Source: Agromyces sp. S2-1-8 (GTDB taxonomy: Bacteria; Actinomycetota; Actinomycetes; Actinomycetales; Microbacteriaceae). From it: DNA of 64,000 nucleotides. The notes beneath the pieces are model-generated. The model was not told the origin of the DNA. It ran no database searches and saw nothing but the letters and a program-made list of their open reading frames with translations. Of the stretch, positions 1 to 64,000 are shown in pieces. Position numbers and translations under genes: made by a program. Location of the stretch: assembly GCF_021129215.1 (NCBI RefSeq), contig NZ_JAJOLP010000001.1, positions 496,001 through 560,000 on the forward strand. The letters run 5' to 3'. Numbering within the stretch: position 1 is the stretch's first letter; each line of letters starts with the position of its first letter.

Positions 1-1457
1 ACGGGCGTCGGCACGCCCGCGTCGATGAGCTGGTCGACGCCCGAGCCGTCGGGCACCATCACGCCGTTGGTCGAATCGAGGTCGGTGATCGCCCACTGCT
101 CGCCCTCGAGGCGGAGCACGGCGTGGGTCTTCGACAGCGTGCGGCTCGGGTCGGGCACGACGAGGCGCTGCTCGCCCGTGAGCGCTTCGCGCGGGTTCCG
201 GCCGAGCACGACCACGACGGCGTCGAGCGAGAGCGGGTTCCCGTCGTCGAGCACGAGGCGCCACGGCACGGTCGGCCGCCGGGTGACGACGACCGTCCGG
301 TCGAAGGGGTCGTCCTCGCCGTCGCCCGTGACGATCGTCTCCGCGTCGGCGGGGTCGTAACCGGCGATGGGCGTCGCGGCGGCTGCGGCGAGGCCGGGCG
401 GCGGCGCGACCGGCAGCCCCGGCAGAGGAGACGGCACGGGCTGGGCCGCCGCGGGCGGGGCGGGGGCCGCAGCAGGCGTTGCCGGGGCCGCAGCAGGCGG
501 TGCCGGGGCCGCAGCAGGCGGTGCCGGGGGCGTCGCGGCGGGCGAAACCGGCGTCGCCGCGGGCGGCGGCATCACCGGCGCCGGCGGCAGCGGCTCGATG
601 CGTCCGGGAATGCGTGCCGGCTCGGCGGGCGCAGCGGCGGGTGCGGGGGGCGCGTCGCTCGGCGGGGCGAAGAGCGACGACAGCGCCGCGGCGCCTCCGG
701 TCGCGCCGGTTCCGCCCGGCTCGGCGGAGGCCGGGGGCGGCACGGCCGGGCCGGCGACCGTCGCGGAGCCGGGCACGGCAGCTGCAGGCGGCGCGGCGTT
801 GGCGGGTGCCGCCCACGAGGCCGGCGGCGCGGTCTGCACGGGCGCCGCGGGCTGGACGGGCGCCGCGGTGGGCGCCGGCGGAACGATCGGCGCCGGTCCG
901 GCCTGCTGCTGCTGCGCCAGGAACCATCCGTCGGGAGCGGCCGGCGCAGCGACCGGGGTCGACGGCGCTGCCGCGGCCGGTGCGGGCGCGCCCGGAGCCG
1001 TGCCCGCGAGCGGTCCGGTCGGAGCGACGGGCGGGATCTCACCGGCCGGCGTGCTCCGCACCGGCATACGACCCTGCTCGGGGTCGGGCGACGGGCCGAA
1101 CGCGAGCACGGTCGCCCACACCGGCGGCAGCAGCACGCCGAGCACCGTCGTGCCGATGCCCCGCCAGCTCTGCTGGCTGATGCGGTGGAGCGCGAACACC
1201 TTGAACACGATGCCCACGATCTGCGCGAGCGGCACGTAGAGCAGCAGTGCGAGCCACGGCTGCTGACCGCCGATCTTGAAGAGCTGCATCTCGTTGTACA
1301 CCGGCACCCACGCCGACCATGCGGGCTGGCCGAAGCGCTTCAGCACCTTCGCGAACATCACCGCGTACCAGACGTACACGCCGACGGCGACGAGGAAGGA
1401 GATGCCGAGCATCATGAGCGAGAGCGCGGCGAGTTGCTGCGTGTCGGCGTTGGTCAT
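1..1457 (-). CDS. FHA-domain membrane protein, C-terminus cut off by window edge
   Basis: The start is ATG at 1457, overlapping the stop of the upstream gene as ATGA. The N-terminal ~120 residues hold three hydrophobic segments and a WSAWVPVYN-type motif that resembles the DUF5684 membrane domain. A long Pro/Ala-rich linker follows, roughly residues 150-370. A forkhead-associated domain then begins, with GRNPRE, SRTLSKTHAVL and DLDSTNG, the conserved Gly-Arg, Ser, His and Asn-Gly positions of phosphothreonine-binding FHA domains. The protein continues past position 1. As last visible gene of an operon with a Ser/Thr kinase, it is a plausible phosphopeptide-binding effector; that role is inferred. 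Confidence 0.85.
   Translation of the reverse strand, partial: MTNADTQQLAALSLMMLGISFLVAVGVYVWYAVMFAKVLKRFGQPAWSAWVPVYNEMQLFKIGGQQPWLALLLYVPLAQIVGIVFKVFALHRISQQSWRGIGTTVLGVLLPPVWATVLAFGPSPDPEQGRMPVRSTPAGEIPPVAPTGPLAGTAPGAPAPAAAAPSTPVAAPAAPDGWFLAQQQQAGPAPIVPPAPTAAPVQPAAPVQTAPPASWAAPANAAPPAAAVPGSATVAGPAVPPPASAEPGGTGATGGAAALSSLFAPPSDAPPAPAAAPAEPARIPGRIEPLPPAPVMPPPAATPVSPAATPPAPPAAAPAPPAAAPATPAAAPAPPAAAQPVPSPLPGLPVAPPPGLAAAAATPIAGYDPADAETIVTGDGEDDPFDRTVVVTRRPTVPWRLVLDDGNPLSLDAVVVVLGRNPREALTGEQRLVVPDPSRTLSKTHAVLRLEGEQWAITDLDSTNGVMVPDGSGVDQLIDAGVPTP
460..528. repeat. 21-bp tandem repeat, about three copies, coding
   Basis: A 21-nt unit (gccggggccgcagcaggcgg plus t) is repeated at 481-501 and 502-522, with a slightly diverged copy before and a partial one after. 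It lies in frame in the Pro/Ala-rich linker of the FHA protein and encodes Ala/Pro heptads, so copy-number changes would alter linker length without a frameshift. Confidence 0.8.
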
Positions 1458-4024
1458 CGTGCGGGCTCCTCGAGTGATGCGCGAGCAGGTCGGAACGGGT
1501 GGAAGAGTGAGGCGAGGGACAGCCTCGCGGAAAGTCGGCGTCGAGCGCGAGCAGCCGCGCGGAGCTCGCGCCGTTCGGTGTCGACGATCGCCCACGCCGC
1601 ATCGGCGTCGGAGGCCGACGGCGGGTCGCCGGCGAACACCGCGCGGGCGACCAGCGAGGCGAGCGAGACGGCCGCAGGACGACCGGCCGCGCGGGCGGTG
1701 TCGGCGCGGACGGCGCGCTCGGAGTCGATCACGCCGTGGTCGATGTAGAGGTCGACGAGCTCGTCCCACGCGCCGACGATGCGCACCTCGGGTACCGGGT
1801 CGTTGCGACGCCGTCGCGTGCGCGCCCCCTTCACGACGAACAGCACGATCAGCGGGAGCACGAGGAACAGTGCGGCGGCGACGCCGAGGCCGACCCAGCG
1901 CAGCGTCGCGAACAGCGACGAGCCGAACACCGTGTCGTCCTTCGGCGGCGCCGCGGCGGCGTCGCTCGACTCGCTCTGCGCCGACGGCGGATCGACGGTC
2001 GCGGTGTCCGGCCGATCGGGCGTCGTCGGGTGCTGCGGCAGCTGCTCGCCCTCCTGGATCAGGCTCGGCGCGACCTCGAACTGCGGCGTCGCGTCGACGG
2101 GCACCCAGCCGTCGGTGCCGCTGCTCGACACCTCGGTCCACACCGTGAGCGCACCGCCCCTGCAGACGTCGGTGCAGGTCGCGACCCCCGGCACCTCATC
2201 GGCACCGGGCAGCCGGAACCCGAGCACGACCCGCGAGTCGTAGCCGAGGGCGCGGGCGATGAGCGCGGTCGCGACGGCGAACTGCTCGTCGTCGCCGATC
2301 CCGGCGACGAGGGCCGCGTCGGAGGCCTTCGGACCCGCCAGACGCTGCTGGTCGACGAGTTCGGTGAAGAGCGCCTCGATGCGCGCCTTCGAGTGACCCG
2401 AGTAGCTGGGCAGGAAGGAGTAGCCGCCGCCGAGCTGCCCGATCCAGCCCGCCGCGTCGGGACCGTCGACCGCCGAGTGGCTCAGGTAGCCGCGGGCGCG
2501 GAGGCGCTGCACGAGCTCGGTGAAGCCCGACGCGGAGTTCGGCTGGGCCTGCAGCTCGAGCCACGCCGACAGCGCCGGGTACTCCTCGAGGTCGAGCTGC
2601 GCGCTCGCACCGGGCTCGCCGAGCTGCGCCGCGACGGTGTCGGGCGCCGCGACGAGGTCGTACACGTCGCCCGGCGCGAGCCCTCGCGCGACGCTCGGAG
2701 GCGCGGCCGAGGCATCCGGGATCTTCGCGATGCTGATGGCGGTCGATCCGTCGGCCGACCGGTGGAAGCCGTCGTCGAGCGCCGACTGCCGCGCCCCGCC
2801 GAAGTCGGGCGCGGCACGCAGCCCGAGCGGGGCGGGCACCCAGATGCCCGCGTAGCCGTCGCCGACGGCGACCTCGAACGCGACGTCGCCGGGCGCACGC
2901 ACCGCGGCACGCGGCAACCGGCTGAACCGCGACGCCGCGCCCTCGGTCGCGACGTGGAAGGTCTCGCCGTCGTAGTCCTCCAGGGTCGCCAGCCGCAGGC
3001 GCTGCACGCCCGTGGTGCTGCCGTCGAGTTCGAGCCACGTCTCGTCGATGCGGTCGGCGCCGAACGCGGCGCGGTAGCTCGCGAGCGGGGTGGCGGTCTG
3101 CCGCACGACGACCTCGGGCTCGACCCGGTCGCGGAGCGCCGTGCGGTCGGCGAGCGAGGCGGCCGCGGGCGTCGCGACGGCACCGGCGACGAGCGCCAGC
3201 ACGACGAGCACGCCCGCGAGTCCGCGTCGGCGCCAGGCCGGCCAGCCCGATAGGCCCGCGCGCTGCACGGTGCCCGCGGTCGCCCGGCGCAGTGCGACCG
3301 CCCGGATCGAGCGCGACCGCAGCAGCAGCCAGACCAGCGCGGCGGCGAGTCCCCCGATGCCGACGAGCAGCTCACGGGGGGCGGGCACCGACACGGGCCC
3401 GATCACGAAGGGGTCGCTGAGCGTCGACGACCCGAAGGCGAGGCCGAAGCCCGACATCGCGAGTCCGACGATCACGGCGAGCGGCGAGGTGCGACGGTCG
3501 GGCACGACCAGGAGCGTCGCGACGAGCGTGCCGACGAGCATCACGACCAGGAACGGCACGAGCACCGCCTGGTACTCGCCGAGGGGCAGCGAGAGGGTGA
3601 GCAGCTGCTTCCAGCCGACGACGACGCCGACGAAGCCGTCGCGGATGCCTCGCAGCCAGCTGGGCGCATCGGCCATCGCCGACGGGATCGCGACCGGCAC
3701 GACGACGATCGCGTACGCCGCGGCGGTCGCGAGCACGACGACGATCGCCTTGACGACGCCGTGCAGCGGCAGAGCGCGGGCGAGGGCGGCGAGCCCGAGT
3801 CCCGCGAGGATGGCGACGACGGCGACGACGAGCATGCGCACCGAGGCGTAGACCGGCCAGGCGGCGACGGTCGCGAGCAGGCCGGCGACGACGACGTAGC
3901 CGATGCCGAGCGCGGTTCGCGTCGACTCGCGGTCGCGTGCACGTGACGCCGCCCGGGCGCCGGCCGGCGCCGCGGCGGAGACCGCGGAGGTGGCAGCAGT
4001 GCGGGGGCCGTTCGCGTCGGTCAT
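1454..4024 (-). CDS. TgpA-like membrane protein with degenerate transglutaminase domain
   Basis: The protein has 856 aa and its start is ATGA-coupled to the DUF58 gene. About six transmembrane helices lie in the first ~230 residues, then a further helix, an extracytoplasmic region, a transglutaminase-like domain (~560-650), a C-terminal helix and a basic cytosolic tail. This is the DUF3488/transglutaminase architecture. Active members carry a Cys before the FA-containing helix, a His in an HAWVEV-like strand, and Asp in a DPTP-like motif. Here the equivalents read GDDEQFA, TVWTEV and VDATP, so only the Asp appears kept and the domain is probably non-catalytic. The MoxR-DUF58-transglutaminase order is widely conserved in bacteria; the molecular role is unknown. 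Confidence 0.85.
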   Translation of the reverse strand: MTDANGPRTAATSAVSAAAPAGARAASRARDRESTRTALGIGYVVVAGLLATVAAWPVYASVRMLVVAVVAILAGLGLAALARALPLHGVVKAIVVVLATAAAYAIVVVPVAIPSAMADAPSWLRGIRDGFVGVVVGWKQLLTLSLPLGEYQAVLVPFLVVMLVGTLVATLLVVPDRRTSPLAVIVGLAMSGFGLAFGSSTLSDPFVIGPVSVPAPRELLVGIGGLAAALVWLLLRSRSIRAVALRRATAGTVQRAGLSGWPAWRRRGLAGVLVVLALVAGAVATPAAASLADRTALRDRVEPEVVVRQTATPLASYRAAFGADRIDETWLELDGSTTGVQRLRLATLEDYDGETFHVATEGAASRFSRLPRAAVRAPGDVAFEVAVGDGYAGIWVPAPLGLRAAPDFGGARQSALDDGFHRSADGSTAISIAKIPDASAAPPSVARGLAPGDVYDLVAAPDTVAAQLGEPGASAQLDLEEYPALSAWLELQAQPNSASGFTELVQRLRARGYLSHSAVDGPDAAGWIGQLGGGYSFLPSYSGHSKARIEALFTELVDQQRLAGPKASDAALVAGIGDDEQFAVATALIARALGYDSRVVLGFRLPGADEVPGVATCTDVCRGGALTVWTEVSSSGTDGWVPVDATPQFEVAPSLIQEGEQLPQHPTTPDRPDTATVDPPSAQSESSDAAAAPPKDDTVFGSSLFATLRWVGLGVAAALFLVLPLIVLFVVKGARTRRRRNDPVPEVRIVGAWDELVDLYIDHGVIDSERAVRADTARAAGRPAAVSLASLVARAVFAGDPPSASDADAAWAIVDTERRELRAAARARRRLSARLSLASLFHPFRPARASLEEPAR

Positions 4025-5409
4025 CGCACCGCTCCCCTCGCGAGCAGCTGCGGAAGGTCGCCGAGCTCGCCGAGCGTGAGCACCGTGAGCTCCCTCGAGC
4101 GGCGCGCACCGGGCTCGGCGCCCGGCTCGCAGCGCACCGCGACGACCGTGATGCCCGGCGGCAGGGTGATCGCGGCCCGACGCAGCCGCTGCAGCGGCAC
4201 CTGCGAGCCGGTCACGAGGAACGCGATCGAGAGGTCGCCGAACGACTGGGCGACGAGGGCCGCGACCGATTCGAGGCGGATGACGCGTGCACCCGTTCCG
4301 GCGGCGGAGCCGCCCTCGAGGCCCGACATGCCGTCGAGCAGCACGCGGGGCGTGACGGTCGGCAGTGACCGCATCGACTGCACGGCGCCGCGGTCGGCGG
4401 TGTCGAGCCAGGCGCTCACGCCGACGAGCACGTCGCGACCCTCGTGCACGCCCTGCACGCCGAGCGAGGCGGCGGCGCTGACGGCGGTCTCGAACTCGTC
4501 GTCGCTCGAGTAGCCGTCGAGGTCGAGGTCGAGCAGCACGGCGATGCGGGCGTGGCGCGACTCCTCGTACTGGCGCACCATGAGCTTGCCGGTGCGGGCC
4601 GTCGACTTCCAGTGCACGTGCCGCTGCGAGTCGCCGACCACGTACTCGCGCACCGCATGGAACGACAGGTCGGCGTCGACGAGCTGGTTCGACGGGGCGC
4701 CCTCGAGGTCGCGGATGAGGCCCGCGCTCGACGGCGGCAGCGCCACCGTGACCGGGTGCACGTGCACGCGCTGCACCTCGGGCCAGCTCATCTCGCGTCG
4801 CAGCACCCGCAACGGGTCGCCGCGCGAGACCGTCATCGGGCCGACGTCGATGATGCCCCGGCGCTGCGCCGCGATCACGAGCTCTTCGCGGTGATGCCCG
4901 CCGCCGCGCAGCAGCGGGATGTGCGCCTCGACGAGGCCCTTGCCGACCGGGATGTCGACGACGCCCGGCAGCGACGGCCGCGACCCGCTGTTGACGAGGT
5001 CGAGGGTGCCGCGGATCTCGGAGCCGGCGACCACCCGGTCGCGGTCGAGCTCGAGCTTCACCCGGTAGTCGTGCGCCCCGAGCAGGAACGGCACGCACAC
5101 GACGAGGAGCGTCGCCGCCATCACCGCGACCACCCAGGCCTCGAACCACCCGAACACGGCACCGCAGGCGATGCCGGCGACGACGAGCCCTGCGAGCAGC
5201 ATCCCCGCCGGTGAGACCGTCTCCCGCACCCACTCGACGGCGCGCAGGACCGCGCCGCCCGCCCACCGCGCGCCGCGGCGCAGTCGCGCCGCACCCTCGG
5301 CCACGGGGCCGCGGCGCGTGCGCGAGAGCCTCGTGACCGTCGCGCCACGCGTCGAGGTGAGCGTGTCGGCGGTCGCGGGCTTGTGGAGGAGATCGGTCGG
5401 TTCGGTCAC
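4021..5409 (-). CDS. DUF58 domain protein
   Basis: The protein has 462 aa. It starts at GTG (5409), which overlaps the moxR stop as GTGA. Two hydrophobic helices lie near residues 60-105. A conserved DUF58 core follows around residues 245-285, with the VREYVVGDSQRHVHWKSTA stretch and its invariant Arg/Tyr and Asp-x-x-x-x-Ile/Val-x-Trp pattern. DUF58 proteins almost always accompany MoxR ATPases and often have a von Willebrand A-like fold. The exact function is not known. Four-base coupling on both sides implies stoichiometric translation with MoxR and the TgpA-like protein. Confidence 0.88.
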   Translation of the reverse strand: MTEPTDLLHKPATADTLTSTRGATVTRLSRTRRGPVAEGAARLRRGARWAGGAVLRAVEWVRETVSPAGMLLAGLVVAGIACGAVFGWFEAWVVAVMAATLLVVCVPFLLGAHDYRVKLELDRDRVVAGSEIRGTLDLVNSGSRPSLPGVVDIPVGKGLVEAHIPLLRGGGHHREELVIAAQRRGIIDVGPMTVSRGDPLRVLRREMSWPEVQRVHVHPVTVALPPSSAGLIRDLEGAPSNQLVDADLSFHAVREYVVGDSQRHVHWKSTARTGKLMVRQYEESRHARIAVLLDLDLDGYSSDDEFETAVSAAASLGVQGVHEGRDVLVGVSAWLDTADRGAVQSMRSLPTVTPRVLLDGMSGLEGGSAAGTGARVIRLESVAALVAQSFGDLSIAFLVTGSQVPLQRLRRAAITLPPGITVVAVRCEPGAEPGARRSRELTVLTLGELGDLPQLLARGAVR

Positions 5410-6371
5410 GCCACGCCGTTCTCCCGGGGCGCCGGCACGTCGAGCAGGATCTGGTTGACCACGGCGATCGCGGTCACCCCGTCGAACTCGGCCTCGGGCT
5501 CGAGCACGAGGCGGTGCGCGAGCGCGGCGACGGCGAGCTCGCGCACGTCGTCGGGGGTCGCATACGTACGGCCCGCGGCCGCGGCCCAGGTCATCGCGAG
5601 GCGCGACAGCGCGATGGCACCGCGCACGCTCACACCGAGGCGCACCTCGCTGGCGCGGCGGGTCGCGTCGACGATGCGCATGATGTAGTCGGAGACGAGC
5701 GGGTTCACGTAGACCCCGCGGCTCAGCTCGGTCATCGCGACGACCGTGTCGGTGCCGACGATGCCCTCGAGGCGCGGCTTCGGTGCGCCGACCGCCTGCA
5801 GGATGCGCATGGTCGAGGCCTCGTCGGGGTAGCCGATCGAGGTCTTCACGGTGAAGCGGTCGAGCTGCGCCTCGGGCAGGCGGTAGGTGCCGCCCTGCTC
5901 GATCGGGTTCTGCGTCGCGATCACCATGAACGGATTGCCGACCGGGCGGGTGACGCCGTCGATCGTGACGTTGCCCTCCTCCATGACCTCGAGCAGCGCC
6001 GACTGCGTCTTGGGGCTCGCGCGGTTGATCTCGTCGGCGAGGACGATGTTCGCGAACACCGGGCCGGCGTGGAACTCGAACTGCCCGGCCTTCTGGTCGT
6101 AGACCGTGATGCCGGTGACGTCGCCGGGCAGGAGGTCGGGCGTGAACTGGATGCGCGAGCTGGTGCCGTGGATGGTCTGGCCGATCGCGCGGGCGAGCGC
6201 GGTCTTGCCGGTGCCGGGGGCGTCCTCGAGCAGCACGTGGCCGCCCGAGATCGCCGTCGCGAGCACGAGCTCGACGACGTGGCGCTTGCCGAGCACGGCC
6301 TGCTCGACGTTGTCGGCGATGAGCGAGAACGTCTCGGCGAACCAGGCGGATTGCTCCGGGGCGATCGTCAC
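5406..6371 (-). CDS. MoxR family AAA+ ATPase
   Basis: The protein has 321 aa and is cytoplasmic. Walker A is APGTGKT at residues 51-57 and Walker B is VLADEINR near 110-118. The downstream sensor region contains FMVIATQNPIEQGGTYRLPEAQLDRF, a MoxR signature. MoxR ATPases are thought to act as chaperones or activators for von Willebrand-type partners encoded beside them, here the DUF58 protein. The gene follows the giant Ig-like protein gene after 55 bp without an evident terminator, so it is probably in the same transcript. Confidence 0.93.
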   Translation of the reverse strand: MTIAPEQSAWFAETFSLIADNVEQAVLGKRHVVELVLATAISGGHVLLEDAPGTGKTALARAIGQTIHGTSSRIQFTPDLLPGDVTGITVYDQKAGQFEFHAGPVFANIVLADEINRASPKTQSALLEVMEEGNVTIDGVTRPVGNPFMVIATQNPIEQGGTYRLPEAQLDRFTVKTSIGYPDEASTMRILQAVGAPKPRLEGIVGTDTVVAMTELSRGVYVNPLVSDYIMRIVDATRRASEVRLGVSVRGAIALSRLAMTWAAAAGRTYATPDDVRELAVAALAHRLVLEPEAEFDGVTAIAVVNQILLDVPAPRENGVA

Positions 6372-6426
6372 GGTGGTGTTCCTCTCGAAGGGCGGTCGGG
6401 GATGTCTCGGGGCTGGTGCTGCGACG

Positions 6427-9400
6427 TCAGGGCGCCGGCGCCTCGGGCGTCGGGGTCGGCGTCGGCGTCGGCGTCGGTTCGGGCGGCGGGCACAGCTCGC
6501 CCGTGCGCGGGATCGGATCGAGCGCGATGAACGCGCCGGTGAACACGAGGTCGTACGCGACCGCGAGCGGCGCGTTCGTCGGGTCGGTCTGGCGCCAGTT
6601 GCGGATCTCGTACGAGCCGCGCGCCGCGTCGGAGACGGTGACGCCGATCTCGTCCTGGCTGGGGATGCAACCGGTCGCGAAGTCGACCGTGACCTCGGTC
6701 GGCGCGGTCTTCGCGACGATGGCGACGTCGCCGGAGCACTTCGTGTCGAACCACGACCGCTTGCAGGTCCTCACCTTGACGTCGCCGGGCGTGCCCCACG
6801 TCTCGAGCACGAAGTCCTCGCGCCACTCGCCGTACATGTAGAAGTACGGGGTGAACCCGTTGTCGGCCTCGACGACGGGCGCCTGCTCGAGCCGGTACTC
6901 GAAGTGATCGCCGCCGCCGGCGGGCGCCGTCGCGACCGTGTAGGTCAGCGTGCCGCTCGGCGGGTCGACGTCGTGGATCGTGTCGGCGCGCACCGTCTCG
7001 GTCTCGACGACGCCGTACCCGTTCGAGGCGCAGGCCTTGATGTAGTAGCGCTGGCTGTCCTGCAGCCCGGCGATCGTCGACGAGCTCGAGACGACCTCTG
7101 CGCCCGAGGTCTGGAGCCCCCCGTCGCCGTCGGCCCAGCACCGCGCGTCGCCCCGCTGCCATGCGAGGTACACGAGCTCCGACGCACGAGCGCTGTGGTT
7201 GGCGTCGAGGCCGACGCCCGTCACGAGGATCGAGGTGTTCGACGCCGCGGCCGCCGCGATGCCGTTCGGGTTCAGGACGGGCGACCCGGCCGCCGTGATC
7301 GGCACGACGGCGTTGCCGCCCTCGTTGCCGCCGCGGCCCGTCGGGGGCTCGTAGATGCTGATCGGCACGAGCGTGAGCATCTGCGGGCCGGGCACGAGCG
7401 TGAGCTCGGTCGTCGTGGTCGCACCACGGCGGTCGATGACCTGGCCGGTCTCCTGCACCCGGAACGAGCGTGCATCGCGCTCCGCCGAGATGCGCAGCTC
7501 GACGACGCCCGTGTTCGGACCGGTCGTGCCCTCTCGGTAGACCGGCGACGCGGAGGCCGCGGAGATGACGGGGGCCTTGTAGCTCCACGTCTCGACGGGG
7601 CTCGTCGCGGTCGAGACGCCGACGCTGTTGACCGCGCGCGCCGCGAACCGGTGCCGTTCACCGGGTGTCAGCCCGCCGACCGTGCACCACCACACCCCGG
7701 GGGCGCCCGGCTTGCAGTCGGCGCGCACGGCGCGCTCGCCCTCGAGGATCTCGACGCCGATGACCTCGGGGTGGGCGCGCAGCGCCTCGCCGAGCGAGAC
7801 CTCGAGCGTCACCGAGTTCGCCGTGTAGTCGGCGGTCGACACCGACGCGGGCGCCTGCGGCAGACCGAGCAGGTCGACCGTCAGCCGGCCGTCGCCCGAA
7901 CGGCCCTGCGCGTCGGTCACCGAGAACGGCACGACGCACTCGCCGCCGAACGCATTCTTGCCGGTCGGCCAGGTGACGGTGACCGAGCGGTCGTCGACGG
8001 CCCGGATGCTCGCGACCTGGCAGCTGTTCGCGCCCGACCCGAGGCCGGCGAGCTTGAGGCCCGCGCCCGTCTTGCCCGAGAACGGGTCGTACTCGCCCGG
8101 CACGCCGACGACCGCGATCGTGCACGAGGCGCCCTCGCCGACGGAGCACTGCTGCGTGAAGACGGCGCCGCGCGGAGTGTCGGGCGGCGCCTGGCCGACG
8201 ACGAGCGTGATGGCCGAGGTGAGCCCCCCGAACGCGCTCACGCTGACGGTCGCGGTCTCGCGGGTGCCCGGGCGGGCATCCGCGTGCGCCTCGAAGGTGA
8301 CGCCCTCGCCCTTCTGCTCGACGGTGAACGCGCTGCCCGAGTACGAGATCGAGTAGTCGAGCTTCGCGCGGTCGCCCTCGCGGCCGCCCTCCCACGTCGT
8401 CATCTCGTCGTAGAGGGCGACGCTCTCGGAGGCACCCGGCGCCACCGTGCGGCTCACGGCCGAGAGGATGGCCTGCGGGTCGCGCGGCACGATCGCGATC
8501 GGGACGCCCACCCACGACCAGCTCTTCTGGCCGTCGAGGCGCACGGGCACGAGGCAGTGGTCGCTCCACGGTGCGTCGCGCCCGGCCGCGTACTCGGCAC
8601 CGCCGCCCGCGACCGGGCGGCAGGTCGCGTTCGCGCGCTGGACGGTGTACCCGTCGGTGCCGACCTCGGCCGAGTCTCCGGGCGCGAGGTCGAGCAGTTC
8701 GCGCACGTCGAACGAGACCTTCGCGTCCTCCTTCACCTCGAGGTCGTCGAGGTCCCCTCGCAGTTGCACGCGGAGGTCGTCGGTCGCGGGCACGACGAGG
8801 AAGCCGAACGCCTCGGCGTCGCGCCCGGCGCGGTCGGCGCCGTGCACGCGGAACGGCACGAGCGCGCCCCCGTCGGGCAGCGGCCCGATAATGCGGTGCC
8901 CCTCGACCCGGAACCCGGAGGGCGCCTTGCCCCACAGCTCGAGCTCGAGGGCGGCGAGGTCGCCCGAGGCCCAGGTGACATGGCCGGCGATCACGTCGAG
9001 GCCCTTCTCGGGCAGGTCGGCGCGCGAACGCGCCGTGACGACCGTGTCGGCGACCACGGGTGCGTCGGGCGACTCGCCCTCGGTGACCTTGACCACGATG
9101 AGTCCCTCGGCCGTGCTCGAGGTGCGCTCCGATCGCACGGTGTAGCGATACGAGTTGGAACCGGCGACGTCGCCGGGGTGCAGCACGACGCGACCGGCGG
9201 CGGGATCGGTCGACGGGTCGATGAGCGCGGCGAGCCGGTCGTGCTCGGGGCTGCCCTCGGGCGCGTTCGGCACCACCTTGACGAGCTCGAGCTCGCCCTG
9301 GGCGGGGTCGAGGTCGTTGCCGGCGGGCTCGACCGTGACGGGCGACGCGGCCGACTGCTGCACGCGCACGTAGTCGCTGAACGTCACGGGTGCGGCGTCG

Positions 9401-12399
9401 GTCACGGCGGCAGTGAGCACGCCGACTCGCACGCGCCCCTCGCCCTCGGAGCCCGAGGCGTCGCGCACGGTGTACTCGAACGACGGCTGGCCGTCTCCGG
9501 TGCCGTTCTCGGGCGCGGTGTAGACGATCGCGTCGCCCTCCGCCGAGATGGTCGCGATGCCGAGGCCCGCCTTGGGCTGGGCGACGCCGACGAGCACGGT
9601 GCGGTCGCCGTCGGGGTCCATCCCGGTCGAGGGCACGGGGATGCGCACGCTCTGGCCGCTCAGCACGCGGGCGACGAGCGGGTGCGGCTCGGGCGCGCGG
9701 TTGGCTCCGTCGGGCAGCACCGTCACCGTGACGGTCGAGTGGTCGAGGCGCTCGGGCGCCTGCGCGAGCCCGACCGCGTAGCCGAGCTCGTAGGTGCCGG
9801 GCGTCTTGGGCGCGAGGTAGCGCACCTCGTCGCCCGAGGCGAAGGCGAGCTCGCCGTCGGCGCCCGAACTCGACACCTCGGGGTGCACGACGAGCGCCTC
9901 GGCGCGCGGGCTCACGTCGTTGTCGGTCACGGGGATCGAGATGAGCTCGCCGACGCGCATCGTGACCGTGTCGGGCATCGCGATGGGGCTGATTCCCGCC
10001 GAGGGCGCGACGAGGAACACGCTGAGGTCGCCGGTCGCCGTCGCACCGGCACCGTCGGCGACCGTCACCTTCGCCCGGCCGACGAGGCCCGGCTCGCCGT
10101 TGCGGGTCACGCCCGTCACCCGCACCTGCGACTGGGCGACGACGCCGACGCCGAGCTCGGGGCTGCCCGACACCGCGCCGGTGACGACGAGCACGCGACC
10201 GCTCGTGTTCTGCGCCGCGCCGAGCACGTCGACCATCGTGTCCTCGCCCGCACGCACGAACGCCGTCATCGGGGCGAGTGCGACGGGCGCACCGGGAGCT
10301 GCGACCGTGACGCGGATCGTCGCGGTCTGCTCGGCGCGGGTCACCAGGTCCTGCACGGTGAACGTCGCGAGGTAGGCGCCCGGCTTCTCGGCCGAGAGCT
10401 CGACCTCGCCGGCGGCGGCGTTCGGCACGACGACGAGCCCGGCGCCTGCGGCCGCGGCCGTGGGAACGGCGTCGAGCAGTCGCAACGAGCCGGAGCCGCC
10501 GCTCACGTGCTCGGCGATGTCGACGATCGCCGTCTCGCCGGCACCCGCGGTCACCGCGACCGGCGCGACCTCGAGCGAGGCGCTCGTGGTGACGCGCACG
10601 TCGAGCGTGGCCTCGGTCGCCGCGCCGTTCACGTCGGCGACGGTGAGTCGCACCTGCACCTTCTCGGCGGCGGCGTTCGGGTCGGTGTGGCGGATCGCGA
10701 CGCGACCGTCGGCCATCGGCACGACCGTCACCGGTGCGCTCGCGTCGACGGGCTGGGCGTCGGCGAGCACGAACGCGTCGCCCTCTGGGTCGACCCAGCC
10801 GGGCAGCACCGACACGAGCGCCGTGCCGCCGGGCATGAGCTGCGGCTCGGGCCAGGTCTGCAGGCAGTCGTCGACGCCGCACCAGACCGGTGCGGAGTTC
10901 ACGTCGGAGGGCACCACGGTGAGCGTGACCGTCACGGGCGCCGAGCTCGCCGACCCGTCGGTCACCGCGTAGGTGAACGTCGTCGACCCCGACTCGGCGC
11001 GCACCCGCACGGTCGGCGTCTGGTCGTTCGAGGTGAGCGCGAGCTCGCCGAAGGCGGGGTCGGCGAAGCCGCCCGTGATCGACGCGGGGTCGACCGTGAG
11101 CACGTCCTTCGCGTTGGGGTCGTGGTCGTTGTAGAGCACGGGGAGCTCGACCTGCTGGCCCGACCGCACGCCGAAGCTGTCGGCCACGGCGACCGGCGGC
11201 TCCTGGCGGGCGAGGTCCTCGACCTCCTCAGTGCCGACCCGGTCCTCGATCTCGTCGTCGAGCTCCCATTGCTCGAGCGGCACCACGCGGCCGTCGGGCA
11301 CCGTCCAGACGATGCCCGACGAGGTCTCGTTGAGCACGGCTCGGTCGCCGTTGCCGCGAAGCACGGGGGTGAGCGACTGCGGTCCCTCGCCGGCGGCCTC
11401 GCCCTCGGGCACCTCGAGCGGCACCGTCTCGCCGCCGCTCGACGTCCACACGGCCCCGCCGTCGGTCGAGAGCCAGGCCGCCACGAGCTCGTCGCCCACG
11501 AGGATCGGGTGGGCGGGCGCCCCGCTCGCCTCGACCACGCGATCGGCGTCGCCGCCGTCGAGCGGCAGCTCGACGAGGCCGGCCGAGTCGGCGACGTGCA
11601 CGGATGCCTCGGGGCCGGAGCCCTGCTGCAGGCGCGCGTCGGGCGCCACGTCGAGGGCGACCGGCGCGTCGCGCCCCGACAGCCAGACGCGTCCGTCGGC
11701 GGGGTCGAGCATGACCCAGCGTTCGCCGAGCACGGTCAGCTCGAGGGACGCGTCGGCCGCGGGCGGCTCGGGCACCCCCATCTCGCCGCCGGTGAACTCG
11801 CCCGTCGACGCGTCGTAGAGCCGAACGGCCTCCTCGCGGGCCGAGTACATCGCGATCAGTCCCGCCGACGACACGCCGACGGCGGTCGCGGCGTACGTCT
11901 CGTCGCCTTCGCCGTCGCCTCCGTCGTCGCTGCGAGCCTCGGCGTAGGGGTCGACCGGGAAGGCGTCGTCGCCGTCGATGCGCCCCGCGTGCACGGTACC
12001 GGTGTCGGTGCGGTAGGCGACCCAGTCGCCCGCCGTGACGACGTCGCGCGTTCCGGTCGGCGTGGGCACCGAACCGCCGCCGTCCTCAGCGACGAGGTCG
12101 ACGGGTTCGGCGGGGTCGATCGCCCAGCGCTGCCGCAGGCCCTGGCTGTAGATCGCGGCCGTCGAGCCCGACTGCACGACGGTGCTCGGGTCGTCGACGT
12201 CGCGTACGAGGTCGATCTCGGCGAGGTCGGTGTTGACGCGCGCGTACTGGCCGGCGTCGCGCGTCACCCAGATCGAGGTCTCGAGTTGGGGCACCTCCTG
12301 CGCCTCGTAGCCGTTCGCCGTGACCGCGAGCGTGACGACGGTCGCGACCGCGGCGATCCCCGCGATCGAGGCGATGATCGCGCCCCGGCGGCCCGCCAT
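6427..12399 (-). CDS. giant membrane-anchored Ig-like/Fn3 repeat protein
   Basis: The protein has 1990 aa. The ATG at 12399 overlaps the kinase stop as TGATG. A single helix at residues ~7-28 anchors it, and the rest is predicted extracellular. Residues ~40-400 look like a beta-rich propeller-type module. Many Ig-like domains follow, recognised by recurring VTVTVLP/VNSAPV-type strand ends and DVDGD-like turns. A fibronectin type III-like domain lies near the C-terminus, with LTPGERHRFAARAVNSVG. The tail is Pro-Thr rich and no LPxTG sorting signal is seen. Position and domains match the Fn3 member of bifidobacterial PFNA/fas clusters. A role in adhesion or envelope sensing is inferred. Confidence 0.85.
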   Translation of the reverse strand: MAGRRGAIIASIAGIAAVATVVTLAVTANGYEAQEVPQLETSIWVTRDAGQYARVNTDLAEIDLVRDVDDPSTVVQSGSTAAIYSQGLRQRWAIDPAEPVDLVAEDGGGSVPTPTGTRDVVTAGDWVAYRTDTGTVHAGRIDGDDAFPVDPYAEARSDDGGDGEGDETYAATAVGVSSAGLIAMYSAREEAVRLYDASTGEFTGGEMGVPEPPAADASLELTVLGERWVMLDPADGRVWLSGRDAPVALDVAPDARLQQGSGPEASVHVADSAGLVELPLDGGDADRVVEASGAPAHPILVGDELVAAWLSTDGGAVWTSSGGETVPLEVPEGEAAGEGPQSLTPVLRGNGDRAVLNETSSGIVWTVPDGRVVPLEQWELDDEIEDRVGTEEVEDLARQEPPVAVADSFGVRSGQQVELPVLYNDHDPNAKDVLTVDPASITGGFADPAFGELALTSNDQTPTVRVRAESGSTTFTYAVTDGSASSAPVTVTLTVVPSDVNSAPVWCGVDDCLQTWPEPQLMPGGTALVSVLPGWVDPEGDAFVLADAQPVDASAPVTVVPMADGRVAIRHTDPNAAAEKVQVRLTVADVNGAATEATLDVRVTTSASLEVAPVAVTAGAGETAIVDIAEHVSGGSGSLRLLDAVPTAAAAGAGLVVVPNAAAGEVELSAEKPGAYLATFTVQDLVTRAEQTATIRVTVAAPGAPVALAPMTAFVRAGEDTMVDVLGAAQNTSGRVLVVTGAVSGSPELGVGVVAQSQVRVTGVTRNGEPGLVGRAKVTVADGAGATATGDLSVFLVAPSAGISPIAMPDTVTMRVGELISIPVTDNDVSPRAEALVVHPEVSSSGADGELAFASGDEVRYLAPKTPGTYELGYAVGLAQAPERLDHSTVTVTVLPDGANRAPEPHPLVARVLSGQSVRIPVPSTGMDPDGDRTVLVGVAQPKAGLGIATISAEGDAIVYTAPENGTGDGQPSFEYTVRDASGSEGEGRVRVGVLTAAVTDAAPVTFSDYVRVQQSAASPVTVEPAGNDLDPAQGELELVKVVPNAPEGSPEHDRLAALIDPSTDPAAGRVVLHPGDVAGSNSYRYTVRSERTSSTAEGLIVVKVTEGESPDAPVVADTVVTARSRADLPEKGLDVIAGHVTWASGDLAALELELWGKAPSGFRVEGHRIIGPLPDGGALVPFRVHGADRAGRDAEAFGFLVVPATDDLRVQLRGDLDDLEVKEDAKVSFDVRELLDLAPGDSAEVGTDGYTVQRANATCRPVAGGGAEYAAGRDAPWSDHCLVPVRLDGQKSWSWVGVPIAIVPRDPQAILSAVSRTVAPGASESVALYDEMTTWEGGREGDRAKLDYSISYSGSAFTVEQKGEGVTFEAHADARPGTRETATVSVSAFGGLTSAITLVVGQAPPDTPRGAVFTQQCSVGEGASCTIAVVGVPGEYDPFSGKTGAGLKLAGLGSGANSCQVASIRAVDDRSVTVTWPTGKNAFGGECVVPFSVTDAQGRSGDGRLTVDLLGLPQAPASVSTADYTANSVTLEVSLGEALRAHPEVIGVEILEGERAVRADCKPGAPGVWWCTVGGLTPGERHRFAARAVNSVGVSTATSPVETWSYKAPVISAASASPVYREGTTGPNTGVVELRISAERDARSFRVQETGQVIDRRGATTTTELTLVPGPQMLTLVPISIYEPPTGRGGNEGGNAVVPITAAGSPVLNPNGIAAAAASNTSILVTGVGLDANHSARASELVYLAWQRGDARCWADGDGGLQTSGAEVVSSSSTIAGLQDSQRYYIKACASNGYGVVETETVRADTIHDVDPPSGTLTYTVATAPAGGGDHFEYRLEQAPVVEADNGFTPYFYMYGEWREDFVLETWGTPGDVKVRTCKRSWFDTKCSGDVAIVAKTAPTEVTVDFATGCIPSQDEIGVTVSDAARGSYEIRNWRQTDPTNAPLAVAYDLVFTGAFIALDPIPRTGELCPPPEPTPTPTPTPTPEAPAP

Positions 12400-13538
12400 C
12401 AGATCGCCCCCGACAGGACGAGCCCGGCCGCGGCCAGCCCGATGACGACGACGGCCGAACCGACGCCGATGAGCAGGGGCTTCCACACGCCGCCGCGCGC
12501 CCTGGCGGGTGCGAGGCCGCCGTCGTCGACGCGCGGTCCTGAAGGGCGCGCCGCGGCGACGGCGGCCGCCCGGCCCGCCCGACGAGAGTCGGGGTTCACG
12601 GTGGTGACGACGGGGCCGCGCTCCGAGGCATCCGCGAAATCGAGCGGCGCCGCAGCCGCCCACTCGGGCGACGCGACCTCGAGGCTCGTGGGCGCGACGC
12701 CCAGCTCGTACTGGGCCCAACGCAGCGCCTCGCCGAACTCGGCCATCGTGCCGTAGCGACGAGCCGGGTCGCGCTGCATCGCCGTCGAGAGCACGGTGTC
12801 GATGCGGGCCGGCACCCCGCGCGGGGCGAGCGGCGTGAACTTCGCGCCGAGCACGCGGCGCGAGAGCTGATCGACGGTGTTGCGGCTGCGATCGGGCAGC
12901 TCGAACGGGCTGTGGCCGGCGAGCAGCGTGTAGAGCGTGGCACCGAGGCTCCAGATCTCGGTCGCGACGGTGCCGGTGGTGCGTTCGCCGAGCACCTCGG
13001 GGGCGCTCCACGGGATCGACATCGCGAACGTGTCGCCCGTGCCGTCGTCGCTGATCGCGCCCGCGATGCCGAAGTCGGCGAGCACCGGGGCGCCCAGCGA
13101 GTTGACGAGCAGGTTCGAGGGCTTGATGTCGCGGTGCAGCAGGCCCGATCGGTGCGCGGTCTCGAGGGCGCCGGCCATGCGCACGCCGATGTCGAGCACC
13201 TCGCCGACGGGCATCGGGCCGCGCTTCGAGCGGGCGCCGAGCGATTCGGGGCAGTACTCCATGACGAAGTACGGGCGGCCGTCGGCCGAGATCGAGGCCT
13301 GGTAGATCGTGACGATCGAGGGGTGGGCGCTCAGCCGGGCCATCGCGTCGGCCTCGACCGTGAACGAGCGGCGGGCGTCGGGGTCGACGACGTCGACGAG
13401 CAGCACCTTGACGGCGGTGACGCGGCGGGGCAGGTCCTGCTCGTAGAGGAACACGTCGGCGAAGCCCCCGGTGCCGAGGGGTCGCACGTAGCTGTACCCG
13501 GAGAGCACGGGTGGTGCCGAGGGCAGGCGTTTCGCCAC
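12399..13538 (-). CDS. membrane-anchored Ser/Thr protein kinase
   Basis: The protein has 379 aa, with a GTG start preceded by AGGAGG. Kinase motifs are complete: Gly-rich loop GTGGFADV (22-29), ATP lysine K44, catalytic loop HRDIKPSN (135-142), DFG (155-157) and SAPE (178-181). The kinase domain ends near residue 280. A low-complexity linker leads to one C-terminal helix (~353-377), so the kinase faces the cytoplasm. No PASTA domains follow, unlike PknB. It heads the kinase/Fn3/MoxR/DUF58/transglutaminase/FHA operon, as Pkb2 does in bifidobacteria. Its substrates probably include operon partners such as the FHA protein, which is an inference. Confidence 0.93.
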   Translation of the reverse strand: MAKRLPSAPPVLSGYSYVRPLGTGGFADVFLYEQDLPRRVTAVKVLLVDVVDPDARRSFTVEADAMARLSAHPSIVTIYQASISADGRPYFVMEYCPESLGARSKRGPMPVGEVLDIGVRMAGALETAHRSGLLHRDIKPSNLLVNSLGAPVLADFGIAGAISDDGTGDTFAMSIPWSAPEVLGERTTGTVATEIWSLGATLYTLLAGHSPFELPDRSRNTVDQLSRRVLGAKFTPLAPRGVPARIDTVLSTAMQRDPARRYGTMAEFGEALRWAQYELGVAPTSLEVASPEWAAAAPLDFADASERGPVVTTVNPDSRRAGRAAAVAAARPSGPRVDDGGLAPARARGGVWKPLLIGVGSAVVVIGLAAAGLVLSGAI

Positions 13539-13634
13539 GAGCTGCGCCCCTCCTGCCAGCTGTTCGGGTCACCGGCGGGGCCGGTGGGGTTCGGGTGACG
13601 GACGCCTCGCCGAGACCGCCGACGGCGACGAACA

Positions 13635-13676
13635 TCCCCCGGACGGCGGCGCGGCAGGGCCGCGGCATCCGGGGGA
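13635..13676 (-). terminator. hairpin downstream of small gene, upstream of kinase
   Basis: Arms tcccccgga (13635-13643) and tccggggga (13668-13676) pair perfectly over 9 bp. An inner gcggc/gccgc stem lies within the loop. The hairpin sits between the stop of the 126-aa gene and the kinase start, both on minus. There is no clear T-tract, so it may act as a high-GC terminator or only as an insulating structure. Confidence 0.55.
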
Positions 13677-13766
13677 CATCCTAAACGAGGGCGGTCGTGC
13701 CGCCGAATCCGGGCGCGACGAGATGACGCGGGCGCGCCACGAACGGGTCGCCGAGCCTCGCGGCGA

Positions 13767-14147
13767 CTACTCGCCGGCGCCGTCGGCGGGGTCGTCGACG
13801 GGGGTGAGCCGGAGGCGGTCGATGAGCTCGGCCGCGTGGTTCGTGCTCAGGATGATGCGGGCGAACTCGCCGTCGGCCAGCTCGAGCACGACGGCCTGGC
13901 GCTTGCCCTTGACGATCACGAAGTCGCTGCCGCCGTGGTACTTCCACACGCCGACGGCGATGACGAGGGGCACCTCGGTGCCGCGTCGGCGGATGCCGCG
14001 GATCCAGATCCACGGGTCGTCGGTGATGGTCGCCGACCGGATGTCGTCGCGCTGCACCACGAGGTCGTCGGCACGGAGCGCGAGCGACTTCTCGGCCGCG
14101 GTGAGGTGGACCTCGACCCGGTCGTGATGCACGCGGAGCTTCGCCAT
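13767..14147 (-). CDS. hypothetical protein, 126 aa
   Basis: This is a small soluble protein of no recognised family. It begins MAKLRVHHDRVEVHLTAAEK and contains mostly predicted beta strands, including DDIRSATITDDPWIWIRGIR and VVLELADGEFARIIL. This pattern resembles small PH-like (DUF-type) domains, and no catalytic motif is visible. A GGGAG sequence lies just upstream of the ATG. The gene follows hemL on the same strand after ~110 bp that contain a dispersed repeat, and is followed by a hairpin. Codon bias is like its neighbours, so it is likely a real gene of unknown function. Confidence 0.75.
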   Translation of the reverse strand: MAKLRVHHDRVEVHLTAAEKSLALRADDLVVQRDDIRSATITDDPWIWIRGIRRRGTEVPLVIAVGVWKYHGGSDFVIVKGKRQAVVLELADGEFARIILSTNHAAELIDRLRLTPVDDPADGAGE

Positions 14148-14176
14148 ACTCCCATCCTGCCCGAAACCTGGGACAA

Positions 14177-14217
14177 CCGCCGGTCGAGTCGCGCCCGACG
14201 CCGGAAGAGGTGCATCG
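14177..14217. repeat. dispersed 41-bp REP-like repeat, copy A
   Basis: This 41-bp segment matches 28454-28494 at 37 of 41 positions in the same orientation. Here it is intergenic, between hemL and the 126-aa gene. The other copy is inside the GntR coding sequence. Its ccggtcgag...gtgcatcg form resembles repetitive elements seen in Microbacteriaceae genomes. Confidence 0.75.
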
Positions 14218-14256
14218 CAACCCGCCGCTCAGCGGCCTCGGGACGCTCCTTCGTCG

Positions 14257-15594
14257 CTACCCGACCGACGGAACGGCGCGTGCCGCAGCCCGAGCCGCGG
14301 CCGGCAGCGCCTCGACGATGCGCCCGATCGCGACGTCGTCATGGGCCGCGGTCACGAACCAGGCCTCGAACACGCTCGGCGGCAGCGAGACGCCGGCGTC
14401 GAGCATCGCGTGGAAGAACGGGGCGTAGCGCCACGACTCCTGCCGTTGCACGGTCGCGTAGTCGCGCACCTCGTCGCCCGCGACGTCCTCGCCGAACACG
14501 AAGCTGAAGAGGTTGCCGGCGCGCTGCACCCGGTGGGCGACACCCTCCGCGGCGAGCGCGGCGGTCACGGCCTCGCTGATCGCCTCGGCCGCGGCATCCA
14601 GCCTCGCGTACACCGCGGCGTCGGCGGCGCGCAGCGTCGCGATGCCCGCGGCGACCGCGACCGGGTTCCCCGAGAGCGTGCCGGCCTGGTAGACGGGGCC
14701 GAGCGGGGCGAGTCGCTGCATGATCTCGGCGCGGCCGCCGAGGGCCGCGACCGGCATGCCGCCGCCGATGACCTTGCCGAACGTCATGAGGTCGGGCGTG
14801 TAGGCGGATGCCTCGTGCCGCGCCTCGACGCCCCACCAGCCGGCCTCCGACACGCGGAATCCGGTGAGCACCTCGTCGCTGATGACGAGCGCGCCGTTGG
14901 CGTGGGCGAGGTCGACGAGCGCGCGGTTGAAGCCCGGCGCGGGCGGCACGACGCCCATGTTGGCGGCCGCCGCCTCGACGATGACGGCGGCGATGCGGTC
15001 GCCGTGCTCGGCGAACACGGCGCGCAGCGCGTCGAGGTCGTTGTAGGGCACGACGAGGGTGAGCGCGGCGATCTCGGCGGGAACGCCGGCCGAGCCGGGC
15101 AGGGCGAACGTCGCGAGGCCCGACCCCGCCTCGGCGAGGAGGCCGTCGGAGTGGCCGTGGTAGTGCCCGGCGAACTTCACGAGCAGGTCGCGGCCGGTGA
15201 ATCCCCGGGCGAGGCGGATGGCGCTCATCGTCGCCTCGGTGCCCGTCGACACGAGCCGCAGCTGCTCGACCGGTGCGACTCGGCCCTCGACGAGTTCGGC
15301 CAGCTCGGTCTCGGCGGGGGTCGACGAGCCGAACGAGAGGCCTCGCGCCGCGGCATCCTGCACCGCTTGCACGACCCGCGGGTCGGCGTGGCCCAGGATC
15401 GCGGGCCCCCATCCGGCGACCAGGTCGACGTACTCGCGGCCCTCGACGTCGGTGAGGTAGGCGCCCTTCGCCGAGACGAAGAAGCGCGGGGTGCCGCCGA
15501 CCGAGCGGAACGCGCGCACGGGCGAATTCACCCCGCCCGGGATCGCGGCCTGCGCGCGGGCGAACAGTTCGGCGTTCGTCGGCGTCGCGGTCAC
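14257..15594 (-). CDS. hemL: glutamate-1-semialdehyde 2,1-aminomutase
   Basis: The protein has 445 aa. It is a PLP enzyme converting glutamate-1-semialdehyde to 5-aminolevulinate, the second step of the C5 heme route. It opens with [26 protein letters not shown], typical of the family. The PLP-lysine region is [17 protein letters not shown], and the cofactor-contacting Asp is in [11 protein letters not shown]. The GTG start at 15594 overlaps the hemB stop (GTGA), so the two are translationally coupled. HemA, its channeling partner, is encoded about 20 kb away at 35999. Confidence 0.96.
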
Positions 15595-16589
15595 GCGGCG
15601 TCCCCCTTCCGGATCCACTCGGCCAGTTCGACGGCCCAGTACGTGAGCACGGCGTCGGCGCCGGCGCGCTTGATCGAGCGCACCGACTCGACGACGGCGC
15701 GCTTGCGGTCGATCCAGCCGTGCGCGGCGGCGGCCTCGATCATCGCGTACTCGCCCGACACCTGGTACGCCCAGACGGGCACCTCGCTCGCGGCGGCGAC
15801 GTCGGCGAGCACGTCGAGGTAGCCGCCCGCGGGCTTCACCATGACGACGTCGGCGCCCTCGTCGATGTCGATCATCGCCTCGCGCAGGCCCTCGCGGCGG
15901 TTGCCGGGGTCGAGCTGGTAGCTGCGGCGGTCGCCCTCGAGCGTCGACTCGACCGCGTCGCGGAACGGACCGTAGAACGCGCTCGCGTACTTCGCCGAGT
16001 AGGCGAGGATCGCGACGTCCTGCCGGCCGGCGTCGTCGAGCGCCTCGCGCACGGCGGCGACCTGGCCGTCCATCATGCCGCTGAGGCCCAGCAGCTCGGA
16101 GCCGGCACGCGCCTGGGCGAGCGCCATGGCGGTGTAGCGCTCGAGGGTCGCGTCGTTGTCGACACGACCGCGCTCGTCGAGCACGCCGCAGTGCCCGTGG
16201 TCGGTGAACTCGTCGAGGCAGAGGTCGGTCTGCACGACCAGGCGGCCGGCGGATGCCTCGGCGGCGACGCGCGTCGCGACGTTGAGGATGCCGTCGGGGT
16301 CGGTCGCGCCCGAGCCGCGCGCGTCGCGCACCGCGGGCACGCCGAAGAGCATCACCCCGCCGAGCCCGGCGGCCGCGGCCTCGTCGACCGCCTGCGGCAG
16401 GCTCTCGAGCGAGTGCTGCACGACCCCCGGCATCGAGCCGATCGGCACGGGGGCCGCCGCGCCCTCGCGCACGAAGATCGGCAGCACGAGGTCGGCGGGG
16501 TCGAGGCGGGTCTCGGAGACGAGGCGGCGCAGGGCCGGGGTCTCGCGGAGCCGGCGCGGTCGGACGCGGGGAAGGGGCGCGGAACTCAC
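15591..16589 (-). CDS. hemB: delta-aminolevulinic acid dehydratase (porphobilinogen synthase)
   Basis: The protein has 332 aa. It condenses two 5-aminolevulinates to porphobilinogen. The Schiff-base lysines are in [14 protein letters not shown] and [10 protein letters not shown]. The metal loop reads [14 protein letters not shown]: two of the three zinc cysteines of the E. coli type are present and the middle one is Asp, a pattern I recall as common in actinobacteria. The GTG start lies 6 nt after TAGGCT, suggesting a leaderless transcript independent of the upstream DMT gene. Confidence 0.96.
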
Positions 16590-16595
16590 CGGACC

Positions 16596-16601
16596 AGCCT
16601 A
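16596..16601 (-). promoter_or_regulatory. -10 element of hemB, leaderless
   Basis: On minus the hexamer reads TAGGCT and is followed by 6 nt and then the hemB GTG, so transcription would begin at or beside the start codon. No Shine-Dalgarno is present, and no convincing -35 was found. Confidence 0.6.
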
Positions 16602-16671
16602 CGCGCGCCCGGCTGGGCGCACGCTCGACGAGCACGCGCCCCACGTCGTTCGGGCGGGTCGGCGAAACGCG

Positions 16672-16714
16672 TGAGTCGGGTTCGCGCGCGGGAGTCGTGT
16701 TCGAACCCGACTCA
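16672..16714 (-). terminator. 13-bp perfect inverted repeat between DMT gene and hemB
   Basis: tgagtcgggttcg (16672-16684) and cgaacccgactca (16702-16714) pair perfectly over 13 bp with a 17-nt loop. The loop itself carries a near-direct copy (gagtcgtgttcg). The element lies 26 bp past the DMT transporter stop and upstream of the hemB promoter. It fits a terminator without T-tract; a regulator-binding site for hemB is the alternative. Confidence 0.65.
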
Positions 16715-16739
16715 GGCGCGCAAAGGTGGTTCGGCGGCG

Positions 16740-17735
16740 CTATCCGCCGACTCGCGCGCGCGGACGACGCGGCATCGCGAAGATCCAGGCGCCGACGAGC
16801 ACGAGGGCAGTGCCGACGGCGTGCCAGACGGTGAAGGGCTCGCCGAGGAGCCACACGGCGAACACGATCGTGATGACCGGCGAGACGTTGCCGATGACAG
16901 CCGTGCGCTCCGAGCCGATCATGCCGATCGCCGCCGAGATGCAGTACGCGGGCAGCACGGTCGAGACGAGCCCGATCGCGATGACGAGCGGCCACGCCTC
17001 GCCGGGAACCGCGAGGTCGGTGATCGGGTGCGTCACCGCGAAGTGCACGACGATCGCGACGCCCGCCCCGCTCATCGCGATCGAGGTGAAGAGCCCAGCC
17101 CCCATGCGGTCGATGAGGGGCTTCGCGAGGATCTGGTACACGGCGTACGCGATCGCCGCTCCGAGCACGAGGGTCGCGCCGAGCAGCACGTGGTCGCCCG
17201 CGAGGCTCAGGTCGCGCCAGAAGATGACGGCGATGCCGAGGTAGCTGAGCACCTGCCCGACGATCATCACGCGGGTGACCTTGCGGCGGAAGAACACGAC
17301 GCCGAACAGCACGACGAAGAACGGATAGAGCAGCAGGATCAGCCGGTCGAGCTGCGCCGAGATGTACTCGAGGGCGGTGAAGTCGAGGAGGCTCGCGAGG
17401 TAGTAGCCGATGGCCCCCACGCCGGCGGCCTGCAGCGCCGAGGCGACGTCGAGCACCCGCTCCCCCGTCGGCGTGCGGTTGCCCCGGTGGCGGAGCACGC
17501 CGACGAGGCCGACCGTCGCGAACACCGGCACGGCGACGATCATTCGCCACGTCAGCGTGGTGAGCGAGTCGACGCCCTCGGCGAGCGCGAGCTTGACGAC
17601 GATGCCCTTGGTCGCGAACGCGGCGGCGCCGATGACCGCCAGCACGACCCCGAGGGTGCCGACGACGGGCACCCAGCGGCGGCGCGGCCGCGTCTCGAGC
17701 GACGTGGATGCCTCGGGCGAGTCGGTCCGCGTCAT
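16740..17735 (-). CDS. DMT superfamily (EamA) transporter
   Basis: The protein has 331 aa and about ten predicted transmembrane helices in two EamA halves, such as [14 protein letters not shown] near the N-terminus and [32 protein letters not shown] near the C-terminus. The substrate cannot be read from sequence. The gene lies 46 bp behind hemD on the same strand, ahead of a 13-bp inverted repeat and hemB. It may therefore be cotranscribed with chdC-cpfC-hemC-hemD. A link to export or import of tetrapyrrole precursors is speculative. Confidence 0.85.
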
Positions 17736-17781
17736 CGCGTCTCCCGCGGCGACGCAGTGCTGCGGGCCCGCGCTCGGCGCC

Positions 17782-18600
17782 TCACGCGAGTGCGGTGGCG
17801 GCGTCGACGACGGCGTCGATGAGCGACTCGGCCGAGCGCTCGCGGGCGACGACGTCGACCCGCAGGCCGACCTTCGCCGCGTCCTTCTTCGTCTGGGGGC
17901 CGATGGCGGCGACGAGGGTCGACTCGGGCAGGGGCCCGAGCTGGTCCTGCACCTGCTCGGCGACGCTGCCCGACGTGACGAGCACGGCGTTCACGCGGCC
18001 GGCCCGCACGTCCTCGGCGACCTTGGCCGAGACCGGCACGCCGATGGTGCGGTAGGCGACGACCGCCTCGACGTGGTGGCCCATTCGCTCGAGGCCGATC
18101 GAGAGCACCTGCTTGGCGATCGCCGAGCGGAGCGCGAGCACGCGAAGCCCCTTCGCCCCGCCGGTCGCGGCCTCCCATTCCTCGAGCATGCCGCGCGCCG
18201 AGTTCTCCTCCGACGGCACGATGTCGGCGTGGTACCCCGCGGCGCCGAGCGCGGCAGCGGTCGTCTCGCCGACTGCTGCGACCTTCGTCGTCTCGGGAAT
18301 CACGGCGCCGTACGACGAGAGCACGTCGACGGTCGTCGCGCTCGTGATCGTCAGCCAGTCGAAGCCGCCTGCGGCGAGCTTGGCGAGTGCGGCCTCGAGG
18401 GCCGGCTGGTCGTCGGCCGGTGCGAAGTTGATGAGCGGGGCGACCATCGGCGAGGCGCCGCGGGCGCGCAGCGCGGCGGCGACGCCGTCGCCCCACGGAC
18501 CGCCGCGCGGCACGAGCACGCGCCACCCGGCGAGCGGCTTGGCGCCGCCGGCCGACGCGGGCAGGTTGATCGCGCCCGTCATCGGTTCGAATTCGCTCAC
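17782..18600 (-). CDS. hemD: uroporphyrinogen-III synthase
   Basis: The protein has 272 aa. It cyclises hydroxymethylbilane with inversion of ring D. Sequence conservation in this family is low, but the two-lobed pattern is visible: RVLVPRGGPWGDGVAAALRARGA at the start, FDWLTITSATTVDVL in lobe two, and VNAVLVTSGSVAEQV and LVAAIGPQTKKDA near the end. The GTG start at 18600 overlaps the hemC stop (GTGA). Position directly after hemC supports the call. Confidence 0.93.
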   Translation of the reverse strand: MSEFEPMTGAINLPASAGGAKPLAGWRVLVPRGGPWGDGVAAALRARGASPMVAPLINFAPADDQPALEAALAKLAAGGFDWLTITSATTVDVLSSYGAVIPETTKVAAVGETTAAALGAAGYHADIVPSEENSARGMLEEWEAATGGAKGLRVLALRSAIAKQVLSIGLERMGHHVEAVVAYRTIGVPVSAKVAEDVRAGRVNAVLVTSGSVAEQVQDQLGPLPESTLVAAIGPQTKKDAAKVGLRVDVVARERSAESLIDAVVDAATALA

Positions 18601-19556
18601 GGCTGCTCCTCTGGGGGAACGAGGGTTGCGGCGCCGTTGCCGAGGAGTTCTGCGACGACGCGGTCTGCGACGTCGTGCGCTGCGACCGCGAGATCGGCGG
18701 CCGAGTGGCTGTCAGGAGTGGTCGCGTGCGAGCTCGTGAGTCGTCGCGTCCCGTCGGCACTGTACACGCTCGCCGTCAGGAACAGAAGTTCGTCCTCGAC
18801 GAAGGCCGTCGCCCCGACGGGTGCGGCGCATCCGGCCTCGAGCCCGGCGAGCACGAGACGTTCGGCGAGCGCGGTCGCCCGTGACGCACGGTGGTCGATC
18901 GTCTCGAGCGCGCGTTCCAGGTCGCGGTCGCCGCGCTCGCGGCGCACCTCGATCGCGAGGGCCCCCTGGCCCGGTGCGGTCGGCCAGTCGCCCAGCGAGA
19001 AGTGCTCGGTCGCGACGTCCGATCGGCCGAGGCGCCCGAGTCCGGCGGCGGCGAGGATGACCGCGTCGAGGTCGGCGTCGTCGCCGTGCACCCGGCCCAG
19101 CCGGGTGTCGACGTTGCCCCGCAGGTCGACCGCCTCGAGGTCGGGGCGGGCGCCGCGGAGTTGCGCGATGCGGCGCGGCGAGCCCGTGCCGACCCGCGCG
19201 CCCTCGGGCAGCTCGTCGAGCGTGAGCCCGTCGCGTGCGCAGAGCACGTCGCGCGCGTCGACCCGCTTGGGCACCGCACCGAGCCGCAGGCCCGGGTGCT
19301 CGGCGGTCGGCAGGTCCTTCAACGAGTGCACGACGAGGTCGCACTCCCCCGCGAGCAGGGCCTCGCGCAGGGCCGCGGCGAACACGCCCGTGCCGCCGAT
19401 CGACGCGAGCGAGGCCCGCGACGTGTCGCCCTGCGTCGTGATCGGCACGAGCTCGATCTCGGCGTTCGCGGCCTTCGCGATGCGCTCGGAGATCTGGCGC
19501 GTCTGCGCCATGGCGAGCGCGCTGCCACGGGTGCCGACCCGGATGACGGCGGTCAT
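18597..19556 (-). CDS. hemC: hydroxymethylbilane synthase (porphobilinogen deaminase)
   Basis: The protein has 319 aa. It polymerises four porphobilinogens into hydroxymethylbilane. It begins IRVGTRGSALAMAQT. It contains VHSLKDLPT, the Arg-rich substrate loop GTGSPRRIAQLR, and LEAGCAAPVGA with the dipyrromethane-cofactor cysteine. The ATG at 19556 overlaps the cpfC stop (ATGA). Confidence 0.97.
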   Translation of the reverse strand: MTAVIRVGTRGSALAMAQTRQISERIAKAANAEIELVPITTQGDTSRASLASIGGTGVFAAALREALLAGECDLVVHSLKDLPTAEHPGLRLGAVPKRVDARDVLCARDGLTLDELPEGARVGTGSPRRIAQLRGARPDLEAVDLRGNVDTRLGRVHGDDADLDAVILAAAGLGRLGRSDVATEHFSLGDWPTAPGQGALAIEVRRERGDRDLERALETIDHRASRATALAERLVLAGLEAGCAAPVGATAFVEDELLFLTASVYSADGTRRLTSSHATTPDSHSAADLAVAAHDVADRVVAELLGNGAATLVPPEEQP

Positions 19557-20632
19557 CGCGACGTCGCCTCCTGGGCGGGATCGAGCACCGCTCCGCCGGC
19601 GACGCGCGCGTGGTCGGGCCAGGGGCCGAGGGCGGTGAGGTGCGGGCGCTCGGCCTCGGGCACGTCGTTCACGCGCTCGAGCACGAGGTCGACGAGGCCC
19701 GCGACGTACGCGGGGTGCACGCCCGGGGTGGGGACGCGACGGACCTTCAGCCCGTGCTCGCCCGCCGTCTCGACGGCTTCGTTGTCGAGGTCCCACATGA
19801 CCTCCATGTGGTCGGAGACGAAGCCGAACGGCACGATGACGATCGCGTCGGTGAGCCCGCCGACGGCGAGCTCCTCGATGGCGTCGTTGATGTCGGGCTC
19901 GAGCCACGGCGTCGAAGGGGCACCCGAGCGCGACTGGTACACGAGCGACCACGGCGACGACGACGCGGCCGCCTCGTTGATGACCTGCGCCACGGCCAGG
20001 TGCTGGGCGACGTACGCCCCGCCCTCGCCCGTGCCGACGCGGTCCTCGAAGCCGGCGCCCGACTCCTGCGACGCGCGCGTCGGGATCGAGTGGGTCACGT
20101 ACATGATGTGGGTGCGGTCGGCGGCGACGCCCTCCGCGGCGAGCTCCGCCGCGGCATCCCGCACGCCCTCGATGAAGGGCTGCACGAAGCCGGGGTGGTC
20201 GAAGTACTCGCGCACCCGGTCGATCGCGACGCCCGTGCCCGCGGTCGCCTTCTGGAAGTCCTCGCGATACTGGCCGACGCCCGAGTAGCTCGTGTACGCG
20301 CTCGTGACGAGGCCGAGCAGCTCGGTGTGGCCGTTGCGCTCGGCCTCGGCGACGACATCGCCGAAGTACGGCGCCCAGTTGCGGTTGCCCCAGTAGACCG
20401 GCAGGTCGATGCCGCGCTTCGCGAGCTCCGCCTCGAGTGCGGCCTTGAGCTGCCGGTTCTGCTCGTTGATCGGGCTCACGCCGCCGAAATGGCGGTAGTG
20501 GTGGGCGACCTCTTCGAGGCGCTCGTCGGGGATGCCTCGGCCGGCGGTCACGTTGCGCAGGAACGGGATCACGTCGTCCTGCCCCTCGGGCCCGCCGAAC
20601 GACGACAGCAGGATCGCGTCGTAGTGCGCCAT
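19553..20632 (-). CDS. cpfC: coproporphyrin III ferrochelatase
   Basis: The protein has 359 aa. It inserts ferrous iron into coproporphyrin III. Family signatures include DAILLSSFGGPEG, HHYRHFGGVSPINEQNR, TSAYTSYSG and the metal-site region VIVPFGFVSDHMEVMWDLDNEA. In an organism with ChdC it acts in the coproporphyrin-dependent branch. The whole protein contains no cysteine, so it cannot carry the [2Fe-2S] cluster reported for mycobacterial ferrochelatase; the SYSGC position reads SYSGV. The ATG at 20632 overlaps the chdC stop by one base (TAATG). Confidence 0.95.
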   Translation of the reverse strand: MAHYDAILLSSFGGPEGQDDVIPFLRNVTAGRGIPDERLEEVAHHYRHFGGVSPINEQNRQLKAALEAELAKRGIDLPVYWGNRNWAPYFGDVVAEAERNGHTELLGLVTSAYTSYSGVGQYREDFQKATAGTGVAIDRVREYFDHPGFVQPFIEGVRDAAAELAAEGVAADRTHIMYVTHSIPTRASQESGAGFEDRVGTGEGGAYVAQHLAVAQVINEAAASSSPWSLVYQSRSGAPSTPWLEPDINDAIEELAVGGLTDAIVIVPFGFVSDHMEVMWDLDNEAVETAGEHGLKVRRVPTPGVHPAYVAGLVDLVLERVNDVPEAERPHLTALGPWPDHARVAGGAVLDPAQEATSR

Positions 20633-21369
20633 TACTGCAGGACCTCCACGAGTTCGGCGGTCGAGATGCGTCGACCGGTGTAGAAGGGCACCTCTTCGCG
20701 CACGTGCATGCGCGCGTCGGTGGCGCGGAGCTCGCGCATCATGTCGACGAGCTCGGTGAGCTCGTCGGACTCGATCGGCAGCAGCCACTCGTAGTCGCCG
20801 AGGGCGAACGCGGCGACCGTGTTCGCGATGGCGCCGCGGAACGAGGCGCCCTTGCGGCCGTGCTCGGCGAGCATGCGGCTGCGCTCGGCGGGGTCGAGCA
20901 GGTACCAGTCGTAGCTGCGCACGAACGGGTAGACCGTGAGCCAGCCCTTGGGTTCGAGGCCGCGGAGGAACCCGGGCACGTGCGCCTTGTTGAACTCGGC
21001 GTCGCGGTGCACGCCCATGGCGTTCCACGTCGGCAGGAGCGCCTTGAGCAGCCGGGCGCGGCGCAGCTCGCGGAGCGCCCACTGCAGGCCCTCGGCGGTC
21101 GGGCCGTGCAGCCACAGCATGACGTCGGCGTCGGCACGGAGGCCGGAGACGTCGTAGATGCCGCGGAGGGTCACGCCCTCGTTCTCGATCAGCGAGATCA
21201 CGCCGTCGAGCTCGGACACGACGCGGGGGACGTCGTGGCCGTCGAAGTCGTCGGGACGAGCGGGATCGCGGCGGAGCACGGCGAAGACCGTGTACCCCTC
21301 GAGCGTCTGCGCTGCGTCGGAATCGGTGTGGAACGCGTCGGCTGCCGCTTCGGCAGCGGGGGAAGACAT
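20632..21369 (-). CDS. chdC: coproheme decarboxylase
   Basis: The protein has 245 aa and is of the chlorite-dismutase-fold HemQ/ChdC family. It oxidatively decarboxylates coproheme III to heme b, the last step of the pathway. Visible signatures are YTVFAVLRRD, DVMLWLHGPT and the actinobacterial YPFVRSYDWYLLDPAERSRMLAEHG segment, which contains the catalytic Tyr region. The likely heme-ligand segment follows. It is first in a four-gene run with cpfC, hemC and hemD. Purines upstream of the ATG (ggggagactggagac) give a usable ribosome site. Confidence 0.95.
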   Translation of the reverse strand: MSSPAAEAAADAFHTDSDAAQTLEGYTVFAVLRRDPARPDDFDGHDVPRVVSELDGVISLIENEGVTLRGIYDVSGLRADADVMLWLHGPTAEGLQWALRELRRARLLKALLPTWNAMGVHRDAEFNKAHVPGFLRGLEPKGWLTVYPFVRSYDWYLLDPAERSRMLAEHGRKGASFRGAIANTVAAFALGDYEWLLPIESDELTELVDMMRELRATDARMHVREEVPFYTGRRISTAELVEVLQ

Positions 21370-21430
21370 GTCTCCAGTCTCCCCCTTCCGGAGCGAACGG
21401 CCAAAAGCGGTCCGTCCGCCGGTCGGCGCA

Positions 21431-21436
21431 TAGGCT
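21431..21436 (+). promoter_or_regulatory. -10 element of pyrimidine-dimer glycosylase gene, leaderless
   Basis: TAGGCT is followed by 7 nt and then ATG (21444), with no Shine-Dalgarno sequence. This is the same geometry as other leaderless genes in the window. Confidence 0.6.
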
Positions 21437-21443
21437 GCCTGCC

Positions 21444-21902
21444 ATGCGGATCTGGTCGCTGCACCCCCGGTACCTCGACCGCCAGGGCCTCACCGCCTGC
21501 TGGCGGGAGACGCTGCTCGCGCAGGCGGTGCTCGAGGGCGCCACCCGCGGATACACGCGGCACCCGCAGCTCGAACGGTTCCGGGAGGCGAGCCGGCCGT
21601 TGGAGGCGATCGGCGACTACCTCGCCGCCGTCGCCGACGAGGCGAGCGCCCGGGGCTACCGTTTCGACACGACCAAGGTGCACCGGCGCGGCGCGGCGGC
21701 AGCCATCGAGGTGACGAGCGGTCAGCTCGACCTGGAGTGGCGGCACCTGCGGGCGAAGCTCGCGGCGCGGAGTCCCGAGGTCGCCGAACGCTGGTCGGCG
21801 GTCGTGACGCCCGACCCGCATCCGCTGTTCACGGTCGTCGACGGCCCGGTCGCGTCGTGGGAGCGAGCAGGTGCAACGCCCGAGGTCACCGGTCAGGCCT
21901 GA
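21444..21902 (+). CDS. pyrimidine-dimer DNA glycosylase (T4 endonuclease V type)
   Basis: The protein has 152 aa. It starts MRIWSLHPRYLDRQGLTACWRE, the hallmark of Pyr_excise/DenV-like proteins, and also contains LLAQAVLEGATRGYTRHPQLERF. Family enzymes cut the glycosyl bond of UV-induced cyclobutane dimers and nick the abasic site. Placement beside a pigment cluster is compatible with a light-stress theme, but cotranscription is not possible because the MarR gene is convergent. The last 10 bases overlap the end of the MarR gene. Confidence 0.85.
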   Translation: MRIWSLHPRYLDRQGLTACWRETLLAQAVLEGATRGYTRHPQLERFREASRPLEAIGDYLAAVADEASARGYRFDTTKVHRRGAAAAIEVTSGQLDLEWRHLRAKLAARSPEVAERWSAVVTPDPHPLFTVVDGPVASWERAGATPEVTGQA

Positions 21903-22474
21903 TCGGGGTCCGGCTCGGGCTCGGTCACCTCGTCGGGCTCGGTCGCGCTCAGCGCGTCGAGGAACCGGATCACCGTCTCCCGCTCGGCGGGGGTGAGCGC
22001 GGCGGCGACGGCGAAGCGCCTGGCGTGGAGACGCCCGACCGACTCGCGTGCCGCGACGCGGGTCGCGTCCGTCACCGAGATCGCGAGCGCACGACGATCG
22101 GTCGGGTGCGGTGCGCGCACGATGTGGCCGCCGTGCTCGAGCCGGTCGAGGAGCTTCGTGGTCGAGGCGCTCGAGATTCCGAGGTAGGCGCTGAGCGCAC
22201 CCGGCGTCGCGATCTCGCCCTGGTTGCGGGCGGCGATGAGGTAGCGGATCGCTCGCATGTCGGTCTCGTTGAGCTTCATGTAGCGCCGCGAGGCCTCGCT
22301 CATGCGGCGCTGCGTCTCGTGCCAGCCGCGCAGGCTCCGCATGACGCGCACGACCTGGTCGACCTCGGCGTCGTCGAGGCCCGAGCGGTCGACGAGGTCG
22401 CCGTCGCGTTCCGAGATGCGGGGGTCGTGCATGCCTCGCGCGACCTCCCGCCACGAGGCGGACTCATCTGCCAT
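21893..22474 (-). CDS. MarR family regulator of the carotenoid operon
   Basis: The protein has 193 aa, with a winged-helix core near residues 60-150. TPGALSAYLGISSASTTKLLDRLEHGGHIVRAPHPTDRRALAISVT is the recognition helix and wing with the conserved D-x-R motif. The gene diverges from idi-crtE across 76 bp, the usual arrangement for MarR repressors of actinobacterial carotenoid genes (CrtR in Corynebacterium). Control of the crt operon and of itself is inferred. The ATG lies 6 nt from TAGAAT, so the transcript is probably leaderless. The C-terminus is acidic (EPDEVTEPEPDPDQA). Confidence 0.88.
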   Translation of the reverse strand: MADESASWREVARGMHDPRISERDGDLVDRSGLDDAEVDQVVRVMRSLRGWHETQRRMSEASRRYMKLNETDMRAIRYLIAARNQGEIATPGALSAYLGISSASTTKLLDRLEHGGHIVRAPHPTDRRALAISVTDATRVAARESVGRLHARRFAVAAALTPAERETVIRFLDALSATEPDEVTEPEPDPDQA

Positions 22475-22480
22475 GTCGTG

Positions 22481-22486
22481 ATTCTA
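22481..22486 (-). promoter_or_regulatory. -10 element of MarR gene, leaderless
   Basis: Read on minus this is TAGAAT, with 6 nt to the MarR ATG at 22474. It is the regulator-facing half of the divergent MarR/crt intergenic region. Confidence 0.6.
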
Positions 22487-22498
22487 GCCAACTCGGCA

Positions 22499-22519
22499 TA
22501 TAGTTCGCTAAGCTAGCTT
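22499..22519 (+). promoter_or_regulatory. crt operon promoter with overlapping palindrome
   Basis: TATAGT at 22499-22504 is a good -10 for idi, giving a start near 22511. A perfect 10-bp palindrome AAGCTAGCTT (22510-22519) covers that start point, as expected for a repressor operator of the divergent MarR protein. A second small inverted repeat, tgccaaggca, follows at 22522-22531. The -35 match is weak. Confidence 0.5.
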
Positions 22520-22550
22520 CTTGCCAAGGCAGATAGAACGAGGAGTCGCC

Positions 22551-23114
22551 GTGACAGTGACCCAGATCGAAGAGGTCGTCCTGCTCGACGCCGACGACCG
22601 GCCCATCGGTCGAGCTCCGAAGGCGAGCGTCCATGGAGCCGACACCGCACGACATCTCGCCTTCTCCTGCCACGTCTTCGACGGGCAGGGCAGACTCCTG
22701 GTCACGCGCAGGGCGCTCTCGAAGCAGGCCTGGCCCGGCGTTTGGACGAATTCGTTCTGCGGGCACCCGGCCCCCTCGGAGACCCTCCTCCATGCGATCC
22801 GCCGCCGCGGCGAGTTCGAACTCGGCCTCGAGCTCGACGACATCGAACCCGTGCTTCCCACCTTCCACTACCGCGCCGTCGACGCGTCGGGCGTGGTCGA
22901 GAACGAGCTCTGCCCGGTCTACACCGCCCGCACCCGCTCGACGCCCGATCCGCACCCGAACGAGGTCATGGACATCGCGTGGGTCGATCCCGCCCGCCTC
23001 GCCGCAGCCGTCGACGATGCCCCGTGGGCATTCAGTCCGTGGCTCGTGCTGCAGGCGCGGCTGCTGCCGTTCCTCTCGGGGGCGGCCGTCGAGCCGCGGG
23101 TGCTCGCGTCATGA
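22551..23114 (+). CDS. idi: isopentenyl-diphosphate delta-isomerase, type I
   Basis: The protein has 187 aa. It interconverts isopentenyl and dimethylallyl diphosphate, supplying starters for carotenoid chains. It shows the NUDIX-like IDI-1 fold with SFCGHPAPSETLLHAIRRRGEFELGLEL: the active-site Cys, the metal His and the acidic helix. The FHYRAVD and ENELCPVY motifs hold metal and catalytic residues. The GTG start at 22551 follows GAGGAG by 5 nt and is preferred to a TTG at 22521. It leads the carotenoid operon and its stop overlaps crtE (ATGA). Confidence 0.95.
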   Translation: MTVTQIEEVVLLDADDRPIGRAPKASVHGADTARHLAFSCHVFDGQGRLLVTRRALSKQAWPGVWTNSFCGHPAPSETLLHAIRRRGEFELGLELDDIEPVLPTFHYRAVDASGVVENELCPVYTARTRSTPDPHPNEVMDIAWVDPARLAAAVDDAPWAFSPWLVLQARLLPFLSGAAVEPRVLAS

Positions 23115-24175
23115 CGGGCGTGGCCCTCGACGCGGCGCCGCGCGCCGCGATCACCGACATCGACGACGAGATCGAGGCCTTCTTCGCCAGGCGGATCGCC
23201 CGGGCGGTCGCGCACGACGCGGAGTACGCGCAACTCTGGACGGCGGCACGCGACAGCGCGGCCGGTGGCAAGCGGCTGCGCCCCGAACTCGTGCTCGCCG
23301 CGCACGCCGCATACGCGGGAGCGGGCCGTGGCGAGGCGGTGCGGCTCGCGCTGGCGTTCGAACTCCTGCACACGGCCTTCCTCATGCACGACGACGTCAT
23401 CGACCACGACCTCGTGCGCCGCGGCGCACCCAACGTGACCGGCCGATTCATGCTCGAGGCCCGCGCACGCGGACTCGCCGTCGGCCGGGCTCGCGACTAC
23501 GGGGAGGCCGCGGCGATCCTCGCCGGCGACCTGCTGATCAGCGCCGCGCACCGCATCGTCGCCGAGGTCGAAGCGCCCGACCGTGTCCGTGCCGCGCTCC
23601 TCGACGTGCTCGACGACTGCGTCTTCCTCACCGCCGCGGGTGAACACGCCGACGTGCGGCAGGCGACGTCCTCGCCCACGCGGCACGAGATCATCGCGAT
23701 GATCGAGCGCAAGACGGCGTGGTACTCGTTCAGCGCGCCGCTGCAGGCGGGCGCCCTGCTCGGCGGCGCGCCCCGCGACGCGGTCGACCGGCTCGGCGAA
23801 GTCGGCCGGCACCTGGGTGTGGCGTTCCAGCTGCGCGACGACGTGCTCGGCGTGTTCGGCACCTCGGCGGTGACGGGCAAGTCGGTCGTCGGCGACCTCC
23901 GAGAGGGCAAGCAGACGCTGCTGATCGCGTGGGCTCGCAGCGACCCGGCGTGGCGCACGGTCGCCGACGACTTCGGACGACCCGACCTCGACGACGCGGC
24001 CGCCGCCCGACTGCGCGAGGTGATCGAGTCGACCGGGGCCCGGGCGCGGGTCGAGGCCGTCATCCGCGAACGCCACGCCGAGGCGGTCGCCGCGATCGAG
24101 TTCGGCGACTTCCCGAGCGCCCTCCGTGCCGGCCTCCTCGCCACGGCGTCGGGATGCGTGGGGCGAGAGCGATGA
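23111..24175 (+). CDS. crtE: geranylgeranyl diphosphate synthase
   Basis: The protein has 354 aa and is a trans-prenyl synthase making C20 GGPP. The first aspartate-rich motif DDVID lies in LLHTAFLMHDDVIDHDLVRRG. The second region reads FQLRDDVLGVFG, followed by TGKSVVGDLREGKQTLL. GGKRLRPELV near residue 55 binds diphosphate. The second motif is the DDVLG form usual for actinobacterial CrtE rather than a canonical DDxxD. It is ATGA-coupled to both idi and crtB. Confidence 0.94.
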   Translation: MTGVALDAAPRAAITDIDDEIEAFFARRIARAVAHDAEYAQLWTAARDSAAGGKRLRPELVLAAHAAYAGAGRGEAVRLALAFELLHTAFLMHDDVIDHDLVRRGAPNVTGRFMLEARARGLAVGRARDYGEAAAILAGDLLISAAHRIVAEVEAPDRVRAALLDVLDDCVFLTAAGEHADVRQATSSPTRHEIIAMIERKTAWYSFSAPLQAGALLGGAPRDAVDRLGEVGRHLGVAFQLRDDVLGVFGTSAVTGKSVVGDLREGKQTLLIAWARSDPAWRTVADDFGRPDLDDAAAARLREVIESTGARARVEAVIRERHAEAVAAIEFGDFPSALRAGLLATASGCVGRER

Positions 24176-25098
24176 CCCCGACGGGCCTCGACCTCTACCA
24201 CCGCACGGCCCGGCTCGGCTCGGCGCGCGTGATCACCGAGTACTCGACCTCGTTCGGCCTCGCCAGCCGGCTCTGCTCGCGCGCCGTGCGCACGCACGTG
24301 GCCGCCATCTATGCGCTCGTCCGGATCGCCGACGAGATCGTCGACGGTCCGGCCGAGGAGGCCGGGCTCGACCGCGACGAGCGCCGAGCCGTGCTCGATG
24401 CCCTCGAGGTCGAGACCGAGCGGGCGATCCGCTGCGGCTACAGCGCGAACCTCGTCGTCGACGCGTTCGCGCAGACGGCCCGCGCGACGGGCTTCGGCGT
24501 CGAGTCGACGCGGCCGTTCTTCGCGTCCATGCGCCGCGACCTCGACCCGGTCGACTTCGACGCCGACGAGCTCGACGCGTACGTGTACGGTTCGGCCGAG
24601 GTGATCGGGCTCATGTGCCTGCGTGCGTTCAGCGAGGGCCTGCCGGCCGACGCCGAGCGCGACCTGCGGTGGCAGCGCGGCGCGCGGCACCTCGGTGCCG
24701 CGTTCCAGAAGCTGAACTTCCTGCGCGACCTCGCCGACGACTTCGGCGAGCGCGGACGCCGCTACCTTCCGGGCATCGACCCGGCCCATCTCACCGAGGC
24801 GCAGAAGTCGCGGGTCCTCGACGACATCGACCGCGACCTCGCGATCGCGGGCGGCGTGATCGCGGAGCTGCCGGGCGGATGCCGTCGGGCGGTCGCCGCG
24901 GCGCACGGGCTCTTCTCCGAGCTCTCGGCGCGGCTCCGGCGGACGCCGGCGCCGCGGCTCGTCCGCGAACGGGTCAGCGTCCCCTCGCCGAGGAAGCTCG
25001 CGCTGCTGCTCCGTTCGGTCGTCCGGCCACGACGCGGGATGCCTCGGCCGGGCACCCCGGCCGAGGCCAGCGCGTTCGCGCACGGGGCACGGCCGTGA
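24172..25098 (+). CDS. crtB: phytoene synthase
   Basis: The protein has 308 aa and condenses two GGPP to phytoene. Squalene/phytoene synthase motifs are clear: YSTSFGLASRLCS, AIYALVRIADEIVDGP (first Asp-rich motif, DEIVD), YVYGSAEVIGLMCLRAF, and LGAAFQKLNFLRDLADDFGERGRRYLP (second Asp-rich motif, DLADD). The stop overlaps the crtI GTG. Confidence 0.96.
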   Translation: MTPTGLDLYHRTARLGSARVITEYSTSFGLASRLCSRAVRTHVAAIYALVRIADEIVDGPAEEAGLDRDERRAVLDALEVETERAIRCGYSANLVVDAFAQTARATGFGVESTRPFFASMRRDLDPVDFDADELDAYVYGSAEVIGLMCLRAFSEGLPADAERDLRWQRGARHLGAAFQKLNFLRDLADDFGERGRRYLPGIDPAHLTEAQKSRVLDDIDRDLAIAGGVIAELPGGCRRAVAAAHGLFSELSARLRRTPAPRLVRERVSVPSPRKLALLLRSVVRPRRGMPRPGTPAEASAFAHGARP

Positions 25099-26660
25099 GC
25101 CGGGTCGTCGTCATCGGCGCCGGCATCGCCGGGCTCGCCACCGCCGCCCTCCTCGCGCGCGACGGCCACGACGTGACGGTGCACGAGGCGCGCGACGCGA
25201 TCGGCGGGCGGGCCGGCCGGTGGGAGGCAGGGGACTTCCGCTTCGACACCGGTCCGTCCTGGTACCTGATGCCCGAGGTCTTCGAGCACTTCTTCCGGCT
25301 CATGGGCACGAGCACCGAGGCGCAGCTCGACCTCGTGCGCCTCGAGCCGGGGTACCGCGTGTTCTTCGAGCACGATTCCGCGCCGCTCGACCTGCACGCC
25401 GACCGACGGCGGGCGACCGCCGTGTTCGAGTCGATCGAACCGGGTGCCGGCGTCGAGCTCGAGCGGTACCTCGACTCGGCCGGGTCGACCGCGCGCCTCG
25501 CCGTCGACCACTTCCTCTACAACGACTTCTCCTCACCCGCGTCCATTGCGGCCCGCCCGGTGCTCCGCCATGCCGGGCGCCTGGGGCGTCTGCTCTTCCA
25601 ACCGCTCGACCGCTTCATCGCCCGGCGCTTCCGCGACCCGCGGCTCCGCCAGATCCTGGGCTACCCGGCGGTCTTCCTCGGCACGTCCCCGGCGGCTGCG
25701 CCGAGCATGTACCACCTCATGAGCCACTTCGACCTCGACGACGGCGTGCTCTACCCGCGCGGCGGGTTCGGCGAGCTCATCGATCGCGTGGCGGCCCTCG
25801 CCCAGGAAGCCGGCGCCCGCGTGGTGACCGGTTCCCGGGTGACGGGCATCGTCGTGGAAGACGGAACGGCACGAGGCATCCGCGTGCTCGACGCCCGCGG
25901 CCTGCCGCGCGTGGAGGCGGCCGACCTCGTGGTCTCGGCGGCCGACCTGCACCACACCGAGACCGCCCTCCTCGCGCCCGAGCACCGAAGCCGGTCGGCC
26001 GCGTCGTGGCGGCGCGCCGACCCCGGTCCCGGAGCCGTCCTCGTGATGCTCGGCGTCCGCGGGCGCCTGCCGCAGCTGCTGCACCACAACCTGCTCTTCA
26101 CCGCCGACTGGCAGGACAACTTCGCGCGCATCTTCGGCCCGTCGCCGTCGGTACCCGACCCGGCGTCGTTGTACGTGTGCCGGCCGAGCGCCACCGACGC
26201 CTCGGTCGCCCCGGCCGGCGACGAGAACCTGTTCGTGCTGGTGCCGGTGCCGGCCGACCCGCGCCTCGGCCGCGGGGGCGTCGACGGCGGAGGGGACCCC
26301 GCGATCGAACGGGTCGCCGACGCCGCGATCGCGCAGATCGCGGCATGGACGGGCATCGAGGACCTCGCCGACCGCATCCTGGTCCGCAGGACCGTCGGAC
26401 CCGGCGACTTCGCGGACGAACTCAACTCGTGGCGAGGCTCGGCGCTCGGGCCGGCGCACGTGCTGCGGCAGAGCGCGTTCCTACGCGGTCGGACGGCGTC
26501 GAAGAAGGTCCGCGGGCTCTACTTCGCCGGGGCCACGACGGTGCCCGGGATCGGCCTGCCGATGTGCCTCATCAGCGCGGAGCTCGTCGCCAAGGCCGTG
26601 CGCGGCGAGCGCGGCGCCGCGCGCCTGCCGGAGCCGCAGGGCGGGCGGGTGCCCGCATGA
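25095..26660 (+). CDS. crtI: phytoene desaturase (lycopene-forming)
   Basis: The protein has 521 aa and is FAD-dependent. Stepwise it desaturates phytoene to lycopene. The N-terminal dinucleotide fold is VVVIGAGIAGLATAALLARDGHDVTVHEA, then GGRAGRW and FDTGPSWYLMPEVFEHFF. The C-terminal FAD contact is GLYFAGATTVPGIGLPMCLISAELVAKAV. The GTG start at 25095 overlaps the crtB stop (GTGA). The usual lycopene product is supported by the downstream lycopene elongase and cyclase genes. Confidence 0.96.
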   Translation: MSRVVVIGAGIAGLATAALLARDGHDVTVHEARDAIGGRAGRWEAGDFRFDTGPSWYLMPEVFEHFFRLMGTSTEAQLDLVRLEPGYRVFFEHDSAPLDLHADRRRATAVFESIEPGAGVELERYLDSAGSTARLAVDHFLYNDFSSPASIAARPVLRHAGRLGRLLFQPLDRFIARRFRDPRLRQILGYPAVFLGTSPAAAPSMYHLMSHFDLDDGVLYPRGGFGELIDRVAALAQEAGARVVTGSRVTGIVVEDGTARGIRVLDARGLPRVEAADLVVSAADLHHTETALLAPEHRSRSAASWRRADPGPGAVLVMLGVRGRLPQLLHHNLLFTADWQDNFARIFGPSPSVPDPASLYVCRPSATDASVAPAGDENLFVLVPVPADPRLGRGGVDGGGDPAIERVADAAIAQIAAWTGIEDLADRILVRRTVGPGDFADELNSWRGSALGPAHVLRQSAFLRGRTASKKVRGLYFAGATTVPGIGLPMCLISAELVAKAVRGERGAARLPEPQGGRVPA

Positions 26661-26992
26661 GCTTCGCCTACCTCGGTGCGCTCGCCGCGAGCATCGCGTG
26701 CCTGGCGCTCGTCGACGTGCGGTTCCGCCTCGTCTTCGCCGCCCCCGGTCGGTCGCGACGCGCGGCCGTGGTGGTCGCCGCGGGCGTGGCGTTCTTCCTC
26801 GCATGGGATCTCGCGGGCATCGCGCTCGGCATCTTCCATCGGGCTGAGAACGCGGTGAGCACTGGCGTGCTGCTCGCCCCCGAGCTGCCGATCGAGGAAC
26901 TCGTGTTCCTCGCGTTCCTCGCGTACCTGACGCTCGTGCTGTACACGGTGGCGCTGCGCTTCGCCTCGACGCGGGAGGATCGCCGACGATGA
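26657..26992 (+). CDS. crtYe: C50 carotenoid epsilon-cyclase subunit Ye-like
   Basis: The protein has 111 aa and three predicted helices. The conserved PELPIEELVFLAFLAYLTL contains the acidic pair typical of heterodimeric lycopene cyclases. In Corynebacterium, CrtYe and CrtYf together cyclise the C50 precursor flavuxanthin. Four-base overlaps on both sides support equal synthesis with its partner. The assignment rests on family and gene order; Yg/Yh-type (gamma) cyclases look similar, so ring type is uncertain. Confidence 0.88.
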   Translation: MSFAYLGALAASIACLALVDVRFRLVFAAPGRSRRAAVVVAAGVAFFLAWDLAGIALGIFHRAENAVSTGVLLAPELPIEELVFLAFLAYLTLVLYTVALRFASTREDRRR

Positions 26993-27294
26993 CCTATCTC
27001 GTGCTCTCGGCGGCGTTCCTGGCCGCAGCGATCGCCGTCGCCGCCGTCGGGGCACCGCGCGCTCCCCGACGGCACTGGGAGGCGGTCCTGGCGAGCGGCG
27101 GCATCCTCGTCGTGCTGACCGTCCTCTTCGACTCCGTCATGATCGCCGCCGGGCTCTTCGACTACGGCGACGCGCACATCTGGGGGGTGCGCATCTGGCT
27201 CGCCCCGGTCGAGGACCTCGCCTACCCGATCGCCGGCGTGCTGCTGCTCAGCGGGCTCTGGAACCTCCTCGACGGGCCTCGCCATGCGCGCTGA
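26989..27294 (+). CDS. crtYf: C50 carotenoid epsilon-cyclase subunit Yf-like
   Basis: The protein has 101 aa and three predicted helices. The key segment is GVRIWLAPVEDLAYPIAGVLLLSGLW; PxED is the acidic motif of the second cyclase subunit. It probably pairs with the preceding protein in the membrane. It starts within the crtYe stop (ATGA), and its last 11 bases overlap the crtEb start. Confidence 0.88.
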   Translation: MTYLVLSAAFLAAAIAVAAVGAPRAPRRHWEAVLASGGILVVLTVLFDSVMIAAGLFDYGDAHIWGVRIWLAPVEDLAYPIAGVLLLSGLWNLLDGPRHAR

Positions 27295-28171
27295 CGTCCG
27301 CCGGCGCGGCGCCTTCGCCGATCTCGTCACCGCGTCGCGGCCGCTCAGCTGGGTGAACACGGCGTACCCGTTCGCCGCGGCGTACCTGCTCACGACTCGC
27401 GAGGTCGATGCCGCATTCGTCGTCGGCACGCTCTTCTTCCTCGTGCCGTACAACCTCGCGATGTACGGGGTGAACGACGTCTTCGACTACGCGTCGGATG
27501 CCGCGAACCCGCGCAAGGGGGGCGCTGAGGGCGCGCTGCTCGTGCCCGGACGCCACCGGCTGACGATCATCGCGGCGATCACGGCCTGCCTGCCGTTCGT
27601 CGTGGTGCTCGTGCTGCTCGGCGGTCTCGCGGCGTCGGCGGTGCTCGCGGCGTGCCTGTTCGCCGTCGCGGCGTATTCGGTTCCGGGCCTCCGCTTCAAG
27701 GAGGTGCCCGGGCTCGATTCGCTCACCTCGAGCGTGCACTTCGTCGGGCCCGCCGTCTACGGGCTCGTCCTGGCAGGGGCCGCGTTCACGCCACCGCTCG
27801 TCGCCCTGCTCCTCGCGTTCCTGGCGTGGGGCGTCGCGAGCCACGCCTTCGGAGCCGTGCAGGACATCGTGCCCGACCGGGCGGGCGGAATCGCCTCGAT
27901 CGCCACGGCGATGGGGGCGCGCCGCACCGTTCGCCTCGCGATCGCGCTGTGGGCGGTCGCCGGGGTGCTCATGCTCACGACGTCGTGGCCGGGCCCGCTC
28001 GCCGCGGTGCTCGTCGTGCCCTACATCGTGGCGGCGGCCCCCTTCGTCGACGTCACCGACGCGACGTCGGGCCGTGCGAACGCGGGGTGGAAGCGGTTCC
28101 TCGGCATCAACTACGCCGTCGGCTTCGTCGTGACGCTGCTGCTGATCTGGTACGCCGCGATCACGCCGTGA
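27284..28171 (+). CDS. crtEb: lycopene elongase (UbiA prenyltransferase)
   Basis: The protein has 295 aa and eight or so predicted helices. The first Asp-rich motif is NDVFDYASD and the second is in AVQDIVPDRAGGIASIAT, as in UbiA prenyltransferases. The Corynebacterium and Micrococcus homologues add C5 units to lycopene to give C45/C50 carotenoids. Final position after crtYe/crtYf matches decaprenoxanthin clusters. The ATG at 27284 lies within crtYf. The 3' end overlaps the convergent GntR gene by 11 bp. Confidence 0.93.
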   Translation: MRADVRRRGAFADLVTASRPLSWVNTAYPFAAAYLLTTREVDAAFVVGTLFFLVPYNLAMYGVNDVFDYASDAANPRKGGAEGALLVPGRHRLTIIAAITACLPFVVVLVLLGGLAASAVLAACLFAVAAYSVPGLRFKEVPGLDSLTSSVHFVGPAVYGLVLAGAAFTPPLVALLLAFLAWGVASHAFGAVQDIVPDRAGGIASIATAMGARRTVRLAIALWAVAGVLMLTTSWPGPLAAVLVVPYIVAAAPFVDVTDATSGRANAGWKRFLGINYAVGFVVTLLLIWYAAITP

Positions 28172-28916
28172 CGTCGGAACCGTCGATCTGGCCGAGCAGC
28201 AGGTCGGTCGAGTGCCCGAGATGCTCGCGCATCGCCTCGGGACCCTGCGCCTGGATCTCGACGAGGAGCTCGCGATGCTCGTCGATGATGGCCTCGAGCG
28301 TGTAGTGCGGGCGCACGTGCAGCAGGAACAGCAGCAGCTCGCTGCCGAGCGCGTCATGGGCCTCGATGATGCGCGGGCTCGCCGACGCGGCGACGATCGC
28401 GCGGTGGAAGTCGGCGTGGAGCCGTTCGACCTCGAGCCAGTCGACGTCCCCGTCCGCCGGTCGAGCAGCGCCCGACGCCGGAGGACGTGCATCGAGGCCC
28501 GCGATCGCATGCGACTCGGCTTCAGGACGTTCGCCGCGCTCGCTCGTCAACCCGCTCAGCCGCTCGAGCACGTCGACCGCCGGCGCCAGCAGCTCGTCAG
28601 GCCACGTGTCGCCGTACCGCTCGGCGATGATGCGCACCGCCTCGCCCTCGAGGGCGGCGCGCAGCTGCTGCAGCGCCCGGATCTCATCGCGATCGAAGCT
28701 GACGACCCGCACGCCGCGGTACGGCTGGGCCTCGGCGAGGCGCTCGGCCACGAGCCGCTGGAACGCCGAGCGCACCGTGTGCCGCGAGACCCCGTGGCGC
28801 TCGGCCTGCGCCTCCTCGCGCAACGGCGAGCCGAGCGCGATCGCCCCGCTCAGGATCTCCGAGCGGATCGCGTCGGCGACCCGCTCGACGGCGGTGTCCG
28901 CTGAGGACGTCGTCAC
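28161..28916 (-). CDS. GntR family regulator (FCD domain) with repeat-derived insert
   Basis: The protein is ~251 aa from GTG 28916. An upstream ATG at 28976 would overlap the next gene, so the shorter start is preferred. The winged helix is VERVADAIRSEILSGAIALGSPLREEAQAERHGVSRHTVRSAFQRLVAERL. The C-terminal helical FCD-like ligand domain contains HADFHRAIVAASASPRI and HVRPHYTLEAIIDEHRELL. Between these lies an unusual ~35-residue insert, part of which (GLDARPPASGAARPAD) is encoded by the 41-bp dispersed repeat. The ligand and target are unknown. The gene converges on crtEb, so direct control of it is not implied. Confidence 0.85.
   Translation of the reverse strand: MTTSSADTAVERVADAIRSEILSGAIALGSPLREEAQAERHGVSRHTVRSAFQRLVAERLAEAQPYRGVRVVSFDRDEIRALQQLRAALEGEAVRIIAERYGDTWPDELLAPAVDVLERLSGLTSERGERPEAESHAIAGLDARPPASGAARPADGDVDWLEVERLHADFHRAIVAASASPRIIEAHDALGSELLLFLLHVRPHYTLEAIIDEHRELLVEIQAQGPEAMREHLGHSTDLLLGQIDGSDVTA
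28454..28494. repeat. dispersed 41-bp REP-like repeat, copy B (coding)
   Basis: This copy matches 14177-14217 at 37 of 41 positions, but lies inside the GntR gene and is translated in frame as part of an insertion absent from typical FCD domains. Confidence 0.75.
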
Positions 28917-28942
28917 CGGTGCCGGCCCGCTTCTCGCACCGC

Positions 28943-29257
28943 TCAGTCGCCGAGCTTCGATCGCACGACGAGCCACACGAGGCCGCCCACGGCGGCGGCG
29001 ACGCCGACGGCGGCCGCGATCGCGACCCCGGGCTGCTCGTCGTAGAACGCCTTGAGCGACAGCTTCGCCCGGTCGACCCGGATGCCGACCTGCTTCGGCA
29101 CGTTGAGCTTGTCTTCGAGGGCGTCGAGGGTGCGGGCGAACTCGTCGCGCGCCTGCCGGGAGGCGACCCGCGCCTGCACCCGGGTGAGGTTGCGCTCGCG
29201 CTGCGCGGACTCGCGCTTCGAGGGGCGGGGTGCGTCAGTAGCGGCGGTCATAGTCAC
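28943..29257 (-). CDS. DUF3618-like small membrane protein
   Basis: The protein has 104 aa. The basic N-terminal half has RDEFARTLDALEDKLNVPKQ, a segment typical of DUF3618 proteins. One C-terminal transmembrane helix follows (GVAIAAAVGVAAAVGGLVWLVV). The GTG at 29257 follows AAGGG; ATG 29251 is possible. It overlaps the end of the holin-like gene by 23 bp and forms a three-gene envelope set with the next two genes. Function unknown. Confidence 0.78.
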   Translation of the reverse strand: MTMTAATDAPRPSKRESAQRERNLTRVQARVASRQARDEFARTLDALEDKLNVPKQVGIRVDRAKLSLKAFYDEQPGVAIAAAVGVAAAVGGLVWLVVRSKLGD

Positions 29258-29642
29258 CCGTTCCCTTCAGGGCGTCGAGGTCGGCCTTGAGGCTCTCGAC
29301 CGATTCGAGAGGCTCGGAGCCCCGCTGGAAGTTCACGATGCCGATCCACACGAGCACGGCGATGACGAGCACGAGCACGCCCGACACGACGAGCGCGGCC
29401 GCCCACGCCGGCATCACGAGCGCGAGCGCGAAGATCGCCGCGGCGAGCAGGGTGAAGATCAGGAAGGGCAGCACGATGAGCGCCACCACGAAGAAGCCCG
29501 AGCCGATGCCGAAGTGCTTGACCTTGTAGGTCACCTCGGCCTTGATCTGGTCGATCTCGGCCCGCACGAGGTTCGAGATCGTGTCGGGCAGTTCGCCGAT
29601 CAGCGTGAAGAGCGAGCGTTCGTCGTTCGTCGGTGCGGCCAT
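29235..29642 (-). CDS. phage holin-like (Actinobacteriophage holin superfamily III type) membrane protein
   Basis: The protein has 135 aa. The N-terminal amphipathic segment SLFTLIGELPDTISNLVRAEIDQIKAEV is characteristic of PF07332-type proteins. Two long helices follow at roughly residues 50-75 and 80-105. Despite the name, these are common chromosomal actinobacterial envelope proteins rather than evidence of prophage, and no phage genes lie nearby. Function unknown. Confidence 0.8.
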   Translation of the reverse strand: MAAPTNDERSLFTLIGELPDTISNLVRAEIDQIKAEVTYKVKHFGIGSGFFVVALIVLPFLIFTLLAAAIFALALVMPAWAAALVVSGVLVLVIAVLVWIGIVNFQRGSEPLESVESLKADLDALKGTGDYDRRY

Positions 29643-29660
29643 CGCGCGGTCGCCTCCCGT

Positions 29661-30119
29661 CTAGGAATCGGATGCCGCGGGCTTGCCGCCGCGCGACGTG
29701 GTGCGTTTCGGCGCGGGCTTCGACGGCTTCGCCGCCCCCTCTGCGACCTCGGCGGCCGAGTCGATCGCGTCGCTCAGCGTGTCGGCGACCCCGTCGACCG
29801 CCGACTTCGCAGCCTTCGCACCGTCGGACACGCCGCGCTTGGCCTTCGCGGCGGCATCGCCGACGTCGGTCTTGGTGGCGCCGGACCCGCGCGTGGCATT
29901 GCCGATGAACGACTTCACGCCGTCGAGCACCGAGTCGGAGAGATCGCCCACCTTCGAGGCCGCGAAGCCCTTCACCTGGTCGACGCCCTGCTGCACCGCC
30001 GGCGTGTTCCACACGCCCTCTGCGGCCCGCTTGATCTGCTCGTACCGCTCTCGACCGGCCCGCGTGCCGAGCACGTAGCCGACGCCCAGCCCTACGACGA
30101 AGAGGATCTTGCCCTTCAT
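29661..30119 (-). CDS. YtxH-like membrane-tethered helical protein
   Basis: The protein is ~152 aa from ATG 30119; a GTG two codons upstream is also possible. One N-terminal helix, KILFVVGLGVGYVLGTRAGRERYEQI, has the GxxxGYxxGxRAGR pattern common to YtxH-like proteins. A long Ala/Lys-rich amphipathic region and a basic tail follow. It is probably the first gene of the three-gene envelope operon. Homologues are often general-stress induced; that is family knowledge, not seen here. Confidence 0.78.
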   Translation of the reverse strand: MKGKILFVVGLGVGYVLGTRAGRERYEQIKRAAEGVWNTPAVQQGVDQVKGFAASKVGDLSDSVLDGVKSFIGNATRGSGATKTDVGDAAAKAKRGVSDGAKAAKSAVDGVADTLSDAIDSAAEVAEGAAKPSKPAPKRTTSRGGKPAASDS

Positions 30120-30375
30120 GTGCACCCCGTCTTCCCCCGCTGATCCGCCCACAGCGACCCCTCCAGCGTAGACCCCGCACCGAGGCGCGCAAGGGGGTTG
30201 CGTCGAAATATTCCGTTCCGGCTATGCGATCGGGCCTCGTTCGGACGTCAACTGCCTGCCCGCCCTCGCGACGTCGCAGCGCCCGTGCACGTGAACGCGT
30301 CTCGGTGGTCGGTTCGATGCGTGCAACACTTGGGCGACTCCCGGCCATGTTCATGATGAGAGCAGGGAGAAGCCC

Positions 30376-30987
30376 ATGGATCAGGATCTGGATCGCCGAC
30401 TGAAGTACGCCGATCCTGCGCGACCGACTCCGGTCGCGCTCGACGCGGTGATCGACGAGCTCGCGGCTCAGTCGGTTTCCCGACGACGTCGCTGGTGGCT
30501 GCCCGTCATCACACTCTGCGGAGGGCTCGCGCTCGCCGGCGGGCTCGCGGCCGCGACCGATCTCGACACGTACCTGCTCTCGGTACCGCCGTTCTCGACC
30601 CTCACTGACGGAGCGATGCGCCCGATGTCGGGACTTCCGTATGTTTCTGTCGGCGAAACGGATCGTGGCGAGCAATGCGCGCTCTACCTCGACCTCGAGG
30701 GTCTCACCGATGATGAGTTCACTGCGGTGAGCGACTACTGGGCGACAGCCGACTCCGAGGCATTCGCGACGAGCATCGGGAGCCGACTCGGCGTTGTGCC
30801 GACGACGGACGACAAGGAATGGAAGGCGATCCAGGATCAGATCATTCACGACCTCGACGAGGTGGTGCCCGGCATCGTCTGGGGGACGGCGCCACCGAAC
30901 CAGCCGTTCAGTCATGGTGAGCCGCACCTCGGCGCGATCAGCCGGGTGTGCACGGACGATCTCGATGCGCTGGAGTACCGCGGATGA
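30376..30987 (+). CDS. single-pass membrane protein coupled to sigma factor, candidate anti-sigma
   Basis: The protein has 203 aa and is not recognised by family. A short cytosolic N-terminus ends in SRRRRWW. One transmembrane helix follows (residues ~42-60), then a ~140-residue extracytoplasmic domain with two cysteines (GEQCALYL, SRVCTDDL) that could form a disulfide. GGAGAAG precedes the ATG. The stop overlaps the sigma-factor start (ATGA). One membrane protein coupled to an ECF sigma suggests a sensor or anti-sigma role, but no HxxxCxxC zinc motif is visible and the cytosolic part is short. Confidence 0.75.
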   Translation: MDQDLDRRLKYADPARPTPVALDAVIDELAAQSVSRRRRWWLPVITLCGGLALAGGLAAATDLDTYLLSVPPFSTLTDGAMRPMSGLPYVSVGETDRGEQCALYLDLEGLTDDEFTAVSDYWATADSEAFATSIGSRLGVVPTTDDKEWKAIQDQIIHDLDEVVPGIVWGTAPPNQPFSHGEPHLGAISRVCTDDLDALEYRG

Positions 30988-31493
30988 CCGCGGACTCCAC
31001 GGTGATACGGCGACTGCAGGGCCGGGTCGAGTGCGTGGTGCGACGTGAAGCACCGGCGCTGCTCGCGTACTTCGAGCGACGCTGTCCGTACGAGGAAGCG
31101 CCGGATCTCCTCGGTGAGACCCTGCTCGTCGCTTGGCGACGCGCAGACGTCCTCCCCGACGATGACCAGGAAGCGCGCATGTGGCTGTACGGAATCGCCC
31201 GGCGGGTGCTCGGCACCAGCCGCCGAGGTCGAGTTCGGCGACAAGCGCTCATGGACCGCCTGCGGGACCAGGCACTCACCGACGGCACCCACGTGCCAGC
31301 ACGCGACGACGATGTCCACCGAGCCCTCGGGGCCCTCGCGCCCCTGGATGCCGAGATCATCCGGCTCCACCACTGGGACGGATTCAGCTTGGCAGAAATC
31401 GCTCGCCACCTCGGCCGGCCCGCCGGCACCATCCGCAGCCGCTACAGTCGCGCACGCGCCACGCTGCGTCTCGCTCTGGACGACGCGCCGTAG
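30984..31493 (+). CDS. ECF-type RNA polymerase sigma factor
   Basis: The protein has 169 aa. Region 2 includes FERRCPYEEAPDLLGETLLVAWRRADVLPDDDQEARMWLYGIARRVL, with the DLxxET and WLYxIARR signatures. Region 4 is LDAEIIRLHHWDGFSLAEIARHLGRPAGTIRSRYSRARATLRLAL, a helix-turn-helix for -35 recognition. The start at ATG 30984 overlaps the preceding stop. Having the membrane gene first is the reverse of the common sigma-then-anti-sigma order. Confidence 0.9.
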   Translation: MTADSTVIRRLQGRVECVVRREAPALLAYFERRCPYEEAPDLLGETLLVAWRRADVLPDDDQEARMWLYGIARRVLGTSRRGRVRRQALMDRLRDQALTDGTHVPARDDDVHRALGALAPLDAEIIRLHHWDGFSLAEIARHLGRPAGTIRSRYSRARATLRLALDDAP

Positions 31494-31573
31494 CGCGAGG
31501 CCCGACCTGTTCACGACGTCGCGGGCGCAGCCTCGTCGTTGTTCCGGCCGCGGTGCTCGTCGGCGCGCGCCTC

Positions 31574-31579
31574 TAGACT
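31574..31579 (+). promoter_or_regulatory. -10 element of GNAT gene, leaderless
   Basis: TAGACT with 7 nt to the ATG at 31587; no ribosome-binding site upstream. Confidence 0.6.
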
Positions 31580-31586
31580 CCCTCGC

Positions 31587-32147
31587 ATGACCCGACGCAC
31601 CGCCCGCCTGCTCCTCGACGAGACGGTCGCCGCCGACCTCGGGCCGCTCCACGAGATCTACGGCGACGAGCGCACGTGGCGGCACCTGCCGTCGGGCCGG
31701 CACGCCGGCCTCGACGAGACGAGGCGGGTGCTCGACCGCTGGCTCACCGATTGGCGCACCGTCGGCTTCGCTGCGTGGACGGTGCGCACCGCAGCCGACC
31801 CGTCGACGGTGATCGGGCACGGCGGCTGTGCGGTTCGGGGTGGGGCGACGACCGGCGGCGCCTTCTGGAACCTCGGCTACCGATTCCGGCCCGAGGCGCA
31901 CGGGCAGGGGTACGCGACCGAGCTCTCGCTCGCCGCCGTCGAGGACGCCCGTGCGCATCGGCCCGAGCTGCCCGTCGTCGCCTACCTGCTCGAGCACAAC
32001 CTCGCCTCGGCGCGCGTCGCCGAGAAGGTCGGGCTCGCACTCCGCCACCGCGCGCCCGACGCGGGCAACCCCGACGCGTCGGCGATCCGGCTGGTCTACT
32101 CCGACCGCGAGCTCACGGCCGAGCAGCTCGCGGCGACCCTCGCCTGA
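31587..32147 (+). CDS. GNAT N-acetyltransferase (RimJ/RimL-like)
   Basis: The protein has 186 aa. It begins TRRTARLLLDETVAADLGPLHEIY, as RimJ/RimL-type enzymes do. The acetyl-CoA loop is RPEAHGQGYATELSLAAVEDA (Q/R-x-x-G-x-A/G), and YLLEHNLASARVAEKVGL is the usual C-terminal motif. The substrate is unknown. The gene converges on cgoX with only ~10 bp between them. Confidence 0.85.
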   Translation: MTRRTARLLLDETVAADLGPLHEIYGDERTWRHLPSGRHAGLDETRRVLDRWLTDWRTVGFAAWTVRTAADPSTVIGHGGCAVRGGATTGGAFWNLGYRFRPEAHGQGYATELSLAAVEDARAHRPELPVVAYLLEHNLASARVAEKVGLALRHRAPDAGNPDASAIRLVYSDRELTAEQLAATLA

Positions 32148-32156
32148 GCGGCCGCG

Positions 32157-33719
32157 TCAGCCCTGCTCGCGCCGGCCGACCGCCCGGTGGCGGATGCGCG
32201 CCGCCGCCTCGCGCGCGTGCGGAACGACCGAGGCGAGCCCGGTTCCCGCGACCCACGAGCCGGTGACCTCGACGCCGGGCTCGGCTGCGACGGCGTCCTC
32301 GAGGGCGCGCACGCGATCGCGCTGCCCGATGGCGGCGTGCGAGACGGCGTCGCGCCACTCGGTGCGGCCGGATGCGCGAAGCATCCCCGCGTCGAGCGGC
32401 ACTCCGAGCAGCCGGCTCGCGTCGGCGAGCGCGAGCGCCGCGACCGCGTCGTCGGCGAGGCCGTCGAGCGGGTTCGGCTGACCGGCCCGCCCGTACGAGA
32501 GCCGCACGACATGGCGCCCGCCGGCGCGCTCGGCGAGCCAGCTCCACTTCGCGGTCGAATGCGTGAGCGCCTTGGCGGCGACCCCGGAGGTGTCGGCGGC
32601 GACGAGCACGCCGGTGCCACGGGGGGACGCGTCGAGCGCCGGCGCGTCGAGCACGAGCGTGACGAGCTCGACCGAGGCCGCGTGCGGCCAGTCGCCCGTC
32701 GACTCCCAGCCCTCGACGGCCTCGTCGAGGAGGCGGAGCGAGGTGTGCGCCGGCGCCGCGAGCACCACGTCGGGTGCGACGAGGTCGAGCTCGGCATCGG
32801 CATCGGCATCGGCATCGGCATCGGCATCGGACACCGTCGCGCGCACCCGCCACCCCGCGTCGCCGACGCGCTCGATCGAGGTGGCCTCCGCACCGGTGAT
32901 CACCGTCACGTCGAATCGCTCGAGTTCGCGCACGAGCGCATCGACGAGGGTGTGCATGCCCCCGCGCAGGCCGCGTACCGCACCGCCCGCCTTGCGCTGC
33001 TCGACGAGCTGGCCGACGCCGCCCGACAGCGACCCCATGCGGGTCATCGCCTCGTTGAGGCCGGGCGCGACGACGTCGAGGTCGAGCAGGTCGGGGTCGG
33101 CCGAGTAGACGCCGGCCGAGATCGGCGTCACGAGCTTGTCGAGCACGGCCGATCCCATGCGCGAGCGCACGAGTTCGCCGAGGCTGCGGGCGCGACCGAT
33201 CCGCAGGATCGGCATGAGCCGGTCCCCATACGCCCGGGCCGCGCCGTTCCATCCGATGATGCGGCGCACGTCGTCGCCGAGCGGATTCGCGGGAATGCCG
33301 AGCACGCCGGTCCTCGGGAGGGGCGCGGCGTCGAGCGCATCGTTCGCCGCACCGCTCCAGACGAGCCACGCGCCCGCCGGGTTCGGGTCGACCACCTCGT
33401 CGTCGAGCCCGAGCGAGGCGACCAGTTCGGCGACCGTGCCGCCGCGCGTCGCGAACGACTCGGCGCCCGAGTCGAGCGTGAGGCCGTCGAGCTCGATGCG
33501 TCCGACGCATCCGCCGAGCGCGTCGCGACGCTCGAGCAGCGCGACCCGCAGGCCGATCTTCGCGCACTCGAGCGCGGCGACCATGCCGGCGACCCCGCCG
33601 CCGATCACCACGACGTCGGCCGCGGTCACCGGACTCGGAGACTCCGCCTGTGCGTCGCGCCGAGGAGCGGGTTCGTCGTCGCGACGCGCCGCGTCTCCGG
33701 ATCCCGCCAGGTCGCTCAT
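32157..33719 (-). CDS. cgoX: coproporphyrinogen III oxidase (HemY/CgoX type)
   Basis: The protein has 520 aa and is FAD-dependent. It oxidises coproporphyrinogen III to coproporphyrin III in Gram-positive bacteria. After an ~30-residue hydrophilic extension come VVVIGGGVAGMVAALECAKIGLRVALLERRDALGG and LDSGAESFATRGG. VVPHAREAAARIRHRAV stands at the C-terminus. A run of Asp-Ala repeats (SDADADADADADAELD, near residues 296-311) is encoded by a hexanucleotide tandem. The ATG at 33719 overlaps the hemE stop. Confidence 0.94.
   Translation of the reverse strand: MSDLAGSGDAARRDDEPAPRRDAQAESPSPVTAADVVVIGGGVAGMVAALECAKIGLRVALLERRDALGGCVGRIELDGLTLDSGAESFATRGGTVAELVASLGLDDEVVDPNPAGAWLVWSGAANDALDAAPLPRTGVLGIPANPLGDDVRRIIGWNGAARAYGDRLMPILRIGRARSLGELVRSRMGSAVLDKLVTPISAGVYSADPDLLDLDVVAPGLNEAMTRMGSLSGGVGQLVEQRKAGGAVRGLRGGMHTLVDALVRELERFDVTVITGAEATSIERVGDAGWRVRATVSDADADADADADAELDLVAPDVVLAAPAHTSLRLLDEAVEGWESTGDWPHAASVELVTLVLDAPALDASPRGTGVLVAADTSGVAAKALTHSTAKWSWLAERAGGRHVVRLSYGRAGQPNPLDGLADDAVAALALADASRLLGVPLDAGMLRASGRTEWRDAVSHAAIGQRDRVRALEDAVAAEPGVEVTGSWVAGTGLASVVPHAREAAARIRHRAVGRREQG
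32791..32830. repeat. hexanucleotide tandem repeat (tcggca), six full copies plus four bases
   Basis: tcggca repeats perfectly six times, followed by tcgg, inside cgoX. On the coding strand it gives alternating Asp-Ala codons. The unit is two codons long, so slippage would add or remove Asp-Ala pairs without breaking the frame. Confidence 0.95.
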
Positions 33720-34873
33720 GACGCGCCCGCCTCGTGCACGAGCTCGACCACGCGGGTGAGCACCGTCGGGTCGGTCTCGGGCGGAACGCCGTGGCCGAGG
33801 TTGAAGACGTGCGCGGGCGCGACCGTTCCCTTGGCGAGGACCTCGCGCACCGCGGCCTCGAGGACCGGCCACGGCGCGGCGAGCAGCGCCGGGTCGAGGT
33901 TGCCCTGCAGCGGCACCCCCGCGCCGACGCGCTCAGCGGCGACGTCGAGCGGTACGCGGTAGTCGACGCCGACGACGTCGACCCCGACCTCCTTCATGGC
34001 GCCGAGCAGCTCGCCCGTGCCGACGCCGAAGTGCACGACGGGGACCGGCCGGGTCGCGCCCGAGCCATCCGCGGTCTCGAACTCGAGATCGTGCACGAAG
34101 CTCAGCGCGCGTGCCGAGGCCGGGGCGACGTGGGCCTCGTAGTCGGCGAGCGAGAGCGCGCCGGCCCACGAGTCGAAGAGCTGCGCGGCCGAGGCGCCCG
34201 CGACGATCTGGGTGCGCAGGAACCGGCCGGTGAGCTCGGCCGTCCACTCCATGAGCGCCCGCCAGGCACCGGGATCGGCGTGCATGAGCGTGCGGGCGGC
34301 GAGGTGGTCCTTCGAGGGGCCGCCCTCGGCGAGGTAGGCGGCGAGGGTGAACGGCGCGCCCGCGAAGCCGATGAGCGGGGTCGCCGCGTTCCCGCCGGTC
34401 GACGCCGCCTCGGGCGTGCGGTTCAGCTCGGCGATCGTCAGCGCGACCGCCTCGGCGATGGGGGCGGATGCCTCGTCGAGTCGGGCGGGATCGATGGCGG
34501 TGAGTTCGGCGACGGCCGCGGCATCCGCGTAGCCCTTCGTGAAGACCGGGCCGCGACCCGGCTGGATCTCGACGTCGACGCCGACGAGCCTCAGCGGCAC
34601 CACGATGTCGCTGAAGAAGATGCCCGCGTCGACCCCGTGGCGCCGCACCGGCTGCAGGGTGATCTCGCTCGCCATCGCCGGGTCGAGGCAGGCGTCGAGC
34701 ATGCGCGTGCCGACGCGCAGGTCGCGGTACTCGGGCAGCGAGCGACCGGCCTGGCGCATGAACCAGACGGGCGTGGTGTCGGCACGCTCGCCGCGGTACG
34801 CGCGCACGAGTCGCGAGTCGCTGGTGAGGCCGGCGGAGAGGGGATGCTGCGGGGAGAGGATCACGCCCGACAT
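33716..34873 (-). CDS. hemE: uroporphyrinogen decarboxylase
   Basis: The protein has 385 aa. It decarboxylates uroporphyrinogen III to coproporphyrinogen III. Signatures are TPVWFMRQAGRSLPEYRDLR (invariant Arg and substrate site), GIFFSDIVVPLRLVGVDVEI, LIGFAGAPFTLAAYLAEGG and VPLQGNLDPALL. The last is close to the family motif GNLDP near the C-terminus, followed by FNLGHGVPPETDP. It is cotranscribed with cgoX (ATGA overlap). Confidence 0.96.
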   Translation of the reverse strand: MSGVILSPQHPLSAGLTSDSRLVRAYRGERADTTPVWFMRQAGRSLPEYRDLRVGTRMLDACLDPAMASEITLQPVRRHGVDAGIFFSDIVVPLRLVGVDVEIQPGRGPVFTKGYADAAAVAELTAIDPARLDEASAPIAEAVALTIAELNRTPEAASTGGNAATPLIGFAGAPFTLAAYLAEGGPSKDHLAARTLMHADPGAWRALMEWTAELTGRFLRTQIVAGASAAQLFDSWAGALSLADYEAHVAPASARALSFVHDLEFETADGSGATRPVPVVHFGVGTGELLGAMKEVGVDVVGVDYRVPLDVAAERVGAGVPLQGNLDPALLAAPWPVLEAAVREVLAKGTVAPAHVFNLGHGVPPETDPTVLTRVVELVHEAGAS

Positions 34874-35095
34874 TGTCTCGCATCGGGCTGGGAGGAGCGG
34901 GCTGCTGCAGCGAGCGGTGGAAGCGGAGCGCGTCGTCGATCTACCCGAGCACGCTCGCCGGGCACCGGCCGATCGCCGCTCGCACTCGCGAGAAGAGGGT
35001 CCGAGGCGAATAGGAAGGAAAGCTCACCGACTCTTCCGCTCGCGGCGCGCCACGCGCTATGGTCGGAGGCGTTGTGCGCCACCCACGCATGACGA

Positions 35096-35114
35096 CGCGC
35101 CGCCAGGCGGCGCG
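35096..35114 (+). other. very stable short hairpin in leader of membrane-protein gene
   Basis: cgcgccgc and gcggcgcg pair perfectly around a cag loop. The hairpin lies 13 bp before the GGAG of the 25-codon small ORF, in the 338-bp stretch between hemE and the 35212 gene. That stretch otherwise shows only the small ORF. Confidence 0.5.
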
Positions 35115-35137
35115 CCTCCGCCCCCACGGAGAAACGC

Positions 35138-35215
35138 ATGTCCCGAACGATGTCGTCCACCCTGTCCATCGCGCGTGCCGCTCGCGGCGCCGGTCGCCTG
35201 AGAGGCGTCCGGTGA
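35138..35215 (+). CDS. possible 25-aa leader ORF, translationally coupled
   Basis: ATG at 35138 follows GGAG by 6 nt, one of the better ribosome sites nearby. The ORF encodes a 25-residue basic, Arg-rich peptide starting MSRTMSSTLSIARAARGAG. Its TGA overlaps the GTG of the next gene (GTGA, 35212-35215). These features suggest a coupled leader peptide. Short ORFs arise by chance in GC-rich DNA and no homologue is recognised, so confidence is low. Confidence 0.4.
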   Translation: MSRTMSSTLSIARAARGAGRLRGVR

Positions 35216-35934
35216 ACGCCGAGGCGCCGCACCGCGCGAAGCTGACCGTCCTCATCGCGCTCTTCGCCGCCCTCGTGATCGCGGCCCTCGCCCTCGGCGG
35301 CCGCCGCGTCGACGAGGTCGTGCTCGGGCTGCCGTCGGTGTCGGGCGGCAGGGCCACGCTCGCCGTGATCGCGGCCGCCGCGGTCGTCTGCGCGATCTGG
35401 CTCCCCGTCCGCCTCGGTCGTGCCGGACGCTGCCGTGCCCGGCGTCGTGCGCTCGAGGCGAGCGTGCGCGGCCAGGTCAGCTGCGGCATCCGCACGCGCA
35501 TGCTCGTCGCCGACCTCAACGAGCTGCGCGTCGACGAGCCGCATCCGATCCGCCTCGCGGCCCGCTACTCGATCGTCGTCGACGAGCTCGGCGTCGCGTT
35601 CTGGAACGGCGGCCGCCGCCCCCGCCGAGCGGTCTTCTTCCCGTGGCGCGAGGTGCGCAACATCCGCGCCGACTCGATGGTCATCGGCGGCACGCTCGTC
35701 TCCGTGCTCGTGCTGCGGGTTCGCCGAGGCGGCACGAGCGTCGAGTTGCCGATCGTCTTCAGTGCGCCCCGCCCCGGTGCCTACGCCCTGGGCGACGCCC
35801 CGTTCTTCGCGCTCGTGCGCAGCTGGAAGGCGCTGCACCGCGAGGCGCTCAGGGCCGAGGGCATCGAGCCGCCGCCCGTGACCGGCGCGATCCCGGTGAT
35901 CCGGCCGGGCGCGGCGTTCGCGGGGGTCCGGTAG
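35212..35934 (+). CDS. hypothetical two-helix membrane protein
   Basis: The protein is ~240 aa from GTG 35212, preceded by GAGAGG; a longer frame from 35059 has no ribosome site. Two N-terminal helices (KLTVLIALFAALVIAALALGG and ATLAVIAAAAVVCAIWLPV) are followed by a soluble domain. This contains YSIVVDELGVAFWNGGRRPRRAVFFPWREVRNIRADSM, reminiscent of PH-like domains in bacterial membrane proteins. No family is assigned. It lies between divergent hemE and downstream hemA on plus. Confidence 0.72.
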   Translation: MNAEAPHRAKLTVLIALFAALVIAALALGGRRVDEVVLGLPSVSGGRATLAVIAAAAVVCAIWLPVRLGRAGRCRARRRALEASVRGQVSCGIRTRMLVADLNELRVDEPHPIRLAARYSIVVDELGVAFWNGGRRPRRAVFFPWREVRNIRADSMVIGGTLVSVLVLRVRRGGTSVELPIVFSAPRPGAYALGDAPFFALVRSWKALHREALRAEGIEPPPVTGAIPVIRPGAAFAGVR

Positions 35935-35986
35935 GGCGCGACGCGAGGCTGTTGCGCCCCGAGTCATCCTCGCTTTCGACCCCGGG

Positions 35987-35992
35987 TAGAAT
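35987..35992 (+). promoter_or_regulatory. -10 element of hemA, leaderless
   Basis: TAGAAT is followed by ctacga and then the hemA GTG, placing the transcription start at or next to the start codon. No Shine-Dalgarno sequence and no strong -35 are visible. Confidence 0.65.
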
Positions 35993-35998
35993 CTACGA

Positions 35999-37390
35999 GT
36001 GCTCATCTGCCTGACCGCGAGCCACAAGAACGCCGCATTCGACACCCTCGAACGGCTTTCGGCGCACGCGGAATCCGCCGCGCCGCGCATCCTCGACCGT
36101 CATGACTCGCTCCAGGGTGCGGTCGTCGTCGCGACCTGCAACCGCTTCGAGGCCTACCTCGACCTCGACACCCGCGAGGGCGACTCCCCCGTGCCCGCCG
36201 TGCACGAGGCGATCCGCGCGGTCGGCGACGCGGCCGGCGTCGAGCCCGACGAGCTGCGGTCCACCTTCGGCTTCGTGCACGGCAACGCCGTCGCCGGCCA
36301 CCTCTTCTCGGTCGCCGCCGGCCTCGAGTCGGTCGTCGTCGGCGAGGGCGAGATCGCCGGCCAGGTGCGTCGTTCGCTCGAGCGCGCCCGCGCCGAGGGC
36401 ACCACGACCCCCGAACTCGAGCGGCTCTTCCAGCGCGCCTCGCAGACCTCCCGCCGGGTGAAGAACGAGACGGGCATCGGCGGCGCCGGGCGCTCGCTCG
36501 TGCGCCTCGCGCTCGAGCTCGCGTCGAGCCGCGTCGCCGACTGGTCGGCCGCGCGCGTGCTGCTCGTCGGCACCGGCCAGTACGCCGGGGCGACGCTCGC
36601 GGCGCTCCGCGACCGCGGCGCGAACGACGTGCGCGTCTACTCGCCCTCGGGCCGGGCTGCGAAGTTCGCACGCGGCCACGACATCACGGCCGTCTCGCAC
36701 GCGGGCTACGCCATCGCCGCGGCGGCCGCCGACGTCATCATCACCTGCACGACCGCCGACCACCACGTCGTCGACCGGGTGCTGCTCGAGGGCGGCCGGG
36801 CGACGCTCGCGGGTTCGCACGCGGCGCTCGCCGCTCCCGGCGCGCCCGAGTCGCAGGCGACGGGCCCGGATGCCGCGGCCCACGCCGTGCTCGCCGAGTT
36901 CCGCGCCTGGTGCCCCGTGCCCGAGGCCGCGCAGGGCGCGCGCCAGCTCGTCATCGACCTCGGCATGCCGCGCAACGTCGCGACCGACGTCGTCGAGGTC
37001 GAGGGCGTCGAGCTGCTCGACCTCGAGACCATCCGCCGGCATGCACCGCTCGAAGAGCTCGGCGCCTCCGACGACGCACGCGTGCTCATCGAGCGCGCGG
37101 CCCGCAACTTCGGCGCCGTCGGCGAAGAGCTCGACCTCGCCCCCTCGGTCGTCGCGCTCCGCGCGCACGTGCAGGGCGTGCTCGAGGCCGAGATCACCCG
37201 CGCCCGCTCGCGCGGCACCGGCGACCCCGCAACCGACGAACGCGTCGAGGCCGCACTGCGGCACATGGCCGGCGTGCTGCTGCACACGCCCATGGTGCGC
37301 TCACGCGAATACGCTCGCGCCGGCGAGCAGCGTGCGTGGATCGACGGCCTCGAGGCCGTGTTCGGCGTGCGCGCCGACGAGTCGCGCTGA
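35999..37390 (+). CDS. hemA: glutamyl-tRNA reductase
   Basis: The protein has 463 aa. It reduces glutamyl-tRNA to glutamate-1-semialdehyde with NADPH, the first and usually rate-setting step of heme synthesis. The active-site Cys is in VVATCNRFEAYLDL (~residue 49). GLESVVVGEGEIAGQVRRSLERA and FQRASQTSRRVKNETGIG follow, then a nucleotide fold near VLLVGTGQYAGATLAAL and IDLGMPRNVATDV. A C-terminal dimerisation helix ends the protein. The GTG start fits the leaderless -10. It is separated from the rest of its pathway and points the opposite way. Confidence 0.95.
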   Translation: MLICLTASHKNAAFDTLERLSAHAESAAPRILDRHDSLQGAVVVATCNRFEAYLDLDTREGDSPVPAVHEAIRAVGDAAGVEPDELRSTFGFVHGNAVAGHLFSVAAGLESVVVGEGEIAGQVRRSLERARAEGTTTPELERLFQRASQTSRRVKNETGIGGAGRSLVRLALELASSRVADWSAARVLLVGTGQYAGATLAALRDRGANDVRVYSPSGRAAKFARGHDITAVSHAGYAIAAAAADVIITCTTADHHVVDRVLLEGGRATLAGSHAALAAPGAPESQATGPDAAAHAVLAEFRAWCPVPEAAQGARQLVIDLGMPRNVATDVVEVEGVELLDLETIRRHAPLEELGASDDARVLIERAARNFGAVGEELDLAPSVVALRAHVQGVLEAEITRARSRGTGDPATDERVEAALRHMAGVLLHTPMVRSREYARAGEQRAWIDGLEAVFGVRADESR

Positions 37391-37414
37391 CCCCGCAGCC
37401 GCATCGCCCGGCGC

Positions 37415-38518
37415 TCAGCCGGGGATCGGGGCACCCAGATCGGCGATGATGCGCTCGATCTCGCCGACCGCATAGGCCGCGAGTTCGCGTTGCTCGGCCT
37501 CGGCCGCGGCATCCGTCTCTTCGAGGTCGCCGATCACGATGATGTTCTCGTCGTTGAGGGTGTTGGCGGGGGCGGTGTAGTTGAAGCTGCCCACGACGAG
37601 CAGGCGCTCGTCGATGACCATGAGCTTGTGGTGAAGCTTGCGCACGCCCGTCTTCGGCTTGTTGACGTAGAGGTCGACGTCGCCGGCGGCGAGGCCGGCG
37701 GTCGCGGCCCACTTCGCGGCGCCCTGCTCGCGGTCGAGCACCCCGCGGATGCGCTGCACGAGAGGACGCAGCCGGATCATCGTGTCGTCGATGCCCGAGG
37801 ACTGCGCGAAGGTGAACATCGCGAAGTCGACCGACTCCCTCGCCTTCAGCATCTGCTTCATGATCTCCATCTCGGGGCCGTGCCGCGGCGCGAACAGCGG
37901 CTTGACCCGCACGTGCGGCAGGTCGAACTCCTTCGGCTTCGGCTCGACCCGCTCGTGGAGGTCGCCGAACGTGCCCGAGCGCATGCGCTCGAACTCGTGG
38001 ACGTACTCGGTCGCGGCCCGCTGCCCGTGCAGCACCACGACGTGGTTGAGGTTCTGTCCGGCGCCGCGGCCCGAGGTGGCGTTCGTCCCGGTGTCGGTGA
38101 GCGTGAAGTTGGTCGAGCCGGTCAGCACCGCGGCCTTCGGCTTGCGCGTGTCGCGCACGATGAACTTCTGGTGGAAGATCTTCGGGTTGAGGTCACTCAC
38201 GACGTCGACCCTGGCCTTCAGGAGCACCCCGAGGATGATCCGGTTCTCCTCGTGGTCGCCGGCGCTTCGCCAGGGGTCGGCGAGTGCGGTCTCCTCCGTG
38301 AGGTAGTCGCCTTCGAGAATGAGGCGCACCCGGACGCCGCGGGCCCTCGCTGCGATGATCGATGCCGCGATCGCGCGCGAGTCGATCTCCTGCACCGCGA
38401 TCGCGAGGCTGTGGTCGGCCTCGTCGATGAAGTCGCGGATCGCGCCGTCGAGGTCGTCGGGTCCCCCGACCGACCGCGGGCCGAGGTGCAGCTCGATGCC
38501 GCCGATGCTCACCGACAT
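37415..38518 (-). CDS. phospholipase D-like protein with two HKD motifs
   Basis: The protein has 367 aa. The start at ATG 38518 has a perfect AAGGAGG 6 nt upstream. Two HxKxxxxD motifs are present, HQKFIVRD followed by GSTNFT, and HHKLMVID followed by GSFNYT. That makes a complete bipartite PLD active site. No signal peptide is seen, so it is probably cytoplasmic. Substrates of such proteins range from phospholipids to nucleic acids and are not predictable here. It converges on hemA with a 24-bp gap. Confidence 0.85.
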   Translation of the reverse strand: MSVSIGGIELHLGPRSVGGPDDLDGAIRDFIDEADHSLAIAVQEIDSRAIAASIIAARARGVRVRLILEGDYLTEETALADPWRSAGDHEENRIILGVLLKARVDVVSDLNPKIFHQKFIVRDTRKPKAAVLTGSTNFTLTDTGTNATSGRGAGQNLNHVVVLHGQRAATEYVHEFERMRSGTFGDLHERVEPKPKEFDLPHVRVKPLFAPRHGPEMEIMKQMLKARESVDFAMFTFAQSSGIDDTMIRLRPLVQRIRGVLDREQGAAKWAATAGLAAGDVDLYVNKPKTGVRKLHHKLMVIDERLLVVGSFNYTAPANTLNDENIIVIGDLEETDAAAEAEQRELAAYAVGEIERIIADLGAPIPG

Positions 38519-38756
38519 GAGGGGCCTCCTTACCTGAGACATCCTCACCCAGGATGCCGCGCGGAGTGCCCGTCCGGATCAGGGCGGGCCCGGAGGCCGG
38601 TGCCTCGGAACCGGCGCCGGATCTCGTGCATGCTCCGGCGATTCGACCGCGCAGGATCGACGACGGCTCGGCCGTCGGCGCCCGCAGGGGCGTACGGTAC
38701 GGGGCCGCTGCCCCGGTCCGGCATGAGCACGAGCGGTCACGCGGGCGCCGAGCCGC

Positions 38757-39608
38757 TCACAGCCCGTCCTCCAGGTGCCAGTGGTTCTGCCAGCGCCAGT
38801 CGATCGGCTCCGACAGGCGCTGGTACCGGATGTCGGTCGACAGGCGCATGCGCCCCTCGGCGTCGACGTTGTCGAGGCCGGCGTGCACGAGGTGCGCGGA
38901 GTGCACCATGACGTCGCCCGCGGCGTAGTCGGCGACGAGCCAGCGGGCGTCGTACTCGTCGGCGAGGCCGGGAAGATCGGCGGTGATCGACGCCGCGGGG
39001 TGGCGGAGTTCACCGGCCGCCTCCTGCGCCATCACCCGGCGATGGCTGCCCTCGAGATAGGCGAGTCCGCCCCGCTCGAGCGGGATGTCGCCGAGCGGGA
39101 TCCACATCGACAGCACGCGGTCGCTGCCCTCGCGGAGGTACACGAGGTCGTAGTGCGCCTGCGTGGCCGTGCCGATGCCGCGCTCGCCCGGCTTCGTGTG
39201 TCGGATGATCTTGCGCCGGTGCAGGTGCACGTCGTCGCCGAGCAGCCACGCGAACCACTCGGAGATCCGCGGCGACCGGCAGAGCGCCTCGTACTGCGCG
39301 CCGGGCACGATCTCGTCGAACAGGATGCGCCGGTACGAGGCCCGGTCGACGTCGTGCGGCGCGGCGATGCCGTCGACGGGGTCGGACCCTTCGGCGATGA
39401 GGCCCGCTTCGGCGAGCACCTCGAAGTAGTAGCGGCGGAACTCGAGGACGTCCTCCGGCACGAGATGGCCAGTGAGGTAGAGGTACCCGTCTCGGCGCAG
39501 CCGGGCCCACAGCGCATCGCGATCGCCGCGCTCGGCCATCGGCACCGGCTCGAGCTCGCCGAGACGTGATGGAGTTTCTTCGAGCACGTATCCGTTGGAC
39601 GTCAGCAT
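38757..39608 (-). CDS. phytanoyl-CoA dioxygenase family protein
   Basis: The protein has 283 aa and is a 2-oxoglutarate/Fe(II)-dependent dioxygenase. Iron ligands fit HYD in ATQAHYDLVYLR and the second His in VHSAHLVHAGLDN, with the 2-oxoglutarate-binding Arg in RLSTDIRYQRL. It begins MLTSNGYVLEETPSRLGELE. It is divergent from an AraC regulator across 66 bp, suggesting substrate-induced control. A TGATGAT box with 6 nt to the ATG may be its -10. The substrate is unknown. Confidence 0.87.
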   Translation of the reverse strand: MLTSNGYVLEETPSRLGELEPVPMAERGDRDALWARLRRDGYLYLTGHLVPEDVLEFRRYYFEVLAEAGLIAEGSDPVDGIAAPHDVDRASYRRILFDEIVPGAQYEALCRSPRISEWFAWLLGDDVHLHRRKIIRHTKPGERGIGTATQAHYDLVYLREGSDRVLSMWIPLGDIPLERGGLAYLEGSHRRVMAQEAAGELRHPAASITADLPGLADEYDARWLVADYAAGDVMVHSAHLVHAGLDNVDAEGRMRLSTDIRYQRLSEPIDWRWQNHWHLEDGL

Positions 39609-39643
39609 GCGTCCATCATCAACTCGGGCGAGCGCACGCGGAA

Positions 39644-39649
39644 TAGACT
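39644..39649 (+). promoter_or_regulatory. -10 element of AraC gene
   Basis: TAGACT lies 25 nt before the ATG at 39675, giving a short leader with an AAGGA ribosome site at 39659-39663. This is a contrast to the leaderless genes using the same hexamer. Confidence 0.5.
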
Positions 39650-39674
39650 CCTGAGACGAAGGAATTGGACTTTC

Positions 39675-40487
39675 ATGACCGCTTGGGCGCTCTACTCGCA
39701 ATCGCACCCGCTGCTCGTCGAGTACGGCCTCGCCTGCCTCGGGGCCGGTCGGCACGAAGGCCCGTCGCCCGGGTTCGGCGGCCGGCGCCGGCTCGGCGAC
39801 TATGCGATCGTCTTCGTCACGAGCGGCGCCGGTGTCTACCGCGACCCGCTCGTCGGCACGATCGAGATCGAGGCGCCGGCGACGATCCAGGTGCTCCCGC
39901 AGCGTCCGCACGACTACGCCTCGCCGCGAGGCTGGACCGAGCACTGGGTGCTCTACACGGGGGCGACCGTCGCCGCCTTCGAGGGGCTGGGCGTGCTCGA
40001 CCGGCGCCGGCCCGTGCAGCTCGGCGTGACGCTTCCGGTCGACCTTGCCGTCCGATTCGACGCACTGCGCGGCGCGCTCGGCCGACCGGGCTGGCGGGGA
40101 GCGTTCGACGCATCGACCCTCACGCAGGACCTCCTCGCCGACTCGGTCGCCGGCCGCCGCGCCTCGCCGACGGCGAGCGAGGCGACGGTCGCCGCCGTGC
40201 AGGCCGATGCTGCGCTGCACCTGGATGTCGCGGCCCGAGCCGCGCTCGCGGGCGTGAGCGTCGGCACGCTCCGCGAGCACGTCAGGGAGGTGACCGGCGG
40301 GACGCCCAACGAGCTCGTCATCGGCACCCGGATCGACCGCGCGTGCGGGCTGCTCGCATCCACCCGCCTCGCAGTGCGGGCGGTCGCGGCGAGTGTCGGC
40401 TACGACGACGCAGCCTACTTCTCGCGCCTGTTCACGCAGCGCATCGGAATCGGCCCGGCCGAGTTCCGCAGGCGGCACCGCCGCTAG
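39675..40487 (+). CDS. AraC family transcriptional regulator
   Basis: The protein has 270 aa. The N-terminal cupin-like half contains LGDYAIVFVTSGAGVYRDP and TIQVLPQRPHDY. The C-terminal double helix-turn-helix spans ALAGVSVGTLREHVREVTGGTPNELVI and VRAVAASVGYDDAAYFSRLFTQRIGIGPAEFRRRH, the AraC signature. It likely regulates the divergent dioxygenase gene. The 3' end overlaps the convergent small gene by 4 bp. Confidence 0.92.
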   Translation: MTAWALYSQSHPLLVEYGLACLGAGRHEGPSPGFGGRRRLGDYAIVFVTSGAGVYRDPLVGTIEIEAPATIQVLPQRPHDYASPRGWTEHWVLYTGATVAAFEGLGVLDRRRPVQLGVTLPVDLAVRFDALRGALGRPGWRGAFDASTLTQDLLADSVAGRRASPTASEATVAAVQADAALHLDVAARAALAGVSVGTLREHVREVTGGTPNELVIGTRIDRACGLLASTRLAVRAVAASVGYDDAAYFSRLFTQRIGIGPAEFRRRHRR

Positions 40488-40789
40488 CCGGTGGCTAGGC
40501 CTCGTCGTCGGGCCAGAGGCGCCGCGTCGCCGGAAGCGCGTCGAAGAGTTCCGCGCCGAGCACTCGACGGAGCTCGGGCACCGCGAAGTCCGACCTCGAG
40601 CCCGTTCGAGAATCGGCCCAGCTCGCGCAGCACGATCACGAGCCGTCGGTCGTGACACAACACCTCATCGAGTACGAGCCACCCGGGCAGCTCGCCGGGC
40701 GGCGGCTGCCACCACGGAAGTATCGGCGGCTGGGCGCCCGGCTCGGGAGGCACGTGCAACCGGTCGAAGAATCCGCCTTCGGAGTGCAT
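40484..40789 (-). CDS. small hypothetical protein, possibly frameshifted
   Basis: The open frame gives 101 aa. The first ~62 residues look well formed (PWWQPPPGELPGWLVLDEVLCHDRRLVIVLRELGRFSNGLE), with the LEIVLRE-type strand of a small actinobacterial family. The last ~38 are Arg/Ala-rich and look like a wrong frame. Shifting frame near 40600 gives SDFAVPELRRVLGAELFDAL ending at 40495, which reads more like protein. So a one-base indel or sequencing error is likely. The ATG lies 7 nt from TAGCCT. Confidence 0.55.
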   Translation of the reverse strand: MHSEGGFFDRLHVPPEPGAQPPILPWWQPPPGELPGWLVLDEVLCHDRRLVIVLRELGRFSNGLEVGLRGARAPSSARRGTLRRASGDAAPLARRRGLATG

Positions 40790-40796
40790 GATCCGC

Positions 40797-40802
40797 AGGC
40801 TA
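40797..40802 (-). promoter_or_regulatory. -10 element of small hypothetical gene, leaderless
   Basis: Read on minus this is TAGCCT, with 7 nt to the ATG at 40789. It supports the view that the 40789 start is genuine. Confidence 0.5.
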
Positions 40803-40808
40803 GACGCA

Positions 40809-40844
40809 CGAACGCCCCCGCGGTGAGGATCGCGGGGGCGTTCG
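40809..40844 (-). terminator. strong terminator of the glycan operon
   Basis: cgaacgcccccgcg (40809-40822) and cgcgggggcgttcg (40831-40844) form a perfect 14-bp stem with an 8-nt loop. It lies 47 bp past the GH101 stop and just before the promoter of the next minus-strand gene. There is no T-tract, as is usual in such GC-rich genomes. Confidence 0.8.
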
Positions 40845-40891
40845 CGCAGGTGGGCGCCGGCGGGGCGGCGAAGCGGCCCGGCGCCGGTCGA

Positions 40892-43800
40892 TCACTCGGC
40901 GCCGAAGAACTCCAGTTCGGCGATCGAGGCCCATGGCTGCCCGTTGTGCGAGCTCGTGGCGACGACCTTCACGAAGCCGGCGGTCACCGGCTCGTCGAAC
41001 ATGACGGGCTGCGGCGCAGTGCCGGTGGCGAGCTCACCGCTCGCGACGGGGTCGCCCCAGTCCTCGCCGTCGGCGCTCACGTACACCTCGTAGCCCTTGA
41101 TGCGGCCGTTCGGCTCGGTGCCCGGACGCTGCTGGATCGAGATCCCGCGCAGCTCCTGCGCACCGCCGAGGTCGATCGAGACGTGGTGCGGGTAGGCCGG
41201 CGAGGCGTTGAGCCACTCGCTGTGCCAGCAGCTCGCCGGGTCGCCGTCGATCACGTTCGTCGCGTGGCCGTCCTCACCCTCCGTCTCCTCCGAGTCGGCG
41301 TCGACGACCGTCATCGCGTCCTTCGGCAGCGGCGTCGGCGCGGCCGCGCGGGTGCCCCAGACGTTGAGCTCGTTCGCGCCGGCGAAGGCCGCACCGTTGA
41401 TCGCGTTGAGCCCGACGAGCTTCACGTACCGCGCGTCCGTGGCCGCGAACGACAGGTGCTGCACCTCGGCGGTGCTCGCGAACTGGCCGGCCTTCACGGG
41501 GCTGCCCCAGTTCTTGCCGTCGGTGCTGAGATACAGCTCGTACTGCTTGATCGAACCGTTGCCACGACGCACCTGGTAGTCGAACCCGTCGACCGCGTAG
41601 CTGTCGCCGAGGTCGAGCGCGATCCAGTGCGGGTACGGGGTGTCGGGGTTCACCTGCGACCACGCGGAGTGCCACATGGTCGCGGCGTTGCCGTCGATCG
41701 CGGCATTCGCGCTGCCGTCGCCGGTGCCCGGCTCGGCGTCGCTGACCCCGGCGATCGAGAGGCGCGACTGCGGGATCAGTCCCGGCGGCAGGGTCGGCAC
41801 CGAGACGGATGCCTCGACGGTTCGCGTGCCGCCCGTGACGGTGTACCCGGTCGAGGCCGAGATCTCGTAGCTCCCCTGCTCGATGTCGGCCGGGGCCGAC
41901 ACGCGCCAGGTCGTCTTCACCGTGGCTCCCGGCGCGACCGAGGCGAACTCCGCGGCGCCGACGGGGGCGACCTTCCAGCCCTCGGGCGCGACGAGCTCGG
42001 TCGCGACCTGCGTCGCGGGCTCGGGCTCATGGTTCGTGAAGGCGGTGGTGAAGGCGTTGGCCTCACCCGGCACGAGGCCGCTCACGGGCGCGGTGAGCGC
42101 GAGGCGGGCGCAGGCGCCCGAGGTCTCGCTCTCACCGAGGTCGACGATGCGGAGGTTGTCGAGGATGAGGTCGGACCCTGCGCCGCCGACGGCGTTGCGC
42201 CGGAGGCCGATGTACGGGTCGCCGCAAGCGGGTGCGTCGAACTCGTGCACGAACTCGGTCGTCTCGTGGACGGCGTCGAACGCCGACGAGGTGAGGTCGA
42301 CCGTCTTGGACGCACCGTCGGCGATCTGGTCGACGCCCGTGACGAACGAGTAGGCGCCCGCGACCCCGCTCTGATAGTCGAACGAGACCCGGTAGCGATG
42401 CCCCTCCACGAACGGCGCGGTGTACTCGGAGGTGCGGTAGACGAGTCCGCGGTTCTCCTCGTGCGCCATGAGCGAGAAGTCGCCGTCGAGCACCATGTCG
42501 AACGAGCGGCCGTTCCAGCCCTGCTGCGTGAAGGGCTCGTTGCGCTTCGCGATGTGGGTGCGCGGGTCGGTCGAGCCGCCCGCGTCGCCCTTGAAGAACG
42601 GGCCCCAGCCCTGGTCGACCTGTTCGAAGTCCTCGTCGACGAGCACGTCTTCGCGCCCCGTCGGGTCGTCGCTCGAGACCACCCGCACGTTGTCGATGCG
42701 CACGGGCGCCTCACCGTCACCCGCGGCGATCGTGAGCGTCGGCCGGGTGTCGGCGGTCACGGTGATGTAGGTCCGCAGCCGCTGCAGCGTGGTGTCGCGC
42801 CATTCATCGGCCGCCATGAGGTTGACGGCGCCAGAGCTGTCGATGCTCGTCGAACCGCCCTTGCCGGCGTCGCCTGCGACGTCGACCGACAGGGTCGTCG
42901 GCCTGGTCCGCCCGGCCGCGACGCCGAGGTCGGCCGAGACCGCGTAGGTGCCGGGCGCGAGCTCGCCGAGACGCTGGCTGATCGAGGCCTCGCCGGCACC
43001 GAGCACGGCGGCACGGCGGCCGCGGCCGTCGATTTCGACGGTCGCTGCGCCCTGCGGGTTCCAGCCGTCGAGGTCCGTCTCGTTGAAGCCGGGGTCCTGC
43101 ACCGGGGTGCCCTGGCCGAACGAGGCCTTCTTCGGCAGCGTCGATGCGCCCGTCGCCTTCGCACCGGGCACGAGCACGTAGGCCCGGCCCGCTTCGGCGT
43201 CGATCGTGACGGCGCCGCCCGTGACGGGCAGGTCGGCGACCTTCGTGCGGCCCTCGTCGCCCAGGGCGAACAGCTGCAGGGACGAGGCATCCGCGAACCC
43301 GTCGGTGAGCTGCCACGTGGTCTGACCGCCCGCCGGGCTGTAGTGGTAGAGCTTGTCGGCGGCATTGCCCGCCTTCGACGACCACGGCAGCAGGTACGTG
43401 TCACCGCGCAGCACCTCGGTGCCGTCGACGGTGATGACGCGGTCGGCGGCCGAGGTGCCGGTCACGCTCACGCCGTCCTCGAAGTCGATGCGGTCGGCTG
43501 CCCACCGCGTGATCTCGTGGTGCTGCAGGAATTTCGCGGGCACGTTCGCCGTCCACACGTTCTCGAGGAAACCGGGGAAGTCGTTCTGCCCGGTCCAGCC
43601 CTCGAACTCGACGATGTGGCTCGTGCCGAGCAACGGATGCGGGTTCCACACGTCGGACTGCGTGTTGTTCACGAAGCGCAGGATCTGCGAGTTCACGCCC
43701 TTGTTCGACGAGCCGCCGTAGTTCTCGTCGTTCGCCCAGTGCGACCACGTGTTGTTCTCGGCGAGCTTGTCGGCCCACTCGGAGCCGACGCGGAAGCCGT

Positions 43801-45259
43801 GCTCGACGAGCGAGTCCTGCAGCGTCTGGGCGAGCCAGCCGTGCTCGTAGTAGACGTCGATGTAGGCGAAGTCGAGGTTGTCGTCGGTCGCGTCTGCGAG
43901 CTCGCCGATGCGCTTGTCGAGCTCGCCCGAGACGCGGTCGTAGCGCTGGTCGATGTAGTACGACTGGTCGAGCCAGTTCCAGCCCTTCGAGTTCTCGTTC
44001 GCGATCTCGTCGCTGAACGAGTTCGCCTCGGGGTAGATCTCGGTCGCGTTGAGGTGAACGCCGAAGGAGGCGTTCCACTTCTTGCCGGCCTTCACCGCCG
44101 CGTTGAGCTCGTCGAGCCCGCCGGCGCGCTCGTTGAAGTTGTCGCCGTAGTCGGTGTTCGCCGAGTCGTGGCCCTCGCTCGTGAAGCCCTTGAGCATGGC
44201 CACCTGGCCGAGGCCGTCGGTGTTGAGCGCGATGCGCTTCACGTCGTCGAGGGTGCGCAGGAACGGGTGGGTCGCCTGCGAGGCGAAGTTGAACGGGATG
44301 TGCGTGATGACGTTCTCGGGGGTCTGGTCGCCCTTGTTCGGGGCGACGCGGATGTCGCGCATCGCGATCGCGCCGTCCTGCCAGTCGACGACGTCGTCGC
44401 CGTTGGCGTCTGGGGTGATCGCGACCGCGACCCACGGCAGCTCCTCGGTGTCGCTCGACCCCTGGGCGCGGTAGAGCCACGGTCCGCTCGCGATGCCGAC
44501 CTCGACGCCGTCGCCGTCGCCGTCCGCGACCGCCTGGCGCCAGAAGTTGCCGGCGTCCTTCTGCGAGGGCCCCGACGAGGTGTCGTAGAGCGCGTTCGTC
44601 GCGAACGCCGCGGCGAGCTCGCCCGTGTTCGCGATGATCGCGTTCGAGCCCTTGGGCGCGGCATCGAGGGGGGTGCCGGCCGTCACGGAGAGGAACACGT
44701 CGCCCGAGACGTTGCGGTCGACCGACAGGTTCGCCGCCGCGACCGCGGCGCCGGCCTCGTCGGAGGAGACGGTGACGAGCCGGTGGTTCGGGATCTGCAG
44801 CGTCTTCACGACGCCGTCGGGGTCGGTGATCTTCGTGACCTCGATGGTGACGACGTTCTGCTTCACCGAGAGCCGCGCCTCGATCGAGACGCCGTCGAGG
44901 GCGGACGGCGTGAGCACGTAGTCGACCGCGTCGCCGTCGTCGACGCGCGAGGCGACCTCGACGGGCTCGGCCGTGCCGTTGATCGTGATCGACGTGATCG
45001 TCGCGTCGTTGCCGTGCATCGTCGCGCCCGACTCGCGGTCGATGTACGCGACGACCTGCGGGAAGCCGGCCGACGCCGTCACCGCGAGATCGCGGCTCTG
45101 CAGGGCGAACGTCTCGCCCGCGACGGCGACGGCGAACCCGTCGGGCACGAGTGGGGCGGCCTGCGCCGGCACCGCGCCGAGCGGGGCGATCACGCCGCCC
45201 GCGATGGCGCACCCCAGCCCGAGTCGCCAGAGGCGGCCAGGGGGTCGTGATGAAGGCAT
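40892..45259 (-). CDS. secreted endo-alpha-N-acetylgalactosaminidase, GH101
   Basis: The protein has 1455 aa. The start at ATG 45259 is chosen because GGAG lies 6 nt upstream. A signal peptide of ~35 aa ends in VPAQA-AP. The GH101 core has nucleophile Asp ~468 in FAYIDVYYEHGW and acid/base Glu ~494 in RVGSEWADK, matching known GH101 sites. A galactose-binding-like module and an NPCBM-associated segment follow, then two F5/8 type C (CBM32-like) modules at the C-terminus. No sortase signal is seen. Family enzymes release Gal-beta-1,3-GalNAc from Ser/Thr O-glycans. It is last in an operon with GH35 and an ABC importer. Confidence 0.9.
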   Translation of the reverse strand: MPSSRPPGRLWRLGLGCAIAGGVIAPLGAVPAQAAPLVPDGFAVAVAGETFALQSRDLAVTASAGFPQVVAYIDRESGATMHGNDATITSITINGTAEPVEVASRVDDGDAVDYVLTPSALDGVSIEARLSVKQNVVTIEVTKITDPDGVVKTLQIPNHRLVTVSSDEAGAAVAAANLSVDRNVSGDVFLSVTAGTPLDAAPKGSNAIIANTGELAAAFATNALYDTSSGPSQKDAGNFWRQAVADGDGDGVEVGIASGPWLYRAQGSSDTEELPWVAVAITPDANGDDVVDWQDGAIAMRDIRVAPNKGDQTPENVITHIPFNFASQATHPFLRTLDDVKRIALNTDGLGQVAMLKGFTSEGHDSANTDYGDNFNERAGGLDELNAAVKAGKKWNASFGVHLNATEIYPEANSFSDEIANENSKGWNWLDQSYYIDQRYDRVSGELDKRIGELADATDDNLDFAYIDVYYEHGWLAQTLQDSLVEHGFRVGSEWADKLAENNTWSHWANDENYGGSSNKGVNSQILRFVNNTQSDVWNPHPLLGTSHIVEFEGWTGQNDFPGFLENVWTANVPAKFLQHHEITRWAADRIDFEDGVSVTGTSAADRVITVDGTEVLRGDTYLLPWSSKAGNAADKLYHYSPAGGQTTWQLTDGFADASSLQLFALGDEGRTKVADLPVTGGAVTIDAEAGRAYVLVPGAKATGASTLPKKASFGQGTPVQDPGFNETDLDGWNPQGAATVEIDGRGRRAAVLGAGEASISQRLGELAPGTYAVSADLGVAAGRTRPTTLSVDVAGDAGKGGSTSIDSSGAVNLMAADEWRDTTLQRLRTYITVTADTRPTLTIAAGDGEAPVRIDNVRVVSSDDPTGREDVLVDEDFEQVDQGWGPFFKGDAGGSTDPRTHIAKRNEPFTQQGWNGRSFDMVLDGDFSLMAHEENRGLVYRTSEYTAPFVEGHRYRVSFDYQSGVAGAYSFVTGVDQIADGASKTVDLTSSAFDAVHETTEFVHEFDAPACGDPYIGLRRNAVGGAGSDLILDNLRIVDLGESETSGACARLALTAPVSGLVPGEANAFTTAFTNHEPEPATQVATELVAPEGWKVAPVGAAEFASVAPGATVKTTWRVSAPADIEQGSYEISASTGYTVTGGTRTVEASVSVPTLPPGLIPQSRLSIAGVSDAEPGTGDGSANAAIDGNAATMWHSAWSQVNPDTPYPHWIALDLGDSYAVDGFDYQVRRGNGSIKQYELYLSTDGKNWGSPVKAGQFASTAEVQHLSFAATDARYVKLVGLNAINGAAFAGANELNVWGTRAAAPTPLPKDAMTVVDADSEETEGEDGHATNVIDGDPASCWHSEWLNASPAYPHHVSIDLGGAQELRGISIQQRPGTEPNGRIKGYEVYVSADGEDWGDPVASGELATGTAPQPVMFDEPVTAGFVKVVATSSHNGQPWASIAELEFFGAE

Positions 45260-45320
45260 CTTCGTCTCCATTCCCGCGTCGTGTCGACGCGTCCACATCG
45301 ACCTGCGCCGACGGCGCAGT

Positions 45321-47096
45321 TCAGTCGAAGGTCTCGATGTACTCCTGCTCGGGTCCGAGCTCGGCACGCTCGCGCAGCTCGACGGCGTCGCCGAGTCGCT
45401 CGAGCTCGAGCACGGCGATCGTGTTCTCGCCCGCCCGCAGCAGCGGCGCGGGCACGTAGTAGGTCTGCTGGGGACCGATCTCCCAGTAGCGGCCCAGCAG
45501 GAATCCGTTCACCCACACGAACCCCTTGCCGAAGCCGGGGAACGCGAGGAACGCATCGGCCGGCTCGTCGACGGCGAGGTTCGCCGTCGTCAGCCCGGCC
45601 AGCTCGCGCGCGCCCCACTCGTCGAGCGGCAGCGGTCGCGCCGCCCAGCGCTGCACGAGCCGTCGGTCGAGCTGCACGCCGCCGAGGATGCCCTTGCCCT
45701 CGCCGAGCAGCGGACCGTAGTTGATGCGACCCTGGTTCTCGACGACGAGCTCGAGCACGACGGGCCGCCCCTCCCCCGCGAGTCGCACGCCCGATGCGGC
45801 CTGCTCGGCGTCGAGCACCGCGACCCGCACGCCGTCGACGAACACGAGGGCGCGGTCGCGCAGCCCCCGGATCGTGAGCAGTGCCCCGCCCGACGGCACG
45901 ACCGGACGGGCCTCGTAGAGCACGAGGCCCGCGTCGAGGCCGAGCTCCTCGAACGTGGGCGGGTTCGCCGCGCACACCGGCTCGCCGGCCGCGCGCAGCA
46001 CGTCGAGCAGCTCGCGACCCGGCCGCACGGGCAGCGTCGCCGCCGGCAGCACGGGCGGGGTCGGGGATGCCTCGGGCGGCGTCAGCCCCGAGGCATCCTG
46101 CAGCACGTCGCGGATGCGACAGAACTTCTCGGTCAGCGCGCCGTTCTCGGCGATCGGGGCGTGCGAGTCGTAGCTCGTCTGCGTCGGCTGCAGGCGCACG
46201 CCGTCGTGGTTCGCGCCCGACCAGAGGCCGAAGTTCGTGCCGCCGTGCGCCATGTAGAGGCTCAGCGAACCGCCCTCGGCGATGATGTCGGCGACGACGC
46301 CGGCCGCGCCCTCGGGCGTCCGCACGTGGTGGGGGTCGCCCCAGTGGTCGAACCAGCCGTTCCAGAGCTCGGCGCACATGAACGGCTCGTCGGCGCGGCG
46401 CTCGCGCAGCATCGACGCCGCCTGCGCGGCGCGCGAGCCGAACGTCGCGGTCGCGAGCACGCCCGGCACGCTCCCGCCGTCCTGCATGAGCTCGGTCGGG
46501 CCGTCGGCCGTGTAGACGAGCTCGGTGACGCCGCCCGCGACCAGACGCTCGTGCAGCCACGCGAGGTAGTCGGCGTCGTCGCCGTAGCTGCCGAACTCGT
46601 TCTCGAGCTGCACGGCGACGATCGGGCCGCCGTGGCTCGCCTGCAGCGGCACGAGCCGCGGCAGCAGCTCGTCGAACCACGCGTCGACGGCGTCGAGGTA
46701 GGCTGGGTCGCTCGAACGCAGGCGCAGGCCCGGCGTGCCCGAGAGCCAGGCGGGAAACCCGCCGTTGTCCCACTCGGCGCAGATGTACGGCCCGGGCCGC
46801 ACGATCGCGTCGAGGCCGACCTCGGCGGCCAGCTCGAGGAAGCGCTCGAGATCGCGCCAGCCCGAGAAGTCGACCTCGCCGCGGCGGCGCTCGTGGAAGT
46901 TCCACGCGACGTAGGTGTCGACGGTGTTGAGGCCGAGCGCGACCATGCGCTCGAGGCGGTCGCGCCACTGCGCCGGGTGCACCCGGAAGTAGTGCAGCGA
47001 GCCCGAGAGGACGCGGTGCGGACGGCCGCCGCGCAGGAAGGCGCCCGCCTCGTACGTGAGCAGCGCGGTCGCGGCGCGCTGTTGCGTGTCGGTCAC
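45321..47096 (-). CDS. cytoplasmic beta-galactosidase, GH35
   Basis: The protein has 591 aa. GH35 motifs are LSGSLHYFRVHPAQWRDRL, RPGPYICAEWDNGGFP, acid/base E167 in QLENEFGSYG and nucleophile E243 in CAELWNGWFDHWG. The C-terminal beta domains include YVPAPLLRAGENTIAVLELE. No signal peptide is seen, so it acts on imported sugar. It begins at GTG 47096, overlapping the permease stop (GTGA). In this operon its natural substrate is plausibly Gal-beta-1,3-GalNAc released by GH101; that is an inference. Confidence 0.93.
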   Translation of the reverse strand: MTDTQQRAATALLTYEAGAFLRGGRPHRVLSGSLHYFRVHPAQWRDRLERMVALGLNTVDTYVAWNFHERRRGEVDFSGWRDLERFLELAAEVGLDAIVRPGPYICAEWDNGGFPAWLSGTPGLRLRSSDPAYLDAVDAWFDELLPRLVPLQASHGGPIVAVQLENEFGSYGDDADYLAWLHERLVAGGVTELVYTADGPTELMQDGGSVPGVLATATFGSRAAQAASMLRERRADEPFMCAELWNGWFDHWGDPHHVRTPEGAAGVVADIIAEGGSLSLYMAHGGTNFGLWSGANHDGVRLQPTQTSYDSHAPIAENGALTEKFCRIRDVLQDASGLTPPEASPTPPVLPAATLPVRPGRELLDVLRAAGEPVCAANPPTFEELGLDAGLVLYEARPVVPSGGALLTIRGLRDRALVFVDGVRVAVLDAEQAASGVRLAGEGRPVVLELVVENQGRINYGPLLGEGKGILGGVQLDRRLVQRWAARPLPLDEWGARELAGLTTANLAVDEPADAFLAFPGFGKGFVWVNGFLLGRYWEIGPQQTYYVPAPLLRAGENTIAVLELERLGDAVELRERAELGPEQEYIETFD

Positions 47097-48007
47097 TTCA
47101 CGGCCCCCGCGGTGAGCCCGGCGCGCCAGAAGCGCTGCAGGCTGAGGAAGGCGATGATGAGCGGCACCACCGAGAGCAGCGCGGCCACCACGACCGTGCC
47201 GGCCGGCACCTGCCCGTTGCTGCCCGCCCAGCCGACGAGGCCGACGGTCACGGGCTGCAGCGAGCTGTCGTTCAGCACCATGAGCGGCAGCAGGAAGTTG
47301 TTCCAGACCTCGACGAACTGGAAGAGGAAGATCGTGACGAGCGCCGGCGACATGATGCGCATGCCGATCGAGAAGAAGATGCGGAACTCGCCCGCCCCGT
47401 CGATCCGGCCGGCCTCGATGAGCTCGTCGGGCACCGACTGCGCCGCGAACACGCGGGCGAGGTAGACCCCGAACGGGCTCACGACGCTCGGCAGCAGCAC
47501 GGCGAGCGGGTTGTTGAGCAGCCCCACCTGGTTGAACAGCAGGAAGAGCGGCAGCGTGAACATGACCTTGGGGATGAGCACGGCGGCGAGGATGACGCCG
47601 AACACGACGCCGCGGCCGCGGAACTCGTACTTCGCGAGCGCGTATCCCGCCATCGCCGAGAGCAGCGTTCCGACGAGCGCCGACGTCCCCGCGTAGAAGA
47701 CGCTGTTGAGCATCCACCTGCCGAAGATGCCGTCGCTCCCGGCGAAGACGAGCGCGACGTTGTCGAACAGCCCGAAGCCGTCGAACCACAGGCCCGGCTC
47801 GGAGAACTGCTTGCCGACGGGCTTCGTCGATGCGACGACGAGCCACCAGATCGGCACGATGAAGTAGAGGGCCGAGAGCCCCAGCAGGGCGAAGACGCCG
47901 AGGCGGCTCGCGAGGTTCGCCTCTCGCCGCGAGCGGCCCGGGCGGTCGGCATCCGGTCGGTCGGAACGCGGCGGTCGCTCGGCCGACACGAGGGCGGGGG
48001 CGCTCAT
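47093..48007 (-). CDS. CUT1 sugar ABC transporter permease, MalG type
   Basis: The protein has 304 aa and six helices, with an Arg-rich N-terminus. The EAA loop for ATPase contact is ELIEAGRIDGAGEFRIFFSIGMRIMSPAL. It pairs with the MalF-type permease encoded just upstream (ATGA overlap). No ATPase gene is present, which is common because a shared MsmK/MsmX-type ATPase elsewhere often serves several CUT1 systems. Confidence 0.93.
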   Translation of the reverse strand: MSAPALVSAERPPRSDRPDADRPGRSRREANLASRLGVFALLGLSALYFIVPIWWLVVASTKPVGKQFSEPGLWFDGFGLFDNVALVFAGSDGIFGRWMLNSVFYAGTSALVGTLLSAMAGYALAKYEFRGRGVVFGVILAAVLIPKVMFTLPLFLLFNQVGLLNNPLAVLLPSVVSPFGVYLARVFAAQSVPDELIEAGRIDGAGEFRIFFSIGMRIMSPALVTIFLFQFVEVWNNFLLPLMVLNDSSLQPVTVGLVGWAGSNGQVPAGTVVVAALLSVVPLIIAFLSLQRFWRAGLTAGAVK

Positions 48008-49005
48008 CGCTCGCCTCGATTCATGAGCTTGAAGAAGGTGAACGAGAGCACGCCGACGAGGAGCGCGAGCACGACCGACTGCGCGGCCGCGTAGGGGTAG
48101 TTCTGGGCGGTGACCTGCGCCTGCGCCGCCATGAGGGGCGTGAACGTGTTGCTGATCGCTCCGCCCGAGATGGTCTGCAGCACCTTGGGCTCGTTGTAGA
48201 GCTGGGCGGAGCCGATGATCGAGAAGACGGCGGTCAGCACGAGGGCCGGGCGCACCATGGGGATCTTGATGCTCCACGCGATGCGGAAGGCGCCGGCGCC
48301 GTCGAGGCGTGCCGCCTCGATCGTCTCGGCGGGGATCGTCTGCAGCGACGAGTAGATGATGAGCATGTTGTAGCCGGTCCAGCCCCAGGTGACGATGTTG
48401 GCGACCGCCCACAGCACCACCTCGGGTGCGAAGAAGGGGATGCCGGTACCGACGACCCGCTCGAGCAGGGTGTTGATCGGGCTCGTCACGGGCGAGTAGA
48501 GGAACGACCACATGACGGCGGCGATGACGCCGGGCACGGCATAGGGCAGGAAGGCCGCGAGCCGGAAGAAGCCCTTGCCGCGGGCCGAGCGCGAGTCGAG
48601 CAGGAGGGCCAGCACGAGCGCGAGGCCGAGCATGACGGGCACCTGCACGAGTCCGAACAGGGCGACACTGCCGAGCGACGCGATGAAGTCGGCATCGCCG
48701 AGCAGGCGGGCGTAGTTCGCGAACGGCGTGAACTCGAGCGTGGGCGCCTCGAGCCCGAGGCCCGAGCGCTGCAGGGTGAACAGGCTCTGCACGAACGCGA
48801 AGGCGATCGGCACGAGGTACATCGCGGCGAACAGCACGCCGAAGGGCAGCAGGAAGAGCAGCGGGATGCGCCAACGGCCGGCGGCGCGGCGCGGGGCCCG
48901 ACCGCCGGGGGCGGGGGCATCGGGCCCGGAGAGCCCGGGGCCGCCCGTGCGCCCGCGGCGCGCGGTGCCGGCGGTCGTGACCGCCCGGGTCGATGAGGTG
49001 AGCAT
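48004..49005 (-). CDS. CUT1 sugar ABC transporter permease, MalF type
   Basis: The protein has 333 aa. The ~45-residue N-terminal extension is Gly/Arg/Pro-rich, then six helices start at IPLLFLLPFGVLFAAMYLVPIAF. The EAA loop is ETIEAARLDGAGAFRIAWSIKIPMVRPAL. It follows the binding-protein gene after ~100 bp containing a 12-bp hairpin. That hairpin may lower permease expression relative to the binding protein. Confidence 0.93.
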   Translation of the reverse strand: MLTSSTRAVTTAGTARRGRTGGPGLSGPDAPAPGGRAPRRAAGRWRIPLLFLLPFGVLFAAMYLVPIAFAFVQSLFTLQRSGLGLEAPTLEFTPFANYARLLGDADFIASLGSVALFGLVQVPVMLGLALVLALLLDSRSARGKGFFRLAAFLPYAVPGVIAAVMWSFLYSPVTSPINTLLERVVGTGIPFFAPEVVLWAVANIVTWGWTGYNMLIIYSSLQTIPAETIEAARLDGAGAFRIAWSIKIPMVRPALVLTAVFSIIGSAQLYNEPKVLQTISGGAISNTFTPLMAAQAQVTAQNYPYAAAQSVVLALLVGVLSFTFFKLMNRGER

Positions 49006-49060
49006 GTCGTCCTGCGTGGTTCTCGTGGTGGCGCGCGGTGGTGATGCGCGGTGGTGGTGC

Positions 49061-49091
49061 GGGCCGGGGCGGATCCTCGCCGCCCCGGCCC
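49061..49091 (-). other. intercistronic hairpin between binding protein and permease genes
   Basis: gggccggggcgg (49061-49072) and ccgccccggccc (49080-49091) pair perfectly over 12 bp with a 7-nt loop, 12 bp after the binding-protein stop. Its location suits differential expression (mRNA 3' protection or partial termination), as in malE-malF style operons. Confidence 0.75.
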
Positions 49092-49103
49092 GGGTCTCGC
49101 GGG

Positions 49104-50390
49104 CTACTCCGAGACGGAGAGGCCCTGCGCCTCGAGGGCGTCGACGGTCTGCTGCTGGGTGCCCTTCAGCGCGTCGGCGAAGGTGCCCTGCTTCGACCAG
49201 GCCTTGCCCAGGCCGTCGTCGAGGAAGCCGACGGTCTCGGGCATGTTCGGCCCCCAGGTCCATCCGGTCGTGACGAGCGGCGAGGCCTCGGCGAAGACGT
49301 CGAAGATGACCTGGTCGCCGAAGTACGGGTCGGGCTCGGTGAGCACCGGCAGGTCGAGCAGTTCGGTCGCCGCCGGGTAGAGCGCGGCGGCCTCGATGAG
49401 GCCCGTGTAGATGTCGGGATCGGTGCTCATGGCATGCGCGAACGTCCACGCCGCCTCGGGGTTGTCGCAGCCCTTCAGCACGGCCGTGGCCGAGCCGCCG
49501 ACGTTGCCGACCTTGTCGTCGCCGGCCTCCCACTGCGGCATCGGGGCGACGGCCCACTTGCCGGCGCCGTCGGGGGCGCTGCCCTTCAGGATGCCGGCGA
49601 TCCAGACCGCGCCGACGTGCGTCGCGATCGAACCGTCGCCGAGGCCCGTATACCAGGACTGGTCCCACATGGGGGCCTGGCTGATGAGGCCGGCGTCGGT
49701 GAGGCCCTGCCAGTAGTCGGCGACCTTCTGGCCCTCCGGCGAGTCGATCGAGACGTTCCAGCTGTCGCCGTCGACCGAGAACCACGGCGCCTCGGCCTGC
49801 CAGTCGAAGCCGGCGTAGTCGTAGTTCAGGTAGCTCGCCGAGAGCGACTTGCCCGCGGCCTTGAGCTTCTCGCCGGCGGCCTGGTACTCGGCCCACGTGG
49901 TCGGCACGGCGATGCCGAGCGAGTCGAAGACCTCCTTGTTGTAGAAGAGCGCCATCGGGCCCTGGTCGACGGGCGCGCCGTACACGGCGTCGCCGATCGA
50001 GACGGCCGACCACGTCGCGGGCGAGAACTCGCCCTCGCTCTCGTTCGCGAACTCGGACACGTCTTCGAGCGCGCCCTGCGCGGCGAAGCTCGTGAGCGTC
50101 TCGTAGCCGACCTGCGCGAGGCACGGCGCGTTGCCGGCCGTCACGGCGTTGAGCATCTTGTCGTAGCCGCCCTTGGCGCCGGGGGCGACCTCCTCGTAGG
50201 TGACGACCACGTCGTCCTGCGAGGCGTTGAACGCCTCGACGGCGTCGGCGTAGCCCGGGGCCCAGCCCCAGAACGTGACCTCGGCCGGACCGGACTGCTC
50301 GGGCTGCGCCGCCCCGGCACAGCCGGCGAGCGCCAGGCCGATGCCGATCGCGCCGGTGATGCCCACCGTGCGCATGACTGTCTTCTTCAC
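49104..50390 (-). CDS. sugar-binding lipoprotein of CUT1 ABC transporter
   Basis: The protein has 428 aa. The start is GTG 50390 with AAAGGAGAGG upstream; longer frames lack this. A lipoprotein signal ends at LALAGC, with Cys24 as lipid site. The mature protein has VTFWGWAPGYADAVEAFN, YDKMLNAVTAGNAPCLAQVGYE and VYGAPVDQGPMALFYNKEVFD, as in family 1 extracellular solute-binding proteins. It is first in the operon and next to the LacI operator. The likely ligand is the disaccharide made by GH101. Confidence 0.93.
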   Translation of the reverse strand: MKKTVMRTVGITGAIGIGLALAGCAGAAQPEQSGPAEVTFWGWAPGYADAVEAFNASQDDVVVTYEEVAPGAKGGYDKMLNAVTAGNAPCLAQVGYETLTSFAAQGALEDVSEFANESEGEFSPATWSAVSIGDAVYGAPVDQGPMALFYNKEVFDSLGIAVPTTWAEYQAAGEKLKAAGKSLSASYLNYDYAGFDWQAEAPWFSVDGDSWNVSIDSPEGQKVADYWQGLTDAGLISQAPMWDQSWYTGLGDGSIATHVGAVWIAGILKGSAPDGAGKWAVAPMPQWEAGDDKVGNVGGSATAVLKGCDNPEAAWTFAHAMSTDPDIYTGLIEAAALYPAATELLDLPVLTEPDPYFGDQVIFDVFAEASPLVTTGWTWGPNMPETVGFLDDGLGKAWSKQGTFADALKGTQQQTVDALEAQGLSVSE

Positions 50391-50494
50391 TGCTGCCTCT
50401 CCTTTGAATGAGCTCGGAATGCGTCGTGCAACGAACCGGGCCCCGCGCGGTCTCGGGTGCGGGTTCCGCGGGGCGTGCTCTGATGGTGCCACAT

Positions 50495-50512
50495 CTTGTT
50501 ATCGATAACAAG
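50495..50512. promoter_or_regulatory. perfect 18-bp LacI-family operator
   Basis: CTTGTTATCGATAACAAG is a perfect palindrome with a central CG, the usual design of LacI-family operators. It stands out as AT-rich. It lies ~105 bp upstream of the binding-protein gene and ~95 bp upstream of the lacI-like gene, so one site could control both. Confidence 0.85.
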
Positions 50513-50607
50513 CACGGATTCTTGACGAAAGAACGGGACAATCGACCCAGTCTTCGAGATAGCATGTTTTCGCTAGCATGGGGGCTGGCATGGCGAAGGG
50601 GCATCAG

Positions 50608-51645
50608 ATGAGCACGACGCGGCGACTCGACGCGAACGGACGCGCGCGCACGCCGAGCATGGCCGACGTCGCCGCCCACGCCGGCGTCTCGGCGCAGACG
50701 GTGTCGCGCGTGCTGAGCGGCCACCCCAACGTGCAGCCCGCAACCCGCGACCGCGTGCTCGCCTCGGTCGACGAGCTCGGCTATCGCATGAACAACGCCG
50801 CGCGCTCGCTCTCGTCGGGCCGCACGCGCACGATCGGCGTCGTCGTGCTGCCGACGGTCGACTACTCTGGCGCCGCCGTCACCCATGGCGTCGAGTCCGC
50901 CGCCCGCCGCGCGGGCTACGCGGTCAACATCTCGACGGCGAGCTCGCCCGACCCTGCGGCGATCGCCGCCGCGATGACCCGCCTCGACCGGCAGTCGGTC
51001 GAGGGCATCGTGCTCGTCGTGCCGGTGGCGACCGGCACCGACGAGGTCGAGACGATCGCCCGCCGCATCCCGACCGTCACGATCGACGGCTCGCGCACGA
51101 TGTCGAGCGAGGTCGTCGCGATCGACCAGTTCGAGGTGGGCCGGCTCGCGACCGAGCACCTGCTGTCGCTCGGGCACCCCACCGTCTGGCACGTCGCCGG
51201 ACCCGACGAGTGGCTCGACTCGACCGGCCGGGCCGCCGGCTGGCGTGCGGCGCTCGAGGCCGCGGGCCGCGAGGTGCCGCCGCTCCTCCACGGCGACTGG
51301 TCGCCCGAGTCGGGCTACCAGGCCGGGCTCCTGCTCGGCCGCATCCCCGAGGCGACGGCCGTCTTCGTCGCGAGCGACGAGATGGCGTTCGGCGCGATCC
51401 GCGCCCTGCACGAGCTCGGCCGCCGGGTGCCCGAAGACCTCTCGGTCGTCGGCGTCGACGACATCGCCCTCGCCGCGTACTGCAGCCCCGCGCTCACGAC
51501 CGTCGCCCAGCCGTTCGGCGACATCGCCGCGCTCGCGGTCGAGCACCTGCTGCGACGCATCGACGACCCGACCGCGCCGCCGGCGTCGACCGAGGTGGCG
51601 GCGCAGCTCGTGATCCGGTCGAGCACCGCGCCCTACGCGGGCTGA
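50608..51645 (+). CDS. LacI family transcriptional regulator
   Basis: The protein is ~345 aa from ATG 50608, preceded by AAGGGG; ATGs at 50578 and 50590 are alternatives. The helix-turn-helix is SMADVAAHAGVSAQTVSRVLSGHPNVQPATRDRVLASVDELGY, with a hinge helix at NNAARSLSSG. A periplasmic-binding-type effector domain follows, containing TIGVVVLPTVDY and DEMAFGAIRALHELGRRVPEDLSVVGVDD. It is divergent from the glycan operon and probably represses it until the imported sugar binds. Confidence 0.93.
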   Translation: MSTTRRLDANGRARTPSMADVAAHAGVSAQTVSRVLSGHPNVQPATRDRVLASVDELGYRMNNAARSLSSGRTRTIGVVVLPTVDYSGAAVTHGVESAARRAGYAVNISTASSPDPAAIAAAMTRLDRQSVEGIVLVVPVATGTDEVETIARRIPTVTIDGSRTMSSEVVAIDQFEVGRLATEHLLSLGHPTVWHVAGPDEWLDSTGRAAGWRAALEAAGREVPPLLHGDWSPESGYQAGLLLGRIPEATAVFVASDEMAFGAIRALHELGRRVPEDLSVVGVDDIALAAYCSPALTTVAQPFGDIAALAVEHLLRRIDDPTAPPASTEVAAQLVIRSSTAPYAG

Positions 51646-51769
51646 GGGGCATCGTCCCGTCCCGCGTCGTCCGCTCTGGAGGAGGATCCGCCCGACACGC
51701 CGATCGCACGCCGTCAGGTCCGGCGCGTCGCGCAGAAGTTCCTCCATAGCACCGGGCGACGGCGCGGGT

Positions 51770-52480
51770 TCAGCCCCGAGGCATCCATTCACGCCGCAGG
51801 ATCGCGTAGAGCTCGCTGTCCTGCCAGCCGTCGTCCTCGAGGATCTCCTCGAGCATCGTGCCCTCGAGGCGCATGCCGAGCCGGCGGCACAGCGCGGCCG
51901 AGGCGGTGTTGCGCGCATCGAGGTGGGCGAACACGCGGTGCGCACCGATGACCTCGAAGGTGAAGCGCAGCACCTCGGCGGCGGCCTCGCGCGCGAGCCC
52001 GCGACCCTGGAACGCAGGATGCAGCACCCAGCCGATCTCGACCTGCGCGCTCTCGATGCTGCCGACCCGCAGCATCACGTCGCCCACCACGCGGTCGCGA
52101 GGGGCGGATGCCTCGGCGCCGGCGCCGCCCGCGACCGGCACGCCGACGGACGGCTCGCCATGCAGCACCATCGCGAAGTGGGTCGCGTCGCCGTCGGCGG
52201 CGAGCACCCGCATGCCGGCGCGCTTCAGCGTGTGCACGTGCGCGTCCTCGCGGCTGCGCGGCGGCCACGGGATGTAGCGCAGCACCTCGGGCAGGCGCTG
52301 GTACTCCCAGACGTCGTCGCTGTCATCGGGCGAGATCGGGCGCAGCGTCATGCGGTCGGTCCGCAGCGGGGCACCCTCGATCGACGCGATGTCGAACGGG
52401 AACGCTGCGCCGGTCGCCGCGGCCGCGCCGGTCGCCGCGGTCGCGGTCGTGCCGCCGACGGGCTCGGCCGAGGCGGGCAC
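51770..52480 (-). CDS. GNAT N-acetyltransferase (RimJ-like)
   Basis: The protein is ~236 aa from GTG 52480. The first ~35 residues are Ala/Gly-rich and the true start could be further in. The core has LRTDRMTLRPISPDDSDDVWEYQ, VEIGWVLHPAFQGRGLAREAAAEVL (acetyl-CoA loop) and LDARNTASAALCRRLGMRLEG. An ~20-residue Gly/Ala/Pro insert lies between the strands near VGVPVAGGAGAEASAPRD. It follows glyS by 7 bp on the same strand and is probably cotranscribed. Confidence 0.82.
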   Translation of the reverse strand: MPASAEPVGGTTATAATGAAAATGAAFPFDIASIEGAPLRTDRMTLRPISPDDSDDVWEYQRLPEVLRYIPWPPRSREDAHVHTLKRAGMRVLAADGDATHFAMVLHGEPSVGVPVAGGAGAEASAPRDRVVGDVMLRVGSIESAQVEIGWVLHPAFQGRGLAREAAAEVLRFTFEVIGAHRVFAHLDARNTASAALCRRLGMRLEGTMLEEILEDDGWQDSELYAILRREWMPRG

Positions 52481-52487
52481 GAACGCC

Positions 52488-53873
52488 CTACGCCCCGATG
52501 AGCCGCGCCGCGAGGAAGCCCTCGAGCTCGGCGAGCGGCACGCGCTGCTGCTCCATCGTGTCGCGGTCTCGCACCGTCACGGCGTCGTCGTCGAGCGAGT
52601 CGAAGTCGACCGTGATGCAGAACGGGGTGCCGATCTCGTCCTGGCGGCGGTAGCGGCGGCCGATCGCGCCGGCATCGTCGAAGTCGACGTTCCAGTACTG
52701 GCGCAGCGACGCGGCGACCTCGCGCGCGAGCGGCGAGAGCTTCTCGTTGCGGCTGAGCGGCAGCACGGCGGCCTTGACGGGCGCGAGGCGCGGGTCGAGC
52801 TTCAGCACGGTGCGGGTGTCGGTGCCGCCCTTCGCGTTCGGCACCTCCTCGACGTGGTACGCGTCGACGAGGAACGCCATGAGCGAGCGGGTGAGGCCCG
52901 CTGCGGGCTCGATCACGTAGGGGATCCAGCGCTCGTTCTTCGACTGGTCGAAGTAGCTGAGCTCCTTGCCCGAGTGCTCGGAGTGCGTCGAGAGGTCGAA
53001 GTCGGTGCGGTTCGCGACGCCCTCGAGCTCGCCCCACTCGCCGCCGGTGAAGCCGAAGCGGTACTCGATGTCGACGGTGCGCTTCGAGTAGTGGCTGAGC
53101 TTCTCCTTCGGGTGCTCGAAGAGGCGCAGGTTCTCGGGGTCGACGCCGAGGTCGACGTACCAGTTCCAGCGGTAGTCGAGCCAGTACTGGAACCACTCGT
53201 CGTCGGTGCCGGGCTCGACGAAGAACTCGAGCTCCATCTGCTCGAACTCGCGCGTGCGGAAGATGAAGTTGCCGGGCGTGATCTCGTTGCGGAACGACTT
53301 GCCGATCTGCCCGATGCCGAACGGCGGCTTCATGCGCGCCGCCTGCAGCACGTTGGCGAAGTTCGTGAAGATGCCCTGCGCGGTCTCGGGGCGCAGGTAG
53401 TGCAGGCCCGACTCGTCTTGCACCGGGCCGAGGTAGGTCTGCAGCATCATGTTGAAGTCGCGGGGCGGGGTCCACTCGCCGCGGGTGCCGCAGTTCGGGC
53501 AGGCGATGTCGCCCATGCCGTTCTCGGGGGCGCGGCCCTTCTTCTCCTCATACGCCTCGAGCAAGTGGTCCTCGCGGAAGCGCTTGTGGCAGTGCAGGCA
53601 CTCGACGAGCGGGTCGGTGAAGACGCCCACGTGGCCCGAGGCCACCCAGACCTGCTTCGGCAGGATGACGCTCGAGTCGAGGCCGACGACGTCGTCGCGG
53701 CGGGTGACCATGTAGCGCCACCACTGCCGCTTGATGTTCTCCTTCAGCTCGACGCCGAGGGGGCCGTAGTCCCACGCCGAACGCGAACCGCCGTAGATCT
53801 CGCCGGCCTGGAAGACGAACCCCCGGTGCTGGGCGAGGGCGATGACGGATTCGAGACGGCTGGGTGCGGCCAC
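52488..53873 (-). CDS. glyS: glycyl-tRNA synthetase, single-chain type
   Basis: The protein has 461 aa and is a class II alpha2 enzyme charging tRNA-Gly. It begins with [26 protein letters not shown] CxxC pair ([18 protein letters not shown]) forms the zinc-binding insert. Motif 2 is [34 protein letters not shown] and motif 3 is [13 protein letters not shown]. The start is GTG 53873, with GGAG 5 nt upstream. Confidence 0.96.
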
Positions 53874-53950
53874 GGTGGCTCCAATGGTCGGGGGTGGAGA
53901 TCTCGGGCGGACAGCCCGGCGGTGCCACCATCCTACGGGCGACGGCACTC

Positions 53951-53956
53951 TAGGCT
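53951..53956 (+). promoter_or_regulatory. -10 element of NUDIX gene, leaderless
   Basis: TAGGCT with 7 nt to the ATG at 53964; no ribosome-binding site. Confidence 0.6.
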
Positions 53957-53963
53957 TGAACGG

Positions 53964-54371
53964 ATGCCCCAGCTGCCCGACCTCCTCGTCTCCGCGATCG
54001 CGCTCGTGCGCGACCGTCGGGTGCTCATGGTCACCGCCCGTGATCGCGAGGTCTACTACATGCCCGGCGGCAAGATCGATGCGGGCGAGACGGCCGCCGA
54101 AGCGGCCGCGCGCGAGGCGTTCGAAGAGGTCGCGCTCGAGCTCGACCCCGCCTCCCTCGACGAGTTGTTCGAGGTCGTCACCCAGGCGCACGGCGAGCCC
54201 GACGGCCGGCTCGTGCGCATGCGGGTCTTCCAGACCGACACGGATGCCTCGCCGGCGCCCTCCGCCGAGGTCGGCAGCCTGCACTGGGTGACCACGGCCG
54301 ACGCCGACCGCTGCCCGCCCGCCGGGCGCGAGGTGCTCGCCCGGCTCGCTGCGACCGGCCTGATCGACTGA
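53964..54371 (+). CDS. NUDIX hydrolase
   Basis: The protein has 135 aa. The Nudix box reads [21 protein letters not shown], preceded by YYMPG. That matches GX5EX7REUXEEXG closely except for the last glycine position, which is Ala. Members cleave nucleoside diphosphates linked to other groups; the substrate is not predictable. It is divergent from glyS. Confidence 0.9.
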
Positions 54372-54431
54372 GCACGGTCCCGGCCGCCGAGTGAGCGCCG
54401 GGGCGCCGTGTCCGGACCCCGCCCGTCCCCA

Positions 54432-54437
54432 TAGACT
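54432..54437 (+). promoter_or_regulatory. -10 element of tandem hydrolase gene, leaderless
   Basis: TAGACT with 7 nt to the ATG at 54445. This supports the 54445 start over the upstream in-frame GTG codons. Confidence 0.6.
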
Positions 54438-54444
54438 GCGGGGC

Positions 54445-56007
54445 ATGGCGTCGACTCGCGTATTCCGCAGCGGAGGCCGCGTCACGCGCATCACGCGCAG
54501 CGGTCGCGACGACGGCCCGGGCTACGTGCTCGTGCACGGCATCGGCATGGCCCACGAGTACTGGTCGGATGTCGCGGCGGAGCTCGGGCGCAGCGGCACG
54601 GTCTACGCACTCGACCTCCCGGGCTTCGGCGACGCCCCCCAGCCCGACGAGCCGCTCACGATGCGCGGGGCCGGCGACCTCCTCGCCGATCTCGTGCGGG
54701 CGGAGGGCATCGCCGACCCGGTGCTCGTCGGCCACAGCGCGGGGGCCCAGGCCGTCGCCGAGGCGGCGGCGTGGCATCCCGAGCTGTTCGAGCGCATCGT
54801 GCTCATCGCGCCGACGGTGAACCCTCGCGAACGCTCGGCCGGCAAGCAGGCCCTGCGGCTCCTGCAGGACCTCTCGCTCACCCACCCGAAGGTGCTCGGG
54901 CTCGGCGTCGTCTCGTACGCGAAGGCGGGGGTCTCCTGGTACCTCGAGAGCCTGCCGCCGGTCATCGAGCACCGCGTGGAGCTCACGCTGCCGAACGTCG
55001 CGGCCCGCACCCTCGTGATCCGGGGCGAACGCGATCGCCTCGTGCCGCGCGAGTGGGCCGAGCGGGTCGCATCGCTCGTCGGCGACGGCCGGTACGCCGA
55101 GGTGCCGGGCCGTGGCCACGAGACGATGATCACGGCGGGAGCGAGGGTCGCGAACCTGATCGCCGCCCACGCGAGGGGCGAGGCGGTCGGCCGGGTCGTC
55201 GGGCCCGCTGACGGCGCCGTCGTCGTGCCCGCCCGCCGGCGGCCGCCCCTGGCGAAGATCATCCGCTGGTGGGCGCTCGACTACCTCTACGCGGGATGGC
55301 GCCAGCTCGCCGTGCTCGGTGCCTGGAAGCCGCCCGCGAAATGGTCGCGCGGCGACACCGCGCTCCCGACGATCGTGCTGCTGCCTGGCGTGTACGAGCA
55401 CTGGTCGTTCCTGCGACTCCTCGGCGACGCGCTCAACGCCCGCGGCCACCGCGTGCGCGTCGTGCACGGCCTCGGGGCGAACCTGCTCGACATCCCCGAG
55501 ACCGCCGCCCGCGTCTCGCGCGCGCTCGCCCGGGTGTCGATCCCGGCGGCCGGCCAGGTGCTCGTCGCCCACTCGAAGGGCGGGCTCGTCGCGAAGCGCA
55601 TGCTGCTCGACGACGACGCGCCGTCGCTCGGCCTGCTCGGCATGGTCGCGATCGCGACGCCGTTCGGCGGTTCGATCTACTCGCGATTCATGTTCGACCG
55701 GGCCCTGCGCGAGTTCGATCCCGATGCGCCGATCATCGTCGAGCTCGCCGACGGCATCTCGGTGAACTCGCGGATCGTCTCGGTGTTCGGGCCGTTCGAC
55801 CCGCACGTGCCGAAGGGAAGCGCGCTCGACGGGGCGACCAACGTGCAGGTGCCGGTCGCCGGTCACTTCCGGGTGCTCGGCGCGACCGAGACGGTCGACG
55901 CGGTGGTCACCGGCATCCGGCAGCTCGCCGACGCCACGGCCGACGCCGCCGACCAACCCGCGGAGCAGCCGGGAGCGGGTCAGAGCTCGTCGAGCGGGGC
56001 CGCGTAG
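54445..56007 (+). CDS. tandem alpha/beta-hydrolase protein
   Basis: The protein has 520 aa. The N-terminal hydrolase domain has the [13 protein letters not shown] oxyanion strand, nucleophile elbow GHSAG (96-100), and Asp/His candidates in RGERDRLVP and PGRGHETM. A linker with a possible membrane-surface stretch follows ([24 protein letters not shown]). The second domain starts at [15 protein letters not shown] and has elbow AHSKGG near residue 377, as in lipase/acyltransferase-like proteins. Two hydrolase folds in one chain are uncommon. The substrate is unknown, possibly lipid. The tail overlaps the 3' end of a GNAT pseudogene by 28 bp. Confidence 0.85.
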
Positions 56008-56512
56008 CGGAACGCGCCGACCGGGGCGTCCGCCTCGGTCGCGCCGAGCCGGATCGCCTGGAAGTACGCGCCCCAGGCCGGCTCGGGCGGCGTGATGCCG
56101 AGGTCGACGCTCGGCACGAAGCCGAGCCGGCCCTAGTACGCCGGGTCGCCGAGCAGCGCCACGACTCGTTCGCCGTGCTCCGCGGCGAGCCGCAACGTCT
56201 CGCGCACGAGCGCCGAGCCGATGCCGCGCCGCTGCACTGAGGGATCGACCCCGATGGGGCCGAGCCCGAGCGCGGGCCCGTCGCCGGCCCACCCCCTCGT
56301 CGTGATGCAGTAGCCGGCGACCGCCCCGTCGATCTCGGCGACGAGGGCGAGGTGCGGCAGGAACTCCACCGAGGTGACGAGCGCCGTGTTGAGCACGACC
56401 TCGCCGGCGGCGACGCCGCCGGCGAACCGTCGGGCTGAGGCCCCGAGAACGCCTCGGCGAGAAGCCGGTCGACGGCCGCGCGGTCGTCCACGCGGTACGT
56501 GCGGATCAGCAT
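55980..56512 (-). pseudogene. broken GNAT acetyltransferase (frameshift plus nonsense codon)
   Basis: Joined across two lesions, the reading is a full GNAT. MLIRTYRVDDRAAVDRLLAEAFSG comes from ATG 56512. After a one-base shift near 56425-56450 it continues LNTALVTSVEFLPHLALVAEI with the acetyl-CoA loop VDPSVQRRGIGSALV. A TAG at 56133-56135 then interrupts LGDPAY-GRLGFVPSVDLG where homologues have Tyr, so TAC to TAG is likely. The frame finally ends at 55980 (AAPLDEL). Two independent lesions argue for a recent pseudogene rather than one sequencing error. Confidence 0.85.
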
Positions 56513-56525
56513 TCGGGCGAGCACC

Positions 56526-57476
56526 TCAGTGCACGAACTCGAGCAGGTCCATGCCGACCTGGCGCATGCCGTCGAGCACCGCGAGGCGCGACGAGAGCAT
56601 CGTGTCGGCGTAGTACATCGAGACGGCGTAGGCGACGCTCGCGCGCGGCCCCCGCAGGACGCCGACCTCGCTGCGCACTCCCCCGTCGGTGCCGGTCTTG
56701 TTCATGAGCAGCACGCCGTGGTCGGGCGTGCGATGCGAGAGCGGGTCGAGCCCGAACGCCGAGGCGACCATCGAGAGATCGGCGTTGAGCGAGAGCCAGC
56801 CGACGACGCGCTGCGACACCTCGGGCGAGACGATCTCGCCGCGGGCGAGCGAGGCGAAGAGCCAGGTGAGCTCCTTCGCCGAGCCGATCGAGAGCTGCGG
56901 GGCGTCGTCGGGCCCGCGGTGGTCGCGCACGAGGTCGAGCAGCGCGGTTCGCGTGAGGCCGAGCGTCTCGGTGCGCGCGCGCACCGCCTCGAGGCCGATG
57001 TGGCGGATGAGCACGTTCGTCGCGAGGTTGTCGCTCGTCGCGCCGACGAGTGCGGCGAGGTCGGCGATCGGCAGCGACGGCGACTGCAGGTGCTGCCAGA
57101 TGCCCGAGTCGCCGGCCGCGTCGCGGGGAGCGCGGTCGAGCACGGTGAACGTCTCGGTGCTCGCCCCGACGAGGCGCGAGGCGATCTCGACGAGCAGCAG
57201 CACCTTGCCGATCGAGGCGGTCGGCATCACGACGTGGTCGTCGACCGAGAACAGCACCTTGCCGGTCGCGAGGTCGGTCGCGCGGGCCGAGACCTGCACC
57301 CCGGCGAGCGCGAGCTCGCCGAGCGCGGCGAACCCGCGGGCGAAGTTCTCGCCCGGCTCCTCGGTGCGGTGCTTGCCCGTGCGCAGATCGGCATGACGTG
57401 CGCGTCGCTCGGATCCCTGCGACGACGTCACCACGGTGCTTGCACGCTCTTCCTCGGACGGTCGGCGCTCCCCCAC
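56526..57476 (-). CDS. class A beta-lactamase-like serine hydrolase
   Basis: The protein is ~316 aa from GTG 57476; the start is uncertain and GTGs at 57434/57431 would give a shorter protein. Motifs are SIGK (S-x-x-K) in MPTASIGKVLLLVEIASRL, SDN in GATSDNLATNVL and KTG in LLMNKTGTDGG, all of the penicillin-recognising fold. No signal peptide is seen in any start, so it is probably cytoplasmic and unlikely to be a classical secreted beta-lactamase. The physiological substrate is unknown. Confidence 0.83.
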   Translation of the reverse strand: MGERRPSEEERASTVVTSSQGSERRARHADLRTGKHRTEEPGENFARGFAALGELALAGVQVSARATDLATGKVLFSVDDHVVMPTASIGKVLLLVEIASRLVGASTETFTVLDRAPRDAAGDSGIWQHLQSPSLPIADLAALVGATSDNLATNVLIRHIGLEAVRARTETLGLTRTALLDLVRDHRGPDDAPQLSIGSAKELTWLFASLARGEIVSPEVSQRVVGWLSLNADLSMVASAFGLDPLSHRTPDHGVLLMNKTGTDGGVRSEVGVLRGPRASVAYAVSMYYADTMLSSRLAVLDGMRQVGMDLLEFVH

Positions 57477-57529
57477 CGCAGGCCGCGGCGCGCTCGAGAT
57501 GTTCGGATACTCGGACTTCGGATCTGCGA

Positions 57530-59584
57530 CTACCAGATGGTCACCCGCTCGGCAGGGTCGAGCCAGAGGGCGTCCTCTTCAGTCACTCCGAAGCCAGTGT
57601 AGAACTCATCGATGTTGCGGACGATCTGGTTGCACCGGAACTCGTTCGGCGAGTGGGGATCGATCGCGAGCAGGCGCACCACCTCCTCGTCGCGGCCCTT
57701 CATCTGCCAGGCCTGCGCCCACGACAGGAAGAACCGCTGCACCGCCGAGTACCCGTCGATCTCGGGAGCCCCGTCGACGTCGCCGCCCTGCGAGAGCACG
57801 TACGCCTTCCACGCGATCGCGAGCCCGCCGAGGTCGCCGATGTTCTCGCCGATCGTGAGCGCGCCGTTCACGTGCGGCGCCCCGTTCGCCTCGGCCCCGC
57901 CCTGGGTGGATGCCTCGCCCGCGGCACCCTCGGACCCGGGCGCGCCGTCGGCGAGCTGGGCGGGAACGAGCGCGTCGTACTGCTCGATGAGCGCCTTCGT
58001 GCGCTCCTCGAAGGCGGCGCGGTCGTCGGCCGTCCACCAGTCGGTGAGGCGCCCGTCGCCGTCGTACTTCGACCCCTGGTCGTCGAAGCCGTGCCCGATC
58101 TCGTGTCCGATCACCGCGCCGATCGCGCCGTAGTTCGCCGCGGCGTCGCGGCCGGCGTCGAAGAACGGGAACTGCAGGATCGCCGCAGGGAACACGATCT
58201 CGTTGAAGCCGGGGTTGTAGTACGCGTTGATCGTCTGCGGGGTCATGAACCATTCGTCGCGGTCGATCGGCCCGCCGACCTTGCCGAGCTCGCGCTTGAA
58301 CTCGAACTCGGCCGTCGCGCGCACGTTCCCGACGAGGTCGTCGGTGATCTCGAGGGTCGAGTAGTCGCGCCACTTCACGGGGTAGCCGATCTTCGGCGTG
58401 AACTTCGCGAGCTTGTCGAGCGCCTTCTTCTTGGTGGCCTTCCCCATCCAGTCGAGGCCCTCGATCGACTCGCGGTAGGCCGCGACGAGGTTCGCGACGA
58501 GCTCGTCCATCGCCTCCTTCGCCGCGGGCGGGAAGTGCCGTTCGACGTAGATGCGGCCGACCGCCTCGCCCATGGCGCCCTCGACGAGCGAGACCCCGCG
58601 CTTCCACCGCTCGCGCATCTGCGGCGTGCCGGTGAGCGTGCGGCCGTAGAAGTCGAAGTTGGCCTCGACGAGGTCGCTCGAGAGGTAGGCCGCGCTCGAG
58701 CGCACGACCTGCCAGGCCAGCCAGTCGCGCCAGGCGGGCAGCCGGTCCTCGGTCAGCAGCCGGCCGAGGCCCTGCACGAACGACGGCTGCCGCACGACGA
58801 GCTCGTCGAAGGCGCCCGACGGAACGCCCATCGCGTCGCGCCAGACCGACAGCCCCGAACCCGCGGGCTCGGCGCCGGGGAACGCCAGCGCCGAGGCATC
58901 CGCCCAGCTCTTCAGGTTGTAGGTCTTCTCGCTGTCGCGCGAGTCGACGTTGTTCCAGTGCACCCTCGCGATCTCGGTCTCGAGCTCGAACACGCGGGCC
59001 GCCCGCTCGGCGGCAGCGTCGAACTGCGCGAGCCGCAGCATCCGCTCGAGGTGCTCGCGGTAGGCCGCGCGGATCGGCTCGAAGCGGTCTTCGCGGAAGT
59101 AGCTCTCGTCGGGCAGGCCGATGCCGCCCTGCTCGACGAAGACGAGATAGCGCTCGGGGTCGCCCGGATCGTTGTCGACGTAGAGCTGCGCGAAGCCCGA
59201 CACGCCCTGCCGCTCGAGCCGGCCGAGGGTCTCGACGAAACTGCCGATCGAGTTCACGAGCGACACCTCGAGCAGCTGGCCGGCGATCGGCGTGACCCCG
59301 AGCAGCTCGGCCCGGTCCTCGTTCATGAAGCTCGCGTAGAGGTCGCCCACCTTGCGGGCCTCGGTGCCGGGCTCGGCCTGCTGCGACTCCTCGATGATCT
59401 CGCGCACGGCCTCCTCGGCCTCCTCGTGCAGCACGTAGAAGGAGCCGTAGCGCGCCTTGTCGGCGGGGATGTCGGTGCGTTCGATCCACCTGCCGTTGAC
59501 GTGCCGGAACAGGTCGTCCTGCGGGCGCACGCCCGGGTCGAGCTCGTCAAGCGTGATTCCGGAGGGCAGCGCGACGTCGGTCAT
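57530..59584 (-). CDS. M13 family (neprilysin-like) zinc metallopeptidase
   Basis: The protein is 684 aa from ATG 59584, which sits 7 nt after TAGGCT and is preferred to a TTG two codons upstream. The zinc motif HEIGH is at ~494-498 and the third ligand is E580 in ENIGDLGGLAIAWKAY. The substrate-binding INAYYNPGFNEIVFPAAILQFPFF is also conserved. The N-terminal half matches the PepO-type helical domain (HVNGRWIERTDIPADKARYGSF). No signal peptide is present, so it is an intracellular oligopeptidase as usual in actinobacteria. Confidence 0.94.
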   Translation of the reverse strand: MTDVALPSGITLDELDPGVRPQDDLFRHVNGRWIERTDIPADKARYGSFYVLHEEAEEAVREIIEESQQAEPGTEARKVGDLYASFMNEDRAELLGVTPIAGQLLEVSLVNSIGSFVETLGRLERQGVSGFAQLYVDNDPGDPERYLVFVEQGGIGLPDESYFREDRFEPIRAAYREHLERMLRLAQFDAAAERAARVFELETEIARVHWNNVDSRDSEKTYNLKSWADASALAFPGAEPAGSGLSVWRDAMGVPSGAFDELVVRQPSFVQGLGRLLTEDRLPAWRDWLAWQVVRSSAAYLSSDLVEANFDFYGRTLTGTPQMRERWKRGVSLVEGAMGEAVGRIYVERHFPPAAKEAMDELVANLVAAYRESIEGLDWMGKATKKKALDKLAKFTPKIGYPVKWRDYSTLEITDDLVGNVRATAEFEFKRELGKVGGPIDRDEWFMTPQTINAYYNPGFNEIVFPAAILQFPFFDAGRDAAANYGAIGAVIGHEIGHGFDDQGSKYDGDGRLTDWWTADDRAAFEERTKALIEQYDALVPAQLADGAPGSEGAAGEASTQGGAEANGAPHVNGALTIGENIGDLGGLAIAWKAYVLSQGGDVDGAPEIDGYSAVQRFFLSWAQAWQMKGRDEEVVRLLAIDPHSPNEFRCNQIVRNIDEFYTGFGVTEEDALWLDPAERVTIW

Positions 59585-59591
59585 GCGCAAC

Positions 59592-59621
59592 AGCCTATGC
59601 TCGGCTTCCGGCGCATAGGCT
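59592..59621. promoter_or_regulatory. back-to-back promoters in a 47-bp divergent gap
   Basis: Minus -10 TAGGCT (read from 59597 to 59592) serves the M13 peptidase, with 7 nt to its ATG. Plus -10 TAGGCT (59616-59621) serves the yccF-like gene, with 10 nt to its ATG. The two -10 elements are 18 bp apart, so the -35 region of each overlaps the other promoter. Confidence 0.6.
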
Positions 59622-59631
59622 GAGGATCGAC

Positions 59632-60003
59632 ATGAAGACGCTGCTGAACATCATCTGGCTCGTGCTCTCGGGCATCTGGCTGTTCCTGTCGTACGTGCTC
59701 GCGGGCGTCGTGATGTGCATCCTGATCGTGACGATCCCGTGGGGCATCGCGTCGTTCCGCATCGCGATGTACGCCCTGTGGCCGTTCGGCCGCACGGTCG
59801 TGCAGAAGCCGACCTCGGGCGCGTGGTCGTTCATCGGCAACGTGATCTGGGTCATCCTCGCCGGCTGGTGGCTCGCGCTCGAGCACATCGTCACGGGCCT
59901 GCTGCTCTGCATCACGATCATCGGAATCCCGCTCGGCATCGCGAACTTCAAGCTCGTGCCCGTCTCGCTCGCGCCCCTCGGCAAGGAGATCGTCGACGCC
60001 TGA
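59632..60003 (+). CDS. YccF domain membrane protein
   Basis: The protein has 123 aa. Two copies of a YccF-like hydrophobic repeat are seen: IIWLVLSGIWLFLSYVLAG...IPWGIASFRIAMYALWPFGR and VIWVILAGWWLALEHIVTG...IGIPLGIANFKLVPVSLAPLGK. The repeats suggest an internally duplicated inner-membrane protein. Function unknown. A GAGGA lies close to the ATG. Confidence 0.9.
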   Translation: MKTLLNIIWLVLSGIWLFLSYVLAGVVMCILIVTIPWGIASFRIAMYALWPFGRTVVQKPTSGAWSFIGNVIWVILAGWWLALEHIVTGLLLCITIIGIPLGIANFKLVPVSLAPLGKEIVDA

Positions 60004-60128
60004 GCCGTCGGCTCGCCCCCGCTCGCCCGACCCTCCTGACGGGGATGACGCGATCCAGGTCCATTCCGTTCGCCGACGGCCTCGGCCAAGATGGGGCTGG
60101 GCGCCGGGTCGGCGCGGGGCGGAGGGGC

Positions 60129-61859
60129 ATGGCATCGGACTGGTCGGCGCCCCCGCTCGCACGATCGCTGGGCGCCGCGCTCACCCTCATGATGGTGCTC
60201 GGCGTGCTGTTCGCCGCGCTCGAGTTCGCGCTGCTCCTCCCCATCCCGCCCGAGTTCTGGGTGATCGCCCTGTTCCCCGCCGTCGCGCTCGTCTGGTTCG
60301 TCGCGGGAACGATCGCGTGGCGCCGACGGCCGAGCAGTCGCACCGGTCTGCTCATCTGGGTCGGCGGCATCTCGCTGCTCGCCGGAGGCCTGCTCAACAC
60401 CGGCATCCAGTTCGGCATCGTGGTCGGCAGCGTCTTCGCGACCGTCATCGTCGCCGTCATCGTGCACCTGCTGCTCGCCTTCCCGTCCGGCCGACTGCCC
60501 GACCGGACCTCCCGCGCGATCGCGCTCGCGGGCTACTTCGTCGCGCTCGTGCTGCAGACCCCGGTCTACGTGTGGGGCATGGGCCTGTTCGCCCCCGCGA
60601 TCCCGGCGAACTCGGAGCTCGCGACGATCGGCGGCGAGGTGCAGCGGTGGGCCGGGCTCGTCGTCGTCGTCGCGACGGCGGTCGTGCTCGGCATGCGGCT
60701 GCGCGCGACGTCGCCCGGCCGCCGGCGCGTGCTGGTGCCGCTCTACGGCTACGGCATGGCGTCGGTCGTGCTCATCCCGGCGAGCGCGAGCCTCGACGTC
60801 GCCCTGCCGGTGCCCGCCGTCGTCGCCGTCCAGCTCGCGCTCATCGCCGGCGTCGCCGTCGCCTTCACGGTCGGGGTGCTCGTCGGCGGCTTCGAGCGCA
60901 CGGCCGAGCTCGAGGAGCTCGCGGCGTGGCTCGGCACCGAGTCCGGACGCGAGCCGCTGCGGTCCGCCATCGCGCGCGCGCTCGGCGATCCGAGCGTCGA
61001 GCTCGTCTACTGGCTGCCGGTGCGCGAGGGATTCGTCGACGAGCAGGGCATCGGCGTCGACCCGCCCGACGATCCCGGTCGCGGCTTCGCCGTCATCGAG
61101 TCCGACGGCGCCCCGGTCGGCGCGATCGTGTACGACGCCAGGCTCGTGGGCGACCAGCAGCGCGTGCAGGCCGTCGGCCGGGTCGCCGCGATCGCGATCG
61201 CGCGCGAACGGCTCACGACCGAGCTGCGAGCGAGCCAGACGGCGCTGCGGCACTCGCGCGTGCGCCTCGTCGAGGCGGCCGACCGGGAGCGCGCCCGCAT
61301 CGCGAAGGACCTGCACGACGGGCTCCAGGTGCAGCTCGTGCTGCTCGCACTCGAGGCGGGGCGCATCCACGACGACGCGCAGGTCGAGGCCGTCCGCGAT
61401 CGTGCGCTGCACCTGCGTCAGGGCATCGAGGAGGCGGCCGACGAGCTGCGCCGGCTCGTGCACGAGGTGATGCCGTCGGCGCTCGTCGAGCGCGGACTGG
61501 TGCTCGCCGCGGAGGACCTCGTCGACCGGATGCCGATTCCGACGACGTTGCGCGCCGAGGGACTCGACGCGCCGCTGTCGCCGACCGTCCTGAACGTCGC
61601 GTACTTCGTCGTCGCCGAGGGGCTCGCCAACACGGTCAAGCATGCGCGCGCGGCATCCGCGTCGGTCAGCCTGACCCGCGAGGGCGACGTGCTCGCCGTC
61701 GAGATCGCCGACGACGGCGTCGGCGGGACGGGCGTGCATCGCGGCCGCGGGCTCGCGGGGCTCGCCGACCGCATCGATGCGGTCGGGGGCAGGATGTCGC
61801 TGCGGAACGTCCCCGGCGGTGGCACGAGCCTCAGGGCGGAGCTGCCGTGCGGGTCGTGA
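60129..61859 (+). CDS. membrane sensor histidine kinase (HisKA_3/NarL type)
   Basis: The protein is ~576 aa from ATG 60129; an in-frame ATG at 60045 is an alternative. About seven N-terminal helices span residues ~15-260. A GAF-like linker and the dimerisation box DRERARIAKDLHDGLQVQLVLLALEAGRI follow, with the phospho-acceptor His. The HATPase domain has VVAEGLANTVKHARA (N box), DDGVGG and GRGLAGLADRIDAVGG. It overlaps the response regulator gene, forming a two-component pair. The stimulus is unknown. Confidence 0.92.
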   Translation: MASDWSAPPLARSLGAALTLMMVLGVLFAALEFALLLPIPPEFWVIALFPAVALVWFVAGTIAWRRRPSSRTGLLIWVGGISLLAGGLLNTGIQFGIVVGSVFATVIVAVIVHLLLAFPSGRLPDRTSRAIALAGYFVALVLQTPVYVWGMGLFAPAIPANSELATIGGEVQRWAGLVVVVATAVVLGMRLRATSPGRRRVLVPLYGYGMASVVLIPASASLDVALPVPAVVAVQLALIAGVAVAFTVGVLVGGFERTAELEELAAWLGTESGREPLRSAIARALGDPSVELVYWLPVREGFVDEQGIGVDPPDDPGRGFAVIESDGAPVGAIVYDARLVGDQQRVQAVGRVAAIAIARERLTTELRASQTALRHSRVRLVEAADRERARIAKDLHDGLQVQLVLLALEAGRIHDDAQVEAVRDRALHLRQGIEEAADELRRLVHEVMPSALVERGLVLAAEDLVDRMPIPTTLRAEGLDAPLSPTVLNVAYFVVAEGLANTVKHARAASASVSLTREGDVLAVEIADDGVGGTGVHRGRGLAGLADRIDAVGGRMSLRNVPGGGTSLRAELPCGS

Positions 61860-62503
61860 TCGCCGAAGACGAGACCCTGCTGCGGCAGGGGCTGCGACTG
61901 CTGCTCGAGGAGGGCGGGTTCGAGGTCGTCGCCGCGGCGGGCGATGCCGACGAGCTGCTCGGCGCCGTCGACGCGCACGGGCCCGATCTCGTGATCACCG
62001 ACATCCGGATGCCGCCGTCGCACAGCGACGAGGGCCTGCGAGCGGCCCTCCGCATCCGGAGCGAGCGCCCCGACATCGCGATCGTCGTGCTCTCGCAGTA
62101 CGTGCAGCGGCGCTACGCGCTCGAGCTGCTCGGGGGCGAGGCATCCAGGATCGGGTACCTGCTGAAGCAGCGGATCGCCGATGTCGGCGCGTTCCGCGAC
62201 GACCTCCGCCGCGTCGCCGAGGGCGGCACGGCGCTCGACCCCGAGGTGGTCGCGGTGCTCATCTCGCGCGCCGGGCGCGGCGGCGGCGACGTGCGGCGAC
62301 TCACGCGCCGCCAGCGCGAGGTGCTCGCCTACATGGCGGAAGGTCGGAGCAACGCCTGGATCGGGCAACGGCTCGTGCTCACCGAGAAGGCGATCGTGCA
62401 GCACACCTCGGGCATCTACGACGCGCTCGGGCTGCCCGTCACGGCCGACGATCACCGCCGGGTGCTCGCGGTGATCCGGTACCTCGACGGCGCGGCCGAC
62501 TGA
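61847..62503 (+). CDS. NarL/LuxR-type response regulator
   Basis: The protein is 218 aa from GTG 61847, which keeps the RVVIAEDE first strand intact; GTG 61856 would remove it. The receiver has the acidic pair ED, phospho-acceptor Asp in LVITDIRMPP and Lys in YLLKQRI. The C-terminal LuxR-type helix-turn-helix is LTRRQREVLAYMAEGRSNAWIGQRLVLTEKAIVQHTSGIYDALGL. It overlaps the kinase gene by 13 bp and is its cognate partner. Confidence 0.94.
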   Translation: MRVVIAEDETLLRQGLRLLLEEGGFEVVAAAGDADELLGAVDAHGPDLVITDIRMPPSHSDEGLRAALRIRSERPDIAIVVLSQYVQRRYALELLGGEASRIGYLLKQRIADVGAFRDDLRRVAEGGTALDPEVVAVLISRAGRGGGDVRRLTRRQREVLAYMAEGRSNAWIGQRLVLTEKAIVQHTSGIYDALGLPVTADDHRRVLAVIRYLDGAAD

Positions 62504-62646
62504 GCGAGGCGTCGCGAGGCCCCGACCCCCGTTCTGGGTGCCGCCGCCGCGGCGAATGGCGACATGGGTCCATGTCGGCGGCGGCGACGCGCGAGGAGAG
62601 TGTGCGATGCGCGCCCCTACGCGAGCCACTCCCGGAAGGATCATCC

Positions 62647-63567
62647 ATGGCTCTGTCGACCTCCGTCCAGATGACGAACGCCGCGCTCAGCGCGGTGCGC
62701 ACCGCCGACCGCGTCTCGCCCGCACTCGCCGCGGGCATCGCCGGCCCCATGTTCGAGCGCACGCGCCCGTCGCGCGTCGTGCATCCGAGCGAGCAGCCCG
62801 TGCACCTCGCCGCCGAGCGGCACCCGCTGCCGCTGCCGCACGGCGACGGCGTGCTCTACGAATGGGGCACGGGCCCCCGCACCGTTCTGCTGGTGCACGG
62901 CTGGCGCGGCCGCGCCTCGCAGTTCGCGCCGATCATCCGCGAGCTGCGCGCCGCGGGCTTCCACCTCGTCGCATTCGACGCACCGGCGCACGGCGACGCG
63001 GCGGGCCGGCGCACCGACATCCGTTCGTGGGTGGAGGCGATCAACCGGCTGCACCTCGAGTACGGCCGCTTCGAGGCGATCATCGGCCACTCGCTCGGCG
63101 CGCTCACGACGATGACCGCGGTGCGCGACGGCGTCTCGACGCGCGGTGTCGTCGGGCTCGCGCCGATGTCGTCGGGCCGCTACCTGTTCGACGCCTTCGC
63201 GCACGGCGTCGGTCTCAGCGAGCAGGCCGCCGCGATCCAGCGCGAGCGCTACACCCGGCGGGTCTTCCCCGACGCGTCCGACCCGTGGCGTCGTTTCGAC
63301 ACGCTCGCCGCACCGCTGCCGGCGTCGGTCGAGCTGCTGCTGCTGCACGACCGTGAAGACCGCGAGATCGACGCCGCGCAGAGCGAGCTGCTGCACGCAG
63401 CGCACGGCGACCGGTCGAGGATGCTGCTGTCCAGCGGATCCGGTCACGTCAGGCTGCTCGGGGCCGACCGCACGCTCGACGCCGTCACGGCCTTCGTCGG
63501 CGGCGGCGTCGCCGCGGTCGACCGCATCGAGCGGGGCGAGGAGCGGAGCGTGCGCACCGCCGCGTGA
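62647..63567 (+). CDS. alpha/beta-hydrolase
   Basis: The protein has 306 aa. GGAAGGA lies 7 nt before the ATG. The fold is marked by VLLVHGWRGRASQFAPII, FDAPAHGD, nucleophile elbow IIGHSLGALTT, acid candidate in LLLLHDREDREI and His in GSGHVRLLGADRTLD. An ~70-residue hydrophobic/basic N-terminal extension precedes the domain. The substrate is unknown. It follows the two-component pair after 143 bp and is probably independently transcribed. Confidence 0.88.
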   Translation: MALSTSVQMTNAALSAVRTADRVSPALAAGIAGPMFERTRPSRVVHPSEQPVHLAAERHPLPLPHGDGVLYEWGTGPRTVLLVHGWRGRASQFAPIIRELRAAGFHLVAFDAPAHGDAAGRRTDIRSWVEAINRLHLEYGRFEAIIGHSLGALTTMTAVRDGVSTRGVVGLAPMSSGRYLFDAFAHGVGLSEQAAAIQRERYTRRVFPDASDPWRRFDTLAAPLPASVELLLLHDREDREIDAAQSELLHAAHGDRSRMLLSSGSGHVRLLGADRTLDAVTAFVGGGVAAVDRIERGEERSVRTAA

Positions 63568-63665
63568 GCCGGGCCGGCGCGCAGCCCGAGCGCCGCGCCG
63601 GTTCCCGAAGACGACCGGATGCCGGAGCGCCCCGGCCGGCATCCGGTCGTGTCACCGGCCCGACG

Positions 63666-63671
63666 TAGGCT
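63666..63671 (+). promoter_or_regulatory. -10 element of MATE gene, short or no leader
   Basis: TAGGCT with 9 nt to the ATG at 63681; gaggg in the spacer could serve as a minimal ribosome site. Confidence 0.5.
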
Positions 63672-63680
63672 CGAGGGCAC

Positions 63681-64000
63681 ATGAATCGCTCCGACGCCTC
63701 CGAACCGGGCACCGCCGGCACCACGGGCTCGTCGACCGACCCGACCGACCCCGCCGCGAGCTCCGCGGCCGCACGGTCGGCGGGGCGCGCCGTCGACCGC
63801 GACATCCTCCGCCTCGCGATTCCCGCGCTCGGCGCGCTCATCGCCGAACCGCTGTTCCTGCTGGCCGACACGGCGATGGTCGGCCACCTCGGTGCGGAGC
63901 CCCTCGCCGGGCTCGGGCTCGCGAGCGCGGTGCTGCAGACGATCATCGGGCTGATGGTGTTCCTCGCCTACGCCACGACGCCCGCGGTCGCCCGCAGGCT
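63681..64000 (+). CDS. MATE family (DinF-like) efflux protein, C-terminus cut off by window edge
   Basis: Only the first ~107 aa are visible. A ~40-residue Ser/Ala/Thr-rich leader is followed by DRDILRLAIPALGALIAEPLFLLADTAMVGHLGAEPLAGLGLASAVLQT. This matches the first two helices of MatE proteins, with the conserved PLF-LADTAMVGHLG motif of DinF-like members. They exchange cations for drugs or metabolites; the substrate is unknown. Confidence 0.88.
   Translation, partial: MNRSDASEPGTAGTTGSSTDPTDPAASSAAARSAGRAVDRDILRLAIPALGALIAEPLFLLADTAMVGHLGAEPLAGLGLASAVLQTIIGLMVFLAYATTPAVARR

Follow-up and report, generated by a model that had tools for sequence, protein, structure and literature searches.

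A short word repeated throughout an Agromyces genome is a candidate DNA uptake sequence with dialects among the Microbacteriaceae

Introduction

Why should one short word recur in unrelated genes, in several reading frames and on both strands, of an actinobacterial genome? The question was raised by a stretch of 64,000 nucleotides from Agromyces sp. S2-1-8 (referred to as “the window” in this study), in which an initial annotation had counted about 20 copies of a 9-mer, GGATGCCTC, where about one was expected. A Chi-like recombination signal and an FtsK/KOPS-type polarity signal were among the roles proposed for it. A DNA uptake sequence was missing from those candidates, and it is the reading that fits best with the results described here.

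Results

Abundance of the word

The window carries 21 exact copies of GGATGCCTC, 13 on the plus and 8 on the minus strand (Table 1), against a computed expectation of 0.88, and the maximum in 100 dinucleotide shuffles of the window was 3. The reported excess is real, although one copy had been missed and another had been given a wrong start. The repeat unit is the 10-mer GGATGCCTCG, into which all 21 copies continue. In our own gene predictions every one of these copies is intragenic, and the word is read as DAS, EAS, RGI or MPR depending on the gene, as had been claimed. The window has 29 + 23 copies of the core GGATGCC, which had been said to be commoner still.

The signal is genome-wide: over the 4.1 Mb of the genome there are 1,519 copies of GGATGCCTC (753 + 766) and 1,386 of GGATGCCTCG (688 + 698), or about one of the latter per 3 kb. 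The reversed patterns, used as controls, were found genome-wide 3 + 0 times for the 9-mer and 0 + 0 times for the 10-mer, counts that are probably biased low because the control includes TAG. An order-4 Markov model predicted 6.8 copies of GGATGCCTCG in 464 kb, where 169 were seen. Uptake sequences are likewise expected to be one short word, present on both strands, far over expectation and in hundreds to thousands of copies. The spacing of the sites is close to Poisson (variance/mean 0.99), and even spacing was dropped as an uninformative clue.

Table 1. Copies of the word and of its minor forms in the window (coordinates are those of the 9-mers; (G) marks the tenth base)
Word	Position	Strand	Location	Reading	Remark
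GGATGCCTC(G)	2709..2717	-	coding	PDAS	
GGATGCCTC(G)	3643..3651	+	coding	RGIR	gene on - strand
GGATGCCTC(G)	11602..11610	+	coding	PEAS	
GGATGCCTC(G)	12625..12633	-	coding	ADAS	initially given as 12626
GGATGCCTC(G)	14806..14814	+	coding	HEAS	
GGATGCCTC(G)	16251..16259	+	coding	AEAS	
GGATGCCTC(G)	17706..17714	+	coding	PEAS	
GGATGCCTC(G)	20530..20538	+	coding	RGIP	
GGATGCCTC(G)	25037..25045	+	coding	GMPR	
GGATGCCTC(G)	25873..25881	-	coding	RGIR	initially missed
GGATGCCTC(G)	34466..34474	+	coding	DEAS	
GGATGCCTC(G)	41807..41815	+	coding	VEAS	
GGATGCCTC(G)	43284..43292	-	coding	ADAS	
GGATGCCTC(G)	46065..46073	+	coding	PEAS	arm 1 of inverted pair
GGATGCCTC(G)	46090..46098	-	coding	QDAS	arm 2 of inverted pair GGATGCCTCG-N14-CGAGGCATCC
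GGATGCCTC(G)	51778..51786	-	coding	WMPR	
GGATGCCTC(G)	52106..52114	+	coding	AEAS	
GGATGCCTC(G)	54242..54250	+	coding	TDAS	
GGATGCCTC(G)	57908..57916	+	coding	GEAS	
GGATGCCTC(G)	58893..58901	-	coding	ADAS	
GGATGCCTC(G)	62138..62146	-	coding	GEAS	
minor form GGATGTCTC	38536..38544	-	intergenic		
minor form GGATGCCGC	38552..38560	+	intergenic		adjoins GGATGTCTC at 38536..38544
minor form GGATGTCTC	6400..6408	+	intergenic		
minor form GGATGCCGC	13662..13670	-	intergenic		

Dialects among relatives

The comparison with related genera that the initial annotation had suggested revealed that a GGAT(GCC) core recurs across the Microbacteriaceae in genus- or species-specific forms, reaching 4,831 copies in one genome. 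Outside the family, counts were several-fold lower, the highest being about 267 per Mb (G068). The survey, one part of which took in 398 genomes, was made without G287 (1,088 bases), and G125 (19,663 bases) and G479 (7,853 bases) were too short to be assigned a dialect. Dialects around a common core are what an uptake sequence would show among relatives; several of the Microbacteriaceae genera surveyed had no clear word, and the word of G282, GGAGGCGCG, is unlike the others. Species like G000, the Agromyces genome studied here, have a TC dialect, and those like G054 a GC dialect. Genomes G054 and G578 have the form GGATGCCG in common and are paired in the ComEC tree (100/100), from which only well-supported pairs were used because G304 is absent (no tblastn match), the G069 sequence is cut and 15 forks are open. 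G069, whose congeners are motif-rich, and G532 use a palindromic form, CGGATCCG, which in G069 would also suit a restriction-modification reading. When 14 Agromyces loci were aligned, 25.4% of 1,047 comparisons retained the same word, and 14.5% of 7,370 retained flanking 9-mers.

Placement of the sites

Among 282 sampled sites, 73 lie in intergenic DNA, which makes up 11% of the sequence; their density there is 2.9 times that within genes, and a higher density in such permissive DNA is expected of an uptake sequence. Intergenic enrichment was also clear in G238, G216 and G282; G054 showed a slight one, and G083, G304, G550, G299 and G069 a weak one or none. Close pairs favour one orientation, with 12 of 15 arranged as GGATGCCTCG-loop-CGAGGCATCC; when a partner with at most one mismatch was allowed, 20 of the 73 intergenic sites had one in this orientation and 4 of the 73 in the opposite one. 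Close inverted pairs in the relatives were few and of mixed orientation, those of G083 and G304 leaning the opposite way (1 vs 3 and 1 vs 4). The resident conjugative plasmid C2 (83.6 kb) carries 2 ten-mers, compared to about 28 at chromosomal density, although the word is slightly over the plasmid's own order-2 expectation (10-mer, 2 vs 0.5; 9-mer, 5 vs 1.1). Low-GC chromosomal segments gave no clear depletion.

These patterns bear on two other explanations. The word might be linked to methylation or repair, an enzyme recognising GGAT words that selection or mutation bias keeps, with the dialects tracking changes in enzyme specificity. HIP1 of cyanobacteria is such a highly repeated, genome-wide word, palindromic and varying between relatives. 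Our words are similarly repeated and differ by species around a short core, the symmetry between strands is compatible with an enzyme of this kind, and two genomes do use the palindrome CGGATCCG. However, most dialects, GGATGCCTCG included, are non-palindromic, and methylation targets tend toward avoidance rather than enrichment. In addition, hairpin pairs in one favoured orientation are not predicted by this explanation alone, nor is the scarcity of the word on C2, as this plasmid shares the cell with any methyltransferase. We consider it unlikely. The other explanation, an abundant protein-binding or RNA-level element unrelated to uptake, such as a nucleoid protein site or a terminator stem, draws on the resemblance of the inverted pairs to terminator stems and on a lean toward the upstream stop in tandem intergenic regions, where 31 of 45 sites are closer to it. 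Terminator stems cannot chiefly account for the word, though, as 207 of the 282 sites are intragenic, in both orientations, and most lack an inverted partner; a nucleoid protein site alone would not predict oriented pairs. Such an element is very unlikely to explain the word.

Orientation relative to replication

With the origin placed at dnaA (0.69 Mb) and the terminus opposite, 131 of the 282 sampled sites lie on the leading strand; shifting the terminus by 0.4 Mb either way gave 127 and 132. The best leading count over any origin was 152, below the 95% point of the null (165), and both orientations were intermixed in 20-kb samples along the chromosome. This absence of replication-strand polarity is evidence against two of the roles proposed initially. 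A Chi-like signal, read by an enzyme of the RecBCD/AddAB/AdnAB type, would be abundant, genome-specific and of similar length, as the word is, and Chi words vary from species to species; but the leading strand is not preferred, and neither the intergenic density nor the inverted pairs would be expected, making this reading highly improbable. A signal of the FtsK/KOPS type, or an architecture-imparting one (AIMS), pointing to the terminus is hardly conceivable, even though the word is plentiful on the chromosome and scarce on C2, as it should show strong leading-strand polarity toward the terminus.

Maintenance at the DNA level

The word is kept at the DNA level and not at the protein level, as the initial annotation had supposed. 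Coding copies of GGATGCCTCG numbered 86 + 121 = 207 in an 824-kb genome sample, compared to 2.3 + 2.8 = 5.1 in 100 synonymous shuffles that preserved every protein and the codon usage; the excess thus survives the codon-aware count that had been called for. The codons said to be forced are indeed rare: GAT makes up 10.8% of Asp codons, yet GATGCCTCG encodes 80 of 183 DAS, and GCA makes up 5.7% of Ala codons, yet GAGGCATCC encodes 97 of 174 EAS. In nine further genome/dialect tests, covering eight relatives, the observed count was above all of 40 shuffles each, and the same was true of the unlike word of G282 (40 shuffles). An origin of the word as a by-product of DAS and EAS linkers combined with codon bias, which the initial annotation had itself raised, was rejected as having a negligible chance of being right: 173 of the 207 coding sites do use a DAS or EAS frame, but the shuffles preserve exactly these features and lose the word, and the 73 intergenic sites lie outside any linker. 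Build-up in coding DNA at the DNA level, with no replication polarity, is what an uptake sequence would produce.

Competence and pilus genes

The genome has neighbouring comEA and comEC genes, both open, and a Tad/Flp locus with Tad genes and Flp/TadE pilin genes, including TadE/Rv3654c-like genes for minor pilins. ComEC scored 149.4 bits and ComEA 82.8 bits; both are above the Pfam cut-offs but below those of the NCBIfam competence families (190.05 and 152.35, respectively). As ComEC and T2SSE ATPases were each detected in 64 of 64 chosen relatives, motif-rich and motif-poor, neither is correlated with the motif, and their presence was dropped as an uninformative correlate. Agromyces sp. S2-1-8 (G000) yielded five T2SSE ATPase matches, the best at 7.5e-66, and one of the five was typed as TadA; PilB-like matches in relatives reach about 1e-140. 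With 25 candidates scored per genome, a match of PilB strength was absent from the motif-rich genomes G000, G021, G054, G038, G097 and G083 and present in the motif-poor G401, G280, G251 and G392. Type IVa pili thus do not track motif abundance in these genomes, and a PilB-type ATPase was rejected as the machine.

Discussion

The word GGATGCCTCG is probably a DUS/USS-like uptake signal of a naturally transformable actinobacterium, one dialect of a GGAT(GCC) core in the Microbacteriaceae, kept by biased uptake and recombination. We infer competence, uptake, a receptor and drive. A putative DNA receptor on a Tad/Flp-type pilus would favour word-bearing DNA, which pilus retraction would pass to ComEA and then to ComEC, and the single strand would recombine into the chromosome. 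Favoured uptake of word-bearing fragments would let the word build up at any site where the encoded protein can bear it, in either orientation, evenly between the replication strands and most densely in intergenic DNA; inverted pairs there may have gained a second use as hairpins. If the receptor changed, the word could drift to a new dialect.

The studies cited here describe uptake sequences from two proteobacterial families, and one of them regards the two origins as probably independent (PMC12616744). The DUS of the Neisseriaceae is a word of about 10 bases with thousands of copies, species dialects around a conserved core, and inverted pairs linked to terminators (Frye et al. 2013, PMC3630211). 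The Agromyces word resembles it in length, in copy number and in its dialects with a conserved core, and may do so in its inverted pairs. However, the two words are unrelated, the host here is an actinobacterium, and its best T2SSE match falls well short of the PilB-like matches in relatives. The USS of the Pasteurellaceae, a short word with generally at least a thousand copies, is relatively rare in coding and newly acquired DNA, and has been explained by biased uptake and recombination (PMC7811141, PMC12616744, PMC1852404), with a drive model in PMC7811141. The Agromyces word is comparable in copy number and in its lower density within genes, and its scarcity on C2 may be a further parallel. 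Here too the words are unrelated, and GGATGCCTCG has no adjoining AT tracts, as little information lies in the positions beside the 10-mer.

Natural transformation of Micrococcus luteus needs Tad/Flp pili (PMC4322843, PMC6370729), and our genome has counterparts of its comEA, comEC and Flp/TadE pilin genes. One of these studies (PMC4322843) nowhere uses “uptake sequence”, “uptake signal” or “sequence-specific” in its main text. Among the literature matches listed, which leave subscription papers mostly uncovered, none concerned an uptake sequence of the Microbacteriaceae or the word as a genome motif.

It seems somewhat more plausible than otherwise that the Microbacteriaceae, which are monoderm actinobacteria, gained an uptake-signal system of their own, the third to arise independently, in which family-wide GGAT dialects would be read by a putative Tad/Flp minor pilin, extending tagged self-recognition beyond the Proteobacteria and type IVa pili. 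If so, this would be a third lineage with uptake sequences, in Gram-positive bacteria, with many dialects among the 85 genera sampled. The apparent dialect shifts and losses would make the co-evolution of receptor and word, and the sufficiency of molecular drive, directly testable. In practice, the right word on donor DNA might aid the transformation of environmental Microbacteriaceae.

Results

In the window, 21 exact copies of the 9-mer GGATGCCTC were found (13 on the plus and 8 on the minus strand), as compared with 0.88 expected from dinucleotide shuffles (maximum 3). This bears out the enrichment described in the initial annotation, although its site list missed position 25873 and placed one site off by a base. 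All 21 copies extend to the 10-mer GGATGCCTCG, and all are intragenic as predicted with our own gene caller. Genome-wide (two contigs totalling 4,099,562 bases), there are 753 + 766 copies of the 9-mer and 688 + 698 of the 10-mer, with 3 and 0 copies, respectively, of the reversed control pattern. That control includes TAG and probably errs on the low side, which is why model-based tests were given preference: under an order-4 Markov model, 6.8 ten-mers would be expected in 464 kb, where 169 were observed. G came next after 92% of 184 nine-mers, and positions beyond the 10-mer carried little information.

Coding constraint was examined in an 824-kb chromosomal sample, consisting of the window and 38 of 39 stretches of the chromosome contig C1 (L025 was excluded due to its overlap with L018), with genes called using our own codon model. 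The 282 ten-mers comprise 207 coding, 73 intergenic and 2 straddling copies; with intergenic DNA making up 11% of the sample, GGATGCCTCG is ~2.9 times denser there. The coding copies numbered 86 + 121, versus 2.3 + 2.8 (maxima 6 and 7) in 100 synonymous shuffles preserving every protein and codon usage. Asp-Ala-Ser was encoded as GATGCCTCG in 80 of 183 cases (GAT is 10.8% of Asp codons), and Glu-Ala-Ser as GAGGCATCC in 97 of 174 (GCA and TCC account for 5.7% of Ala and 14.6% of Ser codons, respectively). Given this coding excess and rare-codon use, the enrichment survives, on this sample, the codon-preserving count that the initial annotation had named as its possible refutation; the proposals made there, that the signal acts at the DNA rather than the protein level and that rare codons (GAT, GCA) are used for the word, hold as well.

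Fifteen neighbouring pairs in the sample are no more than 80 bases apart: 12 of the form GGATGCCTCG-loop-CGAGGCATCC (8 of them intergenic), 2 in reverse order and 1 direct. When one mismatch in the partner was allowed, 20 of the 73 intergenic sites had a partner in the GGATGCCTCG-loop-CGAGGCATCC orientation and 4 in the opposite one. Site density was highest between tandem genes (1.08 per kb), followed by convergent (0.76) and divergent (0.56) arrangements, the upstream stop being nearer for 31 of 45 sites in tandem regions. Inverted uptake sequences are described as forming terminators in Neisseria and Pasteurellaceae (extracts of PMC1852404 and PMC3630211).

The resident plasmid, contig C2 (83,623 bases), matches conjugation genes from actinobacterial plasmids, and a scan of ten of its proteins picked out ParA and a T4SS coupling protein. 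It carries 2 ten-mers and 5 nine-mers, slightly above its own order-2 expectation (0.5 and 1.1); ~28 ten-mers would be expected at chromosomal density. On C1, the four segments whose GC falls under 0.69 were not clearly poorer in ten-mers than other segments (3, 9, 6 and 5 per 20 kb).

The initial annotation had suggested a Chi-like or FtsK/KOPS-type role. If the origin is set at dnaA and the terminus across from it, the leading strand holds 131 of the 282 sites (p 0.26), and 127 and 132 when the terminus is shifted by 0.4 Mb; the best origin position anywhere gives 152, and chance reaches 165 in 5% of trials. As Chi and KOPS are polar signals and the word lacks polarity, both readings are disfavoured for GGATGCCTCG.

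Located features of the Agromyces sp. S2-1-8 genome, with profile matches
Feature	Position	Match
dnaA	C1:689951-691321	
Tad locus	C1 ~3.463-3.467 Mb	
tadA	Tad locus	TIGR03819, 395.5 bits, cut-off 373.15
T2SSF protein	Tad locus	
DUF4244 pilin-like protein	Tad locus	
TadE_Rv3655c minor pilin	Tad locus	50.2, cut-off 40
Rv3654c-like TadE protein	Tad locus	67.6, cut-off 50.95
CTCCCCCG array, minus strand	L009:9747-10077	
CGGGGGAGT, minus strand	window 19343, 36183, 56677	
Very large gene, minus strand	window 6427-12399	
Its longer frame	window 6427-13668	tandem-95 repeat model, 37.5 bits, under cut-off 90

The short CTCCCCCG array has seven repeats at exact 55-base spacing; CGGGGGAG/CTCCCCCG is mildly over-represented in this genome and some relatives, CTCCCCCG being mostly intragenic (88 of 107 copies in the sample). 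The product of the very large gene is, at a guess, a surface protein.

Besides the Tad locus, comEA lies directly upstream of comEC. ComEA has SLBB and helix-hairpin-helix domains exceeding Pfam cut-offs, and ComEC matches PF03772 (139.1 bits, cut-off 23); neither reaches its own NCBIfam cut-off (comEA and ComEC_Rec2). The actinobacterium Micrococcus luteus has comEA and comEC without a comG cluster, and its transformation requires Flp pili (extract of PMC6370729). ComEC and T2SSE were found in 64 of 64 relatives picked for high or low motif counts; being present regardless of motif count, they represent capacity, not linkage to the word.

Among 248 genomes of the order, the window's genus alone attains counts of hundreds to 1,734 for GGATGCCTC; two other genera of the family follow, one with 35 to 308 copies and the other with ~100. 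Within the family (398 genomes), counts of the 10-mer differ between genera, and a related word, GGATGCCG, reaches 4,831 copies (G097), with near-equal strand counts in genomes rich in it. Its density is ~1,320 per Mb in G038 and at most ~267 per Mb beyond the family (148 of 159 genomes; top G068, 534 copies in 2.0 Mb); motif-poor family members fall within this low range. K-mer counts in sampled stretches revealed further words.

Enriched words in relatives
Genome	Word
G238	GGATGCCTC with GGATGTCTC
G054	GGATGCCGC
G083, G216	CGGATGCCG
G299	GGATGACC
G550	GGATGCCC
G300	ACGGATGC
G069	CGGATCCG
G298	GCGGATCG
G282 (genus g120; L100-L103)	GGAGGCGCG, unlike the others

A 48-genome survey (one to five stretches per genome) gave the same dialect picture, with several genera, among them g101, g130, g141, g109 and the two small-genome ones g95 and g144, yielding no clear GGAT word in the few stretches covered. 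All 10 genome/word tests, in nine relatives, exceeded all 40 synonymous shuffles. Intergenic enrichment was clear in three relatives (G238, G216 and G282) and slight in G054; little or none was seen in G083, G304, G550, G299 and G069. Close pairs were scarce in the relatives, with a lean towards the opposite orientation in G083 and G304.

GGAGGCGCG of G282 (45 copies in 80 kb versus 5.8 expected) exceeds synonymous shuffles, is denser between genes, and is perhaps an unrelated word filling the same role. CGGATCCG is enriched in G069 (L092-L095, L118) and G532 (L116), lineages apart in the ComEC tree, which may reflect either a shift that took place independently or an effect of restriction-modification. 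In G054 (L049-L052), TACAGCCCTA and overlapping 10-mers (11-13 copies in 80 kb) are probably a local repeat family.

ComEC of the window's genome (G000) shares 60-68% identity with that of eight named Agromyces genomes, no others being confirmed in the scan, and sits among these eight in the ComEC tree; the window is accordingly from Agromyces or a very close relative. Fourteen Agromyces loci around comEC were aligned, giving 54 positions where one or more species carry one of four word forms, some of these positions being in gapped, uninformative regions. Of 1,047 ungapped comparisons, 25.4% retained the same 9-mer and 30.4% retained one or other of the listed forms; neighbouring 9-mers were retained in 14.5% of 7,370. 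Inside comEC, five genomes have GGATGCCTC and the other nine GGCTGCCTG (five) or near variants; as the comEC frame reads Gly-Cys-Leu in all fourteen, the GGATGCCTC/GGCTGCCTG change is silent. Another position has the TC form in G000 and A. humatus and the GC form in G603, A. lapidis and A. italicus. Judging from the alignment, words at such sites look like they arise and change by point mutation, not insertion.

Discussion

No uptake-sequence system was reported for Actinobacteria among the literature matches listed. The patchy intergenic enrichment and the few, mixed pairs in relatives limit any general claim. In the window's genome, GGATGCCTCG is a candidate uptake word with DUS/USS-type anatomy: it resembles the uptake sequences of Neisseriaceae and Pasteurellaceae in length, copy number, symmetry and intergenic density, as well as in having relatives that carry dialects with the core, and its oriented pairs, as putative hairpins, and its scarcity on the plasmid may fit the same anatomy. 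What defines such sequences is uptake that depends on the word. The molecular-drive account (extract of PMC7811141) would explain this anatomy.
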